From Cupriavidus sp. EM10 (GTDB lineage: Bacteria; Pseudomonadota; Gammaproteobacteria; Burkholderiales; Burkholderiaceae): 64,000 nt of DNA. Within the stretch, counting starts at the first letter, position 1, and each line of letters starts with the position of its first letter. A program made the position numbers and the translations under genes. Below, piece after piece: positions 1 through 64,000 of this stretch. The notes below the pieces were generated by a model. The model saw nothing but the letters and a program-made list of their open reading frames with translations. It had not been told where the DNA came from and ran no database searches. The stretch spans positions 2,108,001 through 2,172,000 of the forward strand of contig NZ_CP076061.1 in NCBI RefSeq assembly GCF_018729255.1, read 5' to 3'.

Positions 1-2
1 TA

Positions 3-494
3 CTAGGTTGCCGTTCTGTTGCCTGTGCGCAGCCACCGCAGGCTGTCATCGAGAGCTGCCTTCTCGGGTATTCGACGACTGCCGGTATTTCTGTCGCGAT
101 GGGGGAGAGCGGGCACCAGGTGCTCGAAGAAGTCCGAGGGTACCGCCTGACCTGGCCGGAGCGGTTGCGAGCGCCTCGTGTTGGCTACGCCATCAGCCAC
201 AGCGGCAACAACGATTATGTATTCGTCGAAAACCATCGCGGTTACGTAAAGCGTGCCATACCGCTCACGCAATGGAAGCCGGCACCGCTGGAAGTCCCAC
301 TGCGCGCGCGCTACGGCGTCGTCAGCCAGGGGGCAAGCCGATATGCGTGCGTGGTGGAGGGTCTCGGGCAGGGTTCGGCGGCTTTTGTCATGGCGGGATA
401 CATCGGGAAGTTTCCGCCTGCGAAAGGCAAACGTATCCAACTCTACTATGCAGTAGCCGATACAAGAACATTGGAGGGCTTCAAGCCAGGCTGA
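3..494 (+). CDS. Hypothetical protein, 5'-truncated by the window edge
   Basis: The frame is open from the first codon of the window to a TGA at 492-494, so the gene probably begins upstream. An internal ATG at 99 would give 131 residues. I do not recognise the family. The visible part has a mixed alpha/beta-like composition (for example GYAISHSGNNDYVFVENH), and the first codons (LGCRSVACAQ) could be the end of a lipoprotein or export signal, but this is a guess. It converges on the thioredoxin-like gene. A long opposite-strand frame also covers the interval. I prefer this strand because its protein looks less arginine-biased. Confidence 0.4.
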   Translation, partial: LGCRSVACAQPPQAVIESCLLGYSTTAGISVAMGESGHQVLEEVRGYRLTWPERLRAPRVGYAISHSGNNDYVFVENHRGYVKRAIPLTQWKPAPLEVPLRARYGVVSQGASRYACVVEGLGQGSAAFVMAGYIGKFPPAKGKRIQLYYAVADTRTLEGFKPG

Positions 495-560
495 TCCGTT
501 CAAGGCACGAATCGAACGTTCAGTGGGACAAAGCGAACCCCACATGGGCCCTGCGGGAAA

Positions 561-887
561 TCACTGGTCGATCTTGCGCATGGCCTCGGTAATGTCCCGG
601 GTATCGCCCGGCCGCACCAGCCGCGCCACTTCCTGGCCGTCGCGCAGGAATACCAGCGTGGGCCACAGCTTCACGCGGAAGGATCGGCCCAGCGGGCGTC
701 CGCTGCCGTCCTCGACCTTGATATGGCCGATGTCCGGATGCTGGCCGAACGCCGATTCGATCAGCGGTTGCGCGCGCTGGCAGAAGCCGCACCACGGCGT
801 GCCGAACTCCAGGATCGTGGCGCCGCGCAGCGCGTCGATCTCGTCGCGCGACGGTTCTTTGGTGGCGAAGGTGTGCGTCATGCTCAT
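561..887 (-). CDS. Thioredoxin-family protein (CGFC active site)
   Basis: Small thiol-disulfide protein of about 108 residues with the redox motif WCGFC in the thioredoxin position (after LEFGTP) and the cis-proline context LWPTLVF. The start at 887 is chosen because GGAG lies 8 bases upstream and the product begins MSMTHTF. Longer starts add a poorly structured stretch. No signal peptide is seen, so it probably acts in the cytoplasm. It lies 81 bases downstream of the helicase gene on the same strand and may be co-transcribed with it. The CGFC dipeptide differs from the classic CGPC, so the redox potential may differ. Confidence 0.85.
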   Translation of the reverse strand: MSMTHTFATKEPSRDEIDALRGATILEFGTPWCGFCQRAQPLIESAFGQHPDIGHIKVEDGSGRPLGRSFRVKLWPTLVFLRDGQEVARLVRPGDTRDITEAMRKIDQ

Positions 888-968
888 CGGTGGGGCTCCG
901 TCGATACACGAATGTCTGGCGAAATCGCTATGCCGTGACACGCGAATTCCGCGCCAGCGGCGTAGCCG

Positions 969-3302
969 TCATTCTGCCAGCGACACCGGACGCGCGTGCG
1001 CCGCAGGCCCGGTAAGAATTTCCCACCATGCCGGCAACAGTGCCTGCACCTCGGACCGTGCGTAGCGGTCGTCGATCAGCCAGACCACGCCGCGATCCTG
1101 CTGGGTGCGGATCACGCGGCCGGCCGCCTGCACCACCTTGCGCAGTCCGGGATACAGATAGGCGTAGTCGTAGCCCTGCCCGAACACCGTTTCCATGCGC
1201 TCGCGCAACTGCTCGTTGACGGGATTGATCTGCGGCAGGCCCAGCGTGGCGACGAAGGCGCCGATCAGGCGGTCGCCGGGCAGGTCTACACCTTCGGAAA
1301 ACACGCCCCCAAGCACCGCGAAGCCGATACCCTGGCCGCCCGGCGCGAAGGCTTCGAGAAAGCCCGCCTGGCCTGCCTCGGTCATGCCGCGCGCCTGCGA
1401 CCACGTTGGAATGCCTGGGTGATCGGCCGCCAGCAGCGCGGCGGCCTGCTGCAGATAGTCGTGACTGCTGAAAAACGCCAGGTAGTTGCCGGGCCGTCGC
1501 GCAAACTGGTCGGCCATCAGCTGCACGATGGCGGGCAGCGATCGCTGCCGCTGGGCGTAGCGCGTGGTGATATGGCGTGCCACGTGCACGTCGAGCTGTT
1601 CGGCCTGGAACGGCGACGGCACCTCCACCGAGACCGCGCTGGCCGGCAGCCCCAGCAGGTTGCGGTAGTAGTCGGCCGGCTGCAGCGTGGCCGAAAACAG
1701 CGTGGTCGAATGCGCGCCCGCGAAGCGCGGGGCCAGGTACGGCGCCGGCAGCAGGTTGCGCACGCACAGGTCGGCGTCCACGCCCGTCCGCTTGCGCGGC
1801 GTGCGCGTGATGTCGAACAGCGAATGCTTGCCGCCGTACTCGGTCATCTGCTCGGCCAGCCGCAGGAAGTGCATTGCGTCGAAGTAGAACCGCTCCAGCG
1901 CGGCGTCATGCCGCTGCGGATGCTCGCTCATGTCGTCGATGATGGCCGTGCAGAGCTGCATCAGGGCCTCGACAAAGGCGGCGGGTTCCTCGTCGCGCGT
2001 TTCATAGGCCGCGTCGCCTGACTTGGCCAGCGTGTTCCACTGGCGATAGACACGGTCCATCGGCCGCTTCAGTGCGCCCGGCGCGGCCAGCCGCACACCA
2101 CGGAACGCCGCATGGTCCAGCGTGGACGTGTACATCGCACGGCCCCGGTCCACCAGGTTGTGCGCCTCGTCCACCAGCACGCTGACGCGCCATTCGTTCA
2201 TCGCGGTCAGCATGTACAGCAGGGCGCTGCGGTCGAAGTAGTAGTTGTAGTCGCCCACCACCAGGTCGCTCCAGCGGATCATCTCCTGGGCCAGGTAGTA
2301 CGGGCACACCTGATGCGCGCGGGCGATCTCGCGCGTGGTGGCGCGGTCCAGCAGCGGCGCGCGGCTGGCGGCGTCGCGGGCGGCGGGCAGGCGGTCGTAG
2401 AAGCCCTGCGCCAGCGGGCATGATTCGCCATGGCAGGCCAGGTCGGGATGCTCGCAGGCCTTGTCGCGCGCGGTCAGTTCCAGTACGCGCAGCGGCGTCT
2501 CGTCGGCATTCTGGCGAAGCTGCCGCGTGGCATGCAGCGCCACGGCGCGGCCGGTGGAACGCGCGGACAGGAAGAATACCTTGTCGATGCGCTGCGTCGG
2601 CATGGCCTTGAGCGCCGGAAACACCGTGCCGATCGACTTGCCGATGCCGGTCGGCGCCTGCGCCATCAGCGTGCGCGCCGACGCGTTGGCCTTGTAGACC
2701 GATTCCGCCAGCAGCCGCTGGCCGTCGCGGAAGGTGCCATGCGGAAACGCCAGCGCCGCCAGCCCGGCATCGCGGCCAGTGCGGTGCGCGGCCTCGCGCT
2801 CGGCCCAGTGCATGAAGCGGCGGCAGCTGTCCTCGAAGAACTCACGCAGCGCGTCGGCTTCGAATCGCTCCTTGAGCACGCGTTCCTGCTGGCTGACGAT
2901 GTCGAAATAGACCAGCGCCACGTCGATCTGCTTCAGTTCGCGCGACGCGCACAGCAGCCAGCCGTAGATCTTGGCCTGGGCCCAATGCAGGGCCTGATGG
3001 TTCTGCGCAATCTCCACCTTCTGCCCGCGCACCGTCTTGATTTCCTCGACCCGGTTGGTCACCGGGTTGTAGCCATCGGCCCGGCCGCGCACGCGCAGGC
3101 CCTCGAAATCGCCCGAAAGCGGCACTTCGGACTCATACCCGGGCCCGCGCCGGCTGGTCACCACGCCATGCCCGGCCACGCCTTCCTGCCCGGTGGGCGA
3201 TGGCGTGAAGCGCAGGTCGAGGTCGCCCGCCTTGGCCGTGAACTCGCACAGGGTGCGGACGGCGACGGTATAGTGGGGCGAATTGGCGGAAGTGGCGGAC
3301 AA
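969..3302 (-). CDS. PD-(D/E)XK nuclease-helicase fusion, Rad3/XPD-DinG type
   Basis: Superfamily 2 DNA helicase of about 777 residues. The N-terminal 150 residues look like a PD-(D/E)XK nuclease (GRADGY near 74-79, EEIKT near 86-90). Then come Walker A APTGIGKS (about 216-224), four cysteines spaced as an XPD-type iron-sulfur cluster (about 283, 290, 295, 333), the DEAH box VDEAHN (about 377-382), and C-terminal motifs including QAAGRVIR. Family knowledge: such proteins unwind damaged or structured DNA. Start: homology-like sequence begins at HYTVAVRTLCEF, and no ATG lies between there and the LexA box. The TTG at 3302 is my choice. An ATG at 3467 would run through the LexA box and into exonuclease III and is unlikely. 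Confidence 0.85.
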   Translation of the reverse strand: MSATSANSPHYTVAVRTLCEFTAKAGDLDLRFTPSPTGQEGVAGHGVVTSRRGPGYESEVPLSGDFEGLRVRGRADGYNPVTNRVEEIKTVRGQKVEIAQNHQALHWAQAKIYGWLLCASRELKQIDVALVYFDIVSQQERVLKERFEADALREFFEDSCRRFMHWAEREAAHRTGRDAGLAALAFPHGTFRDGQRLLAESVYKANASARTLMAQAPTGIGKSIGTVFPALKAMPTQRIDKVFFLSARSTGRAVALHATRQLRQNADETPLRVLELTARDKACEHPDLACHGESCPLAQGFYDRLPAARDAASRAPLLDRATTREIARAHQVCPYYLAQEMIRWSDLVVGDYNYYFDRSALLYMLTAMNEWRVSVLVDEAHNLVDRGRAMYTSTLDHAAFRGVRLAAPGALKRPMDRVYRQWNTLAKSGDAAYETRDEEPAAFVEALMQLCTAIIDDMSEHPQRHDAALERFYFDAMHFLRLAEQMTEYGGKHSLFDITRTPRKRTGVDADLCVRNLLPAPYLAPRFAGAHSTTLFSATLQPADYYRNLLGLPASAVSVEVPSPFQAEQLDVHVARHITTRYAQRQRSLPAIVQLMADQFARRPGNYLAFFSSHDYLQQAAALLAADHPGIPTWSQARGMTEAGQAGFLEAFAPGGQGIGFAVLGGVFSEGVDLPGDRLIGAFVATLGLPQINPVNEQLRERMETVFGQGYDYAYLYPGLRKVVQAAGRVIRTQQDRGVVWLIDDRYARSEVQALLPAWWEILTGPAAHARPVSLAE

Positions 3303-3330
3303 GGCGCAGATCGGGGTGGAAAACGCAGGA

Positions 3331-3346
3331 CTGTATGAATATACAG
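3331..3346. promoter_or_regulatory. LexA (SOS) box
   Basis: CTGTATGAATATACAG matches the gammaproteobacterial-type consensus CTG-N10-CAG with an AT-rich alternating core. It sits in the divergent region between the helicase-nuclease (start about 3302) and exonuclease III (start 3421), so it could control either or both in response to DNA damage. Confidence 0.8.
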
Positions 3347-3420
3347 TGATCGGACACCGACAGGAAATTCCGGCGCGGGAATTTATGATGGAAACCGGCC
3401 AGAACCGCGAGGACTTTCCG

Positions 3421-4359
3421 ATGCATCCGCTCAAGATCGCCACCTTCAATATCAACGGCGTGCGCACGCGCCTGCAGGCGCTGCTGAACTGGCTGGAACG
3501 CGAATCGCCCGACGTGGCCTGCCTGCAGGAGCTGAAGACCGTGGACGAAGGCTTCCCGATCGACGAAATACGCGCCGCCGGCTACGGGGCAATCTGGCAC
3601 GGCCAGAAATCGTGGAACGGCGTGGCCATCCTGGCCAAGGGCGCCGATCCGGTGGAAGTGCGGCGCGGCCTGCCCGGCGGCGACGATGACACGCAGAGCC
3701 GCTACCTGGAAGCCGCCGTCGAAGGCGTGCTGATTGCCTGCCTGTACCTGCCCAACGGCAATCCGCAGCCTGGGCCGAAGTTCCACTACAAGCTGGCGTG
3801 GTTCGAACGGCTGATCCGGCACGCGCAGACGCTGCTCGATAGCGGCCACCCGGTGGTCATCGCCGGCGACTACAACGTGGTGCCGACCGACGACGACATC
3901 TACAACACCCGGTCATGGCTCAAGGACGCGCTGCTGCAACCGGAAAGCCGCGAATGCTACCGGCGGCTGCTGGCGCAGGGCTGGACCGATGCGCTGCGTG
4001 CGCGCTATCCGGACGAGAAGATCTACACGTTCTGGGATTACTTTCGCCAGCACTGGCAGACCAATTCGGGGTTGCGGATCGACCATCTGCTGCTGAGTCC
4101 GGACCTGCGCATGCGCGATGCCGGCGTCGACAAATGGGTGCGGGGCGAGGAAAAGGCCAGCGACCACGCGCCGACGTGGGTGGTGATCGAAAGCGGTGGA
4201 GAGGCAGCCAAGCCGGCGGCGAAGAAAGCGCCTGCTGCGAAGAAGGTGGCGGCGAAGAAGGTCGCCGCGAAGAAGGTCGCTACAAAGAAGGCAGCTGCGA
4301 AGACGCCCGCTGCAAAGAAAGCCCCAGCCAAAAAAGCCGTAAAAAAGCCATCCCCGTAA
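3421..4359 (+). CDS. xth: Exodeoxyribonuclease III with lysine/alanine-rich C-terminal tail
   Basis: Mg-dependent AP endonuclease / 3'-5' exonuclease for base excision repair, 313 residues. Family motifs are present: IATFNINGVR at the N-terminus, the catalytic glutamate in CLQELK (E37), GDYNVVPTDDDI, and the catalytic SDHAP near 247-251. The catalytic domain ends near residue 257. The last ~50 residues are a run of AAKK/VAAKK-type repeats, as in histone H1-like or AlgP-like tails, and probably bind DNA. The ATG at 3421 has GAGGA 7 bases upstream. An open frame extends further upstream but runs through the LexA box. It is divergent from the helicase. Confidence 0.93.
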   Translation: MHPLKIATFNINGVRTRLQALLNWLERESPDVACLQELKTVDEGFPIDEIRAAGYGAIWHGQKSWNGVAILAKGADPVEVRRGLPGGDDDTQSRYLEAAVEGVLIACLYLPNGNPQPGPKFHYKLAWFERLIRHAQTLLDSGHPVVIAGDYNVVPTDDDIYNTRSWLKDALLQPESRECYRRLLAQGWTDALRARYPDEKIYTFWDYFRQHWQTNSGLRIDHLLLSPDLRMRDAGVDKWVRGEEKASDHAPTWVVIESGGEAAKPAAKKAPAAKKVAAKKVAAKKVATKKAAAKTPAAKKAPAKKAVKKPSP

Positions 4360-4360
4360 A

Positions 4361-4389
4361 CAAAAAAATCGCCGGGGACGATCCCGGCG
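4361..4389 (-). terminator. Rho-independent terminator of the TetR operon
   Basis: On the minus strand a 7-bp stem CGCCGGG/CCCGGCG (4370-4389) is followed by GATTTTTTT. It lies 80 bases after the TetR gene. A second GC-rich hairpin (GACGCCCG/CGGGCGTC, 4405-4436) lies between and lacks a T-run. Confidence 0.7.
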
Positions 4390-4468
4390 TCGGAGAAATC
4401 GGGTGACGCCCGTCGTGAGAGCGGACGGCGGGCGTCGGGCGCCTGAACCGGGGCGCCCAGAAAATCGT

Positions 4469-5074
4469 TCAGGCCAGGGCCGGCTCGTGCTCGGCCACTG
4501 CGCACATCGATCCGCGCACGGCGCCCAGCAGCATGTCGGCTGCGGCATCCAGGCGATCGGATGAACCGGACATCCGCGCCGTGATGATGCCGTTCTGGAT
4601 CGCGCCATACAGCACCTTGGCCAGCAACTGCGGCGGCACCGGGTACGGCACCCCGCGCTCGGCTTCCGCGCGGCGCAGCAGGTTGGTGATCCAGGTCTCG
4701 TTGGCCTGGAAATGCGCCTGCAGGTAGCTGCGGATCGCATCGGGCAGCGCCAGTACCTCGGCGGACAGCATGCCGGCCAGGCAGATCTGGTTCAGCTCCA
4801 GGTCGTTGCGCAGCGGGCCGACATAGCGCTCGGCCTGCTCGATCAGCGGCAGCGAAGTGTCGATGGCCGCCAGCCGGGCCTGCGAGCGTTCACGGTACAG
4901 GCGCACCACTTCCAGCACCAGGTCGTCCTTGGCGGGGAAGTAGTAGTGGATGCTCGATGTCTTCACGCCTACCAGCTCCGCCAGGTCGCGGTAGCTGAAA
5001 CCGTTGTAGCCCCGTTGCCGGATCAGCACGGAGGCGTGCTCGAGCAGTTGATCGCGTACGGAATGCGTTTTCAT
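4469..5074 (-). CDS. TetR/AcrR-family transcriptional regulator
   Basis: One-component repressor of 201 residues. The N-terminal helix-turn-helix reads GFSYRDLAELVGVKTSSIHYYFPAKDDLV, typical of the family (YYF before the K helix). The C-terminal ligand domain is variable and gives no clue to the effector. It is the last of three genes in one direction, after the YTDGAR-repeat protein and the 33-residue membrane peptide. The TATCTA-N4-TAGATA palindromes upstream of that set are candidate operators for it (inference). No strong ribosome-binding site is visible before the ATG. Confidence 0.9.
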   Translation of the reverse strand: MKTHSVRDQLLEHASVLIRQRGYNGFSYRDLAELVGVKTSSIHYYFPAKDDLVLEVVRLYRERSQARLAAIDTSLPLIEQAERYVGPLRNDLELNQICLAGMLSAEVLALPDAIRSYLQAHFQANETWITNLLRRAEAERGVPYPVPPQLLAKVLYGAIQNGIITARMSGSSDRLDAAADMLLGAVRGSMCAVAEHEPALA

Positions 5075-5135
5075 TTCACTTGTCCGCGCGCCTTGCGGGC
5101 GCCAGACCCTCCGGTTGTTCGCTGGTTCGTCCAGA

Positions 5136-5237
5136 TCAGACGGTCAGCGTCTGCGCAACCAGCGAGAGGACTGCGCCGCTGGTGATGCAGAGCACCACCC
5201 AGCCGCCCAGGATCAGGGCTGTGTCACGCAAGGTCAT
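5136..5237 (-). CDS. Small hydrophobic peptide (33 residues)
   Basis: Short frame beginning MTLRDTALILGGWVVLC and ending AQTLTV. Residues 7-29 are hydrophobic and could form one membrane helix. The start has GGAG 7 bases upstream (ATGGAGTTTGATCATG), which is the main support. It lies between the YTDGAR-repeat gene and the TetR gene on the same strand, with 67 bases to the repeat gene and 61 to TetR. I do not recognise the family. Translation is not proven. Confidence 0.5.
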   Translation of the reverse strand: MTLRDTALILGGWVVLCITSGAVLSLVAQTLTV

Positions 5238-5304
5238 GATCAAACTCCATGTTTCTGTTCCGGCCGTGCTCCGGTATGGCTACCGGGCCACGGCCACTGC
5301 GGGC

Positions 5305-5820
5305 TCAGGCCAGCGCGCCGTCGGTGTACACGTCGAAGCTGCGCGACGGTTCGGACGACACGCCCGTGCGGTCCAGGCCGGCGACGGTGCGGGCACCATC
5401 GGTGTACGGGTCGAACTTGCCGACCTTGGCGCCGTCGGTGAACGGGTCGGCCTTGCCGACGCGGGCACCATCGGTGTAGGCATCACGATTGCCGATGCTT
5501 GCAACAAGGCCGTCACGGTTCGTCACGCGGGCACCGTCGGTGTAGACGCTGCGGGTGCCGATGGTGGCCACCAGGCCGTCACGGTTGGTCACACGTGCAC
5601 CTTCGGTGTAGACATCGCGGCTGCCGATGCGGGCGCCTTCGCTGAAGGAATCGAACTTGCCTTGGCGGGCGCCATCGGTAAAGGCGCTGCGTTGGTCTTG
5701 TACGCGATAGCTGTAACCGTAGACTTCGCCGGTCTTCTGGGCGGCGGGGGCGGCCTGGACAGCGCCAGTCACGAATGCGGCGGCGAGGGCGGCGGCGGTA
5801 ACGATGGTCTTGGCGTTCAT
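5305..5820 (-). CDS. Secreted YTDGAR-repeat protein
   Basis: 171 residues with a clear Sec signal peptide (MNAKTIVTAAALAAAFVTGAVQA, cleavage likely near residue 23). The mature part is eight copies of a short motif, x[YF][TS][DE]GA[RK], at spacings of roughly 12-22 residues, often followed by a G/N-x-[RKF]-D segment; examples are VYTDGARVTNRDG and PFTDGAKVGKFD. There is no recognisable enzyme domain and no cysteine in the mature part. AAGGAG lies 7 bases before the ATG. A shorter paralogue lies at 26109-26411. Function unknown; a periplasmic or surface structural or binding role is a guess. It is first in the set leading to the TetR gene and has operator-like palindromes upstream. Confidence 0.85.
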   Translation of the reverse strand: MNAKTIVTAAALAAAFVTGAVQAAPAAQKTGEVYGYSYRVQDQRSAFTDGARQGKFDSFSEGARIGSRDVYTEGARVTNRDGLVATIGTRSVYTDGARVTNRDGLVASIGNRDAYTDGARVGKADPFTDGAKVGKFDPYTDGARTVAGLDRTGVSSEPSRSFDVYTDGALA

Positions 5821-5912
5821 GATGCTCTCCTTTGCAAGGCCGGCGATCTCGGTTCGTGTGGGGATCGCTGGCCGATGTCTGTGCTACGAATCAGGGCCTT
5901 TTCTGCGCGTTG

Positions 5913-5930
5913 CTATCTACTGCTAGATAG
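5913..5930. promoter_or_regulatory. Operator-like palindrome CTATCTA-N4-TAGATAG
   Basis: Perfect inverted repeat CTATCTA ctgc TAGATAG, 93 bases upstream of the YTDGAR-repeat gene. Size and symmetry fit a TetR-family operator. The local TetR protein (4469-5074) is the natural candidate binder. Confidence 0.55.
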
Positions 5931-6045
5931 ACACTTGGTGCTAAAAAAGACCGCTTCCGGTACTGACAAACAACCTTGTAATGCTTTGGATTCTGCTGCG
6001 CTGCTGGTTTCGCTTGCTGCGTTGCGTCGTCCATGGCTCGAATGT

Positions 6046-6061
6046 TATCTACTACTAGATA
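6046..6061. promoter_or_regulatory. Second operator-like palindrome TATCTA-N4-TAGATA
   Basis: Perfect inverted repeat TATCTA ctac TAGATA, the same core as the site at 5913-5930 and 133 bases from it. Two copies of one core in a non-coding stretch make chance less likely. The stretch 5821-6154 holds these two sites and otherwise no gene that I can support. Confidence 0.5.
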
Positions 6062-6154
6062 GATAAGCAAGGGAAATTTGGAGAAATTGCGATGCGATAG
6101 GTGGAGTGGCTACTCTAATGAGCGGGGCTGCTCATCGTAATTTATTGAATTTAA

Positions 6155-6194
6155 AGAAAAAAGCGGCGATGCCCCGAGCCGGGAACATCGCCGC
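6155..6194 (-). terminator. Terminator of the FAH/VOC transcript
   Basis: On the minus strand GCGGCGATG/CATCGCCGC form a 9-bp stem (6163-6171 with 6186-6194) followed by a T-rich run (6155-6162). It lies 24 bases after the FAH gene stop. Confidence 0.75.
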
Positions 6195-6217
6195 CTTGGC
6201 AGTGCAGGAAACGCGCT

Positions 6218-6913
6218 TTAGCGCTTGCCGATCGCAAAAGCGATCTCGCCGACACCTTCCACGCCAGCTGTCACGGCGTCGCCCGGGTTCAGCGCACCCA
6301 CGCCAGCCGGGGTGCCGGTGAAGATCAGGTCGCCCGGCTGCAGCGTCATGGCTTCGGAGATATACGAGATGACATCGGCCACGGGCCAGATCAGCTCGGT
6401 CAGGTCGCCTTCCTGGCGCGTTTCGCCGTTGACCTTGAGCCAAATGGCGCCCTTCGACGGATGGCCGATCGACGAAGCCGGCTGCAGCGGACCGCACGGG
6501 CCCGACGCGTCGAAGGACTTCGACCAGTCCCAGGGGCGGCTCATCTTCTTGGCCACGTCCTGCAGGTCGCGGCGGGTCAGGTCGACACCGACCCCGTAGC
6601 CCCACACCAGATCCAGCGCCTGCTCGGGCTTGACGTTGGCGCCAGCCTTGCCGATGGCCACCACCAGTTCGATCTCGTGATGCAGGTTCTCGGTCATCGG
6701 CGGATACGGCACCGTGCCTTCGGCCGCCACCACGGCGTCAGCCGGCTTGGTGAAGAAGAACGGCGGCTCGCGGTCGGGGTCCTTGCCCATCTCGCGGGCA
6801 TGCGCGGCGTAGTTGCGGCCCACGCAGAACACGCGGCGGATCGGAAAACGGGCCTCGCTGCCGGCCACCGCCACGCTGGGCTGCGGCGCCGGTTGGATCA
6901 CGAAATCGGTCAT
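6218..6913 (-). CDS. Fumarylacetoacetate hydrolase family protein, fumarylpyruvate hydrolase-like
   Basis: 231 residues, the short FAH form typical of fumarylpyruvate or acylpyruvate hydrolases of the gentisate/NagK type. The metal site is visible: NLHHEIELVVAIG (E-x-E) and the later GYGVGVDLTRRDLQ aspartate. RVFCVGRNYAAHA and FTGTPAGVGALNPGD are also family signatures. It hydrolyses a C-C bond in a ring-cleavage product. It lies 42 bases downstream of the VOC gene on the same strand, and the LysR gene is divergent, which suggests a small aromatic-acid catabolic unit. No gentisate dioxygenase is in view, so the substrate is an inference. Confidence 0.88.
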   Translation of the reverse strand: MTDFVIQPAPQPSVAVAGSEARFPIRRVFCVGRNYAAHAREMGKDPDREPPFFFTKPADAVVAAEGTVPYPPMTENLHHEIELVVAIGKAGANVKPEQALDLVWGYGVGVDLTRRDLQDVAKKMSRPWDWSKSFDASGPCGPLQPASSIGHPSKGAIWLKVNGETRQEGDLTELIWPVADVISYISEAMTLQPGDLIFTGTPAGVGALNPGDAVTAGVEGVGEIAFAIGKR

Positions 6914-6955
6914 GTCTCGCTCTGTCTCTATATAAGTAGGGGAATTCTTCGGTGA

Positions 6956-7378
6956 TTACTTCGCAAACACCTGGCTCATGTCGCCAAACGCCTTGAACTC
7001 GAGCGCGTTGCCCGACGGGTCCAGGAAGAACATCGTGGCCTGCTCGCCCACCTGGCCCTTGAAGCGCACGTGCGGCTCGATCACGAACTTCGTGCCGGCG
7101 CCGCGCAGCTTGTCGGCCAGGCGCTCCCATTCGGCCATCGGCAGGATGGCGCCGAAGTGGCGCACCGGCACGTCGTCGCCGTCCACGGCGCTGGTGGAGC
7201 GATGGCCGCACTCGTCCGGCGACAGGTGCGCCACCACCTGGTGGCCGTAGAAGTTGAAATCCACCCAGGCGTCGGAACTGCGGCCTTCGTCGCAGCCCAG
7301 CAGTTCGCCGTAGAACTGGCGTGCGGCGGCGAGATCGTGAACCGGAAAGGCAAGGTGGAACAGGGGGATGGCGCTCAT
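6956..7378 (-). CDS. VOC (glyoxalase/dioxygenase fold) protein
   Basis: 140 residues of the vicinal-oxygen-chelate fold: [24 protein letters not shown] at the N-terminus and [16 protein letters not shown] at the C-terminus. Likely metal ligands are the N-terminal histidine (FHLAF) and the C-terminal glutamate (LEF). The family includes extradiol dioxygenases and isomerases, so the reaction cannot be fixed. AGGAG lies 9 bases before the ATG. It precedes the FAH gene in the same transcript and is divergent from LysR. Confidence 0.85.
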
Positions 7379-7470
7379 GGCTGTGGCTCCTGTGACGGGC
7401 TGTTCTGGAATGTGTCGTTGATTGTAATCAGCAGAACTCGTAATATGAAACGAATCATTTTTGCCTAAGT

Positions 7471-7485
7471 ATCGAAAGTTTCGAT
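7471..7485. promoter_or_regulatory. Perfect palindrome ATCGAAA-G-TTTCGAT
   Basis: A 15-base inverted repeat just before the preferred LysR start at 7488, in the divergent region between the VOC and LysR genes. Possible operator or leader hairpin for LysR autoregulation. No experimental support can be read from sequence. Confidence 0.35.
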
Positions 7486-7487
7486 GC

Positions 7488-8366
7488 TTGAACCGCCCCT
7501 TGCTGCGCTATTTCAAGACCTTCCTGGTGGCTGCCGAGACCGGCTCCTTTTCTGCAGCAGGTGCCCGCCTGGGGCTGACACAGTCCGCCGTCAGCACCCA
7601 GATCCGGCGGCTGGAAGAGGACCTGGGCTGCACGCTGTTCGACCGGTCCGGCAAATCGGTGGCATTGAGCGACGAAGGCCGCCAGATGCTGGACGATGCC
7701 ACGCGCATCGTGGGCCTGTATGAGTCGATGAAAGGTGCGCGCGGGCAGCGCGACACGGCGCCGCTGGACCTGGGCGCCGTCTCCACCGTGCAATCGACGC
7801 TGCTGCCGCAGGCCATGCAGCGCTTCCGGGTGGCGCATCCCGATACCCACGTGAACATCGTGCCCGGCATGTCGACCCAGTTGCTGACCCAGGTGGACGC
7901 CCGCGAACTCGACATCGCCGTATTGGTAAGACCGCGCCTCGGCATTCCGCCAGAACTGAAATGGGTGCCGCTGATCCGCGAGCGATTCGTGGCCGTGGCG
8001 CCGCCCGAGGGGCCGGACAACCTGAAGGCGTTGCTGGAGACCGTGCCGTTTATCCGCTACAACCGCCATTCCACGGGCGGGCAACTGGTGGATCGCTACC
8101 TGCGGCGGCACCGGCTGTGGGTGCGCGAGGGCATGGAACTGGACGAGCCTGCCGTGATCCTGCAGATGGTGAGCGAGGGGCTGGGCTGCGCGATCATTCC
8201 GTCGGCGCTGGTGCCGCTGCGGCAGACGCCCAACATCAAGGAAGTGCTGATGCCGGGTCAGCCGCTGTATCGGGAGATCGGGGTACTGGTGCGGCAGTCG
8301 GCGCTCAAGCGTGCACCGGCTGCCGCGCTGATCGACGCGTTCGTGGCGGTCAGCCACGAACGCTGA
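7488..8366 (+). CDS. LysR-family transcriptional regulator
   Basis: About 292 residues with the winged helix-turn-helix [29 protein letters not shown] at the N-terminus and a PBP2-like effector domain. It is divergent from the VOC-FAH pair and so probably activates it (family knowledge plus position). No ATG precedes the conserved start. I choose TTG at 7488 ([13 protein letters not shown]), with a further TTG at 7461 as the alternative. It converges with the MFS gene, leaving only 12 bases between stops. Confidence 0.88.
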
Positions 8367-8378
8367 GGGATAGGAAGG

Positions 8379-9677
8379 TCAGGCCCGGGCCGGTTGCGGC
8401 GACGCCTCGGGCGCCTTGCGCCGCACCATCAGCGCCAGCAGCGCGGCCAGCAGGCAGGCGCTTCCCGCCACGTAGAGCGCCGGCGAATACGTCAGCCACA
8501 GCGTGCGCGACAGCCCGGCGCCAAAGGCCGCCGTGGCCGCGCCGATCTGGTGTGCGGCGAAGATCCATCCAAAGACCATCGGGGCCCGTTCGCGGCCAAA
8601 GGTGCTGCCGGCCAGCTTGATCGTCGGCGGCACGGTGGCAATCCAGTCCAGGCCATAGAACATGGCGAACACGGACAGGCCGTAGAGCGTGAATTCCGAA
8701 TGCGGCAGCCAGAACAGCGACAGCCCGCGCAGCGCGTAGTACCAGAACAGCAGCTTGCGGCTGTCGTAGCGGTCCGAGAGCCAGCCCGACATGATGGTGC
8801 CGACGAAGTCGAAAGCGCCCATCATGGCCAGCGCCGACGCCGCGGGCACGGCCGACATGCCGAAATCCGCGCACAGGGCGATGAAGTGCGTCTGGATCAG
8901 GCCGTTGGTCGACAGGCCGCAGATAAAGAACGTGCCGGCCAGTATCCAGAACGTCTGCGTACGGGCCGCGTCGCGCAGCACCACGAAAGGACCGGCCCAC
9001 GACATTGGCACGGGCGCGGCGGGCGCAGCGGCAACCGCCGACGGCACTTCGCCATAGGGCGCCAGGCCCACGTCGGAAGGGCGGGCCCGCAGGAAGCCAA
9101 ACACCACCACCGCCAGCGCGCCGCACGCGGCCAGCACCGGCAATACCGCCACGCGCCATCCCATATGCTCGATCAGCCAGGCGGCCACCGGCAGGAACGC
9201 CAACTGCCCGGTGGCCGAACTGGCGGTCAGCACGCCGATGACCAGCCCGCGCCGCGCCGTGAACCAGCGGTTGGCCACCAGCGCCGCCAGCACCATGGCC
9301 GTCAGCCCGGAGCCAACGCCGAGCATCAACCCCCATGCAAGGAACAACTGCCAGATTTCCGTGGACACCGTGGCCAGCGCCATGCCGCCCGCGATCAACG
9401 CCAGAGCAGCGCACACCACGTTACGGACGCCAAAACGTTCCATCAGGATTGCCGAGAACGGCGCCATCAGGCCGAACAGCGCGAAGCGGAAGGCCAGGAT
9501 CGACGATACCTGGTCGGTGCTCCAGCCCATCTCGGTGGTCAGCGGTTTCAGGAATGCGCCGGGCAGACCCAGCGCGGCGGAAGTGGTCAGCATCACGCAG
9601 AAGGTGATGGCGGCGACGATCCACGCGTAGTGGATGCCGCGCCGGTCCAGCCGGCTCGATAGGGCTTGCGCGAACAT
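8379..9677 (-). CDS. MFS transporter
   Basis: 432 residues with about 12 hydrophobic segments and the MFS pattern of two six-helix halves. The loop between the halves (near residues 205-235) is hydrophilic. It resembles the monocarboxylate/oxalate-formate antiporter-like MFS group (YAWIVAAITFCVMLTTSAALGLPGAF near the start), but the substrate is unknown. The ATG at 9677 has GGAG 4 bases upstream. A longer frame to 9917 overlaps the TetR gene and is rejected. It lies downstream of the TetR gene on the same strand. Confidence 0.9.
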   Translation of the reverse strand: MFAQALSSRLDRRGIHYAWIVAAITFCVMLTTSAALGLPGAFLKPLTTEMGWSTDQVSSILAFRFALFGLMAPFSAILMERFGVRNVVCAALALIAGGMALATVSTEIWQLFLAWGLMLGVGSGLTAMVLAALVANRWFTARRGLVIGVLTASSATGQLAFLPVAAWLIEHMGWRVAVLPVLAACGALAVVVFGFLRARPSDVGLAPYGEVPSAVAAAPAAPVPMSWAGPFVVLRDAARTQTFWILAGTFFICGLSTNGLIQTHFIALCADFGMSAVPAASALAMMGAFDFVGTIMSGWLSDRYDSRKLLFWYYALRGLSLFWLPHSEFTLYGLSVFAMFYGLDWIATVPPTIKLAGSTFGRERAPMVFGWIFAAHQIGAATAAFGAGLSRTLWLTYSPALYVAGSACLLAALLALMVRRKAPEASPQPARA

Positions 9678-9739
9678 GGGGCTCCGTTGGGGGGCGTTTT
9701 GGGTTGGGATTACAGGGAAATCGGGACGTACGGGGCGAG

Positions 9740-10339
9740 TCAGGCCGAAGGGGCTTCTTCGGTGTTCAGCAGCCAGTCGCGCGCCGCGTCGAGGATCTCG
9801 TCGGAAATGGCATCGCCAGCCGTGGCGCGCGCCAGCGTGATGGCGCCGACCAGCGTGGCCATTTCGACCAGAGCCGTGGGGTTGCCGGCGTCTTCGTCCA
9901 CGCAGACGCGCTTCCACGCGGTCAGCAGCTGCTTGATGCCGTCCAGGTAGGCGCTGCGCACGGGCTTGCCGGCCGGTTCGCGTGCCACGTCGCCGCCCAG
10001 CGCCGACGCCGGGCAGCCATGCTCCGGTGTATCCCGATGCCCTTCGCTGAGGTAATGCTCGACAAGATGGCGGCGCGCGGTCTGCCGATCGCCGCCAACC
10101 TGGGCGATCCGCTGGTCCCAGCGCGCGGCGGAATCGGAGAAGGCCCGGGCGCAGCCGGCGGCGGCCAGTTCGTCCTTTGACGAAAAGTGCCCATAGAAGC
10201 CGCCATGGGTCAGCCCGGCATCGGCCATGACTTGCGCCACCGACACCCCATGCAGGCCGTGCACCCGAAACAGTCGGGCCGACGCCTCCTCGATGGCTGT
10301 CCTATGCTGGTCGGCGACTGCCCGTGATGCGCGTGCCAT
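9740..10339 (-). CDS. TetR-family transcriptional regulator
   Basis: 199 residues. The helix-turn-helix GVSVAQVMADAGLTHGGFYGHFSSKDEL is typical of the TetR/AcrR group that includes many controllers of short-chain dehydrogenases and efflux genes. AAGGGG lies 6 bases before ATG 10339. The longer frame to 10432 adds a region without family character. It is divergent from the SDR gene at 10513, which is its most likely target, and it precedes the MFS gene on the same strand. Confidence 0.9.
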   Translation of the reverse strand: MARASRAVADQHRTAIEEASARLFRVHGLHGVSVAQVMADAGLTHGGFYGHFSSKDELAAAGCARAFSDSAARWDQRIAQVGGDRQTARRHLVEHYLSEGHRDTPEHGCPASALGGDVAREPAGKPVRSAYLDGIKQLLTAWKRVCVDEDAGNPTALVEMATLVGAITLARATAGDAISDEILDAARDWLLNTEEAPSA

Positions 10340-10512
10340 GTCGAACCCCTTGTTCAAGTCTGCAAAAAATCGGCTTGACCGGAGTTTAGATGATGTCCAT
10401 ACTTTATTCAATAGATGTTGGCCGTCATGCAAAAGAACATGACGGCCTGTGATTGAAACGTTGTAACCCTGAAACGTTGTAACCCGTTCCTCACCCCATA
10501 GGAGAACCTGTC

Positions 10513-11277
10513 ATGTTCAAACTGTTCGATATGTCTGGCCGCGTCGCGGTCGTTACCGGCTCCACCAAGGGCATGGGCCTGGAAATGGCGCGTGCCCTGG
10601 GCCAGGCCGGCGCCCGCGTGGTGGTGTCGGGCCGCGATGCCGCGGTGTCCGACAAGGTCGCGGCCGGCTTGCGCGAGCAGGGCATCGATGCCACCGGCAT
10701 TGCCTGCGACATCGTCAGCATCGACAGCGTGCGCGCCTTTGCCGAACAGGTGCTGGCCAGGTTTGGCCGCGTGGACGCCCTGGTGCTGAACGCGGCCGGC
10801 AGCACGGCGGTGGGTTCGATGCTGGCGCAGGGGCCGGAAGCGTTCGACGAGGTGATGGCCGGCAACGTGCGCGGCAACCTGGTGCTGGTGAACGCGCTGG
10901 CCCCGCAGATGATCGAGCGCAGGGACGGTTCGATCATCTTCATGTCGAGCATCGCGGCGCGACGCGGCTCCGCCATGCTGGCGCTGTACAGCATCTCGAA
11001 GGGCGCCACCGACCTGGCCATGCGCAACCTGGCGCAGACGCTGGGCCAGTACAACATCAACGTCAACAGCATCAACCCGGGCCCGGTGCGCACCGATTTC
11101 TCGCGCGACGCGCTGTGGGGCGACCCGGAACGCGAGAAGGCGCTGTCGGCCAATATCCCGATGCGCCGCATCGCCGAGGCCAGCGACGTGGCCGGCCTGG
11201 CGGTGCTGCTAGCATCGCCGGCGGGCCGCTATATCTCGGGCCAGACCATTGGCCTGGACGGCGGCGCCACCGCGTAA
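10513..11277 (+). CDS. Short-chain dehydrogenase/reductase (SDR)
   Basis: Classical SDR of 254 residues. The NAD(P)-binding motif is TGSTKGMG (residues 15-22). The NAG-like motif is LNAAGS. The catalytic serine lies in MSSIAA and the pair is YSISK. The C-terminal SGQTIGLDGGATA is also typical. It oxidises or reduces an alcohol/carbonyl; substrate not predictable. AGGAG lies 8 bases before the ATG. It is divergent from TetR and followed by a strong terminator, so it is probably monocistronic. Confidence 0.92.
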   Translation: MFKLFDMSGRVAVVTGSTKGMGLEMARALGQAGARVVVSGRDAAVSDKVAAGLREQGIDATGIACDIVSIDSVRAFAEQVLARFGRVDALVLNAAGSTAVGSMLAQGPEAFDEVMAGNVRGNLVLVNALAPQMIERRDGSIIFMSSIAARRGSAMLALYSISKGATDLAMRNLAQTLGQYNINVNSINPGPVRTDFSRDALWGDPEREKALSANIPMRRIAEASDVAGLAVLLASPAGRYISGQTIGLDGGATA

Positions 11278-11303
11278 ATCGGCGCCATCCGGCATCGCCA
11301 CAG

Positions 11304-11349
11304 CGCGCGGCCGGCTGCACGAACCGTGCAGTCGGACCGCGCGTTTTTT
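11304..11349 (+). terminator. Rho-independent terminator after the SDR gene
   Basis: Long interrupted stem CGCGCGG-CTGCAC / GTGCAG-CCGCGCG followed by six T residues (11344-11349). Confidence 0.85.
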
Positions 11350-11493
11350 GTGCGCGCGGCACTAACGTTGTGCGCAAATCGCACTGCATTTGTGCGGCAT
11401 CAAAAAGCACGTGAAATAGCGTGAAAAATGGCTTTATTCCTATGAATTGACGCCGTTACAGCGGGCAGTGAGACCCTTGAAACTAGGACGATC

Positions 11494-13436
11494 GTGACCG
11501 CATTCCTGACCCCCGCCACCCGGTTGATGTCCCGCCTGACCATCACGCGCAAGCTGGTGCTGCTGTCCGTGCTGTTCCTGATCCCGCTGTGCGGGGCCCT
11601 GTTCGCGGTGCTGAACCAGTCGGTGCAATCGATCCGCGATACCCGGGACGAATTGCGCGGCCTGAAGCTTGTCAACATCGCGCTGGATTTCATGCGCGAG
11701 ACGCAGGTCCGCCGTGGCGCGGCCAACGGCGTGCTGCTCGGCAATGCCAGCTCCGGCCGACCTTCGATGCCGCCGATGGCAAGGCCGCGCAGCACCTGGC
11801 CGCGCTGCAAGGCGAGGGCAGCGCCATCGAATCGTTCGCCATTGGGTCCGATGTGCAGAAGCTGGACGAAGCGTGGCAGCAGATTCGCAAGCTCGGGCTG
11901 GACACGCCCGCCGCGCCGCTGTTCGAGCGGCATACGGCGCTGGTCCGGCAGACGCGGCTATTTATCGGCGACGTGGCCGATCATTCGTCGCTGGCGCTCG
12001 ATCCCCAGGCCGCCTCGTACTACCTGATCAACCTGACGGTGGGCGCCATGCCAAAGCTGGCCGAAGTCAGCGCGCTGGCGCGCGGGCGGGGCGCCGGCAT
12101 CATCGCGCAGGGCGGCTATTCCGACGCCGCTCAGCAGGCCGACCTGGCCGCGCTGGCCGACCAGATCCTGGACGGGCTGGAATCGGCCCGCCGCGACATG
12201 GCGCGCGTGGAACGCGCTGCGCCGCAGTATCACGACCGTATCGAAGCGTCGACGAAGCAGCTCGCGGCCGTCGACAACTTCTACCGCACGCTCAAGGTCA
12301 GCATGCTGGGATCGGCCGGCATCACGATCGACGCCAAGACCTACTTTGCCGAGGGCACCGCCGCGATCGAAGCCGTGTCGGCGGTCAGCCGGGAGTTCAC
12401 GGCGCTGGCGGGCGCCATGCTGGGGCAGCGCGTGGCCGCCGAGCAGCGCAAGCTGGCCGTGCTGGCAGCCATCGCGCTGCTGACAGTGGGCGGCGCGCTG
12501 TACCTGTTCGCCGGCTTCAGCCGTGGCATGCGCGACGACGTGCGCGACGTCGCCGGCCTGGTGGCGCGGATCAACGATGGCGACCTGGGCGTGCAGATCG
12601 AAGCGAGTGGGCGGGACGAGCTAAGCGACGTCAAGCGCCATCTGATGACGCTGGTGCAGGCGTGGCGCGGCATCATCGGCGATACGCGCGACAGCGCTCA
12701 GAACGTGCTGGTGGCGGCCGGGCAGATCGCGCAGGGCAACGCCGACCTGTCGCAGCGCACCGAGGCGCAGGCGTCGTCGCTGGAGCAGACGGCGGCCAGC
12801 ATGGAGGAGCTGACGTCGATCGTGCAGCAGAACGCCGGCAACGCCAGCCAGGCCAGCGCGCTGGCCGCCGAAGCCGCGGGCATCGCCGTGGCGGGCGGCG
12901 AATCGGTGGGGCGCATGCGCCAGACCATGAGCGAAATCGAGGCCGATTCGCGCCGTATCGTCGACATCATCGCCGTGATCGACAGCATCGCGTTCCAGAC
13001 CAACATCCTGGCGCTCAATGCCGCCGTGGAAGCCGCGCGCGCTGGCGAGGCGGGGCGGGGCTTCGCGGTGGTGGCGGGCGAGGTGCGCACGCTGGCCCAG
13101 CGCGCCGCCAGCTCGGCCAAGGAGATCCGCACGGTGATTTCGCAGTCGGCGGGCCGCGTGGCCGATGGCACGGCGCTGGCCGTCGACACCGCGACCACCA
13201 TGACCGAGGTGGTGACAGCGGTGCAGCGCGTGACGACGATGATGGACGAGATCAGCCGCGCGTCGCACGAGCAGAGCGGCGGCATCGCGCAGGTGAACCA
13301 GGCGGTGACGCAGATGGACCAGGTCACGCAGCAGAACGCCGCGCTGGTGGAAGAAGCCGCTGCGGCCGCCCGGGCGCTGCAGGAGCAGGCCGAGCGGATG
13401 GAGCAGACCGTCAGCGTGTTCCGGCTGGCGGCCTAG
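11494..13436 (+). pseudogene. Methyl-accepting chemotaxis protein, frameshifted near 11757
   Basis: Membrane chemoreceptor. Frame 1 (from GTG 11494, AGGA 6 bases upstream) gives the first membrane helix ([21 protein letters not shown]) and ends its sense near [11 protein letters not shown]. The next frame continues with [16 protein letters not shown], a periplasmic domain, a second membrane helix ([21 protein letters not shown]), HAMP and the signalling tip ([22 protein letters not shown]). One base is missing near 11757-11762; adding a C to the CC run restores a ~647-residue receptor. The rest is intact, so a sequence error is more likely than gene decay. No CheB/CheR-binding pentapeptide ends the protein. 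It stands alone, without other che genes nearby. Confidence 0.85.
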
Positions 13437-13473
13437 CAGGAAAACGCCCGCTTGGGAGCGGGCGCGTTCCTGC
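13436..13473. terminator. Bidirectional terminator-like hairpin
   Basis: Nested inverted repeats GCAGGAA/TTCCTGC and CGCCCGC/GCGGGCG, with A-rich and T-containing flanks, lie between the convergent chemoreceptor and BON genes. Confidence 0.65.
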
Positions 13474-13487
13474 GGTCCACGCGGGAC

Positions 13488-14759
13488 TTACCAGCCGTTG
13501 AAGCCGCCGGCGCCGGTGACTGCGGAATCCACATCCTGACGCTGCACGCGGATATTGTTTTCCACCTCGGTCACGCCGAAGGTGTTGTCGGCCAGGTCCT
13601 CGATATCGTATTTCTGGCCGCGCGTATGCACCGTGCCGCCCAGCGTGACCTTGCCCTTGTCGACGTCCACCGACACCTCGCGCACGTCGACGCCGCTGGT
13701 GAACGTCAGCCGCTCGCAGATCTCGTCGCGGATGCGCTCGTCCGTGCGTGTGTAGCCACGCGGACCGGCGCGTTTTTCCATCGAGCCGGTGCCGAACCAT
13801 TCACTCATGGCCTGGCCGATGCGATGACCAATGTTGTAGAGCGCACCATGATCCTCGTCGCGGTCGTCATCGCGGTCACGCCATTCGTCGCGCCGCTCGT
13901 CTCCCCAGCGGCCGCCCGACGCCATCGACTGGCGTCGCGACTGCGGATAGCCCGTCTCCTCGTCATAGCCGCGGGAACCCGAGCTCATATAGTCGCGCCC
14001 GTAGCGCTGCGCATGATAGTCCGGACGGCTTTCGCCCCACTCGTCGCGTGGCTCCGTCCAGTAGCGCGTATCGCTGCGCAGGTCGTTGAAGTAGGCGCTG
14101 TGGCTTCTTTGGCCGCCCTGGCCACCGCCTTGCCCACGATAGGCCGGTGCGCGGCGTTCCGCTTCGCGCAGCCATTCCTGGTCGGCATTGCCGAAGCCGC
14201 GCTCGTCGCGACGTTCGCCCGAACCCCAACCGCCCTGGCCTTGCTGGCCATGGCGCCAGTCGTCCTGACGTCCGTAGCCGCCCGACTGGCCGCGGTCGCG
14301 CGACTGCCCGTACTGGTCGGACAGGCCGTACTGGCCAGCCTGGCCAAACTCGCCCTGGCGGCGCCGCTCGTCGCCCAGATCGCCGTAGTCGCCATATTCG
14401 CTGGCGTACTGGCGGCTGCGGTATTGTTCCTGCTGGCGCCGGCGCTGGTCATCGTCGGGGGACGATCCGTACCCGCCATTCAATCCGTACCGCAGATCGC
14501 TGCCGTGATCCTCGCGGCCGCGATAGCCCGAAGGCGCCGGGCCGCCTTCGCTCAGTTGCCCCGGCGTCAGCCGCTGACGGCGCCGCGCGTCGTCCCAGTC
14601 GTCGCCGAACGTTTCGGGTTGCCAGTCCTGGCTTTGCCAGCGTGAGCCGCGGTCGTCGTCCCAGGGATCGCCAAGATCGTCGTCGCTTCGGCTGTCGTTG
14701 GCTCGGTCGGCTCGCCAGGGGGTGTTCCGGCGATTGCGCTCGCTGTGGTAGTCGCCCAT
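13488..14759 (-). CDS. BON-domain protein with long disordered RG/QG/D-rich N-terminus
   Basis: 423 residues. About 340 N-terminal residues are low complexity, dominated by D, R, G, Q, Y and S (for example GQAGQYGLSDQYGQSRDRGQ). They have no signal peptide or membrane helix. The last ~75 residues form one BON domain (RIRDEICERLTFTSGVDVREVSVDVDKGKVTLGGTVHTR). BON domains bind phospholipid or serve as osmotic or stress-protection modules. The long Tyr/Arg/Gly-rich segment is unusual and resembles phase-separating linkers (inference). AGGAG lies 6 bases before the ATG. It converges with the chemoreceptor. A second BON protein lies at 52272. Confidence 0.85.
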   Translation of the reverse strand: MGDYHSERNRRNTPWRADRANDSRSDDDLGDPWDDDRGSRWQSQDWQPETFGDDWDDARRRQRLTPGQLSEGGPAPSGYRGREDHGSDLRYGLNGGYGSSPDDDQRRRQQEQYRSRQYASEYGDYGDLGDERRRQGEFGQAGQYGLSDQYGQSRDRGQSGGYGRQDDWRHGQQGQGGWGSGERRDERGFGNADQEWLREAERRAPAYRGQGGGQGGQRSHSAYFNDLRSDTRYWTEPRDEWGESRPDYHAQRYGRDYMSSGSRGYDEETGYPQSRRQSMASGGRWGDERRDEWRDRDDDRDEDHGALYNIGHRIGQAMSEWFGTGSMEKRAGPRGYTRTDERIRDEICERLTFTSGVDVREVSVDVDKGKVTLGGTVHTRGQKYDIEDLADNTFGVTEVENNIRVQRQDVDSAVTGAGGFNGW

Positions 14760-14983
14760 ATTGCGCTCCTGAAGGTTGCGGGATCGCCATGCGCGCGAGG
14801 CGGCGGATACCGCCCCGCGTCGCTGGCCATTTCAGGAATGGGGCAATTTTCGTACCGCCGTGGCGCGCCCTTGTGCAGACTGGCGTGGCGGGCGATAGCG
14901 TGCACCGCGGGCCCACCGGCAGCCATGCAAGCGTTGCCAGGCTGCGTGTAAAGACTGCACGCCGGGCCAGGGTGCGCGGCCAG

Positions 14984-15370
14984 TCACCGGGCGTTCACCC
15001 GACGAAAATTCGCGGCAGGCGGCGTGACGTTCACGGCGGCCGAGGCTGGTGCCGGCGGCAATGGCGTGGGCTCCGGGCCAGACCCGGCCGACGCCGTGGC
15101 GTGGGGCTCCCGGACCGGCGCGATACCCTCCACGGCATTGAACGGGTGGCTATGCGCGTAGTCGATCGCCACCGATTCCAGGAAACCCGGAGCGTTGCGC
15201 GGCTCGGTCGGCGCGGGCAGCACCTTGTCGGCATGCGCGGCGGTGTGAAAGCACAGCAGCAGCACGCGCAACAGCAGGATGAAACCGCGAATCCGGTAGC
15301 GGATGACGCGGGCTTGGTGCGGGAAAGGCGGCGCAACGACGCCCAGCCGCGACTGGGGCGGGATCAACAT
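14984..15370 (-). CDS. Hypothetical exported or membrane-anchored proline-rich protein
   Basis: 128 residues from ATG 15370 (GGAG 7 bases upstream). A basic stretch followed by RGFILLLRVLLLCFHTAAHA could be a long signal peptide or single anchor. The remainder is rich in Pro and Ala (PEPTPLPPAPASAAVNVTPP) without a recognisable domain. I do not recognise the family. It stands apart from its neighbours by about 220 bases on each side. The gap 14760-14983 shows nothing I can support. Confidence 0.6.
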   Translation of the reverse strand: MLIPPQSRLGVVAPPFPHQARVIRYRIRGFILLLRVLLLCFHTAAHADKVLPAPTEPRNAPGFLESVAIDYAHSHPFNAVEGIAPVREPHATASAGSGPEPTPLPPAPASAAVNVTPPAANFRRVNAR

Positions 15371-15581
15371 GGCAGTTCTCCGGGATTGGAGCAAATGGCT
15401 CCGGATCAGGGTCGAGGCGCGTTGCCGCGCTCGATCCGTCTGATTGCAGGGAACATGCCACGGGCCAAACGCAGGCCGGGCGCGGAACGCCCGCCACATT
15501 TGGCAAAAAATGCTGGAGAAAATGCTATGTCATCCCAACAGTCGGCGCGCAATGCGTTGGGCGAATACCAACTGTTGCCGG

Positions 15582-15974
15582 TCAGATCCAGAGGTCGTTC
15601 CGGGCCGTCCGGTCACCGCCCTGGTCGCCGGTGTTGACCACGCCGCGTGGCTCGATCAACAGCATGCGGACTTCGGTCTCTGCCACCGGCTTGTGCTCGA
15701 CGCCTCTGGGCACGACGTACATTTCGCCGGCATTGACGGTTACGTGGCCGTCGCGGAAGTCGATGCGCAGCCGGCCATCGATCACGATAAAGGTTTCGTC
15801 GGTGTCGGCGTGCTGGTGCCAGATGAACTCGCCCTCGATCCTGACGATCTTGAACTGGTAGTCGTTCATCTCGGCGATCACGCGCGGCTGCCAGTGATCG
15901 GTGAACAGGCTCAGCTTCTGGGCGAAATTGATGGCGCTGGCGGCGCGCGGGGTGGCTGCTGTGGAGGTCTGCAT
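15582..15974 (-). CDS. Cupin-domain protein
   Basis: 130 residues forming a single small cupin. Motif 1 is visible as [20 protein letters not shown] (two His, one Glu) and motif 2 as [14 protein letters not shown]. This fits a small metal-binding beta-barrel with binding or isomerase activity; the substrate is unknown. AAGGAG lies 7 bases before the ATG. It follows the AraC gene by 81 bases on the same strand and may be its target or co-transcribed. Confidence 0.88.
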
Positions 15975-16055
15975 GACGGGGCTCCTTGTGGCGCAATGGA
16001 CAGGCGGCCAAGTCTGCGCCGGCGCCGGCGCCTGGTCTTGTACGTTCGTGCAGGC

Positions 16056-16895
16056 TCAGGCCGCGGCGCCGCGCAGCGTGCGTAGCCAGCGGCCGGGCGA
16101 ATGGCCGAACGCCCGCGTGAAATGGCGCGTCATATGGCTTTGGTCGGTGAAGCCGGCGCTCGCGGCGGCATCGGCCAGCGGCTGCCCGGCTGCGGCCAGA
16201 CGTCGGACCATATCGAGCCTGCGCATGACCAGGTAGCGGTGCGGGCTCGTGCCGTAGAGCACGCGGAAGTCGCGCGACAGGTTCCAGCGGTCGCGGCCGC
16301 TGGCCTGTTCCAGTTCGTCGAGCGTGACCGGACGGTCCACGTTGTCGCGCAGGCAGGCCCGGGCCAGTTCGGCGGCGCGATAGTCCACCGCCTGGCGCCC
16401 GCGCGGCGCGCCGGCGGCTGCAGCCAGCGCGTGCGCCAGGTCAAAGATCGCGTCGTCTTCTTCCAGGGGATCCATGGCGCTGTCCATGGCCCGCAGCAGG
16501 GTGCCGGCCGCCGCGAACAGCCGCGGATCGTCTGAACGGCCGCCCGTCACAAAGGGCAACGGCCTGCCGCCCAGCACGCGCTGGACCAGGGCCGGCTCGA
16601 TATACAGCATGCGGTAATGGAAGCCCGCGTCGGTGCCGGCGTGGCCGTCGTGCGGCTCGTCCGGATGCAGCACGATGGTGCCGCCCGGCTGGCTATGGAC
16701 CATTCCTTTTCGATAGGAAAAGCTCTGGACGCCCGACAGCGTGCAGCCGATGGCATAGGTGTCGTGACGGTGCATGTCGTAGCCATGCCCGCCGAAGAAC
16801 GCTTCGATGCGCTCCATCTGGCGCGCTGATGCATCGCGCTGCACCCAGTCACGCTTGCCCGGCAGCGAGATGCCAGTGTCAGTGGACGCCGCCAT
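16056..16895 (-). CDS. AraC-family transcriptional regulator
   Basis: About 279 residues. The N-terminal cupin-like effector domain includes HRHDTYAIGCTLSGVQSF and LHPDEPHDGHAG. The C-terminal domain has two helix-turn-helix units (TLDELEQASGRDRWNLSRDFRVLYG and LADAAASAGFTDQSHMTRHFTRAFG). The start at 16895 overlaps the end of the patatin gene by 17 bases; no strong ribosome-binding site is visible, and the in-frame ATG at 16994 would overlap it by more than 110. The effector is unknown. Confidence 0.85.
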   Translation of the reverse strand: MAASTDTGISLPGKRDWVQRDASARQMERIEAFFGGHGYDMHRHDTYAIGCTLSGVQSFSYRKGMVHSQPGGTIVLHPDEPHDGHAGTDAGFHYRMLYIEPALVQRVLGGRPLPFVTGGRSDDPRLFAAAGTLLRAMDSAMDPLEEDDAIFDLAHALAAAAGAPRGRQAVDYRAAELARACLRDNVDRPVTLDELEQASGRDRWNLSRDFRVLYGTSPHRYLVMRRLDMVRRLAAAGQPLADAAASAGFTDQSHMTRHFTRAFGHSPGRWLRTLRGAAA

Positions 16896-17844
16896 GCGTG
16901 GTCGAGTGGTCGTGAGGATGGGAGTGGGAGTGAGCATGAGGCGCGCCGCCCGGCGGCAGGCCGATGTCCGCGCTGCAGCTCGGATTTTCGGCATCGTGCG
17001 CGTGCGGCTCCAGCGCGCCGGGCACTCGGCGGCTCGACAGCCCGTCGGCGCGCAGCCAGGCCAGCGTAGCCGCCGCCGCCCGGTCGATCAGCTCGCCGCA
17101 ACGGCTGTAGTCGTAGGGCGACACATCGAGCGGGCACAGGGGCGGCACCACGGCGATGTGCGCCTGGTCGCCCCAGCGTTCCAGATCATGCACCAGCTGG
17201 CGCGCCACCAGCAGCGACAGCGCATTGAACGCGTGCTCGATCGCGCCCTTGGGCGGGCGCCGTTCCGCGCAGGCAAAGCCCGCCGGCAACACGACGATGC
17301 GGGTGGCGCCCAATCGAATAGCGGTCGAAACCGGCGTATTGTTGGCGACGCCGCCATCGATCAGCTTCTGGCCGTTGATTTCCACCGGCGGGAACACGCC
17401 CGGGATGGCCGCGCTGGCCAGCACGGACTGGACGACGTCGCCCGACGACAGCAGGACTTCGGCCCCGCTATGCATGTCGGTGGCGACGATATGCAGCGGC
17501 AGCGCCGTGTCTTCCATGCGCGCTTCGCCAAAATGGCGCTTGAGCAGCCGCTTCAGCGCCATCGACTCCACCAGATGGCCCCGGTTGCCCATGATCATGC
17601 CGAACATGCTGCGCCATGACCACGGCAGCACCTCGGCCCGCGTGATACTGCGCCACAGGCCTTCGAGCTTCGAGATGCCCTCCGCGTGCGGATTGCTGGC
17701 GAAGTAGGCGCCGTTGATGGCACCGGCCGAAGCACCGATCACCAGGTCCGGCGTGACGCCCCAGTTCACCAGTTCGCGGAGCATGCCGACTTCGATGGCG
17801 CCCAAACTGCCGCCGCCGGCGAACACGAATGCAGTCTTTTCCAT
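16879..17844 (-). CDS. Patatin-like phospholipase with histidine-rich C-terminal tail
   Basis: Lipid acyl hydrolase of 321 residues. It shows the oxyanion motif GGGSLGAIEVG near the N-terminus, the nucleophile GASAG (serine near residue 39) and the catalytic DGG (LIDGGVANNTP), making a Ser-Asp dyad. After the domain a tail from about residue 283 ends HAHSHSHPHDHSTTHGGVH, with nine histidines in the last 19 residues. It looks able to bind divalent metal. There is no signal peptide. It is upstream of AraC on the same strand, with overlapping ends. Confidence 0.9.
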   Translation of the reverse strand: MEKTAFVFAGGGSLGAIEVGMLRELVNWGVTPDLVIGASAGAINGAYFASNPHAEGISKLEGLWRSITRAEVLPWSWRSMFGMIMGNRGHLVESMALKRLLKRHFGEARMEDTALPLHIVATDMHSGAEVLLSSGDVVQSVLASAAIPGVFPPVEINGQKLIDGGVANNTPVSTAIRLGATRIVVLPAGFACAERRPPKGAIEHAFNALSLLVARQLVHDLERWGDQAHIAVVPPLCPLDVSPYDYSRCGELIDRAAAATLAWLRADGLSSRRVPGALEPHAHDAENPSCSADIGLPPGGAPHAHSHSHPHDHSTTHGGVH

Positions 17845-17943
17845 GATCGTAGTGGTCCGGGCGGCATCGCCCGTCGGGTCTTGAATCGGTTGTCGTGTGG
17901 AGAGGATAGGCCACTTCCCGTCCGGCGGGGTAGAAATGACCGG

Positions 17944-18468
17944 TCAGGCGACCAGCGGCTCCAGTTCCTGGCGGATTTCCGGGACCAGTCGGGTTGCGCT
18001 GCGCGCCAGGTTGACCTGCATCGTGACTTCGGCAACATCGACCAGGGCGGGGTCCAGGTCATAGCTGCCGCGCTGGGCCAGCCACCGCAGCACGTCCGCC
18101 AGATGCCACACCGAGGCCGACCCTTCATGTACCGGCAGCGGAAACGACGCTGGGTAGGTGGTCATCAGCTTGCGCATGTTCTGGCGCGACACCCCGACGG
18201 CCTCGGCCACATCGGTCAGGCCGACGAAATCGGGCGTGGCCTCGATCAGCCGGGCGTCCGGCGCCGCACGGCGGATGTCGGCCAGCGCGCTGACAATGGC
18301 GCCATGGGCCGAATCGGCCTCGCGCGCGAACATCAGCGCAATGCGGCCCGGGATGCCGATGCCAATCAGTGCATCGTCACAGCCATTGGCGCCCAGTCGT
18401 TCCACCACGTCGTCATGGTCGTTGTCAGAGTCGGCCAGTTGGTACTTGAGTGTAAAGTTGTATTCCAT
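17944..18468 (-). CDS. HTH DNA-binding protein, putative antitoxin of a HicA-like pair
   Basis: 174 residues. The N-terminal ~85 residues look like a small alpha/beta domain (MEYNFTLKYQLADSDND ... GIGIPGRIALMFAREADSA). The middle carries a MerR/AlpA-like helix-turn-helix (FVGLTDVAEAVGVSRQNMRKLM) followed by SASVWHLADVLRWL. AGGA lies 4 bases before the ATG. It follows the HicA-like gene by 9 bases. Toxin first and DNA-binding partner second is the hicAB order. The operator-like palindrome at 18783 overlaps the promoter -35 box, which fits autoregulation. The assignment as an antitoxin is inference. Confidence 0.65.
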   Translation of the reverse strand: MEYNFTLKYQLADSDNDHDDVVERLGANGCDDALIGIGIPGRIALMFAREADSAHGAIVSALADIRRAAPDARLIEATPDFVGLTDVAEAVGVSRQNMRKLMTTYPASFPLPVHEGSASVWHLADVLRWLAQRGSYDLDPALVDVAEVTMQVNLARSATRLVPEIRQELEPLVA

Positions 18469-18477
18469 GTTGTCCTG

Positions 18478-18750
18478 TCAGTGCGAGACACCAGGGGGCG
18501 CTTTGCGGCTCAGATGGATGGCGCAGTGGTCTACCACGCGTCGCAGGAACCGGGCATGCAGTTCCGGGTTCCGCGGCGTGCTCCAGATCGACACGATGCA
18601 GAATTCCCCGCAGCGGCAGGCGGCACAGTGATAGGGGCAATACAACTTGCCCCAGGCATGCGATCCGCCCAGCTTGCAGCGCCAGAATTCGCCTTCCGCG
18701 TATTTGATCGCGGCTTCGATTTCTTTCTTCGGATGTCTATCACGATCCAT
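18478..18750 (-). CDS. Small cysteine-rich HicA-like protein, putative toxin
   Basis: 90 residues. It shows the HicA-like order of an N-terminal helix (KKEIEAAIKYAEGEF), a glycine-serine-histidine element (KLGGSHAWGKLYC), strands and a C-terminal helix (HARFLRRVVDHC). Unlike HicA it carries a cluster of cysteines (YCPYHCAACRCGEFC) that could bind a metal. GGAGG lies 4 bases before ATG 18750. It is first in a two-gene unit with the HTH protein. I recall similar unnamed pairs in other proteobacteria; the HicA link rests on motif order only. Confidence 0.6.
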   Translation of the reverse strand: MDRDRHPKKEIEAAIKYAEGEFWRCKLGGSHAWGKLYCPYHCAACRCGEFCIVSIWSTPRNPELHARFLRRVVDHCAIHLSRKAPPGVSH

Positions 18751-18760
18751 CAGGCCTCCA

Positions 18761-18796
18761 ACGATATGTGGTGCCCCAGAAGTTGTCAACTGACAA
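18761..18796 (-). promoter_or_regulatory. Promoter and palindromic operator of the HicA-like/HTH pair
   Basis: On the minus strand the -35 box TTGACA (18789-18784), a 17-base spacer and the -10 TATCGT (18766-18761) form a good sigma70 promoter. The perfect palindrome TTGTCA-GT-TGACAA (18796-18783) covers the -35 box, as expected for an autorepressor. Confidence 0.65.
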
Positions 18797-19035
18797 TTCA
18801 GGGGTGGTTGATCAAAACACGTCGAAGAGACCCTATCAGGATCGGCGGGAAAAATGCTGCTTTAGACACAAAAGACACAAATTGCACGAAGTTGTGTCCG
18901 GAATCGTTGGTGGAGTGGCACACGGGCCAGATCCTTGGGGAATGGACACATTGCCATGACCATGGTGCGGAGGAAGGTTGGCGCCCATGCGTTGCCCATG
19001 CGAGCATCGGTGCTTTGCACGTACACCGTCCCCTC

Positions 19036-19785
19036 ATGCTCTCTACCCAGTTCGTCAGCCGTGTGACCCTGCTGCGGGACAAAGTGCCCGATTTCGACCG
19101 CTATCCGTTCGGCCTGCCGGCGGTACGGAGCCTCGACCATATCGAACTGCACCCCCAGGTGACCTTCTTCGTGGGCGAAAACGGATCAGGTAAGTCGACG
19201 TTGCTGGAAGCCATCGCGGTGGCGCTGGGCTTCAATGCCGAAGGGGGTAGCAAAAACTTCAGCTTTTCGACGCGTGCTTCGCATTCCGACCTCCACGAAT
19301 ACCTGCGTATCGCCAAGGGCGTGCGCCGGCCGCGCAGCGGGTATTTTCTGCGGGCGGAGAGCTTTTTCAATGTGGCGACTGAGATTGAACGGCTTGATGA
19401 GGAACCGGGGTTTGGCCCGCCCGTGATCGAATCCTACGGCGGCAGGTCGCTGCACGAGCAGTCGCACGGCGAGGCGTTCCTCACCCTGTTGACCGAGCGG
19501 TTCCAGGGGCAGGGCCTTTATATCCTCGACGAACCCGAGGCGGCGTTGTCGCCGGCCCGGCAGCTTGCGGTGATCTCGCGGCTGCACGATCTGGTGCGCG
19601 ACGGGTCGCAGTTCCTGATTGCCACCCATTCGCCAATCCTGATGGCGTATCCCGATGCGTGGATCTATCAATGCTCGGCGAGCGGCGTGGAGCGAATCGG
19701 CTACGAGGAAACCGAGCACTACCAGATAACGCGCGATTTCCTGGTAGACCCGCAACGCATGCTGCGGGTCCTGATGGAGGATTGA
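19036..19785 (+). CDS. ABC/AAA-type ATPase, stand-alone
   Basis: 249 residues: Walker A GENGSGKST (near 51-59), a signature-like SHGEAFL, Walker B LYILDEPEAALSP and the switch histidine ATHSPIL. This is the predicted-ATPase group related to RecF/SMC-like heads (COG3910 by recollection). There is no transmembrane partner and no coiled-coil insert, so it is not a classic transporter or SMC. The ATG at 19036 lacks a clear ribosome-binding site. The open frame extends far upstream through the neighbours and is rejected there. It is divergent from the HicA-like pair; a functional link is not shown. Confidence 0.85.
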   Translation: MLSTQFVSRVTLLRDKVPDFDRYPFGLPAVRSLDHIELHPQVTFFVGENGSGKSTLLEAIAVALGFNAEGGSKNFSFSTRASHSDLHEYLRIAKGVRRPRSGYFLRAESFFNVATEIERLDEEPGFGPPVIESYGGRSLHEQSHGEAFLTLLTERFQGQGLYILDEPEAALSPARQLAVISRLHDLVRDGSQFLIATHSPILMAYPDAWIYQCSASGVERIGYEETEHYQITRDFLVDPQRMLRVLMED

Positions 19786-19800
19786 CGGGCTACGCGCCCG

Positions 19801-21327
19801 TCAGGCAGCCAGCGGTTCGTTGGCCGGCTTGCCGCCTTCGGTCAGCATGGTGCCGTGCTCACGGTAGTGGGTGTGCCAGGCGAACGCCTCTTCGAGGACG
19901 TGGGGCGTCTGGCCGCCGCGCAGGCAGGCGCGGCGGTAGTAGTCCAGCAGGCCGTCGCGATACGTCGGGTCGGTGCAGTTGTTGATGACCTGCAGCGCGC
20001 GTTCGCGGGGCGCCAGGCCGCGCAGGTCGGCCAGGCCATGTTCCGTGACCAGGATATCCACGTCGTGCTCGCTGTTGTCGACGTGCGTCACCATCGGCAC
20101 GATGCTGGAGATCCTGCCTTCCTTGGCCACCGACTTCGTGACGAAGACCGACAGGTATGCGTTGCGCGCGAAATCGCCCGAGCCGCCGATGCCGTTCATC
20201 ATGTGCGTGCCGCCCACGTGCGTGGAGTTGACGTTGCCGTAGATGTCGCATTCCAGCGCCGTGTTGATGGTGATCAGGCCCAGCCGGCGCAGCACCTCGG
20301 GGTGGTTGCTGATCTCCTGCGGGCGCAGCACCAGCTTGCGCTTGTAGTGCTCGATGTCGTCCAGCACGCGGCGATAGACCGGCGCCGACAGCGTCATCGA
20401 CGCCGCCGACGCAAAGCGCATCTTGCCGGCATCGATCAGCGCGATGGTGCTGTCCTGCAGCACCTCGGAGTACATCGTCAGGTCATGGAATGGCGAATCG
20501 GCCAGGCCGTGCAGCACGGCATTGGCGATGGTGCCGATGCCGGCCTGCAGCGGCTGCAGCGTGGGCGACAGGCGGCCGGCGCGCACTTCGCGTTCCAGCA
20601 GGGCGTTCAGGTGGCCGGCGATCTGGTTGGTCTCGGCGTCGGGGGGCAGCGCGTTCGACGGGCTGTCGTCGCGCTGCGTGATGACGATGGCCGCGATGCG
20701 CGACGGGTCCACGGGGATGTAGGGCAGGCCGATGCGCTGCTCCACGGCGATCAGCGGAATCGGCTGGCGATACGGCCGCTGCACCGGGAAGGCGATGTCG
20801 TGCAGGCCTTCCAGCCCGCCAGGCATGTTCAGGTTCAGTTCGATGATGATCGTCTTCGCCATCTTGGCGAAGCTGGCCGAGTTGCCGACCGACGTGGTGG
20901 GGACGATGCCGCCCGTCTCGGTGATGGCGGCGGCCTCGATGACCGCGACATCGACCGGGCCGATCTGGCCGCTGCGCAGCATCTCGGCGGTCTCGCCCAG
21001 ATGCTGGTCGATGAACATGACGTCGCCACTATTGATCTTGCGGCGCAGCGTGGCATCGGACTGGAACGGCAGGCGGCGCGCCAGCACGTTGCTTTCAGCC
21101 AGGAGCTTGTCGGTATCGTGTCCCAGCGAGGCGCCGGTGATCAGGGTGATCTGGAGCGGATCGGTGGCGGCGCGGCGGGCCAGCGCCAGGGGAACGGCCT
21201 TGCAGTCGCCGGCGCGCGTGAAGCCGCTCATGCCGACGGTCATGCCGTCCCGGATCAGGCTTGCGGCTTCATCGGCCGACATGATCCTGTCCTGGAGGGC
21301 GGCCAGGCGAATGCGATCGCGGTACAT
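19801..21327 (-). CDS. Acetyl-CoA hydrolase/CoA-transferase family (succinate:acetate CoA-transferase type)
   Basis: 508 residues, full length for the family that moves CoA between succinyl-CoA or propionyl-CoA and acetate or succinate. The catalytic glutamate is expected in TALECDIYGNVNSTHVGGT. Conserved DGMTVGMSGFTRAGD and GIGGSGDFARNAYLSVFV are present. Cytoplasmic. AAGGAG lies 5 bases before the ATG. It converges with the ATPase and has a long leader upstream. It is not part of an aromatic cluster here, so a role in acetate/propionate metabolism is inferred from family only. Confidence 0.92.
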   Translation of the reverse strand: MYRDRIRLAALQDRIMSADEAASLIRDGMTVGMSGFTRAGDCKAVPLALARRAATDPLQITLITGASLGHDTDKLLAESNVLARRLPFQSDATLRRKINSGDVMFIDQHLGETAEMLRSGQIGPVDVAVIEAAAITETGGIVPTTSVGNSASFAKMAKTIIIELNLNMPGGLEGLHDIAFPVQRPYRQPIPLIAVEQRIGLPYIPVDPSRIAAIVITQRDDSPSNALPPDAETNQIAGHLNALLEREVRAGRLSPTLQPLQAGIGTIANAVLHGLADSPFHDLTMYSEVLQDSTIALIDAGKMRFASAASMTLSAPVYRRVLDDIEHYKRKLVLRPQEISNHPEVLRRLGLITINTALECDIYGNVNSTHVGGTHMMNGIGGSGDFARNAYLSVFVTKSVAKEGRISSIVPMVTHVDNSEHDVDILVTEHGLADLRGLAPRERALQVINNCTDPTYRDGLLDYYRRACLRGGQTPHVLEEAFAWHTHYREHGTMLTEGGKPANEPLAA

Positions 21328-21755
21328 CTAGTCTCCTTGCTGGGGGCTGTCTGGTCTGCCGCCAGGGGCCTCGTGGGTCCGTGACGGACGTTGCGTCTTG
21401 GAGGCGCGAAGCACAGTGTAGCCAGCGCTTAATATTCTCACCATGATTTATAGCTCTGATAACCAGTCGGTTTTTTCATAGTCATGAAGCTGGCACGCCA
21501 ATGTCGTAGCGTGCGGCAAGGAGGTTGCGGCCAGAACCATACATAAAGGCGCGCTGGCGCTTCGTGATCCCGCGCAAGGATGGTGCGGGCCGACACCGTT
21601 GCGTCCTTGCCAATCTCCGTCTGTGATTCCGCGCTGGCGGGACTACTATCGTTTCCAGCAAGGCCGGCAAGCCGGCCGGGCAGTCTTCGCAGTCTTCGAT
21701 CGATGCATCACGCGCCGGCGTGTGGCCGGCCGCTTCACAGCAACGGGGGAAAAGC
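21328..21755. other. Gene-free divergent upstream region
   Basis: A 428-base stretch between the CoA-transferase and the flavoprotein, transcribed apart. It contains AT-richer patches around 21430-21480 that may hold promoters, and a GGCCGGC-aa-GCCGGCC hairpin near 21662-21678. I see no protein-coding or RNA gene I can support. Confidence 0.4.
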
Positions 21756-23510
21756 ATGGAGATGACCCAGGCGACGTCGGAAATCGACGCCAATCCTGAT
21801 ACCGATGACGCGCAGGCGGCCCAGCCTACGCTGACCGAGCTCGAGGCGCCGTTCTCGAACCTGGAAACGCGTCGGCACCAGATGTTTCCGACGCTGACGC
21901 ATGCGGAAATCGACCGCATCCGGCGGTTCGGCCATGTCCAGACATGGAAGGCTGGCGAACTCGTCTTCGAGGTTGGCGATGCGGGACGCGGCATGCATGT
22001 GGTGCTGAGCGGGCGTGTGCGGATCGACCGGCGCGACGGCTTTGGCCATCGCACCGCGATAACCGAGGAAGGCCCCGGGCAATTCCTGGCGGAGGTCGGC
22101 CAGTTGACCGGCAAGCCGGCGCTGGTCGATGCCGTGGCGCTGGAAGATGTGACGATCCTGGTGGTGCCGCCGCCAAGCCTGCGCGCGCTGCTGATTGCCG
22201 AAGCCGACCTGGGCGAGCGCATCATGCGGGCGCTGATCCTGCGCCGCGTGGGGCTGATCGAGCAGGGCGGCGGGCCGGTGCTGGTGGGCAAAGGCACGGA
22301 GCCGCTGCTGCTGTCGCTGCAGGCGTTCCTGCGCCGCAATGGCCATCCGCACCGCGTGATCGATATCGAGACCGACACCGATTCCACCTGCCTGCTCGAT
22401 ATCAGCAAGGCCCCGCAGAGCGATTTCCCGATGGTGATCTGCCCCGACGGCAGCGTACTGCGCGCCCCGGACGAAGGCCAGCTTGCCAGTTGCCTGGGGC
22501 TGGTGCCCGAATTCGATCCGGGCCATGTCTATGACGTGATCGTGGTCGGCGCAGGGCCGGCCGGGCTGGCCACGGCGGTCTACGCGGCGTCCGAAGGGCT
22601 GTCGGTGGCCGTGCTCGACTGCCGGTCGCCGGGCGGGCAGGCCGGTGCCAGCGCGCGGATCGAGAACTACCTGGGCTTCCCGACCGGCATCTCTGGCCAG
22701 GCGCTGGCCGGCCGGGCTTTCGTGCAGGCGCTCAAGTTCGGCGCGCACGTGGCCATTCCGCTGGAAGCCAAGGCGCTGCATTGTGGAGAAAATCCGATCG
22801 AGCTGGAACTGGCCGACGGGCGCCGCGTGCCCACGCGCACGGTGGTGATCGCCAGCGGCGCGCAATACCGGCGCGCCGAGATCGACGCGCTGGATCGCTA
22901 CGAAGGGCGCGGCGTCTACTACTGGGCGTCGCCGGTGGAAGCCAAGCTGTGCAAGGACGAGCACGCGATGCTGGTGGGCGGCGGCAACTCGGCTGGCCAG
23001 GCGGCCGTGTACCTGGCATCGCACGCGGCCGAGGTGCATATGCTGGTGCGCGGCGAAGGGCTTGAGGCCACCATGTCGCGCTACCTGATCGACCGCATCC
23101 GGGGCCTGTCGAACGTGCATCTGCACACCCACTCGCAGATCACGGCGATGGAGGGCGAGGGCTGGCTGTCCACGGTGCGCTACAAGGAACGCGCGCAGGG
23201 GCCGGAGTGCATCGCCGTACCGATGCGCCACGTGTTCCTGTTCATCGGCGCGGCGCCCAATACCGAATGGCTGCGCTCGTGCCACGTGGAAACCGACGCC
23301 AAGGGCTTCATCCTGACCGGCTACGAAGCGCATCACTCCTGCACCGAACGCGCCGACTACACGCTGGAAACCAGCGTGCCTGGCGTTTTTGCGATTGGCG
23401 ATGTGCGGTCCGGGTCGACCAAGCGCGTGGCGGCGGCAGTGGGCGAGGGCGCGGCAGTGGTGGCGCAGATCCACCACTACCTGGCCACGCTGGAACAGGC
23501 GCGCGTGTAA
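21756..23510 (+). CDS. Cyclic-nucleotide-binding domain fused to thioredoxin-reductase-like flavoprotein, CxxC absent
   Basis: 584 residues. Residues ~45-170 form a cNMP-binding/Crp-like domain (GELVFEVGDAGRGMHVVLSGRV). After a thioredoxin-like linker (~180-245) comes a TrxR-type fold: FAD motif VGAGPAGLATAVYAASEGL, GGQAGASARIENYLGFP, NADPH motif MLVGGGNSAGQAAVYLAS and the C-terminal FAIGDVRSGS. The redox pair CATC of true thioredoxin reductases is replaced (GVYYWASPVEAKLC), so it cannot act as a standard TrxR. It may be a flavin sensor or reductase of another substrate, gated by a nucleotide (inference). ATG 21756 follows GGGGGA. Confidence 0.9.
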   Translation: MEMTQATSEIDANPDTDDAQAAQPTLTELEAPFSNLETRRHQMFPTLTHAEIDRIRRFGHVQTWKAGELVFEVGDAGRGMHVVLSGRVRIDRRDGFGHRTAITEEGPGQFLAEVGQLTGKPALVDAVALEDVTILVVPPPSLRALLIAEADLGERIMRALILRRVGLIEQGGGPVLVGKGTEPLLLSLQAFLRRNGHPHRVIDIETDTDSTCLLDISKAPQSDFPMVICPDGSVLRAPDEGQLASCLGLVPEFDPGHVYDVIVVGAGPAGLATAVYAASEGLSVAVLDCRSPGGQAGASARIENYLGFPTGISGQALAGRAFVQALKFGAHVAIPLEAKALHCGENPIELELADGRRVPTRTVVIASGAQYRRAEIDALDRYEGRGVYYWASPVEAKLCKDEHAMLVGGGNSAGQAAVYLASHAAEVHMLVRGEGLEATMSRYLIDRIRGLSNVHLHTHSQITAMEGEGWLSTVRYKERAQGPECIAVPMRHVFLFIGAAPNTEWLRSCHVETDAKGFILTGYEAHHSCTERADYTLETSVPGVFAIGDVRSGSTKRVAAAVGEGAAVVAQIHHYLATLEQARV

Positions 23511-23673
23511 CTGGATTCGTGAGTTACGGGCACCAATGTCTTTCTGAACGCGATATCCCTGCGCTTTGTTTCATGGGTACACTGCCTGCGCGTGTCCGGG
23601 GAACGTCCCCGGATTCCGGCGCAACAGGTATTCGACCGGGCCCAAGCCCGGCGTCCCAACCAGGAGACAAACC

Positions 23674-24675
23674 ATGGGTATCCCCTTTGCCAACCTGGCC
23701 AGGCTGGCCGGGCGTGCGGGCATCGTCGTCGCCGCGATGGCTGCCGCGCTTGCCGCCGCGCCTTCGCTGGCCGCCGACAGCTTTCCCAATCGTCCGATCC
23801 GCCTGATCGTGCCGTTCGCGCCCGGCGGCAGTGTCGACATTGCCGGGCGGCTCATCACCGATGCCTGGGGCAAGCAGCTGGGCCAGCCGGTGGTGGCGGA
23901 CAACCGCGCCGGCGCATCGGGCAATATCGGCATGGACCAACTGGCCAAGGCGAAGCCCGACGGCTACACACTGGCCATCAACAACGTGGCGCTGGCCGTC
24001 AACCCGTCGCTGTTCGCCAAACTGCCTTTCGATACCGCGAAGGATTTCGCGTCGGTGGGCACCATGGGCACGTCGCAGCATGTGCTGGTGGTCACCAACA
24101 CGCTGCCCGCGAAGAACGTCAAGGAACTGGTGGCGATGGCCAAGGCGCAGCCGGGCAAGCTGAGTTTTGGTTCGGCCGGGGCGGGCAGCACCTTCCATAT
24201 GGCCGCCGAACTGTTCAAGACCGAATCGGGCGCCGATATCCTGCACGTGCCTTACAAGGGCGGCGGCCCGGCCCTGGTCGACACGATCGCGGGACAGGTG
24301 CAGATGAGCTTCCCGGTGCTGTCCGCTGCGCTGCCGCAGGTGCAGGCGGGCAAGCTGCGCGCGCTGGCCGTGACCGGGCCGAAGCGCTCGCCGCTGATGC
24401 CAGACGTGCCGACCATGGCCGAGGCCGGCCTGCCGCACTACGCGTTCGAGACGTGGTTTATCGTCAGCGCCCCCGCCGGTACGCCGAAGGACGTGCTGGC
24501 GAAGCTGAACCAGACGCTCAACGCGGCGCTGGCCCAGCCCGAACTGAAGGCGCGGCTGCTCAAGGAAGGCTTCGAGCCGCTGACGATGAGCCCGGCCCAG
24601 GCCGATACCATGCTGCGCAAGGAAATGGTCCGCTGGGCAGCACAGATCAAGCAGGCCGGGATCACCCCCGAATAG
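23674..24675 (+). CDS. Bug/TctC-family periplasmic solute-binding protein
   Basis: 333 residues with a Sec signal peptide (cleavage likely after SLAA near residue 32) and the tripartite-tricarboxylate receptor pattern FPNRPIRLIVPFAPGGSVDIAGR, followed by NRAGASGNIGMDQLAKAKPDGYTL and HVPYKGGGPAL. It binds a carboxylate in the periplasm. Many Bug proteins, like this one, have no TctA/TctB partner nearby. AGGAG lies 7 bases before the ATG. Confidence 0.93.
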   Translation: MGIPFANLARLAGRAGIVVAAMAAALAAAPSLAADSFPNRPIRLIVPFAPGGSVDIAGRLITDAWGKQLGQPVVADNRAGASGNIGMDQLAKAKPDGYTLAINNVALAVNPSLFAKLPFDTAKDFASVGTMGTSQHVLVVTNTLPAKNVKELVAMAKAQPGKLSFGSAGAGSTFHMAAELFKTESGADILHVPYKGGGPALVDTIAGQVQMSFPVLSAALPQVQAGKLRALAVTGPKRSPLMPDVPTMAEAGLPHYAFETWFIVSAPAGTPKDVLAKLNQTLNAALAQPELKARLLKEGFEPLTMSPAQADTMLRKEMVRWAAQIKQAGITPE

Positions 24676-24690
24676 GCTCCCTTTCCCCTT

Positions 24691-25668
24691 TCAGGCCGCC
24701 ATCGCCGGTTCCGGCGCGCCGCCGGCCGGCACCGCGTACATCAGCGGGGCCGCGCCGGCCTGGATGCGCGCCCGCTGCGCCTCGGTTGTCATCTCCTCCA
24801 GCAGCTTGCAGAAGCGCGGTTCGAACATGCCGGACACGATGTACGTCCAGCGATACGCCTTGAGAATCACGGCCTCCACTTCGGGCGCATGCGGGGCGTC
24901 CTGCGCGCCACGAATCACGCGCATGAAGTAGCCCGCATCGGCATGGGCCTGCGCCTGGACGACCGCGTCGAAGCCGCCCACGATGGCCAGCATGTCGTCG
25001 ATGGCCGCATCGCGCTCGGCGTCGCTCACCCGGGCGTTCTCGCGGATCCATTCCAGCTCGTCCAGGATCGCGTGCTGCGATTCCTCGCGCCAGTGGTACA
25101 GGAACACGTCCTTGAACAGTTCGGACAGGTCCGACGCCGTGCCGATGCTGGCGCGATAGTGCGCCTGCGAGAACAGCTCCAGCTGGCAGATCACGGCCAA
25201 CACGGCCCACGTGCGCTTGCCCAGTACGAAAGCGGCCACGTCGTTGGGCTGGGCGCCGAAGTGGTAGCCGTCGGGCATGTCCTGGCCGGCCAGCCGCTCG
25301 ATGCGGCGAAACAGTTCCTGGTGCTTCAGTTCCTCGTCGGAAAAGCGGATCAGCGCCTCCAGCGCGACCTGGTCGCCCAGCGCGTGCTGCCCGGTCAACT
25401 CCAGCACCTTGGCGCTGACAAAGCGTTCCACCAGCCCGAACATGTTGGCGTAGGTACGGCCTTGCACCTGACTCAGGAAGCGCTGCTCCGATGCGCTAAG
25501 GAAGGGCAGTTCGTCGACGAGCGACAGGCCGTCGGGCATGAACTTGTGCGAAAGGTCGAACGTGCGGCCGCGAATCACGTCCTGGTCGATGTCCCAGCGG
25601 ATGCGGCGTGAAGCGGCGATGCAGCGGGCGTAGCGTTGTGTGTCGGCGGAAAGGGATACAGCTTGCAT
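24691..25668 (-). CDS. Diiron ferritin-like protein (AurF-like oxygenase candidate)
   Basis: 325 residues, all-alpha. It carries iron-ligand patterns spaced as in ferritin-like diiron oxygenases: FVSAKVLELTG, FSDEELKHQELF (E-x-x-H), QLELFSQAHY and HWREESQHAILDELEW (E-x-x-H). Related proteins include AurF-like N-oxygenases and other diiron oxidases; the substrate cannot be told. AAGGAG lies 7 bases before ATG 25668. It converges with the Bug gene and is transcribed away from the second YTDGAR-repeat gene. Confidence 0.8.
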   Translation of the reverse strand: MQAVSLSADTQRYARCIAASRRIRWDIDQDVIRGRTFDLSHKFMPDGLSLVDELPFLSASEQRFLSQVQGRTYANMFGLVERFVSAKVLELTGQHALGDQVALEALIRFSDEELKHQELFRRIERLAGQDMPDGYHFGAQPNDVAAFVLGKRTWAVLAVICQLELFSQAHYRASIGTASDLSELFKDVFLYHWREESQHAILDELEWIRENARVSDAERDAAIDDMLAIVGGFDAVVQAQAHADAGYFMRVIRGAQDAPHAPEVEAVILKAYRWTYIVSGMFEPRFCKLLEEMTTEAQRARIQAGAAPLMYAVPAGGAPEPAMAA

Positions 25669-26108
25669 TGCGAAACTCCTTGATACGTGAAATCCGTCCC
25701 ATGGAGGACGTGGGCCGGATACTCGGACGTTTCGGGGGTGTCGCGCGTGAGGCCGGTGTCCCGGCTGCAATCGATTACATCGGATTCGGCCCAGGAATGC
25801 GGGACAGGCGTCCTTGGCGCGGGTTTACTCGGAGAACTACGATGGATCTAGCTGGAATGCCATGCTGCAAGCGGCTTCCGGGCATCCCCCGGCTATGACC
25901 GGCCCGGTCCTTTCCCCTGCACAGGACCGAAGTCCCACACATTTCCTGCGGGTTTTCCCGCGCTGGTGGCAAAACCCGGGACACCGGTCTCGTACGCCAA
26001 TGAAAACGATTTCCGACAATGACTCCACGGACCGGCCAAGGCCATCCCGGCCAGCGCCAGGTTCGTGTTTGTCTTCTGATTGGAGTTCAAAAAGTTGGAG
26101 TAGTCGAG
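25669..26108. other. Gene-free divergent upstream region
   Basis: A 440-base stretch between the diiron gene (minus) and the YTDGAR-repeat gene (plus). It holds a hairpin GGGTTTT-N14-AAAACCC (25950-25977). I recognise no promoter boxes or RNA gene with certainty. Confidence 0.35.
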
Positions 26109-26411
26109 ATGTGTACGAAAGTTGCAAAGACCCTGCTTGCCGTTTCAGCCGTTTCCGCATTGACCATCGGCATCGCCCAGACCGCCCACGCCGCGTGGAG
26201 CGAGGTATTCGTCCCGTCGAATGGATCGACGCAGCACGCGAGCAAGTCCTCGTGCCTGCGAGGCACCTTCGATCCGTATTCGGACGGCGCCCGAATGGGG
26301 CCGCGTGATGCCTTCAGCGATGGCGGCAACCGCATCGGGCCGCGCGACGCGTACACCGACGGTGCGCGCAGCGTCGGCGCCCAGGGGGACTGCGCGATGC
26401 GCGGGGCCTGA
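26109..26411 (+). CDS. Small secreted YTDGAR-repeat protein (second copy)
   Basis: 100 residues. Signal peptide MCTKVAKTLLAVSAVSALTI with AHA cleavage near residue 28. The mature part carries three repeat units, DPYSDGAR-MGPRD, AFSDGGN-RIGPRD and AYTDGAR-S. This is the same motif as the protein at 5305-5820 but with only three copies. Two cysteines (residues 49 and 95 approximately) flank the repeats and might form a disulfide in the periplasm. GGAG lies 8 bases before the ATG. Function unknown. Confidence 0.75.
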   Translation: MCTKVAKTLLAVSAVSALTIGIAQTAHAAWSEVFVPSNGSTQHASKSSCLRGTFDPYSDGARMGPRDAFSDGGNRIGPRDAYTDGARSVGAQGDCAMRGA

Positions 26412-26432
26412 CGTCCTGAAAGCGTACCCGGC

Positions 26433-26463
26433 CCGGCCACGGCAGACCACCTGCCGTGGCCGG
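26433..26463 (+). terminator. Strong hairpin after the YTDGAR-repeat gene
   Basis: Perfect 13-bp stem CCGGCCACGGCAG / CTGCCGTGGCCGG with a 5-base loop. No T-run follows directly, so it may stabilise the 3' end rather than terminate by itself. The rest of 26464-26709 shows no gene I can support. Confidence 0.5.
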
Positions 26464-26709
26464 CGGCCGGGCTTTCCATTTCCGTCGCGAGACACCGCCC
26501 TTGGTGTACATCATCCGGCGCGCCATCCATGCCCTCGTCAGGCCTTCCGCACTTTGCGGGGCCGGCAGGCCGTGTTGATGTCCGCGCGCCGGGGATCGTT
26601 GTCTAAGATAGGTGAGTCGCCCGGCACGGCCGGACGCGTTGAGCCACGCCCGGGCATTGCCCGGCGGCATGCCGTGTCCCCTGTAACCTGCCCCGTGCGC
26701 GACCCGCCC

Positions 26710-27786
26710 ATGCCGATGCTCAAGCAGCAGATCCGTCTTTGCACCTGCCCTGACCGCGTGCGGCTGGCGTATGCCATCACGGGCAGCGGGCCGCCGCTGG
26801 TGAAGGCCGCCAACTGGATGAGCCATCTGGAATTCGACGTCGGCAGCCCGGTCTGGAGCCACATGCTGTGCGCGCTGTCCGAGCAGCACACGCTGATCCG
26901 CTACGACGAGCGCGGCTGCGGGCTATCTGATCGCCACGTGGAAGACCTGTCGTTCAACGCCTGGCTGCGCGACCTGGAAACCATCGTCGACGCGATGGCC
27001 GTCGAGCCCTTCGCGCTGCTTGGCATCTCCCAGGGCGCCTCGATCGCGGTGGCCTATGCCGTGGCGCATCCCGAGCGCGTCAGCCATCTGGTGCTGCACG
27101 GCGGCTACGCGCGCGGGCGGCTCAAGCGCAACCAGGGCGCGGCAATGCGCGAGGAGGCCGAACTGATGATCCGGCTGGCCGAGCTGGGTTGGGGCCAGGA
27201 AAATCCGGCGTTCCGGCAGTTCTTCACCACGCAGTTCATCCCCGGCGGCACGGCGGAGCAGCACCGCTGGTTCAACGAACTGGAGCGCGTGTCGACGTCG
27301 CCGGTCAACGCGGCGCGCTTCATGCGGATCTTCAACGACATCGACGTGGTGGACCTGCTGCCGCTGGTCACCTGCCCGACGCTCGTGCTGCACGCCGTGC
27401 GCGACGCCCGTGTGCCGTTCGACGAAGGGCGGCTCATCGCCAGCATGATCCCCAATGCCCGCTTCGTGCCGCTGGACAGTGGCAACCACCTGTTGCTGGA
27501 AACCGAGCCGGCGTGGGATCGCTGGATCGAGGAAGTGCGCGCCTTCCTGCCGGCGCCGGCGCCATCCACTGACCCGGCCTTCGGCGCCCTGACGCGGCGC
27601 GAACGCGACATCGTGGTGCTGATCGCGCAGGGCCGCGACAACGCGCAGATCGCCGCCCACCTGGGGCTGTGCGAGAAGACCGTGCGAAATCACATCACCA
27701 GTATTTTTTCGAAGCTCGAGGTCGAGAATCGCTCGCAGGCTATCGTCCTGGCGCGCGAATCGGGGTTCGACCGGCAGCGTATCTAG
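26710..27786 (+). CDS. Alpha/beta hydrolase fused to LuxR-type DNA-binding domain
   Basis: 358 residues. Residues 1-285 are an alpha/beta hydrolase: DERGCGLSD, nucleophile elbow GISQGAS (serine 107), acid in VRDARVPFD and histidine in DSGNHLLLETEP. Residues ~290-358 are a LuxR/GerE helix-turn-helix (LTRRERDIVVLIAQGRDNAQIAAHLGLCEKTVRNHITSIFSKLEV). The triad appears complete. A hydrolase-fold sensor joined to a DNA-binding domain suggests a regulator that binds or cleaves a small ester or lactone. The start at 26710 lacks a strong ribosome-binding site; ATG 26716 is possible. Targets unknown. Confidence 0.85.
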   Translation: MPMLKQQIRLCTCPDRVRLAYAITGSGPPLVKAANWMSHLEFDVGSPVWSHMLCALSEQHTLIRYDERGCGLSDRHVEDLSFNAWLRDLETIVDAMAVEPFALLGISQGASIAVAYAVAHPERVSHLVLHGGYARGRLKRNQGAAMREEAELMIRLAELGWGQENPAFRQFFTTQFIPGGTAEQHRWFNELERVSTSPVNAARFMRIFNDIDVVDLLPLVTCPTLVLHAVRDARVPFDEGRLIASMIPNARFVPLDSGNHLLLETEPAWDRWIEEVRAFLPAPAPSTDPAFGALTRRERDIVVLIAQGRDNAQIAAHLGLCEKTVRNHITSIFSKLEVENRSQAIVLARESGFDRQRI

Positions 27787-27819
27787 CGTCCGGCCCATGG
27801 CATATCGACGAACTTCCGC

Positions 27820-27865
27820 TTGACATACAGATCTGTCTACCTAACACTATGAGACAGATCTGTAT
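27820..27865 (+). promoter_or_regulatory. Promoter with twin TetR-type operators
   Basis: TTGACA (27820-27825) is a -35 box; a weak -10 (TAACAC) follows 16 bases later. Two sites, ATACAGATCTGTCT (27825-27838) and AGACAGATCTGTAT (27852-27865), are exact inverted copies of each other, and each holds the palindrome ACAGATCTGT. They match the site before the TetR gene at 36372. Confidence 0.7.
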
Positions 27866-27939
27866 CACGCAGGTCTGCGCATTCCCTGCCGCCGATTTCC
27901 GGCCGATTTCAGTATTTCCGATTCTCAAGGAGCCTTGCC

Positions 27940-28419
27940 ATGTCGAGCCAACCCGAAGTTCGCCCGCCGCTGCCCCCATTCACGCTTGAAACCGCCAAAG
28001 CCAAGGTGCGCGCGGCCGAAGACGGCTGGAACACGCGCGATCCGCACCGCGTGGCGCTGGCCTATACCGTCGACAGCGCCTGGCGCAATCGTGCCGAATT
28101 TGTGAACGGACGCGAGGACATCGTGGCCTTCCTGGCGCGCAAATGGCAGAAGGAGCTGGACTACCGGCTGATCAAGGAGCTGTGGGCACACGACGGCAAC
28201 CGCATTGCGGTGCGCTTCGCGTACGAATGGCACGACGACTCGGGCAACTGGTACCGGTCGTATGGCAACGAGAACTGGGAATTCGACGAAAACGGTCTGA
28301 TGCAGCGCCGTTTTGCGTGCATCAACGACGCACCGATCCGCGAGGCGGACCGCAAGTACCACTGGCCGCTGGGCCGCCGGCCGGACGATCATCCGGGATT
28401 GAGCGAGCTGGGGTTCTGA
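27940..28419 (+). CDS. NTF2-like/DUF1348 family protein
   Basis: 159 residues of a SnoaL/NTF2-like fold, with [29 protein letters not shown] and [23 protein letters not shown] as family-type sequence. Such small cone-shaped proteins bind or transform small molecules; the reaction is not known. AAGGAG lies 8 bases before the ATG. Expression is probably controlled by a TetR protein through the twin operators upstream. A composite terminator repeat follows. Confidence 0.85.
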
Positions 28420-28436
28420 ACCTCACCCTCGGTTTT

Positions 28437-28562
28437 CTCCCTCTCCCGCTTTGCGGGAGAGGGGCGGGGGAGAGGGCAAAGCAGTTCAAATTGCGACCTG
28501 TCGGCGAGCAGACTCTCAATGCCCTCACCCCCAGCCCCTCTCCCATTGCATGGGAGAGGGGA
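28437..28562. repeat. Composite CCCTCTCCC intergenic repeat, copy 1 (long form)
   Basis: Two inverted-repeat hairpins (CTCTCCCGC..GCGGGAGAG and CCCCTCTCCCAT..ATGGGAGAGGGG) joined by about 70 bases that share GCAG-GTTCAAATTG and CAATGCC with copy 2 at 44986-45115. It lies between convergent genes and probably acts as a terminator for both. Confidence 0.8.
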
Positions 28563-28571
28563 GCAACATCA

Positions 28572-30317
28572 TCACTGCATCTTCTGCAGATTCCCCACGC
28601 GTACCAGCATCTCCGTGAACATCTGCATGTCCAGGTTCAGGTCGGAGACTTCCTTGTATTCCTTGGCGTTGTGCGCGGTGTACTTCTTGCCGGGCATGGC
28701 TGGGCCGAAGTTGATGGCGTTCGGCATCAGCTTGGCCGTGGTGCTGCCGGCCGTTGGCACCGGCCTGGCTTCGAGCCCGGTGGTGTCGCCGTAGATGTTC
28801 AGCAGCGTCGACAGCCACGCGCCTTTGGGATCGCGTGCCATCCAGTCGCCCTGGTCGTGCTGGATTTCCAGCGTGGTATGCGTCTGGGCCGCCCAGCCCT
28901 GGATCCGTTCGGCGATCTTCGCGCGCAGGGCGTCGGGCGTCGATCCACGTGGCATCCGCACATTGGCCGTGACTTCCAGCTTGCCGTTGCGCTCGCGGAT
29001 CAGCGTCGGCGAGATCGTCAGCGGCCCCATGAAGTCGTCGCGATAGCCGACGTCCATCTTCTCGCCCAGGTAGCCCGTGCCGTAGAGGTCGGTCAGGTAG
29101 CGCGTGGCCCGCGCGTACTGGTTATCCGCGAACGGCACGCCGGCTGACTGCAGGAACATCGCCAGGCGCGGCACCGGGTTCACGCCTTCCTCGGGCCGCG
29201 AGCCGTGGGCCGACGAGCCGGTGACTTTCACCTCGATGGCGTCGCCGGCGCGCGCGATGTCGATGGTGAACTTGCCTTGCGCGGCTTGCTGGGCGATGAA
29301 GGCGGCCCGCGCCTGCTCCAGCGTCGCGGCCACGGCGTTCAGGTCACCGCCCGAAATGCGCGCGGTGGCTGTCTGCGGAATCGCGTTGGCCGATGCGGCG
29401 CCTGCCATGGCGACAATCGCCGCCTGCTTGCCGTCCACGGGCTGGTCCGGGAAGCGCACGGTCAGCGCGCCCGAACCTTTTTCGGCCACGACGGCCGGGT
29501 ACTTGCTGTCGAGCACGATGTTGTACTCGGGCAGGGCGGTCTTGTCGCGGTAGTACTTCATGCCGTCGCCGCCGGTTTCCTCGGTGGTTTCGATCATCAG
29601 CCGGATGGTGCGCGCCAGCGGCACGCCGCTCTCGCGCACGGTCTTCATGGCGAAGAGCGCGGCGGCGATCGATCCCTTGTCGTCGATGGTGCCGCGACCG
29701 TAAAGATAGTCGCCCACGCGCGTCACCTTGAACGGGTCGAGCTTCGTGCCGTCGTCCAACACCCATTCGTCGGCCACCACGGGTACCACGTCGGCGTGCG
29801 TGAGGATGCCGAACGTCTCCTTGCCCTGGCCCGGCAGCGTCACCTCGAACACGCGGTTGTCCACGTTACGGAATTGCAGCCCGAAGTCGCGGGCCATGCG
29901 CTCCACCACCTTGCCGAATTCGACGATGGCAGGATTCTCGTGCTGCGGCACCTTGTCGTCGCGCACGGTGCGCAGCGCCACCATCTCGGTGATGCTGTCC
30001 AGCACCGCCTGCTGGTTATGCACGCGGTTGTAGATGCCCAGCAGGCGCCCGATATTGGTCAGGTCGTCGCCCTTGAGCGGCCGCCTGGCGCGATACGCGC
30101 GCACCGAGCCGGCCAGCCTAGGGTCGGCCTTGACCGCGGCGTCCAGGAACGCGTTGAAGCTGGCGGGCGGATTGGCGGTGGCGCTGGCAACCAGCTGGTC
30201 CAGTGCGGGCTTGGCCAGCGGGGCGGCCGGGGCGCTGGTGGCGCTGGCGGTGCCGATGGCAAGCAGTGCGGCGGCCAGCAGGGTCGCGGCGGGTAGCCGG
30301 ATGGGCAGGCGAGTCAT
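28572..30317 (-). CDS. M20-family metallodipeptidase, exported
   Basis: 581 residues. Signal peptide LPAATLLAAALLAIGTASATSAPAA. The M20 site is visible: ILTHADVVPVVADEW (His, Asp), GRGTIDDKGSIAAALFAMKTV (bridging Asp), IETTEETGGDGMKYY (Glu-Glu), the dimerisation-domain SSAHGSRPEEG and the C-terminal KKYTAHNAKEYKE (metal His). It is longer than usual, as in PepV-like dipeptidases. It is periplasmic or lipid-associated by its signal. It diverges from the peroxiredoxin gene and converges on the NTF2-like gene. Confidence 0.9.
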   Translation of the reverse strand: MTRLPIRLPAATLLAAALLAIGTASATSAPAAPLAKPALDQLVASATANPPASFNAFLDAAVKADPRLAGSVRAYRARRPLKGDDLTNIGRLLGIYNRVHNQQAVLDSITEMVALRTVRDDKVPQHENPAIVEFGKVVERMARDFGLQFRNVDNRVFEVTLPGQGKETFGILTHADVVPVVADEWVLDDGTKLDPFKVTRVGDYLYGRGTIDDKGSIAAALFAMKTVRESGVPLARTIRLMIETTEETGGDGMKYYRDKTALPEYNIVLDSKYPAVVAEKGSGALTVRFPDQPVDGKQAAIVAMAGAASANAIPQTATARISGGDLNAVAATLEQARAAFIAQQAAQGKFTIDIARAGDAIEVKVTGSSAHGSRPEEGVNPVPRLAMFLQSAGVPFADNQYARATRYLTDLYGTGYLGEKMDVGYRDDFMGPLTISPTLIRERNGKLEVTANVRMPRGSTPDALRAKIAERIQGWAAQTHTTLEIQHDQGDWMARDPKGAWLSTLLNIYGDTTGLEARPVPTAGSTTAKLMPNAINFGPAMPGKKYTAHNAKEYKEVSDLNLDMQMFTEMLVRVGNLQKMQ

Positions 30318-30412
30318 GAGGTGGATGTCCCTTCGTGGTTTTGTGTGCCCGCATGATAGCGACGCCGCCAGGCCAGCGGAAGCCATGCGGAACCCTGCTT
30401 GATAGCAAAAAG

Positions 30413-30432
30413 CAATCGGAATTCGCCGATTG
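30413..30432. promoter_or_regulatory. Palindrome CAATCGG-N6-CCGATTG in the divergent region
   Basis: Perfect 7-bp inverted repeat between the M20 peptidase and the peroxiredoxin-glutaredoxin gene, inside an AT-rich stretch. A redox regulator such as OxyR would be the expected controller of a peroxiredoxin, but the sequence is not a convincing OxyR consensus. Confidence 0.4.
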
Positions 30433-30552
30433 ATAATAGCAATTTTAATCGATCCGGTTGAGACAATGAATTTTACGGATCACATTCAGACCGGGAGAAT
30501 CCACTCCATCGCCACAACACGTGGCGTCAAACCAACCCAAGGAGTGTTTTCG

Positions 30553-31287
<735 letters not shown>

Positions 31288-31502
31288 TCCTCCCAGCCCG
31301 GGCCCGGCTCCCCCGGCCGGTGTCCTGGGCACCTTTCTCCCCTCCCAGCACGCGCCCCCGCAACTTGCCGCCGGTCTCCGGCGGCGCGGGCCGGCAGCAG
31401 TCGCCGGACCCGATGGCATCGCACTGGCCGCGCCATGGCAGTGACGGTGCCATCCCATCCGCCGATTGATGGCAACGCAGACTTACGAACAGGAAACGCA
31501 TC

Positions 31503-32909
31503 ATGAAGACGATTCAGACCGACGTGGCAGTGATTGGCGCAGGAACCGCCGGCCTGGCAGCGTATCGTGCGGCCATTGCCGCCGGCAAGCGCGCGGTGGT
31601 CATCGAAGGCGGCGCCTATGGCACCACCTGCGCCCGTGTGGGCTGCATGCCGTCGAAGCTGCTGATCGCGGCGGCCGAAGCCGCCCACGAGGCGCGCCAC
31701 ACCGCCGCGTTCGGCGTGCACGTGGACGGGCCGGTCCGCATCGATGGCCGCCAGGTCATGGACCGCGTGCGCAGCGAGCGCGACCGCTTCGTGGGCTTCG
31801 TGGTGCGCGGCGTCGACAATATTCCCGAGGAAGACCGCCTGCGCGGCTACGCACAGTTCATCGATAACACGGTACTGCAGGTGGGCGCCAATACCGTGGT
31901 GCGGGCCAGCCGCGTGGTGATCGCCACCGGCTCGCGTCCCTCCGTGCCGCCGTCGTTCTCGGTGTTCGGCGACCGCCTGATCATCAATGACGACGTGTTC
32001 TCGTGGCAAGACCTGCCCGCCAGCGTGGCCGTGTTCGGACCGGGCGTGATCGGGCTGGAACTGGGCCAGGCGCTGTCCCGGCTGGGCGTACGGGTGCGCG
32101 TGTTCGGCGTCGGTGGCGGCGTCGGCCCGCTGTCCGATCCGGAAATCCGGGCCTATGCGGCGAAGACGTTCAACGAAGAGTTTCCGCTGCTGCCCGACGC
32201 CAGCGTGACCGACATGCGTCGCGAGGGCGACGAAGCGGTGATTGCGTTCCAGGACGCGGACGGCAAGCCGGTGACCGAGCGCTTTGCCTATGTGCTGGCC
32301 GCTACCGGCCGACGTCCGAACGTCGACAACCTGGCGCTGGATAACACGGCGCTGGAACTCGACGCCCGAGGCGTGCCGGTGTTCGATCCGGTTACGCTGC
32401 AGTGTGGCAACGCGCCAGTCTTTATCGCCGGCGACGCCAACAACGTGCTGCCGTTGCTGCACGAAGCAGCCGACGAAGGCCGCATCGCCGGCGAGAATGC
32501 CGCGCACTGGCCGAACCTGCGCCCGCTGACGCGCCGCGCCCCGATTGCCGTGGTGTTCTCCGATCCGCAGATCGCCATGGTGGGCAAGCGCCACGCCGAC
32601 CTGATCCCGGGCCGCTTCGTGACCGGCGAGGTCAGCTTCGAGGACCAGGGCCGCAGCCGCGTGATGCTGAAGAACAAGGGGCTGATGCACGTCTACGCCG
32701 ACCGCGCCACGGGTCGCTTCCTGGGCGCCGAGTGGATCGGACCGCGTGCCGAGAACATCGCGCACCTGCTGGCCTGGGCCTATCAGCAGAACCTGACGAT
32801 TGCGCAGATGCTGGCCATGCCGTTCTACCACCCGGTGGTGGAAGAGGGCCTGCGCACCGCGCTGCGCGACGCCGAGGCCAAGCTGACGCAACTGAAGGTG
32901 GCAGCCTGA
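31503..32909 (+). CDS. Dihydrolipoamide dehydrogenase-like flavoprotein disulfide reductase
   Basis: 468 residues. It has the FAD motif IGAGTAGLAAYRAA and the redox disulfide YGTTCARVGCMPSKLL (CxxxxC). The NAD(P) site FGPGVIGLELGQALSRLG, the GDANN motif (FIAGDANNVLPLLHEAADEG) and the C-terminal FYHPVVEEGLRTAL (His-Pro-x-x-x-E) are also present. It is most like the stand-alone dihydrolipoyl dehydrogenase/mercuric reductase group. No 2-oxoacid dehydrogenase subunits are nearby. Its partner may be glutathione or another thiol (inference). AGGAA lies 7 bases before the ATG. Confidence 0.92.
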   Translation: MKTIQTDVAVIGAGTAGLAAYRAAIAAGKRAVVIEGGAYGTTCARVGCMPSKLLIAAAEAAHEARHTAAFGVHVDGPVRIDGRQVMDRVRSERDRFVGFVVRGVDNIPEEDRLRGYAQFIDNTVLQVGANTVVRASRVVIATGSRPSVPPSFSVFGDRLIINDDVFSWQDLPASVAVFGPGVIGLELGQALSRLGVRVRVFGVGGGVGPLSDPEIRAYAAKTFNEEFPLLPDASVTDMRREGDEAVIAFQDADGKPVTERFAYVLAATGRRPNVDNLALDNTALELDARGVPVFDPVTLQCGNAPVFIAGDANNVLPLLHEAADEGRIAGENAAHWPNLRPLTRRAPIAVVFSDPQIAMVGKRHADLIPGRFVTGEVSFEDQGRSRVMLKNKGLMHVYADRATGRFLGAEWIGPRAENIAHLLAWAYQQNLTIAQMLAMPFYHPVVEEGLRTALRDAEAKLTQLKVAA

Positions 32910-32978
32910 AGTTCAGTGATTGACGATTGATAAAGGATGATTGAAGGGCAGGTGGCGCAGGCGCTGCCTGCCCTTTTC

Positions 32979-33965
32979 TTATCGGGGCTCCGCCTTGGCC
33001 TCGGCCTCTGCGCCCCGCGCGCCCCGCAGTTCCATCCACGCATAGGCCGAGGTGGCCAACACCATCGGCAGCAGGTAGTACAGCGCCCGGTAGGCGATCA
33101 GCGCGGCCACCACCATGTGCTCCGGAGCAACCGGGCGCAGCAGCACCACGAACACGCTTTCCAGCACGCCGATGCCGGCCGGGATATGCGCCAGCGCGCC
33201 CGCCACGGCACCCACCAGCAGGGCGGACAGCGCCTGCGGCAGCGTGACCGCCTTGGGCAGCAGCAGGTCGATGATGCTGGCGAGCACGATCCAGTTGGTG
33301 ATCGACAGCACGTTTTGCAGCAGCGCAAAGCGGAAGCCGGGCAGCCGGAACACGTGCCGGCCGAACCGCACGCTGCGCGTCTTCGCCCGGGCGCAGGCCA
33401 GCCAGTACGCCAGGCCGCACGCCAGCATCACCACGCCAATCGCCCGCAGCATCCATGGGGTGATGCCCCAATCGGCGGGCAGCGCGGGCGGCATCAGCGC
33501 CAGCACGCCGCCGGCCAGCAGCATGTAGCCCGTCCAGTTGGTGATGATGGCGATGGTGTAGATGCCCGCCACCTGCGACCCGCTGACGTTGTCGCGCGAA
33601 TACAGCCGCAGCCGCATGCCCAGGCCGCCCACCATCGCCCCGACGTTGAGGTTGAAAACGTAGGCGATAAAGGCGATCAGCATCACGCGGGGCGTGGACA
33701 GGTGATGGCCGGTGTAGCGGCGCCCCAGCAGGTCGAACGACGCATGCAGCGAGAAGCTGACGCAGGCCAGGGCCAGCACGGGCAGCAGCGTGGCGGCGTC
33801 GTATCGCTTCAGCGCCTGCAGCACCTGCGGCCAATCCACGCCGATCAGGCTGTGGTAGATCAGGTAGATCACCACCGCCACGAACACCAGCCCCGCCACG
33901 CGCTTGACGATCGACCATCGGACATTGCGCCGCAGGCTGCGGCGAAGGTTGGCGGCGGTGGTCAT
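32979..33965 (-). CDS. YbhN/lysylphosphatidylglycerol synthase-like membrane protein
   Basis: 328 residues with about eight to nine hydrophobic helices. It belongs to the UPF0104/LPG synthase transmembrane family (NLNVGAMVGGLGMRLRLYSR and HIPAGIGVLESVFVVLL are family-typical). A flippase or lipid-transfer role is suggested by relatives (family knowledge). GGAG lies 7 bases before the ATG. It follows the cardiolipin synthase by 28 bases on the same strand, the same order as clsB-ybhN in Escherichia coli. Confidence 0.88.
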   Translation of the reverse strand: MTTAANLRRSLRRNVRWSIVKRVAGLVFVAVVIYLIYHSLIGVDWPQVLQALKRYDAATLLPVLALACVSFSLHASFDLLGRRYTGHHLSTPRVMLIAFIAYVFNLNVGAMVGGLGMRLRLYSRDNVSGSQVAGIYTIAIITNWTGYMLLAGGVLALMPPALPADWGITPWMLRAIGVVMLACGLAYWLACARAKTRSVRFGRHVFRLPGFRFALLQNVLSITNWIVLASIIDLLLPKAVTLPQALSALLVGAVAGALAHIPAGIGVLESVFVVLLRPVAPEHMVVAALIAYRALYYLLPMVLATSAYAWMELRGARGAEAEAKAEPR

Positions 33966-33993
33966 CGGCTGTCTCCATGCGCGTCGCGCACCA

Positions 33994-35199
33994 TCAGGTC
34001 GGGGGCGAGCCGGGCACAGCTACCGGCGACACGATTTTTGGCGTGTGGGCCGGCAGCCATCCGGCCCAGGCCGGAAACTTGCGCAGGAAGTGGAAGATCA
34101 GCGGCGTGGCGATGCCATGCCACCAGGCGCCGCGCGCGGGCGCCTGGGCCAGCACCTCTGTGCAGCGCTGTGACATCAGGTTGCCCAGGTTATCCCTGAG
34201 CGATGCCACGAAGGCGGTGTCGCGGATCACGAGATTGGCTTCGAGGTTCAGCGACAGGCTGAGCGGGTCGAGGTTGCTCGATCCCACCGTGGCCCAGTCG
34301 TCGTCCACCACGGCCACCTTGCTGTGGTTGGGCCGCTCGCAGTATTCGAAGATGCGTACGCCCGATTCCTGCAAGTGGGCGTAAAGCATGTCGACGGTGC
34401 GCTTGACCCACAGCATGTCCGGCCGCCCCTGCAGCACCAGGCGCACATCCACGCCCCGTTGCGCCGCGTTGCAGATCGCCTGCAGCAGCCGGTAGCCGGG
34501 CAGGAAATAGGCGTTGGCGATAAGGATCTGGCGCCGCGCGGTGCGAATCGCTGCCAGGTATTGCTGCTCGATATCGTTGCGATGCGCCTGGTTGTCGCGC
34601 GTGACGAAGAGCACGGTGCCGGGCAGGGCGGGTTGCGTCGGATGCGGCTGCATGGCCTGGCGCCCCTGCGCGTGAGCGTGCCTGGCCGGCTGGGCGCCGC
34701 AGGCTTCGAGCATGAACGTGTGGATGACGCGGGCGGCGGGGCCTTCCACCTCGACGGCGTAGTCCTGCTTTGCGATCGGGCTGACTTTCACCAGATGCTG
34801 GACGGACAGGTTGATGCCGCCCACGAACGCCAGTTCGGCGTCGATGGCCACCAACTTGCGATGCAGCCGCCGAAACAGGTTGGTGCGTTTGCCCAGCAGG
34901 CGGCGCCCCGGCGCGAACACGCGTACGGCGACCCCCGCGTCCGCCAGCCTGGCGACATACTCGGGCGACAGGTCGGCGGTGCCAAAGCCGTCCACGGTCA
35001 GGATGACCGCGACGCCGCGCCGGGCGGCGGCGGCCAGCGCGTCGGCAAGCTGCCGGCCGACCTCATCCTCGAACAGGATGAACGTTTCCAGCAGCACGCT
35101 GCGGCGTGCTGCGTCGATGGCGGCAATCAGGCGGGGAAAGTATTCGTCCCCGTTCTCCAGCAGCCGCAGGCGGTTTCCAGTTGTCCATGCATGGTCCAT
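33994..35199 (-). CDS. clsB: Cardiolipin synthase ClsB-type (phospholipase D family)
   Basis: 401 residues with two HKD sites: HRKLVAIDAELAFVGGIN (N-terminal half) and HSKVAVVDDDWATVGSSNLD (C-terminal half). It makes cardiolipin from phosphatidylglycerol or phosphatidylethanolamine plus phosphatidylglycerol at the inner membrane. The N-terminus lacks the two membrane helices of ClsA, as is usual for ClsB. The start at ATG 35199 (MDHAWTTGNRLRLLENG) is by similarity; the ribosome-binding site is weak. It is co-oriented and nearly contiguous with the YbhN-like gene. Confidence 0.92.
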   Translation of the reverse strand: MDHAWTTGNRLRLLENGDEYFPRLIAAIDAARRSVLLETFILFEDEVGRQLADALAAAARRGVAVILTVDGFGTADLSPEYVARLADAGVAVRVFAPGRRLLGKRTNLFRRLHRKLVAIDAELAFVGGINLSVQHLVKVSPIAKQDYAVEVEGPAARVIHTFMLEACGAQPARHAHAQGRQAMQPHPTQPALPGTVLFVTRDNQAHRNDIEQQYLAAIRTARRQILIANAYFLPGYRLLQAICNAAQRGVDVRLVLQGRPDMLWVKRTVDMLYAHLQESGVRIFEYCERPNHSKVAVVDDDWATVGSSNLDPLSLSLNLEANLVIRDTAFVASLRDNLGNLMSQRCTEVLAQAPARGAWWHGIATPLIFHFLRKFPAWAGWLPAHTPKIVSPVAVPGSPPT

Positions 35200-35422
35200 T
35201 TCGTGCCATGTAGCACGATCGGTGCCCGGCGATCGCACCGCTAAAAGTGACGTATGGATACCGTGAAAAGCGAAAACGGAATGCCGGGCCGGGCAGCCGA
35301 TGTAGGAATTGCCATCACGTTTCATGGTCGGCCGCATTGCGCTGCGTCAGCATCCGGACGGGCCACTTGCTATGCTGATGTGAAATCCGCACCCACGAGA
35401 CCACAAGACTGGAGGAGGCATC

Positions 35423-36280
35423 ATGTGCCGCTGGCTGGCCTATTCGGGCCGATCCGTTCCGATGGAGGCAGTGCTGTTCCAGCCCGAGCATTCACTGATC
35501 GACCAGAGCCTGAATTCGCGCCTCGGGCATACCACCACCAATGGCGATGGCTTCGGCGTCGGCTGGTATGGGCGCCATTCGGAGCTGCCGTTTCGCTACC
35601 GATGCCTGCATCCGGCGTGGAGCGATACCAATCTGCGCGAGGCCGCGCGCGCCGTGCGGGCGCCGCTGTTCGTGGCGCATATCCGTGCGGCCACGGGCAC
35701 CCCGACCCAGGAAACCAACTGTCATCCGTTCCGCTTCGGGCGCTGGCTGTTTGCCCATAACGGGCTGATCCGCGACTACCCGCTGGTGCGGCGCGACCTG
35801 ATGATGTCGGTGGCGCCGCACCTGTTCCGCTGGATCGAGGGATCGACCGATTCCGAGGTGATGTTCTTCCTGGCGCTGACGTTCGGGCTGGAGCGCGATC
35901 CGCAGGGCGCGCTGGAGCAGATGGTTGGGCTGATCGAGGCGGTGGGGCATCGCCACGACATCGAGCATCCGATCAACATGACCGTCTGCGTGACCGACGG
36001 CCAGCAGATCGTGGCGGCGCGCTATTCGAGCGAGCGCGATTCGCGGTCGCTGTTCCACAGCACGTCGTTTCGCCAGTTGCGGGCGCTCTATCCCGACGAT
36101 CCGCGCATCCTCGCGGCCGGCGACGACGCATTCCTGGTGCTCTCGGAGCCGCTGATCGATGTGCAGGGCGTCTGGGAGGAAATCCCCGAATCCACCATGC
36201 TGGTGGCGCGGCACGGCGAGATCCAGCAGCGCTGCTTTTCGCCACGGCTACCCGATCATCACGGAGCCGAGGTGCGCTGA
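35423..36280 (+). CDS. Class II glutamine amidotransferase, YafJ/GAT-like
   Basis: 285 residues. The N-terminal nucleophile is Cys2 after the initiator (MCRWLAY). The Ntn-hydrolase features NGDGFGVGWYG, HIRAATGTPTQETNCHPF and FAHNGLIRDY are present. It is like YafJ and ergothioneine-pathway EgtC, but no egtBD genes are near, so the acceptor is unknown. GGAGGAGG lies 4 bases before the ATG. It is divergent from clsB. Confidence 0.9.
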   Translation: MCRWLAYSGRSVPMEAVLFQPEHSLIDQSLNSRLGHTTTNGDGFGVGWYGRHSELPFRYRCLHPAWSDTNLREAARAVRAPLFVAHIRAATGTPTQETNCHPFRFGRWLFAHNGLIRDYPLVRRDLMMSVAPHLFRWIEGSTDSEVMFFLALTFGLERDPQGALEQMVGLIEAVGHRHDIEHPINMTVCVTDGQQIVAARYSSERDSRSLFHSTSFRQLRALYPDDPRILAAGDDAFLVLSEPLIDVQGVWEEIPESTMLVARHGEIQQRCFSPRLPDHHGAEVR

Positions 36281-36304
36281 CCCACCACGCAGAGGCCGAT
36301 GCCA

Positions 36305-36326
36305 AGACAGACCTGTCTACTATAAT
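36305..36326 (+). promoter_or_regulatory. TetR autoregulatory operator and -10 box
   Basis: Palindrome AGACAGACCTGTCT (36305-36318), next to a perfect -10 TATAAT (36321-36326), before the TetR gene at 36372. Its core closely matches the twin sites at 27825-27865. Confidence 0.75.
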
Positions 36327-36371
36327 GCGGAGGTTTCCCGCAGACGCGTCGATCTCGTTCGACCCAGCACC

Positions 36372-36944
36372 ATGGCCACACCTTCCGCCCGCGACCGCAT
36401 TCTCGACACCGCCGCCCGGCTGTTTTATCGCGATGGCTATCGTGCCACCGGCATCGACAGGATCATCGCTGAGTCCGGCGTGGCCAAGATGTCGCTGTAT
36501 CGGCACTTTTCATCGAAAAACGATCTGATCTTCGAATACCTGCAGCGCCGCCACGATTACTGGATGGACTGGTTTGAAACGGGCGTGCGACGCCGGCTGG
36601 CCGAGCGGCCGAACCTGGATGTCATGGCCGACACGCTCGGTGAGTGGTTCGGCAGCGAAGACTATCGCGGGTGCTCCTTCATCAACATGGTGGCAGAGGC
36701 CGGGGGCGGCGCCGGTGACGATCCGCGTTTGATGGAGCAGGCGGTGTCTCACAAGTCATCGCTGCAGGCCTTTGCTGGCGCGGTGGCCGGCGAACTGGGT
36801 CTGTCGAACCCGGATGAGGTGGCACAGGAAGCCATCGTCTGCATCGAGGGGATGATCGTGCGCGCGCAGACGACGCATGACGCCGCCGTGGTAAGCGCCG
36901 GCCGCCGCACGCTGGCGCGCCTGCATGCCGCTTACGCTGCCTGA
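36372..36944 (+). CDS. TetR-family transcriptional regulator
   Basis: 190 residues. The helix-turn-helix ATGIDRIIAESGVAKMSLYRHFSSKNDLI is of the AcrR/YxaF type. The C-terminal domain carries GCSFINMVAEAG, common in regulators of stress or detoxification genes. It probably binds AGACAG-CTGTCT: one site lies at its own promoter and an extended pair lies upstream of the NTF2-like gene 8 kb away. The cognate operator is inferred from sequence only. Confidence 0.92.
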   Translation: MATPSARDRILDTAARLFYRDGYRATGIDRIIAESGVAKMSLYRHFSSKNDLIFEYLQRRHDYWMDWFETGVRRRLAERPNLDVMADTLGEWFGSEDYRGCSFINMVAEAGGGAGDDPRLMEQAVSHKSSLQAFAGAVAGELGLSNPDEVAQEAIVCIEGMIVRAQTTHDAAVVSAGRRTLARLHAAYAA

Positions 36945-37077
36945 TCTCGCAGGCATCACATCCCGTAACCCACTGAAACACTGCCATACAGAGTAAACCC
37001 TGATATCACGGTAAGATGCGACCCGTGATTGCCGCGTGGCGCCTTCTGGCCGCAGGCAAGCCTTGGGATGTACGCCT

Positions 37078-38229
37078 GTGAACGCAGTGAACAATAATCA
37101 GCGGCGCACCGAAATCGACCTGATCCGCGGCATCGCGCTGCTCTTCATCGTGGTCGACCACGTCAACGGCAGTGTGCTGGCCGACTACACGATCCGAAAT
37201 TTCCAGCTTTTCGACGCCGCCGAGGTGTTCGTCTTCCTGGCCGGCTGCTCGGCCGGCGCCGCCTATCTGGCGATGGAAGCGCGCGACGGCGCCAGCGCCG
37301 CACGCAAGCGCCTGCGCCGCCGCAGCTGGGAAATCTACAAGGCGTTCGTGTTGACCGGCGTGCTGATGCTGCTGTTCGGCTTTCTGCTGGCGATGTGCAA
37401 GATCCCCGCGCCGGCCGTGCGCGCCACCGAGGCACCCGATTTCATGGCGCAGCCGATTGCCACGCTGCTGCAGGTCTTTGCGCTGGCACGCCAGCCGTTC
37501 GTTTCCGATGTGTTGCCGATGTACGCCGTGTTTATCGGCGTGGCGCCGCTGGCCATCCGCTGGGCCCGCGCGCAGCCGCTGGCGTTTATCTGCGGCAGCG
37601 TGGCGCTGTGGATCATGTCGCCCACGCTGCTGCCCCTGCTGCCCAGCAGCGAGCCGCGCGGCTGGAGCTTCAACCCGTTCGCCTGGCAGCTGATGTTCGC
37701 CATGGGTTTGCTGGCGCGGCTGCGGCCCGATTTCGTGCTGCCGCAGCAGACCATCGTGCGCCGCGCCTTTACAGCCGGCGCGGTGGTGGTGGCGCTGGTC
37801 TGCATGGCCGCTGCCTACCTGTGGATGCGTCCGCACCTGTACGAAGCCTGGCTGCCGGGCTGGTTTCCGACGATGGCGTTCCCGCTGCCCAAGCAGAGCC
37901 TGGCCGCGCTGCGCGTGGTCAGCTTCCTGGGGCTGGCGTGGCTGGTGTACCTGGCCGTGCGCGCCGGGTGGGTGGAGCGGCTGGCCCGCTTCATGGGCCC
38001 GGTGGTGCAGATCGGGCGCCATAGCCTGTTTTGCTTCGTGCTGGGCGCCGTGGTGTCGGTGGGCATCGAGGGCCTGACCTATGGCCTGGCGGGTGGGCGT
38101 CCTACGCGGCCCGTGGCCCTGACTGGCGACATCATCGCCGTGGCCGTGCTGCTGGTGGTGGGCGGCTGGTATGGCCGCCGCAAGGAGGCCAGAAAGGTCG
38201 CTGCCAAGGCGCGGATGGTATCGGCCTGA
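37078..38229 (+). CDS. OpgC-domain membrane protein
   Basis: About 383 residues with some ten hydrophobic helices: RRTEIDLIRGIALLFIVVDHVNG at the start, and VFVFLAGCSAGAAYLAM, NPFAWQLMFAMGLL and IGRHSLFCFVLGAVVSVG further on. It belongs to the OpgC/acyltransferase-3-like family, which in relatives succinylates periplasmic glucans. The transfer substrate here is unknown. I choose GTG 37078 because the conserved part begins just after it; GTG 37036 is the alternative. The C-terminus is basic (RRKEARKVAAKARMVSA). It converges on the benD end of the benzoate cluster. Confidence 0.88.
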   Translation: MNAVNNNQRRTEIDLIRGIALLFIVVDHVNGSVLADYTIRNFQLFDAAEVFVFLAGCSAGAAYLAMEARDGASAARKRLRRRSWEIYKAFVLTGVLMLLFGFLLAMCKIPAPAVRATEAPDFMAQPIATLLQVFALARQPFVSDVLPMYAVFIGVAPLAIRWARAQPLAFICGSVALWIMSPTLLPLLPSSEPRGWSFNPFAWQLMFAMGLLARLRPDFVLPQQTIVRRAFTAGAVVVALVCMAAAYLWMRPHLYEAWLPGWFPTMAFPLPKQSLAALRVVSFLGLAWLVYLAVRAGWVERLARFMGPVVQIGRHSLFCFVLGAVVSVGIEGLTYGLAGGRPTRPVALTGDIIAVAVLLVVGGWYGRRKEARKVAAKARMVSA

Positions 38230-38245
38230 TCCCCGGGGCGAAGCC

Positions 38246-40076
<1,831 letters not shown>

Positions 40077-40589
40077 TCAGATGTGATAGATGTCGATGAC
40101 CTGGTGGATGTAGTCGTTCTTCAGCACGACGTACTTGTCCAGGATGCGCGGCGCCGCGCCGGACAGGTCGATCACATAGCGCGACATGCCAAAGTAGCTG
40201 AAATTGGTCTGGTAGCGGTGCGCCAGCGTGTGCCAGTTGAAGCGCACCGTGGCCGTGTGGCCGTCCAGCTTCTCGATCTCGATATTGCTGAGGTTGTGGC
40301 TGGTGCGCGTGTCGGGAATCGTGGCGCTGGAGCGCTCGGTCTTGATGCGGAAGATGCGGTCCTCCAGCCCCTGGCGGCTCGGATAGTAGATCAGCGAGAT
40401 TTCGCGTTCGGGATCGGTGACGAGCTGGCCGTCGTCGTCCCAGCACGGCATCCAGAAACGGGCCTCGGGGTGATAGCAATCCAGCCATTCATCCCACTGC
40501 TCGTCATCGAGCAGGCGGCATTCGCGGTACAGGAACGCGGTGAGGTCGGGCAATTGGAGGGTGGCGACCGGGTTTGCGGCATCGCTCAT
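40077..40589 (-). CDS. benB: Benzoate 1,2-dioxygenase small (beta) subunit
   Basis: 170 residues of the NTF2-like ring-hydroxylating beta subunit: [30 protein letters not shown] at the start and [23 protein letters not shown] sequence. It has a structural role in the alpha3beta3 hexamer. The ATG at 40589 overlaps the benA stop by 4 bases (ATGA). The gap to benC is 27 bases. Confidence 0.97.
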
Positions 40590-42007
40590 GCTGCTTCTCC
40601 CAGCGGGGCAGTTTGCGAAGGGGTGCCGGCGGCCACCGCGCGCTTCATCGTTTCGAGCCAGTAGCGGTGCTGCACCGTGTACAGGCCTTCGTCCTCGGTG
40701 CGCAGGCCGCTCATCACCGGGTTCAGGCCGATCTGCTTCGCCGCCTCGTCCGGGCCGTCGATCCAGTGCGTGGCGCCCCGGCACATGTCGTTCCAGGCCA
40801 GCGCCTGGCCCGCGTAGCCTTGCTGGCAGGCTCGGAATTCCTCCAGATCGTCGGGCGTGGCCATGCCGCTTACGTTGAAGAAATCCTCGTACTGGCGGAT
40901 GCGGCGGGCGCGCGCCTCGTCTGACTCGCCTTTCGGGGCGATGCAGTAGATCGTGACCTCGGTGCGGTCCACCGACAGCGGGCGCAGCAGCCGGATCTGG
41001 GAGCCGAACTGGTCCATCAGGTAGACGTTCGGATACAGGCACAGGTTGCGCGAGTTCTGGATCATCCAGTCGGCAGTCTCGGGTCCGCATCGCTCGGCAA
41101 ACTCGCCGCGGCGCGAGAAGTTGGGGCGGTCCTCGGGATTGGCCCAGCGCGACCACAGCAGCATGTGGCCGTGGTCGAACGCATAGAAGCCGCCGCCTTG
41201 CCGGCCCCAGTTTCCGGCATCCATCGCGCGGATCTTGTCCTCGCGCTCGTTCTGCTGCTTGCGGTGGCTGGTGGTGGCGGCGTAGTTCCAGTGCACGGCC
41301 GACACGTGGTAGCCGTCGGCGCCGTTCTCGGCCTGCAGCTTCCAGTTGCCGGCGAAGGTGTAGGTCGACGATCCGCGCAGCACTTCCAGGCCATCGGCGG
41401 ACTGGTCCACGATCATGTCGATGATGCGCGCGGCGTCGCCCAGGAACTGTTCGATCGGCGGCACGTCGCCGTTCAGGCTGCCGAACAGGAAGCCGCGATA
41501 GTTGGCGAATTTCGCCACCTTTTTCAGGTCGTGCGAGCCCTCCTTGTTGAAGCAGTCGGGGTAGCCCGCCTGCTCGGGGTCCTTCACCTTGAGCAGCTTG
41601 CCGCTGTTGTTGAAGGTCCAGCCGTGGAACGGGCAGGTGTAGGTGGCCTTGTTGCCGCGCTTGTGCCGGCACAGCATCGCGCCACGATGGCTGCAGGCGT
41701 TGATGAACGCGTTCAGCTCGCCCTGGCGGTTGCGCGCGATCACCACCGGCTGGCGGCCGATATGCGTGGTGTAGTAGTCGTTGTTGTTCGGGATCTGGCT
41801 TTCGTGCGCCAGGTAGATCCAGTTGCCCTCGAAGATATGCTGCATTTCGAGTTCGAACAGCGCTTCTTCGGTAAAGGCGCTGCGGTGCAAGCGGTAGTCG
41901 CCGGTGGCCTTGTCCTCGACCAGGAACTGTTCGAGGCTTTCCACGCTGTGCTTCGGCTGCTGGGGACGAGCGTTGCCCGCCCCGGTATCCAGATGGATCG
42001 GGATCAT
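40586..42007 (-). CDS. benA: Benzoate 1,2-dioxygenase large (alpha) subunit
   Basis: 473 residues. The Rieske ligands are C105-x-H107 and C125-x2-H128 ([10 protein letters not shown] ... YTCPFHGW). The mononuclear iron site is in [10 protein letters not shown] (His ligands near 234 and 239). It dihydroxylates benzoate to the cis-diol. AGGAG lies 6 bases before the ATG. Operon order is catA-benA-benB-benC-benD on this strand, with catA ending 57 bases before benA. Confidence 0.97.
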
Positions 42008-42064
42008 GTCTGTCTCCTGCCAGTGTTTGGTAGGGGCGGGGGCTAGCGCCCCGCCGGGTGGGGC

Positions 42065-42988
42065 TTAGGCGGCGGCGCGGATGCGCTCCACTTCGGCGGC
42101 TGGCGCGTCGGCGACGTCGGGCAGCAGGCGGAAGTCGAAATCGATCGAGGCGAATGGGTTGTCGAGCTGCAGCTTGTCCAACTGCTCGGGGTCGTCGATG
42201 CGCCGGACTGCCGGCACCAGCCCGTCGCGGCTGGCGAAGGCGAAGTCGTCCCACAGGTATTCGTCGCCGTCGATATTGATCTGCGTGGTCAGCTTGCGAT
42301 GGCCGGGCGCCGAGACGAAGAAGTGGATATGGGCGGGCCGCCGGCCGTGGCGTGCCAGCAGGTCCAGCAGGCGTTGCGTGGTGCCTTGCGGCGGGCAGCC
42401 GTAGCCCATCGGCACATTGCTGCGGAATTGATAGCGGCCCTTGAGATCGGTGACGATGGTGCGGCGCAGGTTGAAATCGGACTGCGACTTGTCGAAGAAG
42501 GAGTAGTTGCCCAGCAGGTTGGCGTGCCAGACCTCGACCTTGGCGCCCGGCAGCGGCTGGCCATCGGCACCATATACGGTGCCCTGCATGAACAGCACCT
42601 CGCCCTGGCCGGCCTCGCTGCCGTCGTCGAGCCGGGCGTAGCCGGTGGATTCCGGTGCGCCCGCCACGTAGAGCGGGCCTTCGATGGTGCGCGGCGTGCC
42701 GCCGGTCAGGCCGGCGCGCGCTTCGGCCTCGTCGGCGCGGATATCGAGAAAGCGCTCCAGGCCCAGGCCGGCAGCCAGCAGGCCAAGTTCGTGCGTGGCG
42801 CCGGCTTCGGCCAGGTATTCCACGCCTTTCCACACCTCGGTCTGGCTCAGGTCCAGATCCTCGATCGCCTTGAACAGGTCGGTGGTCAGGCGCACCACCA
42901 CCTGCTGCACGCGCGGGTTCGGGGTGCCTTGCGTGGCGGTGTCGACCAGGAACTGCTTCACCAGCGCTTCGATGTCAGCGTGCGTCAT
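42065..42988 (-). CDS. catA: Catechol 1,2-dioxygenase
   Basis: 307 residues. The non-haem Fe(III) ligands of intradiol enzymes are in place: Tyr in NYSFFDKS, Tyr in GRYQFRS, and His-x-His in RPAHIHFFVS. It cleaves catechol to cis,cis-muconate. GGAG lies 7 bases before the ATG. It is the first gene of the ben operon, so catechol formation and cleavage share a transcript. It is divergent from benM. Confidence 0.97.
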   Translation of the reverse strand: MTHADIEALVKQFLVDTATQGTPNPRVQQVVVRLTTDLFKAIEDLDLSQTEVWKGVEYLAEAGATHELGLLAAGLGLERFLDIRADEAEARAGLTGGTPRTIEGPLYVAGAPESTGYARLDDGSEAGQGEVLFMQGTVYGADGQPLPGAKVEVWHANLLGNYSFFDKSQSDFNLRRTIVTDLKGRYQFRSNVPMGYGCPPQGTTQRLLDLLARHGRRPAHIHFFVSAPGHRKLTTQINIDGDEYLWDDFAFASRDGLVPAVRRIDDPEQLDKLQLDNPFASIDFDFRLLPDVADAPAAEVERIRAAA

Positions 42989-43143
42989 TGTCTCGCTCCG
43001 ATATGTATCTTTCGTGGGTTCGAACGGTCGGTCACTTTATGCCTGACGGGTATTAACCCTGATCTGTGGCTTGCTGTCCGACTTGTTGGGGAGCATAGTT
43101 GACGGGTATCTGGCACGTCCAAGACTGAATGAGTATCTGGACA

Positions 43144-43158
43144 ATACCCAATAGGTAT
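43144..43158. promoter_or_regulatory. BenM/CatM-type operator, catA-benM region
   Basis: ATAC-CCAATAG-GTAT fits the BenM/CatM consensus ATAC-N7-GTAT exactly and sits 4 bases before the benM start, suited to autorepression. Two further half-sites, GGGTATCTGG (43104-43113) and GAGTATCTGG (43131-43140), precede it. Confidence 0.8.
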
Positions 43159-43162
43159 AAAG

Positions 43163-44080
43163 ATGGAACTGAGACATTTGCGCTACTTCGTGGCCGTGGC
43201 CGAGGAACGCAACTTCACTCGCGCGGCCGAACGGCTGCATATCGCCCAGCCGCCGCTGTCGCGGCAGATCCAGCAATTGGAGGAACTCCTAGGCGTGATG
43301 CTGTTCGAGCGCAATTCGCGGCCGCTGAAGCTGACCGATACCGGCCGCTTCTTCTACACCCAGGCGATGCAGTTGCTGGCGCAGTCCGCCGAGCTGGAGG
43401 CCATGACGCGCCGCGTGGGTAATATTGCGCGCACGATGTCGATCGGCTTCGTGGGGTCGACGCTGTACGGCATGCTGCCGCGCATCATCCGGCGCTTTCG
43501 CACGGAGCATGCCGATATCGAAATGACGCTGCACGAGATGTCGACGATGGACCAGATCAAGGCGCTCAAGGAGGGCCGCATCGACGTGGGGTTCGGCCGG
43601 ATTCGCCATGACGACCCGGCCGTGCGGCGCGTGGTGCTGCGCGAGGAGCGCATGATCGTGGCGCTGCCGCAGGGCCATCCGCTGTCGGTGGGCCGGACGC
43701 AGCTGTCGCTGCATGACTTGCTGGACGATACGCTGATCATCTTCCCGAAGGCGCCGCGCCCGAGCTTCGCCGACCAGGTGCTGGCCGCATTCCACGACCG
43801 CGCGCTGCAGCCGCGGCGTATCCAGGAAACGCGGGAGTTGCAGATCGCGCTGGGGCTGGTGGCGATGGGCGAGGGCATTGCCGTGGTGCCCAGCAGCGTC
43901 TACGGCCTGAAGCGCGACGACGTGACGTATCTGGAACTGGACGATCCCAAGCTGGTATCGCCGATCATCATGAGCATGCGGGTGCTGGACGAATCGGCCG
44001 ACCTTCGCGCGATGCTGGACATGATCTATCGGCTCTACGAGGAAATCGGCATGGAATACCTGCCGCCGGCGCAGGAATAG
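43163..44080 (+). CDS. benM: LysR-type regulator BenM
   Basis: 305 residues. The N-terminal MELRHLRYFVAVAEERNFTRAAERLHIAQPPLSRQIQQLEE and the effector-domain sequences (SIGFVGSTLYGMLPRIIRRF, ELQIALGLVAMGEGIAVVPSS) closely match Acinetobacter BenM/CatM. It likely senses cis,cis-muconate, and perhaps benzoate, to activate catA-benABCD. It is divergent from catA with an operator between. Its stop directly abuts the stop of the second LysR gene. Confidence 0.92.
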   Translation: MELRHLRYFVAVAEERNFTRAAERLHIAQPPLSRQIQQLEELLGVMLFERNSRPLKLTDTGRFFYTQAMQLLAQSAELEAMTRRVGNIARTMSIGFVGSTLYGMLPRIIRRFRTEHADIEMTLHEMSTMDQIKALKEGRIDVGFGRIRHDDPAVRRVVLREERMIVALPQGHPLSVGRTQLSLHDLLDDTLIIFPKAPRPSFADQVLAAFHDRALQPRRIQETRELQIALGLVAMGEGIAVVPSSVYGLKRDDVTYLELDDPKLVSPIIMSMRVLDESADLRAMLDMIYRLYEEIGMEYLPPAQE

Positions 44081-44956
44081 CTATGCCCGGCTTGTCACCC
44101 AGGCGATGGCGCGCGCCAGGTGCGGCGAGGTGTCGCCGGCGCGGTAGCTCATGATCACCGGCGACATGAAGCCGGGGGCGTCGATCGGCACGTAGCGCAC
44201 ATCGTCACGATGCAGCCGCTGCACCGACGACGGCACCAGCGTGATGCCCAGGCCCGCCGCCACCAGCCCCAGCGCCGTCTGCAGCTCGTTGGCCTCGTGC
44301 ACCACGCGCGGCTGCAGGCCCTGCGCCCGGAACAGCGACAGCACGTGGTCGGCATAGCTGGGGCGCGGCCGGGCAGGGTAGAGGATCAGCGGCTGTCGGG
44401 CCAGCCCGGCCGCATCGAAAGGTTCGGTCGGGGGCGGGGCGGTGACCGGCATGGCCGCGACCAGCGTTTCGGCCATTACCACCTGCTGGACGATGGCGGC
44501 GTCATTGAACGTGAGCCGGCCAAACGCCAGGTCGATCCGGCCGGACTTGAGCGCTTCGAGCTGCTGGACCGTGATCATCTCGGTCAGGCCGACTTCCACC
44601 TCGCTGTCGTCGCCGCGCAGCTCGCGGATCAGTTCGGGCAGCACGCCATAGAGCACCGACGGCACAAAGCCGATGCCGAACCAGCGCTTCTCGTTGCGGC
44701 CAATGCGCCGCGTGCCTTCCAGCGTTTCTTCGAGCCGTTGCGTCAGCTGCAGCGATTGCTCCAGCAGGAATCGGCCGGCTTCGGTCAGCTTCAGGCCCCG
44801 CCCGACCCGGTCGAACAGCGCCACACCCACCTCATCCTCGAACTGCCGGATCTGGCGCGACAGCGGCGGCTGGGCCATGTGGAGCTTCTCTGCCGCCCGC
44901 GTCACATTCAGTTCCTGGGCGACGGTCTGGAAATAACGGATGTGACGGAGTTCCAT
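44081..44956 (-). CDS. LysR-type regulator, CatR-like
   Basis: 291 residues, paralogous to BenM over the whole length (MELRHIRYFQTVAQELNVTRAAEKLHMAQPPLSRQIRQFED, IGFVPSVLYGVLPELIREL). It is divergent from catB, the arrangement of catR-catB, and so likely controls catB with cis,cis-muconate as inducer. No clear ribosome-binding site. Its end abuts the benM end with no spacer or terminator. Confidence 0.88.
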   Translation of the reverse strand: MELRHIRYFQTVAQELNVTRAAEKLHMAQPPLSRQIRQFEDEVGVALFDRVGRGLKLTEAGRFLLEQSLQLTQRLEETLEGTRRIGRNEKRWFGIGFVPSVLYGVLPELIRELRGDDSEVEVGLTEMITVQQLEALKSGRIDLAFGRLTFNDAAIVQQVVMAETLVAAMPVTAPPPTEPFDAAGLARQPLILYPARPRPSYADHVLSLFRAQGLQPRVVHEANELQTALGLVAAGLGITLVPSSVQRLHRDDVRYVPIDAPGFMSPVIMSYRAGDTSPHLARAIAWVTSRA

Positions 44957-44985
44957 GGCGTTTGTATCTGCTCACGCTTGTTTTG

Positions 44986-45115
44986 CTCCCCTTTCCCGGA
45001 GGGCCCGGAGGGAGAGGGGCGGGGGTGAGGGCGCAGCGGTTCAAATTGAGACGGATTGGTAAGCAGAACCCCAATGCCTCTCACCCCCAACCCTCTCCCG
45101 CGTGCGAGAGGGGAG
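44986..45115. repeat. Composite CCCTCTCCC intergenic repeat, copy 2 (long form)
   Basis: Same composite unit as copy 1 at 28437-28562, with hairpin arms CTCCC..GGGAG and CCCTCTCCCGC..GAGAGGGGAG around a linker sharing GTTCAAATTG and CAATGCC. It sits in a divergent promoter region rather than between convergent genes, which is unusual for this family here. Confidence 0.8.
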
Positions 45116-45125
45116 TCACCGAAGC

Positions 45126-45140
45126 ATACCCACAGGGTAT
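45126..45140. promoter_or_regulatory. BenM/CatM-type operator before catB
   Basis: ATAC-CCACAGG-GTAT, an exact ATAC-N7-GTAT box, 88 bases before catB and just beyond the repeat. It is the second perfect box in the cluster. Confidence 0.8.
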
Positions 45141-45227
45141 CAATCAAGACATCTTCGGTCTTGGACGCCCACCCAGTCAAGGTACATACTCGATCCAACA
45201 AGTCTTTCTGCATGAAAAGGTATGGGT

Positions 45228-46352
45228 ATGACTGCAACGATCTCTTCCGTCGAGGCCATTCTGGTCGATCTGCCGACGATCCGGGCCCACCAGCTGGCCA
45301 TGGCCACGATGCAGCAGCAGACGCTGGTGATCGTGCGCCTGCGCTGCAGCGACGGCGTGGAGGGTATCGGCGAGGCCACCACCATTGGTGGCCTGTCCTA
45401 TGGCGACGAGAGCCCCGAGGGGATCAAGCTGACGATCGACACCTACCTGGCGCCCGCGCTGGTGGGGCAGGACGCCACCAACGTGCACGGCGCGATGGCG
45501 CGCCTGAACAAGGTGGCGCGTGGCAACCGGTTTGCCAAGTCGGCGCTGGAGTCGGCCCTGCTCGACGGGCAGGGCAAGCGCCTGGGCGTGCCGCTGGCCA
45601 CGCTGCTGGGCGGCGCCGTGCGCGACACGCTGCCGGTGCTCTGGACGCTGGCCAGCGGCGACACCGGCCGCGATATCGAGGAAGCGGAGCGCTTCCTGGC
45701 CGAGCGCCGCCACAACACGTTCAAGCTCAAGATCGGCCGCCGCAGCGTGCGCGACGACGTGGCACACGTATCGGCGATCAAGCGGGCGCTGGGCGACCGT
45801 GCCCGCGTGACCGTCGACGTCAACCAGGCGTGGAACGAGGCCGACGCGGCCACCGGCATCGCCATGCTCGAAGCGGCCGGCATCGACCTGATCGAGCAGC
45901 CGACCCCGCGCGAGCATCGCACCGCGCTGGCGCGGCTGGCGGCACGCTTCGTGGTGCCGATCATGGCCGACGAGGCCGTGACCGGCCCCGAAGATGCGAT
46001 GGAACTGGCCCGCCTGGGCGCGGCCGACGTGTTCGCGCTCAAGATTGCCAAGTCGGGCGGCATCTTCGGCATGCTGCGCACGGCGGCCGTGGGCGACGCG
46101 GCCGGCATCGCGCTGTACGGCGGCACCATGCTCGAAGGCGCGGTGGGCACCATCGCCGCCGCGCACGGCTTCTGCACGCTGCCGCAACTGGCGTGGGGCA
46201 CCGAACTGTTCGGCCCGCTGCTGGTGAAGGACGACATCGTGGTGGACCGCCCGGTGTTCAAGGACTTCGCGCTGCATCTGCCGCAGGGGCCGGGGCTGGG
46301 CCTGGCCATCGACGAGGACAAGCTGCGCCACTATCGTCGCAAGGCCGCCTGA
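45228..46352 (+). CDS. catB: Muconate cycloisomerase
   Basis: 374 residues of the enolase superfamily. The catalytic Lys pair lies in TFKLKIGRR, metal ligands in VDVNQAWNEADA, IEQP and MADEAV, and the second-side Lys in ALKIAKSGG. It converts cis,cis-muconate to muconolactone. ATG 45228 is preferred (AAAAGG 7 bases upstream); ATG 45222 lies 6 bases earlier. catC and catD do not follow; a Bug receptor does. Confidence 0.95.
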   Translation: MTATISSVEAILVDLPTIRAHQLAMATMQQQTLVIVRLRCSDGVEGIGEATTIGGLSYGDESPEGIKLTIDTYLAPALVGQDATNVHGAMARLNKVARGNRFAKSALESALLDGQGKRLGVPLATLLGGAVRDTLPVLWTLASGDTGRDIEEAERFLAERRHNTFKLKIGRRSVRDDVAHVSAIKRALGDRARVTVDVNQAWNEADAATGIAMLEAAGIDLIEQPTPREHRTALARLAARFVVPIMADEAVTGPEDAMELARLGAADVFALKIAKSGGIFGMLRTAAVGDAAGIALYGGTMLEGAVGTIAAAHGFCTLPQLAWGTELFGPLLVKDDIVVDRPVFKDFALHLPQGPGLGLAIDEDKLRHYRRKAA

Positions 46353-46401
46353 GCCGCCGCATCCCACCCTTACTGGACCAGAGAACAAGGAACGGAGACA
46401 A

Positions 46402-47411
46402 ATGAAGTTCTTGCCGCAACTGTCGGCCCGCATGCCGGCCGCAATCGCCCATCCCGTCATGTCCGCCATGGCCGCATCGCTGCTGCTTGCCGCGGCTGCC
46501 CCGGCCCACGCCGCCTATCCCGACCATCCGATCCGCTGGGTGGTGCCGTTCCCGGCAGGCGGCGCGATGGACAACATCGCCCGCACGCTGGGCGAAGACA
46601 TGTCGAAGTCGCTGGGCCAGGCCATCGTGGTCGAGAACCGCCCCGGCGCCGGCGGCAATATCGGCGCCGAAATGGTGGCGCGTTCGCCGGCCGACGGCTA
46701 CACGATCATCATCGTGGCCAACGGCATGGCCGTGAACCCGGCGCTGTACGGCAAGCTCAGCTACGACCCGATCAAGGATTTCGCGCCGGTGTCGCTGCTG
46801 GCCGTGGTGCCCAACGTGCTGGTCACCAACAAGGCGAAGAACCCGCAGAAACGGTGGCCGAGGTCATCGCCAGCGCCAAGGCCAGGCCCGGCAAGTACAC
46901 CTATGCGTCGGCCGGCAACGGCACGTCGATCCACCTGGCGGGCGAGCTGTTCACGTCGATGGCGCACGTCGACCTGCTGCATATTCCGTACAAGGGATCG
47001 GGCCCCGCCATGACGGACCTGCTGGGCGGCCAGGTGGACTACATGTTCGACAGCATCACGTCGGCCAAGCCCCATATCGACAGCGGCAAGCTGACGGCGA
47101 TTGCGGTGACCACCAGCAAGCGGTCGTCGGCGCTGCCCAACGTGCCCACCGTGGCCGAGGCGGGCGTGCCGGGCTATGAACTGTCGCCGTGGTTTGCCGC
47201 GTTCGTGCCGGCAAAGACGCCGCAGGCGATCATCGACACATTGAACAAGGCGATGCTCGAATCGCTGAAGAAGCCGTCCGTGCAGCAGCGCCTGGCCGGC
47301 ATCGGCGCGGAGCCGATCGGCAGCAGCCCGGCCCAGCTGAAGGACCATCTGGCCAAGGAAACGGCCAAGTGGGGCACGCTGATCCGCGAGCGGGGGATTC
47401 ACGCGGACTGA
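46402..47411 (+). pseudogene. Bug/TctC-family solute-binding protein, frameshifted at 46849
   Basis: Periplasmic receptor of ~336 residues when repaired. The signal peptide is MSAMAASLLLAAAAPAHAA, followed by YPDHPIRWVVPFPAGGAMDNIARTLGED and NRPGAGGNIGAEMVARSPADGYT. The second frame carries TVAEVIASAKARPGKYTYASAGNGTS and HIPYKGSGPAMTDLLGG. The break lies at an AAA run (46849-46851); a fourth A restores NPQKTVAEVI. GGAG lies 5 bases before the ATG. It is downstream of catB by 49 bases and probably in its transcript, so it may bind an aromatic or muconate-type acid (inference). Confidence 0.88.
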
Positions 47412-47425
47412 TCCGTGTCGGTGTG

Positions 47426-47464
47426 TTTTCTCCCCTCTCCCGCCTGCGGTGAGAGGGGAGAAAA
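47426..47464. terminator. Bidirectional terminator, CCCTCTCCC family copy 3
   Basis: Stem TTTTCTCCCCTCTC / GAGAGGGGAGAAAA with an 11-base loop, between convergent tctC-like and chaA genes. Confidence 0.85.
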
Positions 47465-47476
47465 ACCATCGCCAAA

Positions 47477-48559
47477 TTACGGCACGATCGTCAAAAACAG
47501 GTACGCCGCGAAGATCACCATGTGCACCACGCCCTGGAGGATGGTGGTGCGGCCCATGCCGAGCGTCAGCGACGCCACGATCATGGTCAGGAACAACAGC
47601 ACCATCTCCTTGGCGCTCAGCCCCAGTTCCAGCGGCTGGCCGATGGTGATGAAGACGATGGCCACCGTGGGAATGGTCAGGCCGATACTGGCCAGCGCCG
47701 AGCCCAGCGCCAGGTTCAGGCTGGTCTGGATGCGGTCCGACCGCGCGGCGCGCAGGGCGGCAAGCCCTTCGGGCAGCAGCACCAGCGCCGCAATCACCAC
47801 CCCCACCACCGCTGCCGGCAGGCCGGCATCGGCCACGGCCTTTTCCACCGACGGCGACAGCAGCTTGGCCAGCGCCACCACGGCCACCAGGCAGACCACC
47901 AGCAGCACGCTGCTGGCCACCGCCACGCGCACCGGCGGCGGCGGCGCATGCACGTTCTCGTCGTTGCTGCCGTCCACCAGGAAATAGTCGCGATGCCGTA
48001 CGGTCTGCACGAAGACGAAGCAGCCATAGAGCAGCAGCGACATCACGCCGGAGAATGCCAGCTGGGACGGCGACAGGACCGGACCCGGCGTGGTGCTGGT
48101 GAAGTTGGGCAGCACCATCGTCAGCCCCAGCAGCGTCACCAGGATGGCCATGGCGGCGTTGGCGCCCGGGGCCTGGAAAGCCTGCTCGCGGTGATGCAGC
48201 GCGCCGACGAACAGGCAGATGCCGACGATGCCGTTGCAGATGATCATGACCGCCGCGAACACCGTGTCGCGCGCCAGGCCGGCTTTCTCGGGGCCTGACG
48301 ACAGCATGACCGACACGATCAGCGCCACCTCGATCACCGTCACCGCAATCGCCAGCACCAGCGTGCCGAACGGTTCGCCGACCTTGTGGGCCACCACCTC
48401 GGCATGGTGGACAGCGGAAAACACCGCGCCTGCGAGTGCGATCGACATCAAGGCGATCAGCCAGGCCTGACCCGTCATCAGAAGGCCCAGGCCAAATGCT
48501 GCCCAGGCGGCCAGCGGGGACCAGATGGTCCAGGCCGGCAGTTTGTTGGAAGTTGCCAT
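47477..48559 (-). CDS. chaA: Calcium/proton (Na+/H+) antiporter ChaA
   Basis: 360 residues with about eleven hydrophobic helices. Both CaCA acidic repeats are visible: HHAEVVAHKVGEPFGTLVLAIAVTVIEVALI and VIAALVLLPEGLAALRAA. Its length and order match ChaA. It expels Ca2+ or Na+ against protons at the inner membrane. ATG 48559 has AGGGAA 7 bases upstream. It is preceded, 113 bases away on the same strand, by a 56-residue membrane protein. Confidence 0.92.
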   Translation of the reverse strand: MATSNKLPAWTIWSPLAAWAAFGLGLLMTGQAWLIALMSIALAGAVFSAVHHAEVVAHKVGEPFGTLVLAIAVTVIEVALIVSVMLSSGPEKAGLARDTVFAAVMIICNGIVGICLFVGALHHREQAFQAPGANAAMAILVTLLGLTMVLPNFTSTTPGPVLSPSQLAFSGVMSLLLYGCFVFVQTVRHRDYFLVDGSNDENVHAPPPPVRVAVASSVLLVVCLVAVVALAKLLSPSVEKAVADAGLPAAVVGVVIAALVLLPEGLAALRAARSDRIQTSLNLALGSALASIGLTIPTVAIVFITIGQPLELGLSAKEMVLLFLTMIVASLTLGMGRTTILQGVVHMVIFAAYLFLTIVP

Positions 48560-48672
48560 GTCTTGTTCCCTTTGTTCTTGTGGCTCACAGGCGCGAGCGT
48601 GCACGCCGCGTGGCGCGGGCGCAAGAGGTTCAGGCAACGATGTCGCGCGGCAGTTCCCGGCGCGTGTGCGGA

Positions 48673-48843
48673 TCAGTCGCGGGGCGGGCCGCGGCGCGGT
48701 GCACTGGCGCCATCGTCGCGGCGTTCGGGAGGCAGCGGATCGGTGTCCCGCAGGGCGGGGTGGTTCCGGTAGATCCAGCGCGCGGCGATGATGATCACCG
48801 CCAGAAACGCGAGCACGTATCCGATAAAAGAGACTGCATTCAT
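48673..48843 (-). CDS. Small membrane protein (56 residues)
   Basis: MNAVSFIGYVLAFLAVIIIAARWIYRN, then a Pro/Arg/Asp-rich tail ending RRGPPRD. One membrane helix with a positively charged inner side. The family is unknown to me; many short bacterial proteins have this plan. It shares its direction with chaA and may belong to the same transcript. The ribosome-binding site is weak. Confidence 0.45.
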   Translation of the reverse strand: MNAVSFIGYVLAFLAVIIIAARWIYRNHPALRDTDPLPPERRDDGASAPRRGPPRD

Positions 48844-49091
48844 GTTCTGACCCAGGTTGGTCCGGCTCTTCTGGCCGGTGGCCGGTCAGTATGGGTGCGG
48901 GCCGGTAAGGCGCACACCCTCTATCGGTGGGGCGCAGCGATCACCCGAATGCGGGTGTGGCAATGGGAAGTTGGTGATTCGGAGCCGGTCTTGAGGGGTC
49001 AACATCCGCAAGTTCAACAGAATGTCGTGCCGCGGCAACACATTGTCGCAATCTACATACATTGTGTCCGTCTTTTGGAAGCGGAACTACA

Positions 49092-49112
49092 AACGAGAAC
49101 TGTTATCACTTA
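49092..49112 (+). promoter_or_regulatory. Candidate Fur box before the FecA-like receptor
   Basis: AACGAGAACTGTTATCACTTA resembles the Fur consensus around AATGAGAATTGTTATCATTT with about three mismatches, 41 bases before the receptor start. The rest of 48844-49153 holds no gene I can support. Confidence 0.5.
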
Positions 49113-49153
49113 CATTCGTGGCCTTCATCCGTTTCTTGAGACAAGGGAAGACC

Positions 49154-51274
49154 ATGAATTCGAGCCGTCGCGGACTGCCATTTGCCGCGCCCAACTTTGC
49201 TCCGTGCGCCACGGCGCTGGCCGTGTCGATGCTGTGCCTGACGCCGCAGTGGGCGATGGCGCAGGACGCGGCGGGGCCGGTGCAGGGCGGCGAGACGGAA
49301 AAGATGCTCGAAACGGTTCAGGTTTCCGGAAACTGGCTTGGCACCGGGCTGCAGAACAGCGTCAAGACCTTCCCGGGCGCCCGTACGGTGGTCAATGAGC
49401 AGCAGATCGAGCAAAGCGGCGCCCAGAGCATTGGCGACGTCATGCGCCGCATTCCCGGCGTGCAGGCCACAGACAACTCGGGCACGGCCGGCAGCGCGGT
49501 GTCGCTGAACATCGGCGTGCGGGGCCTGACCGGCCGCTACACGCCGCGCTCGACCGTGCTGCTCGACGGCATCCCGATGGCCGTGGCGCCTTACGGCCAG
49601 CCGCAGCTGTCGTTCGCGCCGGTCAGCCTGGGCAACATCGAGTCGATCGACGTGGTGCGCAGCGGCGGCGCCGTGCGCTACGGCCCGCAGAACGTGGGCG
49701 GCATCATCAACTTCAACACCAAGCCGATTCCGGGCGTGTTCAGCGGCGAAGCATCGGTGCGCGAGAACATCTACACCAAGGGCGGCGGCAGCAATACCCA
49801 GTACAACGCGTTCCTGGGCACCACGCTGGACAGCGGCCTGGGCGTCGCGCTGCTGTACTCGGGCATGACGGGCCGCGAATGGCGCCAGGGCAGCGACGAC
49901 AACGTCAACGACCTGGCCGTGAAGTTCGCGTATGACATCACGCCGACGTCGCAGGTGTACGGCAAGCTGTCGTACTACGACGTCAAGTCGAAGACGCCGG
50001 GCGGCCTGAGCGTGGCCCAGTACAACGCCGATCCGTTCCAGAACACGCGCCCCAACGACTACTGGAGCGGCAACCGCTACGGCTTCGACCTGGGCTACGT
50101 GAACACGATTTCCGCGAACCAGGAATTCGAGATCCGCACGTTCTTCAACGACAGCTACCGCCAGAGCACGCTGCAGCAGAGCGCCACCGTGATCGCGCAC
50201 CAGCCGCGCAACTACACCACGTTCGGCGTCGAGCCGCGCTTTACGCAGCGCTTTGGCGTGGGACCGACCACGCATGACGTGACGGTCGGCTACCGCTACA
50301 TCCGCGAGCGTGGCGACGACAACACCTTCAACACGAACCGCGTGACCGGTGTCAACGGCGCGACCACCACGTTCGACAACGCCACCGACGCCCATGCGGT
50401 CTACATCGACGACCGCATCGCCTACGGCAACTGGCGCATCGTGCCGGGCGTGCGTTTCGAGCATATCGACACCACGCGCCAGCAGCGCAACACCCCGACC
50501 CAGTGGGACAGCGTGAACAACAAGGCGCTGCCGTCGATCAACCTGTCATACCTGGTGAACAGCGCCTGGACGGTCTTTGCCGACTACAGCACGTCGTTCG
50601 GCCCGGTGCAGAACACGCAGCTCAACTCGCAGACGCCGAACAATCCGCTGCAGCCCGAAGTGGCCAAGACGTTCGAAGTGGGTACGCGCTGGACCGACAG
50701 CCACATCAAGGGCGAGCTGACCGCGTTCAAGATCAAGTTCGACAACCAGATCCTGCAGGTGCCGGGTCTGTTCCCGGCCACGTTCCAGAACATCGGCGCC
50801 ACCGACCACGACGGCGTGGAAGCGGCCATCGACTACACGTTCGACCGCGGCAGCATGCTGGGCGGCCTGAACCTGTACGCGAACTACACGTACACGCGCG
50901 CCATCCAGAAGTCGGGCACCACCGCCGGCCTGGACGTGCCGTTCTACTCGCGCACGACCGACACCATCGGCGCCCGCTACGACTGGCGCAGCTGGACGTT
51001 CAACGTCTCCACCACCCACCAGAGCAAGCAGTACGCCGACCTGGCCAACACGGTGGCGGAGAGCGCGGACGGCAGCAACGGCCTGATCCCGGGCTTCCGC
51101 ACCTGGAACATCCAGGCGATGTTCAAGCTGCCGCAGCGCAAGAACACCGACATCACGGTGGGCATCAACAACCTCTTCGACAAGCGCTACTACACGCGTA
51201 CCACCGACAGCAACGCCGGTCGCCTGGTGGGCGCGCCGCGCATGGTGTACGTCCAGGCCCGCGCCGCGTTCTGA
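49154..51274 (+). CDS. TonB-dependent outer-membrane receptor, FecA-like
   Basis: 706 residues. Signal peptide LCLTPQWAMA (about residues 1-35). The plug domain has LNIGVRGLTGRYTPRSTVLLDGIPMAVAPYGQPQLSFAPVSLGNIESIDVVRSGGAVRYGPQ, which matches FecA closely. A 22-strand beta barrel follows, with the terminal FDKRYYTRTT ... MVYVQARAAF ending in Phe. The N-terminal signalling extension of FecA is absent, and no fecIR genes are adjacent, so transport is probably Fur-controlled only. Substrate: ferric citrate or another siderophore, inferred from plug similarity. Confidence 0.9.
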   Translation: MNSSRRGLPFAAPNFAPCATALAVSMLCLTPQWAMAQDAAGPVQGGETEKMLETVQVSGNWLGTGLQNSVKTFPGARTVVNEQQIEQSGAQSIGDVMRRIPGVQATDNSGTAGSAVSLNIGVRGLTGRYTPRSTVLLDGIPMAVAPYGQPQLSFAPVSLGNIESIDVVRSGGAVRYGPQNVGGIINFNTKPIPGVFSGEASVRENIYTKGGGSNTQYNAFLGTTLDSGLGVALLYSGMTGREWRQGSDDNVNDLAVKFAYDITPTSQVYGKLSYYDVKSKTPGGLSVAQYNADPFQNTRPNDYWSGNRYGFDLGYVNTISANQEFEIRTFFNDSYRQSTLQQSATVIAHQPRNYTTFGVEPRFTQRFGVGPTTHDVTVGYRYIRERGDDNTFNTNRVTGVNGATTTFDNATDAHAVYIDDRIAYGNWRIVPGVRFEHIDTTRQQRNTPTQWDSVNNKALPSINLSYLVNSAWTVFADYSTSFGPVQNTQLNSQTPNNPLQPEVAKTFEVGTRWTDSHIKGELTAFKIKFDNQILQVPGLFPATFQNIGATDHDGVEAAIDYTFDRGSMLGGLNLYANYTYTRAIQKSGTTAGLDVPFYSRTTDTIGARYDWRSWTFNVSTTHQSKQYADLANTVAESADGSNGLIPGFRTWNIQAMFKLPQRKNTDITVGINNLFDKRYYTRTTDSNAGRLVGAPRMVYVQARAAF

Positions 51275-51296
51275 TCGCCGCGCGCCTGCCGTCCGG

Positions 51297-51962
51297 CTAT
51301 TCGGACGGAGGCGGCGGCCCCTTTGTCGTCCCGCGAGGCGGCAACGGGGCCGGCTCCGCCACCAGTTTTTCGGCGGGCAGCAGGCGCAGCAGCGTCCTGG
51401 CTACCTCGGGATCGCGGCACTGCAGCCATTCGTCCCAGTCTTCGCGCGGCAGGATCACCACGCCGCGCTTTTCATCCCCGGGTTTGTGAAACCGCTGCAT
51501 CAGCGGATGATGGTCGGCGTTGACCGTCGGCATCGTGAACGACACCGCGCCACCGGGCCAGGCCCGCCACAATCCCGCGATCGCAAACGGCTCGCCGTCC
51601 GGCAGGCCGATCTTCCACCGTACCGCCTTGCCGCTTTCATAGTTCGGCTCGTAAAAAGCCGTGGCCGGAATCAAGGCCAACTGGCATGACTTCCAGAAGC
51701 GGGCAAACGACGACAGCTTGCCGATGGTCTCCACGCGCGCATTGGCGGTGGGGTAGTAGCGCGTGCCGGGCGGGATGGTGGCCTTGGGCACCATGCTGAA
51801 CGACGCCAGCACGCTTTCCCATGCCGCTTCGCCAGTCCGCTGCCGCACGATGGGCGCGGCGTAGTCGGGCCAGGTTTCCTCCGGATAGAGGCCGGGCGGC
51901 GGCTCCACGCCAAAGATCTCGCGCAGGATGCGTTTCTGGACGGGGGCGTAGTTGACGCACAC
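51297..51962 (-). CDS. SRAP-family abasic-site protein (YedK/HMCES type)
   Basis: 221 residues. The start is GTG 51962 so that Cys2 follows the initiator (VCVNYAP); the catalytic cysteine must be the first residue after removal of Met. GGAG lies 7 bases upstream. Other conserved parts are ANARVET, TAFYEPNY, FAIAGLWRAW and TMPTVNADHHPLMQRFHKP. It forms a stable crosslink with abasic sites in single-stranded DNA. A longer frame to 52208 would bury the cysteine. The C-terminal tail is Pro/Lys-rich. Confidence 0.9.
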   Translation of the reverse strand: MCVNYAPVQKRILREIFGVEPPPGLYPEETWPDYAAPIVRQRTGEAAWESVLASFSMVPKATIPPGTRYYPTANARVETIGKLSSFARFWKSCQLALIPATAFYEPNYESGKAVRWKIGLPDGEPFAIAGLWRAWPGGAVSFTMPTVNADHHPLMQRFHKPGDEKRGVVILPREDWDEWLQCRDPEVARTLLRLLPAEKLVAEPAPLPPRGTTKGPPPPSE

Positions 51963-52271
51963 AGGGGGACTCCGGGGCACGGTGTTGCCGCCTATGGTCG
52001 GCACGGCGCCACGGGCAGTCAATACGCGCTCATCGCCGAGGAGTCCGCCGTCCGTCCCCGGATGCTTATACGTCACATTACGTGCGCATGGGCGATATCG
52101 TATCGCTTTGGCCCAAGCCGCAAGCCAGCACGGCGACTTTGCCGCGGCGCTTCCTATAATGCCTGTGTGACGCGGCACCTCGTGGGCAGGACGGCCGCAC
52201 CGCGTCACGCGTGCTTGCAGGCAGGGGCGCGCTTCCCACCCATCTCCACGTCAAATGGGGAGACACACATC
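51963..52271. other. Gene-free upstream region
   Basis: A 309-base stretch between the SRAP gene (minus) and the triple-BON gene (plus). It holds a TATAAT (52155-52160) that may be the -10 box of the BON gene. I see no other gene or RNA. Confidence 0.4.
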
Positions 52272-53003
52272 ATGCAGAGTAGCGAAGCGGTGCTGACGCA
52301 GGCGCGAGCCGCGTTGGCGCATGTGCCATACCAGGGCCACCAGATCCATCCCACCATTCACCTGCGACTCTCCGACGGCGCCCTGATCCTGGAGGGCGAG
52401 GTGGCCGACGTCATGGACAAGACGCGTGCCACGGCCCGGCTGCGCCGCCTGGACGGCGTTTCCACGGTGATCGATCATCTGCGCATTGCCCATGCCGGCC
52501 CGATGGTGGGCGACGGCGACCTGCGCGCCGCCGTATGCGACCGGCTGCTCAATGCGATCGATTTCCGCAACTGCAAGATCTGCGCGAAGGTGAAGGGGCA
52601 ACTGGAGCCCGTGCGCGAAGCCGTGGGCGAGCGCAGTGGCTGGATCGAGGTGGCCGTGCATGACGGCGCGGTGATGCTGAGCGGGCAGGTGATCAGCCTG
52701 TCGCACATGCGCCTGGCCGGCGTGCTGGCGTGGTGGTCGGGCGGCTGTCGCAATGTGGTCAACGACATCGTGGTGGCGCCTGCCGAAGCGGATAGCGACG
52801 AGGAACTGTCCGAAGCGCTGCAACTGGTGCTGGAAACCGACCCCTTCGTCGATGCCGCGCGCATCCGCGTGCGGACCGACGGCCGGGTGGTGACGCTCGA
52901 CGGCTATGCGTCAAGCGATGGCGCGCGCAGGCAGGTGGAGCGCGATGCATGGTACGTGCAGGGCGTGGAGGAGGTCATCAACCATATCGCCCTGAGCAGC
53001 TGA
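52272..53003 (+). CDS. Protein with three BON domains
   Basis: 243 residues. Three alpha/beta BON-type repeats can be followed: IHLRLSDGALILEGEVADVMDKTRA, WIEVAVHDGAVMLSGQVISLSHMRL and RIRVRTDGRVVTLDGYASSDGARRQ, each ending with a hydrophobic strand. There is no signal peptide, unlike periplasmic OsmY, so the location is unclear. The ATG at 52272 follows GGGGAG at 9 bases. BON proteins are linked to osmotic and membrane stress (family knowledge). Confidence 0.85.
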   Translation: MQSSEAVLTQARAALAHVPYQGHQIHPTIHLRLSDGALILEGEVADVMDKTRATARLRRLDGVSTVIDHLRIAHAGPMVGDGDLRAAVCDRLLNAIDFRNCKICAKVKGQLEPVREAVGERSGWIEVAVHDGAVMLSGQVISLSHMRLAGVLAWWSGGCRNVVNDIVVAPAEADSDEELSEALQLVLETDPFVDAARIRVRTDGRVVTLDGYASSDGARRQVERDAWYVQGVEEVINHIALSS

Positions 53004-53006
53004 CGC

Positions 53007-54074
53007 TCATTCATCGGTGCCAGCATCGACGCGCGCCGCCTGGTCTTCCACGCGCCAGTAGCGGCGCCGCGTGCGCAGGGCAAAGCGCGAGCGGTATTCC
53101 GACATCGACATCTGCATGGTCCGCTGGAACAGGCGCCGGAACGCTGCGGCATCGCTGTAGCCGCACGCCTCGGCGATGGCCTGCGTGCCGTGCAGCGTCA
53201 CTTCCAGCAGCATGCGGGCACGCTCCACGCGCAGCCGGTGCAGATAGTCCAGCGGCGTGCGTCCGGTCACCTGGCGGAAATGGCGCAGCAGCGTCCGCTC
53301 GCTGACGGCGGCGGCGCGCGCCACGGCGGCCAGCCTGTAGGGCTCGCCGACATGGGCCTGCAACCAGCCGATGGCGCGATACACGGGGCTGTCGGCCGTC
53401 TTGCCCAGCCAGCGCTGCGACACCAGTTCAGGCACCCATTGCTGCCGTTCCGGCTGGTGGATCAGCAGGCGGGCCACCGTCTGGGCCAGGTCGGGATCGT
53501 GCAGGTGGCCCAGTACACGCAGCATGAATTCGGTCTGCAGGGCAGGCGCCACGCAGTGAAATACGCGTGCGTGCAGGCCCATGGGTTCCTCCGATGACAA
53601 ATCGCACGCCGGAAAGCGCTGTGCGAACCAGCTCTGGAACATCCACGGCGCGCCACAGCGTGCGCCGTCCAGCAGCCCCAGCATCAGCGGATAGGCCATG
53701 CCCGTGTAGATCGACGCCAGCCAGCCGCCCGCCTCGACATGGCGCGCCAGCAGGCGTTGCGTGGCGGTATCGGCCGCGGCCAGATCGCCCAGGCGGGGCG
53801 CGCTGGCCGCCATCAGGCCCGGCACCACGATCAGCGCCTGCGCATGGCGCGGTGCGCCCCGGCGTGAAGTTTCCAGGCCGGGCAGCGGGTCGGGCAGGCT
53901 GCGCCCGTTGGCGCCGATGATTTCCCAGGTCAACCGTGCCGGCGTACCGGGCTGCTGCAGTTGTGCCACGCCCGCCGCCGTGCGTAGCACATCAAGGGCG
54001 CCGAACAGGGTTCCCGGCATGGCGTCGGGCAACCAGAGCAGCTTGACGTGCAGGGGCGCGGCCGGAGATGGCAT
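53007..54074 (-). CDS. GlxA-family regulator: DJ-1/PfpI domain plus AraC domain
   Basis: 355 residues. The N-terminal half has the glutamine-amidotransferase-like fold (VKLLWLPDAMPGTLFGALDVL, ALIVVPGL). Its nucleophile elbow reads ASIYTGMAYPLM with Tyr-Thr instead of Cys, so enzyme activity is unlikely. The C-terminal half is AraC-type (RLAAVARAAAVSERTLLRHFRQVTG and IAEACGYSDAAAFRRLFQRTM). It is divergent from the M20 peptidase at 54204, a likely target. Confidence 0.9.
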   Translation of the reverse strand: MPSPAAPLHVKLLWLPDAMPGTLFGALDVLRTAAGVAQLQQPGTPARLTWEIIGANGRSLPDPLPGLETSRRGAPRHAQALIVVPGLMAASAPRLGDLAAADTATQRLLARHVEAGGWLASIYTGMAYPLMLGLLDGARCGAPWMFQSWFAQRFPACDLSSEEPMGLHARVFHCVAPALQTEFMLRVLGHLHDPDLAQTVARLLIHQPERQQWVPELVSQRWLGKTADSPVYRAIGWLQAHVGEPYRLAAVARAAAVSERTLLRHFRQVTGRTPLDYLHRLRVERARMLLEVTLHGTQAIAEACGYSDAAAFRRLFQRTMQMSMSEYRSRFALRTRRRYWRVEDQAARVDAGTDE

Positions 54075-54203
54075 GAAGGCAGGAGGGTAGGGGCGATGGC
54101 GGGATTGGCATCCGGAATGGCGATATTGATCCTCCCGCCCAGATAGCGCAAGCGCTACATTGGAGCTCCCATCCAGAACAAAGATCAGAGACAGGAGACA
54201 CGC

Positions 54204-55469
54204 ATGCCGCTTTCCCTTCGCCGCCTTGCCCGCGCCACTGCCATCGCCGTTGCCGCCGCTGCGGCCTGTGGCGCCGCCCTGGCCGCCGGCCCCGACCAGG
54301 CGCTGCTGGACGCCGCGCGCGCCGCGCAGCCGGCCGTGGTGCAGTCGCTCAAGGACATGGTGACGATCGAGTCAGGCAGCGCCAATATCCAGGGCCTGAA
54401 CCGCATGGCCGACTTCACGTCGCAGCGGCTGCAGGCCATGGGCGCCAAGGTGGAGCGCCTGTCGATGACCACCAGCGCCGCGCCGATGGTCAAGGCCACG
54501 CTGACCGGCACCGGCAAGCGCAAGATCATGCTGATCGGGCATATGGACACGGTGTATCCGGCCGGCATCCTGGCCTCGCAGCCGATCCGCGAGGACGGCA
54601 ACCGGCTCTATGGCCCGGGCATCGCCGACGACAAGGGCGGCCTGGCCGTGATCCTGCATTCGCTGGAAATCCTCAAGGCACAGGGCTGGAAGGACTACGC
54701 GCAGATCACCGTGCTGCTGAACCCGGACGAGGAAATCGGCTCGCAGGGCTCTGGCGAGACCATCGCCTCGCTGGCCGCGCAGCATGACGTGGTGCTGTCG
54801 TGCGAGCCCAACGTGGCCAAGGTCGTGGCGAAATCGGAATCGCTGCTGCTGGCTGCCGCGGGCACTGCCACGGCGACGATGGAGGTCAAGGGCCGCTCGT
54901 CGCACGCCGGCGCGGCCCCTGAACTGGGCCGCAACGCCTTGCTGGAACTGGCCTACCAGATGCAGCAGACGCGCGACCTGGCCAAGACGGTGCCCGGTGC
55001 GCAAATGAACTGGACCCAGGCGAAGACCACCGGCCCGCTGAACCAGATCCCCGAGACGGCCAGCGCCGTCGGCGACGTACGCGTGACTGCCGGCGGCGCG
55101 GCGCAGAAGTTGCAGACCGCGCTGCAGGAAAAGGTCAACAGCGGCCATCTGATCCCCGATACGAAGACGTCGATTGCCATGGAAGAAGGGCGCCCGGCCT
55201 ACGTGGCCGATGCCCGGTCGAAGGAACTGGCCGCGCGCGCCCAGCAGATCTATGCGGAAATGGATGGCCGCCCGCTGATTCTGATTCCTGGCACGGGCGG
55301 CGGTACGGACGCAGGCTTTGCAGGGCGTTCGGGCAAGGCGGTGGTGCTGGAAAGCTTCGGCCTGTCAGGCTTCGGCTATCACGCCCGCGACGAATACGTG
55401 GAGCTGGATTCGATCGTGCCGCGCCTGTACCTGATGACGCGGATCCTGCAGGAGATCGGGAAGAACTGA
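54204..55469 (+). CDS. M20 metallopeptidase, carboxypeptidase G2-like, exported
   Basis: 421 residues. Signal peptide ATAIAVAAAAACGAALAAG. Zinc ligands are in IMLIGHMDTVYPAG (His, Asp), YGPGIADDKGGLAVIL (bridging Asp), LLNPDEEIGSQGS (Glu-Glu) and FGYHARDEYVELDSI (His). Dimerisation domain KGRSSHAGAAPELGRNA. It probably hydrolyses C-terminal glutamate or related amides in the periplasm. AGGAG lies 6 bases before the ATG. A perfect terminator hairpin follows. Confidence 0.93.
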   Translation: MPLSLRRLARATAIAVAAAAACGAALAAGPDQALLDAARAAQPAVVQSLKDMVTIESGSANIQGLNRMADFTSQRLQAMGAKVERLSMTTSAAPMVKATLTGTGKRKIMLIGHMDTVYPAGILASQPIREDGNRLYGPGIADDKGGLAVILHSLEILKAQGWKDYAQITVLLNPDEEIGSQGSGETIASLAAQHDVVLSCEPNVAKVVAKSESLLLAAAGTATATMEVKGRSSHAGAAPELGRNALLELAYQMQQTRDLAKTVPGAQMNWTQAKTTGPLNQIPETASAVGDVRVTAGGAAQKLQTALQEKVNSGHLIPDTKTSIAMEEGRPAYVADARSKELAARAQQIYAEMDGRPLILIPGTGGGTDAGFAGRSGKAVVLESFGLSGFGYHARDEYVELDSIVPRLYLMTRILQEIGKN

Positions 55470-55470
55470 T

Positions 55471-55511
55471 TTTGTCTCCCCTCTCCCGCCGTGCGGGAGA
55501 GGGGAGACAAA
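55471..55511. terminator. Bidirectional terminator, CCCTCTCCC family copy 4 (19-bp perfect stem)
   Basis: Stem TTTGTCTCCCCTCTCCCGC with the exact reverse complement, loop CGT. It lies between the convergent M20 and LysR genes. Confidence 0.9.
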
Positions 55512-55516
55512 CATCA

Positions 55517-56443
55517 TCAAGCCGCCAGCTGCTGCGGTGCCGTCCCGAAGTGCGGATGCCGCGAGAAAATTTCCGCTGCCCAGTTCACGAACACGCGCAC
55601 CTTGGCCGACAGATGCCGGTTCTGCGGATACATGGCCGAAATCGGCAGTTCGTCGGTCTGCCAGTCGGTCATGACTTCCACCAGGCGGCCGCTGTGGATA
55701 TACGGCTCCGCCATGGCACGCGAGATACGCGCAATGCCATGGCCTTCGACCGCGCAGCCCAGGTACACGTCGGCATCGTTGGTCGAGATCACCGAGGGCA
55801 GCAGCACTTCGCTGCGTTCCCCGCCACGGGCCAGCGTCCACGGCGTTTCGCGTCCGGTGCGGTTCGACAGGAAATTGATGGCCTTGTGCTGCGACAGCTC
55901 GGTCAGGTCATGCGGCGTGCCAAAACGTCGCAGGTAGATCGGCGAAGCATAGAAGGCCAGCTTCACCTGGCCGATGCGCCGCGCCACCATCGCTTCGTCC
56001 AGCGCGCCCACCCGCAGCACCACGTCCACACCTTCCTTGAGCAGGTCGATGGGCTTGCCGTTGATGGTCAGTTCCAGCTTCAGTTCGGGATAGGCATTGA
56101 AGAAGTCGTGCAATTGAGGCATCAACACCAGCTGCGCCAGGCCGCTGGTGGTATCCACGGCCAGCGTGCCGCGCGGCGAGTTGTTGTGGCGGGTCAGCGA
56201 TTGTTCCGCTTCCTCCACATCCGCCAGGATGCGCACGCAGCGTTCGTAGTACGCGGCTCCATCGGTGGTCACGCTGATGCGGCGCGTGGTCCGGTGCAGC
56301 AGCTTGACGCCCAGATGGGTTTCCAGGTTTTGTATCAGCCGGGTGAGCGTGGCCTTGGGCAGGTCTAGCGACTCCGCAGCGCGCGCAAAGCTGCCGACAT
56401 CCACCACCCGAGTGAAGGCCTGCATTGAGACAAGACGATCCAT
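55517..56443 (-). CDS. LysR-family regulator of the RND efflux operon (CeoR/BpeT-like by position)
   Basis: 308 residues. The helix-turn-helix GSFARAAESLDLPKATLTRLIQNLETHLG opens the protein. The effector domain contains SPRGTLAVDTTSGLAQLVLMPQLHDFF and EGHGIARISRAM. It is divergent from the llpE-like gene that leads the RND operon, the arrangement of bpeT-llpE-bpeEF-oprC and ceoR-llpE-ceoAB-opcM. That suggests it activates efflux on toxic-compound sensing (inference). ATG 56443 is chosen because the longer start adds unlike sequence. Confidence 0.87.
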   Translation of the reverse strand: MDRLVSMQAFTRVVDVGSFARAAESLDLPKATLTRLIQNLETHLGVKLLHRTTRRISVTTDGAAYYERCVRILADVEEAEQSLTRHNNSPRGTLAVDTTSGLAQLVLMPQLHDFFNAYPELKLELTINGKPIDLLKEGVDVVLRVGALDEAMVARRIGQVKLAFYASPIYLRRFGTPHDLTELSQHKAINFLSNRTGRETPWTLARGGERSEVLLPSVISTNDADVYLGCAVEGHGIARISRAMAEPYIHSGRLVEVMTDWQTDELPISAMYPQNRHLSAKVRVFVNWAAEIFSRHPHFGTAPQQLAA

Positions 56444-56812
56444 GATGTTGCTTTCGAAAGGAGAAAGACCGGGGCTACGTTCCGAAGGATGTCTGGCGGG
56501 ACTGGGTCCGCTGCATGTCAAGTGCGCGGCCTGGATTTGCTGCCGGCGGTCCGCCAGTGGCGGCCGGAGCGGGGACGGGTGGGGGTGGGGCGCCGGCGTT
56601 TGCGCTGTTTCCCCAAGTGCGCAGATGCCGAAGGACCGGAGTGAATCACATTTCCGGTATCCATTTCAAGCGGTGTGGTTTCACTTCGATGATTATTCCA
56701 ACGCAGAAACAGTGCATTGGCAATAGCTTGCTTTATCCCATCGTCGTCAATCACCATAATTCGCTGCATCGCAATACAGTAATCGACGACCGTTGCCGGC
56801 CGCCTGACCACC
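56444..56812. other. Divergent promoter region of the efflux locus
   Basis: A 369-base gap between the LysR and llpE-like genes. The 150 bases nearest llpE are distinctly AT-richer than the surroundings and should contain the LysR target and promoter. I cannot name a single box with confidence. Confidence 0.4.
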
Positions 56813-57688
56813 ATGACCAAGACCACGACTCCCCGTAGTTCCGCCGTACAACCGGCCGCAGAACAGGGCGAGGCTATCGTGATCCAGCACGTGGTGACCA
56901 GCGGCGACCGCGAAATGAAGGTCTGCGTGTGTTACCCCGCAGGTTATTGGCCGGTAAGCGCCGGTGCGCCATTGTTGCCATGGATGCTGTACCTGCATGC
57001 AGGCGGTTTTGTCGATGGCGGCGTAGAGGCCGCGAAAGAGCTGGCGCGGGACCTGGCGGAGTCGGTCCCGGCCGTGGTGGTGTCGCCGGACTATTCGCTG
57101 GCGCCCCAGAACCCCTTCCCGGCAGCGCCCGAGGATGCCGTGAACACGGTGTCGTGGGTGCTCAAGCAGGCGAAGAAGCTCAAGGTCGACAAGCTGCGCT
57201 TTGCGCTGGTGGGCGAGGAAGCCGGCGGCAACCTGGCCATTGCCACTGCGCAGATGCTGCGCGATCGCGGCCTGCCGCAGCCGGCGGGCCAGTGGCTGAT
57301 CCGGCCGGTGACCGATCCGTGTCTGCAGCACGCGTCGTCCGGCGGCCAGGTGCCGATGGAAATGCTGCGCAAGCTCGCCTGCAACTATCGGGACTACCTG
57401 CCGACGCCGGCTGCCAGCGTGCACCCGTATGCGGCGCCGGCCCTGGCCTCGCGGCTGGCGGGCCTGCCGCCGACGCTGGTGCAGGTGGCCGAGAAAGATG
57501 CGCTGCGCGCGGAAGGCGAGGCCTTCGCCGCCAAGTTGTCCAAGGCCGGCATTCCGGCCAGGGCCCTGATCATGCCCGGCGCCTGTGGCGACGGGGTGGA
57601 ACAGTCCCATGAGATGTGTCAGGCATGGGTCAAAGAAGGTGCGCGGTTCCTGCGCGAAAGTTTCGCCAAGGCCGACGACGCCTCGTAA
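56813..57688 (+). CDS. LlpE-like alpha/beta hydrolase, nucleophile serine replaced
   Basis: 291 residues of the hormone-sensitive-lipase-like fold: LYLHAGGFVDGG (oxyanion motif at residues 62-65), VSPDYSLAPQNPFPAAPEDAV, VQVAEKDALRAEGEAFA. The elbow that should read GDSAGG is GEEAGG (134-139), with Glu at the serine position, and the usual C-terminal His motif is degenerate (GDGVEQSHEM). It is therefore probably inactive as an esterase. Position between LysR and RND genes matches llpE of the Burkholderia ceo/bpe operons. Its role there is not established. Confidence 0.83.
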   Translation: MTKTTTPRSSAVQPAAEQGEAIVIQHVVTSGDREMKVCVCYPAGYWPVSAGAPLLPWMLYLHAGGFVDGGVEAAKELARDLAESVPAVVVSPDYSLAPQNPFPAAPEDAVNTVSWVLKQAKKLKVDKLRFALVGEEAGGNLAIATAQMLRDRGLPQPAGQWLIRPVTDPCLQHASSGGQVPMEMLRKLACNYRDYLPTPAASVHPYAAPALASRLAGLPPTLVQVAEKDALRAEGEAFAAKLSKAGIPARALIMPGACGDGVEQSHEMCQAWVKEGARFLRESFAKADDAS

Positions 57689-57917
57689 TCCGGTCCGAAC
57701 GCCGGCCGGCGCCGTGAATGCTGTAACGGTGCCGGATTCTCCCGCCAGCGCCCTTTGAGGCTGGCACCCCTGTAGTGGCTTGGCTTCCGTCCAAAGGGAC
57801 GGAGGACCCCTTGTTGTCCCGATTTTCCGGCCCATAGGCGCCGGCGGGAGGCGTTCGGCCCAGAGTTTTGCTTTTCCAGTTGAAGAAACCCGACGAAAAA
57901 ACACGGAGTGAAGAAAG

Positions 57918-59155
57918 ATGAATAACAAGTCTCGACGCACGCTGATCGCCTTTGCCATCGTGGCAATCCTGGGGCGGGCGTGGCAACCTCGGCACTGCGA
58001 CCCTGGCACGGCGGGGAAGCGCAAGCCAATACGCCGCCTCCGGCGCCGGCAGTGGAAGTCTCGGCGGCAGTGGGCCAGACCATCACCGAATGGGATGAGT
58101 TCTCGGGCCGCATCGAAGCTGTGGACCGTGTGGAGATCCGTCCGCGCGTTTCCGGCACCATCGAAACGGTGCATTTCCGCGAAGGATCGATCGTGAAGAA
58201 GGGCGACCCGCTGTTCACGATCGACCCGCGCCCGTACGCCGCCGAAGTGGCGCGCGCCGAAGCGGCGCTGGCCGCCGCGCAGGTACGTGCGTCGCATGCA
58301 CAGACCGAGAAGGCCCGTGCCCAGCGCCTGCTGGACGACAACGCGATCTCGCGCCGCGAGTTCGACGAGCGCATCAATGCGGCCAGCGAGATGTCGGCGG
58401 ATGTGCGCGGTGCGCAGGCCGCGCTGGAAGTGGCGAAGCTGAACCTGGGCTACACGCGCATCGTGGCGCCGGTGGCGGGCAAGGTGTCGCGTGCCGAGAT
58501 CACCGTGGGCAACCTGGTGGCCGCGGGCGCCGCATCGCCGCCGCTGACCTCGGTGGTATCGGTCTCGCCGGTGTACGCCAGCTTCGACGTCGACGAACAG
58601 AGCTACCTGCGCTACACGGCGCCGGGCGCCAGCGGCGGCAAGAACGACCTGCCGGTGTTCCTGGGCCTGGCCAACGAGGACGGCAATCCGCACAAGGGCA
58701 AGATTCACTCGATCGACAACCGGCTCGATACGCGCAGCGGCACCATCCGCGTGCGTGCCGTGTTCGACAACGAGGATGGCCGCCTGCTGCCGGGCCTCTA
58801 CGCCAAGGTCAAGCTCGGTGGCGGCTCGCCGCACCCGGCCGTGCTGATCAATGACCGCGCCATCGGTACCGACCAGGGCAAGAAGTTCGTGCTGGTCGTC
58901 GACAAGGCCAACAAGCTCGTATATCGCGAAGTCGAGCTTGGACCGACGTACGAAGGGCTGCGCGTGATCCGCAAGGGGCTGCAACCGGGCGAGAACATCG
59001 TCGTGAACGGCCTGATGCGCGTGCGCCCCGGCGACACCGTGGCACCGAAGGCCGTCGCCATGGCCTATCGCAGCGAGCTTGAGCCGCGCGGCACCACCCC
59101 CGACCGCAAGCAGGCTGCGGAAGAGGGCAAGGCCGACAAGGCCAAGGTGAGCTGA
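57918..59155 (+). CDS. RND efflux periplasmic adaptor (MexE/BpeE/CeoA type), frameshift in the signal region
   Basis: Membrane-fusion protein of about 412 residues when repaired. The start MNNKSRRTLIAFAIVAILG runs in one frame, and the remainder (ATSALRPWHGG ... VEVSAAVGQTITEWDEFSGRIEAVDRVEIRPRVSGTI) in the next. One G is missing in the GGGG run at 57971-57974. The mature part is complete, with lipoyl, coiled-coil and barrel domains (FREGSIVKKGDPLFTIDPRPYAAEVARAEAAL, RIVAPVAGKVSRAEITVGNLV). GGAG precedes the ATG. A hairpin TCCGTCC-AAAG-GGACGGA lies upstream (57786-57803). Confidence 0.88.
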
Positions 59156-59260
59156 GCGTAGTACCCGCCCAGTCACACCGAACTGAAATTTCTCCCCTGA
59201 AGTTGTACATGGCGTCCGCCACGGCGGACGGCCAGGGGGGCTGCTTTCGCCGAGACCAAG

Positions 59261-62200
59261 ATGAATCTCTCGAAATTCTTTATCGATCGCCCGATTTTCG
59301 CGGGCGTGCTGTCGGTGCTGATCTTCCTGATCGGCGCCATCTCGATGTTCAAGTTACCGATCTCGGAGTACCCGGAAGTGGTACCGCCGTCGGTGGTGGT
59401 GCGCGCGCAGTTCCCGGGCGCCAACCCGAAGGTGATCGCCGAGACCGTGGCCACGCCGCTGGAAGAACAGATCAACGGCGTCGAGGACATGCTCTACATG
59501 AACTCGCAGGCCAACAGCGACGGCAACCTGACGCTGACGGTGACCTTCAAGCTGGGCACCGACCCGGACAAGGCCCAGCAGCTGGTGCAGAACCGCGTCT
59601 CGCAGGCCGAGCCGCGCCTGCCCGAGGACGTGCGCCGCCTGGGCATTACCACGGTCAAGAGCTCGCCTGACCTGACCATGGTGGTCCACCTGGTGTCGCC
59701 GAACGACCGCTACGACATGACGTACCTGCGCAACTACGCGCTGATCAACGTGAAGGACCGCCTGGCGCGGATCCAGGGCGTGGGCCAGGTGCAGATGTTC
59801 GGCTCGGGCGACTACTCGATGCGCGTCTGGGTGAACCCGGAGAAGATCGCCGAACGTGGCCTGGCCGCGTCCGACGTGGTGCGCGCCATCCGCGAGCAGA
59901 ACGTGCAGGTGGCAGCCGGCGTGATCGGCCAGTCGCCGTCGCTGCCTGGCACCGACCTGCAGCTGTCGGTGAACGCGCAGGGCCGTCTGCAGACCGTGGA
60001 GGAGTTTGGCGACATCATCGTCAAGACTTCGCCCGACGGCGTGGTGACGTACCTGAAGGACATCGCCCGCATCGAACTGGGTGCGTCGGAATACGCGCTG
60101 CGATCGCTGCTGGACAACAAGTCCGCCGTGGCGCTGCCGATCTTCCAGTCGCCGGGCTCCAACGCGATCCAGATCTCGAACGACGTGCGCAAGACCATGG
60201 CGGAGCTGAAGGCCAACATGCCGGAAGGCGTGGACTACAGCATCGTCTATGACCCGACGCAGTTCGTGCGCCACTCGATCGAGGCCGTGGTCCACACGCT
60301 GTTCGAGGCCATCGCGCTGGTGGTGCTGGTGGTGATCCTGTTCCTGCAGACGTGGCGCGCATCGATCATCCCGCTGCTGGCCGTGCCGGTGTCGATCGTC
60401 GGTACGTTCGGCCTGATGCACGCGTTCGGCTTCTCGATCAACGCGCTGAGCCTGTTCGGCCTGGTGCTGGCGATCGGTATCGTGGTGGACGATGCGATCG
60501 TGGTGGTGGAAAACGTCGAGCGGAACATCGAGGAAGGACTGTCGCCGAAGGAAGCGACGTACAAGGCCATGCGCGAAGTGAGCGGCCCGATCATCGCCAT
60601 CGCGCTGACCCTGATCGCCGTGTTCGTGCCGCTGGCCTTCATGACGGGCCTGACCGGCCAGTTCTACAAGCAGTTCGCGCTGACGATCTCGATCTCGACG
60701 ATCATCTCGGCGTTCAACTCGCTGACGCTGTCGCCGGCCCTGTCCGCGCTGCTGCTCAAGGGCCACGACGCGCCCAAGGACTGGCTGACGCGCGGCATGG
60801 ACCGTGTGTTCGGTGGCTTCTTCGCCCGCTTCAACCGCTTCTTCGGCCGCAGCTCGGACAGCTATGGCCGTGGCGTGAAGGGCGTGATCCGCCGCAAGGG
60901 CTCGGTGTTCGGCGTGTACGCCGTGATGCTGGTGGCCACCTGGGGTGTGTTCCAGATGGTGCCGAAGGGCTTCGTGCCGGCGCAGGACAAGCAGTACCTG
61001 GTGAGCTTTGCCAAGCTGCCTGACGGCGCCACGCTGGACCGTACCGAGGACGTGATCCGCCGCATGTCGGACATCGCGCTCAAGCATCCGGGCGTGGAAT
61101 CGGCCGTGGCCTTCCCGGGCCTGTCGATCAACGGCTTCACCAACAGCCCGAGCGCCGGCATCGTGTTCGTCACGCTGGATCCGTTCGACAAGCGCAAGGG
61201 CGCCGAGCTGTCGGGCAACGCGATTGCCGCCGACCTGAACAAGCAGTATGGGTCGATCCAGGACGCGTTCATCGCCGTGTTCCCGCCGCCGCCGGTACAG
61301 GGTCTGGGCACCATCGGCGGGTTCAAGATGATGATCGAGGACCGTGCCGCACTGGGTTACGACGAGCTGTTCAGCGCCACCAACGCGTTCATGACCAAGG
61401 CCCGCGCCACGCCGGAACTGGCTGGCATCTTCAGCAACTACCAGGTGAACGTGCCGCAGCTGGACGTGCAGCTTGACCGTACCAAGGCCAAGCAGCTGGG
61501 CGTGCCGGTGACCGACGTGTTCGAGACGCTGCAGACCTACCTTGGCTCGTCGTACGTGAACGACTTCAACAAGTTCGGCCGTACGTACCAGGTCAAGGTG
61601 CAGGCGGATGCGCAGTTCCGCCAGCATGCCGAGGACATCCTGCAGCTGAAGGCGCGCAGCAGCTCCGGCGAAATGGTGCCGCTGTCGTCGCTGGTGAAGG
61701 TCAAGCAGAGCTTCGGTCCGGATAGCGTGACGCGCTACAACGGCTTTACCGCCGCCGACATGAACGGTGGTCCGGCGCCGGGCTTCTCTTCGGGCCAGGC
61801 ACAGGCTGCCGCCGAGCGCATCGCCGCCGAAACGCTGCCCAAGGGTATCGGCTTCGAATGGACCGAGCTGACCTACCAGGACATCCTGGCCGGCAACGCG
61901 GGTGTCTGGATCTTCCCGCTGTGCGTGCTGCTGGTGTTCCTGGTGCTGGCTGCCCAGTACGAAAGCCTGACGCTGCCGCTGGCCGTGATCCTGATCGTGC
62001 CGATGAGCCTGCTGGCCGCCATGACCGGTGTCTGGCTGACGCGTGGCGACAACAACATCTTCACGCAGATCGGTTTCATCGTGCTGGTGGGGCTGTCCGC
62101 GAAGAACGCGATCCTGATCGTGGAATTTGCGCGAGAGCTGGAACATCAGGGCCGCACCGTGGTGCAGGCCGCCATCGAGGCCAGCCGCCTGCGTCTGCGC

Positions 62201-62452
62201 CCGATCCTGATGACGTCGTTCGCGTTCATCATGGGCGTGGTGCCGCTGGTGATCTCGACCGGCGCCGGCGCGGAAATGCGCCATGCCATGGGCGTGGCCG
62301 TGTTCGCGGGGATGCTGGGCGTGACGTTCTTCGGCCTGTTCCTGACGCCGGTGTTCTACGTGGCGCTGCGTCTGCTGGCCACCCGCAAGCAGCGTCGTGA
62401 AGCAGTTGCGACGGATGCATCGGCTTCGCACGCCGTGCCGTCCGCAGAGTGA
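59261..62452 (+). CDS. RND multidrug efflux transporter (MexF/BpeF/CeoB type)
   Basis: 1063 residues. The N-terminus NLSKFFIDRPIFAGVLSVLIFLIGAISMFKLPISEYPEVVPPSVVV is HAE1 family. Transmembrane helix 4 bears the proton relay (GIVVDDAIVVVENVERNIEE, two Asp). Large periplasmic loops and a second set of six helices follow, ending TFFGLFLTPVFYVALRLL. The stretch FAKLPDGATLDRTEDVIRRM and the later FPGLSINGFTNSPS are typical of MexF-like pumps. It exports drugs such as chloramphenicol and trimethoprim in relatives. It lies 105 bases after the adaptor gene. Confidence 0.95.
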   Translation: MNLSKFFIDRPIFAGVLSVLIFLIGAISMFKLPISEYPEVVPPSVVVRAQFPGANPKVIAETVATPLEEQINGVEDMLYMNSQANSDGNLTLTVTFKLGTDPDKAQQLVQNRVSQAEPRLPEDVRRLGITTVKSSPDLTMVVHLVSPNDRYDMTYLRNYALINVKDRLARIQGVGQVQMFGSGDYSMRVWVNPEKIAERGLAASDVVRAIREQNVQVAAGVIGQSPSLPGTDLQLSVNAQGRLQTVEEFGDIIVKTSPDGVVTYLKDIARIELGASEYALRSLLDNKSAVALPIFQSPGSNAIQISNDVRKTMAELKANMPEGVDYSIVYDPTQFVRHSIEAVVHTLFEAIALVVLVVILFLQTWRASIIPLLAVPVSIVGTFGLMHAFGFSINALSLFGLVLAIGIVVDDAIVVVENVERNIEEGLSPKEATYKAMREVSGPIIAIALTLIAVFVPLAFMTGLTGQFYKQFALTISISTIISAFNSLTLSPALSALLLKGHDAPKDWLTRGMDRVFGGFFARFNRFFGRSSDSYGRGVKGVIRRKGSVFGVYAVMLVATWGVFQMVPKGFVPAQDKQYLVSFAKLPDGATLDRTEDVIRRMSDIALKHPGVESAVAFPGLSINGFTNSPSAGIVFVTLDPFDKRKGAELSGNAIAADLNKQYGSIQDAFIAVFPPPPVQGLGTIGGFKMMIEDRAALGYDELFSATNAFMTKARATPELAGIFSNYQVNVPQLDVQLDRTKAKQLGVPVTDVFETLQTYLGSSYVNDFNKFGRTYQVKVQADAQFRQHAEDILQLKARSSSGEMVPLSSLVKVKQSFGPDSVTRYNGFTAADMNGGPAPGFSSGQAQAAAERIAAETLPKGIGFEWTELTYQDILAGNAGVWIFPLCVLLVFLVLAAQYESLTLPLAVILIVPMSLLAAMTGVWLTRGDNNIFTQIGFIVLVGLSAKNAILIVEFARELEHQGRTVVQAAIEASRLRLRPILMTSFAFIMGVVPLVISTGAGAEMRHAMGVAVFAGMLGVTFFGLFLTPVFYVALRLLATRKQRREAVATDASASHAVPSAE

Positions 62453-62463
62453 TGGTGAAAGAC

Positions 62464-63948
62464 ATGAACAACATCGTGATGAAGCAGTACCTGCCCAGGC
62501 TTGCAACGCTGGCCGCCGCGCTGGTGCTGGCGGGCTGCTCGCTGGCACCCACCTACAAGGTGCCCGAGACGCCCACCGCCGCCACGTTCAAGGAAGCCGA
62601 CGCCGCTGCCACCGAAGGCGCGCAGTGGAAGACCGCCGCACCGGCCGAAGGCCAGCAGCGTGGCGACTGGTGGAAGGTGTTCGGCGACGCCGAGCTGGAT
62701 CGCCTGATCGACGCCGCGAACGCGCACAACCAGGACCTGGCCGCAGCGGCGGCCCGCCTGAAGCAGGCGCGGGCGTTTACCGGGGCGACCGAGGCGGACC
62801 TGTATCCGCAGCTGAGCGCCGGTTTCGACCCCACGCGTTCGCAGCCGTCGGCGGCGTCGCAGGGCCTGCCGGATGGCACGCGCGTCTCGCCGCAGACCGT
62901 GTACAAGGCACGCCTGTTCGCCAACTACGAACTCGACCTGTTCGGGCGGGTGGCCAGCAGCGTGAACGCGGCCCGTGCGGAAGAGAAGGGCGCCGAGGAC
63001 CTGTATCGCTCGGTGCAGCTGGCGCTGCAGGCCGATACGGCGCAAGCCTACTTCGCCCTGCGTACGCTGGACAGCGACCGCGAGCTGCTGAACGCAACGA
63101 TCAAGTTGCGCGAGGATTCGCTGTCGCTGCTGCGCAAGCGCTATGACGCGGGCGAGACCACCGACCTGGATCCGGCCCGTGCCGAATCCGAACTGGGTAC
63201 GGCGCGTGCCGACCTGGCCGGCATCGAACGTCGTCGCGCCAACCAGGAGCATGCGCTGGCCGTGCTGACCGGCGTGGCACCGTCGCAGTTCGGGCTGGCC
63301 GCCAGGCCGTTCGATACCGCGCCGGTGGCGGTGCCGGCGGGGCTGCCGTCGGAACTGCTGGAGCGCCGGCCCGACATCGCGGCGGCGGAACGCCAGATGG
63401 CGGCCGCCAATGCACGGATCGGCATCGCCAAGGCGGCGTTCTTCCCGCGCATCTCGCTGACGGCGCTGTTCGGCTTCGAGTCGTCGGACCTGTCGAACCT
63501 GTTCAAGTGGTCGTCGCGTACGTGGATGCTCGGGCCGCTGGTCGGCACGACCGTGGCGCAGACCATCTTCGACGGTGGCCGCAACAGCTCGAACCTGGCC
63601 GGCGCCCGCGCTGCCCACGAGGAAAGCGTGGCGCGCTACCAGCAGACCGTGCTGGTGGCCTTCCGCGAGGTCGAGGACAGCCTGGCCGATGTACGCTGGC
63701 TCAGCCAGCAGGCCACGGCCCTGGATGGCGCGCTGGCCGGCGCCAAACGGGCCCAGCGCATCTCCCGCAGCCGCTACGACGCCGGCGCGGTGGATTACCT
63801 GACCGTGATCGACGCGGACCGCACCGTGCTGCAGTCGCAGCGCGACGCCAACGCGGTAGCCGGCCTGCGCGCGGCAGCCACGGTGTCGCTGGTCCGCAGC
63901 CTGGGCGGCGGCTGGGGCCCGCTGTCGGAGGCGGTGGCGAAGAACTGA
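62464..63948 (+). CDS. RND outer-membrane channel lipoprotein (OprN/OprC/OpcM, NodT family)
   Basis: About 494 residues. Lipobox LAGCSLAPTYKVPE (Cys near residue 25). It then shows the two OEP repeats (WWKVFGDAELDRLIDAANAHNQDLAAAAARLKQAR and VLTGVAPSQFGLAARPFD, LLERRPDIAAAERQMAAANARIGIAKAAFFPRISL). It forms the outer-membrane exit duct as a trimer. Start uncertain: ATG 62464 gives a short n-region; ATG 62452 overlaps the transporter stop. The last gene of the operon, followed by a CCCTCTCCC hairpin. Confidence 0.93.
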   Translation: MNNIVMKQYLPRLATLAAALVLAGCSLAPTYKVPETPTAATFKEADAAATEGAQWKTAAPAEGQQRGDWWKVFGDAELDRLIDAANAHNQDLAAAAARLKQARAFTGATEADLYPQLSAGFDPTRSQPSAASQGLPDGTRVSPQTVYKARLFANYELDLFGRVASSVNAARAEEKGAEDLYRSVQLALQADTAQAYFALRTLDSDRELLNATIKLREDSLSLLRKRYDAGETTDLDPARAESELGTARADLAGIERRRANQEHALAVLTGVAPSQFGLAARPFDTAPVAVPAGLPSELLERRPDIAAAERQMAAANARIGIAKAAFFPRISLTALFGFESSDLSNLFKWSSRTWMLGPLVGTTVAQTIFDGGRNSSNLAGARAAHEESVARYQQTVLVAFREVEDSLADVRWLSQQATALDGALAGAKRAQRISRSRYDAGAVDYLTVIDADRTVLQSQRDANAVAGLRAAATVSLVRSLGGGWGPLSEAVAKN

Positions 63949-63970
63949 GGCTGTTTCGTCTGCCACTGTC

Positions 63971-64000
63971 GTGCTCCCCTCTCCCATGAAATGGGAGAGG
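63971..64000. terminator. CCCTCTCCC-family hairpin, copy 5, cut by the window end
   Basis: CTCCCCTCTCCCAT-gaa-ATGGGAGAGG; the second arm runs off the window. It lies 22 bases after the channel gene and probably terminates the efflux operon. Confidence 0.75.

What the first reader, a model, noticed from the sequence alone, without database searches (positions are those of the whole stretch)
5305..26411. A family of secreted proteins built from YTDGAR repeats, two members in this window
Eight and three copies of x[YF][TS][DE]GA[RK] follow signal peptides in proteins at 5305-5820 and 26109-26411, with no other domain. I know of no described function. The conserved acidic/Arg core suggests a repeated binding or structural unit. 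The first member is encoded with a TetR gene and a tiny membrane peptide.
Basis: partly seen in the sequence, partly recalled or inferred. Interest (0 to 1): 0.7.

Follow-up and report, generated by a model that had tools for sequence, protein, structure and literature searches.

The report
CopQ-like secreted repeats under thiol-sensing repressor
The two repeat proteins belong to a known but poorly understood family of metal-stress proteins (CopQ-like) of Cupriavidus and a sister genus, and the first of them belongs to a small gene set that appears to be switched on by a repressor sensing thiol-attacking chemicals.

Summary
In detail: 5305-5820 (-) and 26109-26411 (+) encode signal peptides followed by eight and three Y/F-T/S-D/E-G-A units. 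But the family is not undescribed. Both are CopQ-like proteins (RDXXTDG repeats, metal-induced; PrsQ1/PrsQ2 are needed for silver resistance of C. metallidurans NA4S). This genome carries 23 such loci; in the family and order samples only two genera have them.

What looks new is the regulation. The first member lies in a conserved unit: copQ, a 33-aa membrane peptide, a TetR repressor. All five perfect TATCTAnnnnTAGATA sites in the 6.66-Mb genome lie upstream of three copQ genes (reversed pattern: 0). Of 150 perfect sites in 44 Cupriavidus genomes I opened 83; all precede copQ genes. In CH34 the six sites precede mmsQ, mmsQ1 and probably mmtQ, CopQ genes that the 2010 genome paper found unlinked to any metal locus. 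The TetR has an invariant cysteine (80/80) aligned with bleach-sensing Cys106 of NemR. Its relatives stand beside an OsmC/Ohr gene in most Burkholderia-type loci and a DUF4148 repeat protein in Collimonas.

Best reading: thiol-reactive stress (Cd, Hg, Pb, oxidants) de-represses envelope-protecting repeat proteins. Binding, sensing and CopQ's biochemical role are inferred.

The parts
5305..5820 (-). copQ-like gene P0001, 171 aa: signal peptide, eight repeat units
   Evidence: Shine-Dalgarno-like AAAGGAGAG before the ATG read
5136..5237 (-). 33-aa one-pass membrane peptide gene (ATG start; listed from an upstream TTG)
   Evidence: conserved in 18 of 18 Cupriavidus-type loci
4469..5074 (-). TetR-family repressor gene, 201 aa, Cys98 in the column of NemR Cys106
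5914..5929 (.). proximal operator TATCTACTGCTAGATA, centre 101 bp from the copQ start
   Evidence: with the next site, 2 found in the window at up to 2 mismatches against 0.04 expected
6046..6061 (.). distal operator TATCTACTACTAGATA, centre 233 bp from the copQ start
4370..4389 (-). terminator-like hairpin after tetR, likely end of the unit
   Evidence: consensus match only; 5 found in 4340-6220 against 1.2 (sd 1.3) in shuffles
6160..6197 (-). terminator-like hairpin between the upstream FAA-hydrolase gene and the copQ control region
   Evidence: consensus match only
26109..26411 (+). second CopQ-like gene P0002, 100 aa, three units, two flanking cysteines, no operator site

Best explanation
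P0001 and P0002 are CopQ-like exported stress proteins. P0001 lies in a unit copQ - membrane peptide - tetR that corresponds to the mmsQ locus of C. metallidurans CH34. The TetR protein binds pairs of TATCTAnnnnTAGATA sites in front of this copQ (and so of its own gene) and, together with a second TetR copy, in front of two further copQ genes, and keeps them silent. Modification of its invariant Cys98 by thiol-reactive agents (soft metals such as Cd, Hg and Pb, and probably electrophiles or oxidants) releases it. The cell then exports small repeat proteins rich in Tyr/Phe, Asp and Arg that protect the envelope as flexible, low-specificity binders. Shown by sequence: family, signal peptide, gene unit, operator placement, cysteine conservation. 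Inferred: that this TetR binds these sites, that Cys98 is the sensor, the inducers, and what the repeats do.
For: Similarity to named CopQ proteins. Five perfect sites in the genome, all at three copQ loci; allowing one mismatch adds only two, one at the third copQ and one just in front of the second tetR; reversed pattern 0 (gene positions); 0.014 perfect sites expected from base composition. Genus: 150 perfect sites in 44 of 60 genomes (my sum) against 1 hit of the reversed pattern. 80 of the 150, all those of 23 genomes, were checked: 79 lie 40-263 bp upstream of a copQ start; the 80th was missed by my frame-length filter and is also upstream of copQ; three more sites in two other genomes also are. 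The 80 best TetR loci of 231: 18 of 18 Cupriavidus-type beside copQ, 7 of 7 Collimonas beside DUF4148, 42 of 55 Burkholderia-type beside OsmC/Ohr. Cys98 invariant in 80 of 80 TetRs; NemR Cys106 senses reactive chlorine (PMC7464077, passage). mmtQ is induced by Cd, Hg and Pb, not by Cu or Ni (PMC2864759, passage). A DUF4148 operon is among the most As(III)/Sb(III)-induced in Achromobacter (PMC11719878, passage).
Against: No binding or induction was measured. NemR's Lys175, the bonding partner of Cys106, is Arg in 80 of 80, so NemR's own switch cannot apply as such; identity to NemR is 24%. That mmtQ is the CH34 gene at 770,787 rests on interpolated locus numbers. The match to mmsQ rests on the neighbouring TetR (78% against 59% for the other CH34 copy); the P0001 protein itself has its best single alignment (73%) with the 770,787 gene. 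16 of 60 Cupriavidus genomes have no perfect site; the 4 of these 16 that I opened have one-mismatch sites in place. 20 of 23 CopQ-like loci here, P0002 included, lack perfect sites, and the second genus has CopQ without sites or a close TetR, so the circuit is not general to the family. 13 of 55 Burkholderia-type loci lack the OsmC gene. The charge-hydropathy test did not favour disorder. No structure could be predicted.
Confidence: 0.68

Rival explanations
1. The TetR senses an organic ligand (as many TetR_C_13 proteins may) rather than thiol chemistry, and the CopQ set answers solvent, phenolic or fatty-acid stress on the envelope; metal induction of the relatives is secondary.
For: Best curated family score is AcuR, an acrylate regulator, although far below its cut-off (44.5 against 247 bits); the esterase beside the TetR in 33 of 55 Burkholderia-type loci and the FAA hydrolase gene upstream of copQ suit organic substrates.
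Against: Cys98 is invariant in 80 of 80; an OsmC/Ohr gene is the commonest neighbour outside Cupriavidus (42 of 55); mmtQ, probably one of the set, responds to Cd, Hg and Pb.
Confidence: 0.2
2. CopQ proteins are plain periplasmic metal-ion buffers whose Asp/Glu/Tyr groups chelate metals; the TetR is just one of several regulators recruited to copies of the gene.
For: Published metal induction and the silver phenotype of prsQ1/prsQ2 mutants; 20 acidic residues in mature P0001.
Against: No Cys, His or Met in mature P0001 and equal numbers of basic residues, unlike the His/Met-rich Cu/Ag binders that I recall (SilE, CopK; not compared here).
Confidence: 0.2
3. The repeats are a surface or matrix component (adhesion, envelope cross-linking through tyrosines) and not a stress protectant.
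For: Tyr-rich, Cys-free modular repeats with variable unit number.
Against: The placement under a stress-type regulator, swapped with an OsmC/Ohr gene in relatives; published metal induction of relatives.
Confidence: 0.1

Closest known systems
CopQ-like proteins of Cupriavidus metallidurans (CopQ, CzcJ, MmrQ, MmmQ, MmtQ, MmsQ, PrsQ1, PrsQ2)
   Same: Signal peptide, repeated Asp-x-Tyr-Thr-Asp-Gly core, no other domain, genus-limited, many paralogues per genome.
   Different: P0001 is in a TetR-operator set of three and not in a metal-efflux cluster; strict RDXXTDG occurs once in each window protein.
MmsQ/MmsQ1 of CH34
   Same: CH34 genes at 1,570,798 and 2,348,832 encode 165-aa proteins differing at one residue, fitting 'almost identical paralog' in PMC2864759; same operator pair and, at the first, a TetR 78% identical to the window's.
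   Different: Number and order of units; the CH34 set has two near-identical copies.
NemR, E. coli TetR-family bleach and electrophile sensor
   Same: TetR_C_13 domain; shared CLxxxLSAEV stretch with Cys at the Cys106 column.
   Different: 24% identity; Lys175 is Arg, Cys21 not kept; no nemA or gloA seen next to it.
DUF4148 (PF13663) secreted repeat proteins
   Same: Small exported repeat proteins; in Collimonas they stand beside the orthologous TetR and operator.
   Different: Pfam DUF4148 does not match P0001, P0002 or 55 relatives.

Membership tests
CopQ-like proteins | Significant similarity to proteins named CopQ | tested here: met
   P0001: P0028 E=1.5e-46, P0032, P0034 and others named CopQ. 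P0002 is linked through its match to P0001 (E=2.6e-6); its own named hits are only 'hypothetical protein'.
CopQ-like proteins | RDXXTDG motif 3 to 4 times (PMC2864759) | tested here: inconclusive
   Strict motif once in each protein (read by eye); relaxed [YF][TS][DE]G[AG] 8 and 3 times.
CopQ-like proteins | Signal sequence | tested here: met
   Rule-based check only.
CopQ-like proteins | Restricted to Cupriavidus and Ralstonia | tested here: met
   Family sample: 22 of 22 same-genus and 16 of 16 of one other genus, 0 of 162 others; order sample: 0 of 396 outside the genus. The tool does not name the second genus; Ralstonia is inferred.
CopQ-like proteins | Metal-induced expression | not testable with these tools
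   Published for relatives only.
NemR | Sensor cysteine Cys106 | tested here: met
   Cys98, 80 of 80.
NemR | Lys175 partner of Cys106 | tested here: not met
   Arg in 80 of 80.
NemR | Cys21 and Cys116 | tested here: not met
   Ile18 and Leu108 in the window TetR; Cys21 column M, I or L in 80 of 80; Cys116 column no Cys among the residues printed (72 of 80).
AcuR (NF051457) | Score above the curated cut-off | tested here: not met
   44.5 against 247 bits.
DUF4148 (PF13663) | Pfam match | tested here: not met
   None at E <= 1 for P0001 and P0002, none at E <= 0.001 for 55 relatives.

The most novel reading that the evidence does not exclude
One thiol-sensing TetR repressor and its palindromic operator have been kept through evolution while their output was exchanged: an OsmC/Ohr peroxidase and esterase in Burkholderia relatives, a DUF4148 repeat protein in Collimonas, a set of CopQ repeat proteins in Cupriavidus. 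CopQ and DUF4148 repeats would then be functional equivalents: disordered, Tyr/Arg/Asp-spaced periplasmic proteins that act as sacrificial scavengers or condensate-forming holdases against thiol-reactive metal and oxidant damage.
Probability: 0.33. Interest if true: 0.75.

Novelty: new variant of a known kind. Interest (0 to 1): 0.55.

Why it matters
CopQ-like proteins are metal-induced products of the model metal-resistant genus, with about 20 copies per genome (21 stated for CH34; 23 loci here) and no assigned activity in the passages I read. The 2010 genome paper left mmtQ, mmsQ and mmsQ1 unlinked to any metal locus. A candidate repressor and operator give a direct test of what turns them on, and the exchange with an OsmC/Ohr gene in related genera points to what they protect against. 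[quoted passage not shown]

Tried and rejected
Without result: Pfam, NCBIfam and PADLOC for a known domain (one of 55 relatives gave a lone PBP5_C match at E=0.00091); solved structures by profile (one hit at E=0.46, taken as chance); structure prediction; sigma-70 promoter scan (0 found, 0.4 expected). Papers looked into without use for the argument: PMC6266692, PMC8963506, PMC7060636 (mmmQ called a small stress responsive protein), PMC10304115.

Considered and rejected: chance repeat; shadow ORF (homologues are conserved); EF-hand type calcium loop (position 3 is Tyr/Phe, by eye); anti-phage defence; filing the TetR as NemR. The charge-hydropathy test gave 0.431 against a boundary of 0.413 for P0001 and 0.423 for P0002, slightly on the folded side, so disorder is inference only. 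A strict motif for the small membrane peptide found it in 32 of 53 operator-type loci (counted by hand); it misses variants. The family-wide pattern search found a perfect site in 95 of 200 genomes; sites outside Cupriavidus in that listing were not opened, and in some genomes the reversed control also hits. Chr/megaplasmid records of CH34 and C. campinensis carry no gene table in that collection.
Full report
Observation. Window 5305-5820 (-) encodes a 171-aa protein (P0001) and 26109-26411 (+) a 100-aa protein (P0002), each with a signal peptide followed by repeats with the core Asp-x-Tyr/Phe-Thr/Ser-Asp/Glu-Gly-Ala. P0001 has eight units spaced 12, 12, 22, 22, 12, 12 and 26 residues apart; P0002 has three spaced 12 and 13. 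Shuffling each mature sequence 20,000 times never gave more than one unit.

Family. A search of 5.8 billion proteins gave 338 homologues of P0001 at E <= 0.01, of which 120 are listed; where the name given includes an organism it is Cupriavidus except for 'Burkholderiaceae bacterium 16' and a compost metagenome entry, and many are called copper resistance protein CopQ. CopQ-like proteins were described in 2010 as secreted proteins with a repeated RDXXTDG motif, metal-induced and restricted to Cupriavidus and Ralstonia (PMC2864759, passages read). 21 homologues are stated for CH34 (PMC7563307, passage). PrsQ1 and PrsQ2 are needed for the silver resistance of mutant NA4S (PMC7380067, passages). 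The distribution here agrees: 60 of 60 same-genus genomes; in the family sample 22 of 22 same-genus genomes, 16 of 16 of one other genus and 0 of 162 others; in the order sample 0 of 396 outside the genus. The second genus is not named by the tool; Ralstonia is inferred. This genome has 23 CopQ-like loci at E <= 0.0071, clustered by hand; 17 reading frames with two or more motifs were extracted from the first 30 matches.

The gene unit. Downstream of P0001 on the same strand lie a 33-aa membrane peptide (5136-5237) and a TetR-family gene (4469-5074). Among the 80 best TetR relatives kept from 231 in named genomes, the 18 Cupriavidus-type loci all have a copQ gene just upstream and the small peptide. 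59 of 60 Cupriavidus genomes have the TetR at E <= 1e-30, most with two copies. The second copy of this genome is at C2:511,934-512,491, again beside a copQ gene (L111). Terminator-like hairpins lie after tetR and before the control region (consensus matches only).

The operator. Two perfect palindromes TATCTAnnnnTAGATA lie 101 and 233 bp upstream of the P0001 start. The whole 6.66-Mb genome has five perfect sites, all upstream of three copQ genes: this one, C2:513 kb and C2:1048 kb. One mismatch adds two sites, one at the third copQ gene and one directly in front of the second tetR; the reversed pattern has none. Base composition predicts 0.014 perfect sites. In the genus 44 of 60 genomes have perfect sites, 150 in all by my sum, against one hit of the reversed pattern. 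The listing was cut after G029; I fetched every site of G000 and the 22 listed genomes, 80 sites at 50 loci (and the window). 79 lie 40-263 bp upstream of a copQ start as placed by a simple rule; the 80th was missed by my frame-length filter and is also upstream of a copQ gene. Three more sites in two other genomes are too; the remaining 67 were not opened. Of the 16 genomes without a perfect site I opened four, and all four have one-mismatch versions in the expected places. Of 30 site pairs, 28 are 115-147 bp apart.

Link to C. metallidurans CH34. Its six perfect sites precede three copQ genes at 770,787, 1,570,798 and 2,348,832. The last two encode 165-aa proteins differing at one residue, matching mmsQ (Rmet_4908) and its 'almost identical' paralogue mmsQ1 (Rmet_5594). 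By interpolating locus numbers (my arithmetic, in no call) Rmet_4187 (mmtQ) should lie near 750 kb; the nearest CopQ match is the one at 770,787, and the next are at 856,219 (E=2) and 458,534. PMC2864759 says that mmtQ, mmsQ and mmsQ1 appear unlinked to any heavy-metal locus, and that mmtQ is highly induced by Cd, Hg and Pb, moderately by Zn, not by Cu or Ni. The nearest TetR in CH34 adjoins the 1,570,798 gene (78% identical) and a second adjoins the 770,787 gene (59%), while the P0001 protein itself has its best single alignment with the 770,787 gene (73%). I therefore equate the window unit with the mmsQ locus on its regulator, not on the repeat protein.

The sensor. The TetR shares the TetR_C_13 domain with E. 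coli NemR, at 24% identity. Its Cys98 aligns with NemR Cys106 and is invariant in 80 of 80 sequences (79 of the 80 loci, L045 not extracted by my script, plus the window); the Lys175 column is Arg in 80 of 80; Cys21 is not kept in any, and no Cys is seen at Cys116 among the 72 of 80 residues printed. NemR Cys106 responds to reactive chlorine through a bond with Lys175 (PMC7464077, passage). The window protein may therefore work like a Cys-based sensor but is not NemR.

Outputs exchanged. Outside Cupriavidus the TetR relatives stand beside other genes. In 7 of 7 Collimonas loci it is a divergently transcribed protein like L050, which has three DUF4148 stretches. In 55 Burkholderia-type loci, 42 have an OsmC/Ohr-family gene (24 of them with an esterase), 9 the esterase alone, 4 neither. 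Somewhere in the fetched locus, 54 of the 80 have a perfect operator, 25 a one-mismatch one, and one, a Cupriavidus-type locus, only a four-mismatch one. A DUF4148 operon is among the most induced by As(III) and Sb(III) in Achromobacter (PMC11719878, passage). The second CopQ-bearing genus has no perfect site in 16 of 16 genomes and no close TetR (one hit in 16 at 32% identity), so the TetR circuit belongs to Cupriavidus and not to all CopQ proteins.

What the repeats may do. Mature P0001 has no Cys, His or Met, 20 acidic and 20 basic residues and 14 Tyr/Phe. Whole units are gained and lost between relatives, and operator-linked copies hold 4 to 12 motifs, which suits a modular chain better than one fixed fold; the charge-hydropathy test did not favour disorder. 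Soft-metal chelation is unlikely for P0001.

The second member. P0002 has no operator site in the window near it. In an alignment of P0002 with 12 of its 14 hits, two cysteines flanking the repeats are invariant. It is CopQ-like by its units but of a different branch and presumably controlled otherwise.

In print. Searches for CopQ with TetR and Cupriavidus, mmtQ/mmsQ names and locus tags, Cupriavidus with NemR, and TetR with OsmC terms listed no paper whose title, abstract start or passages seen describe this circuit. Only listings and passages were read, and most subscription papers are not held.

Noticed in passing
L049-L055 (e.g. L050:4011-4424): In 7 of 7 Collimonas loci the orthologous TetR lies divergently from a secreted DUF4148-type repeat protein, with operator-like sites between them.
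   Followed up: partly
L061:5733-7228 and most of L056-L110: In Burkholderia relatives the same TetR and operator lie beside an OsmC/Ohr-family gene, often followed by an Abhydrolase_3 esterase: a possible peroxide or thiol-stress unit.
   Followed up: partly
L112:1104-4661 (G000:C2 about 1044-1048 kb): The third operator-bearing copQ gene has no TetR of this type beside it; it lies near genes that look like an efflux pair (permease and HlyD-like, read by eye) and a different TetR-type gene.
   Followed up: no
5136-5237: The 33-aa membrane peptide also appears beside some copQ genes where no TetR of this type was seen in the fetched stretch (e.g. L186, L200); its role is unknown.
   Followed up: partly
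26109-26411: P0002 and the 12 relatives aligned keep two cysteines flanking the repeats, unlike Cys-free mature P0001.
   Followed up: partly
24691-25770: A protein encoded near P0002 has only a sub-threshold match to EncFtn-like ferritin (16.9 against 27 bits).
   Followed up: no
L113 (G000:C2 1167-1170 kb): Two CopQ-like genes lie within about 2 kb of each other on opposite strands.
   Followed up: no
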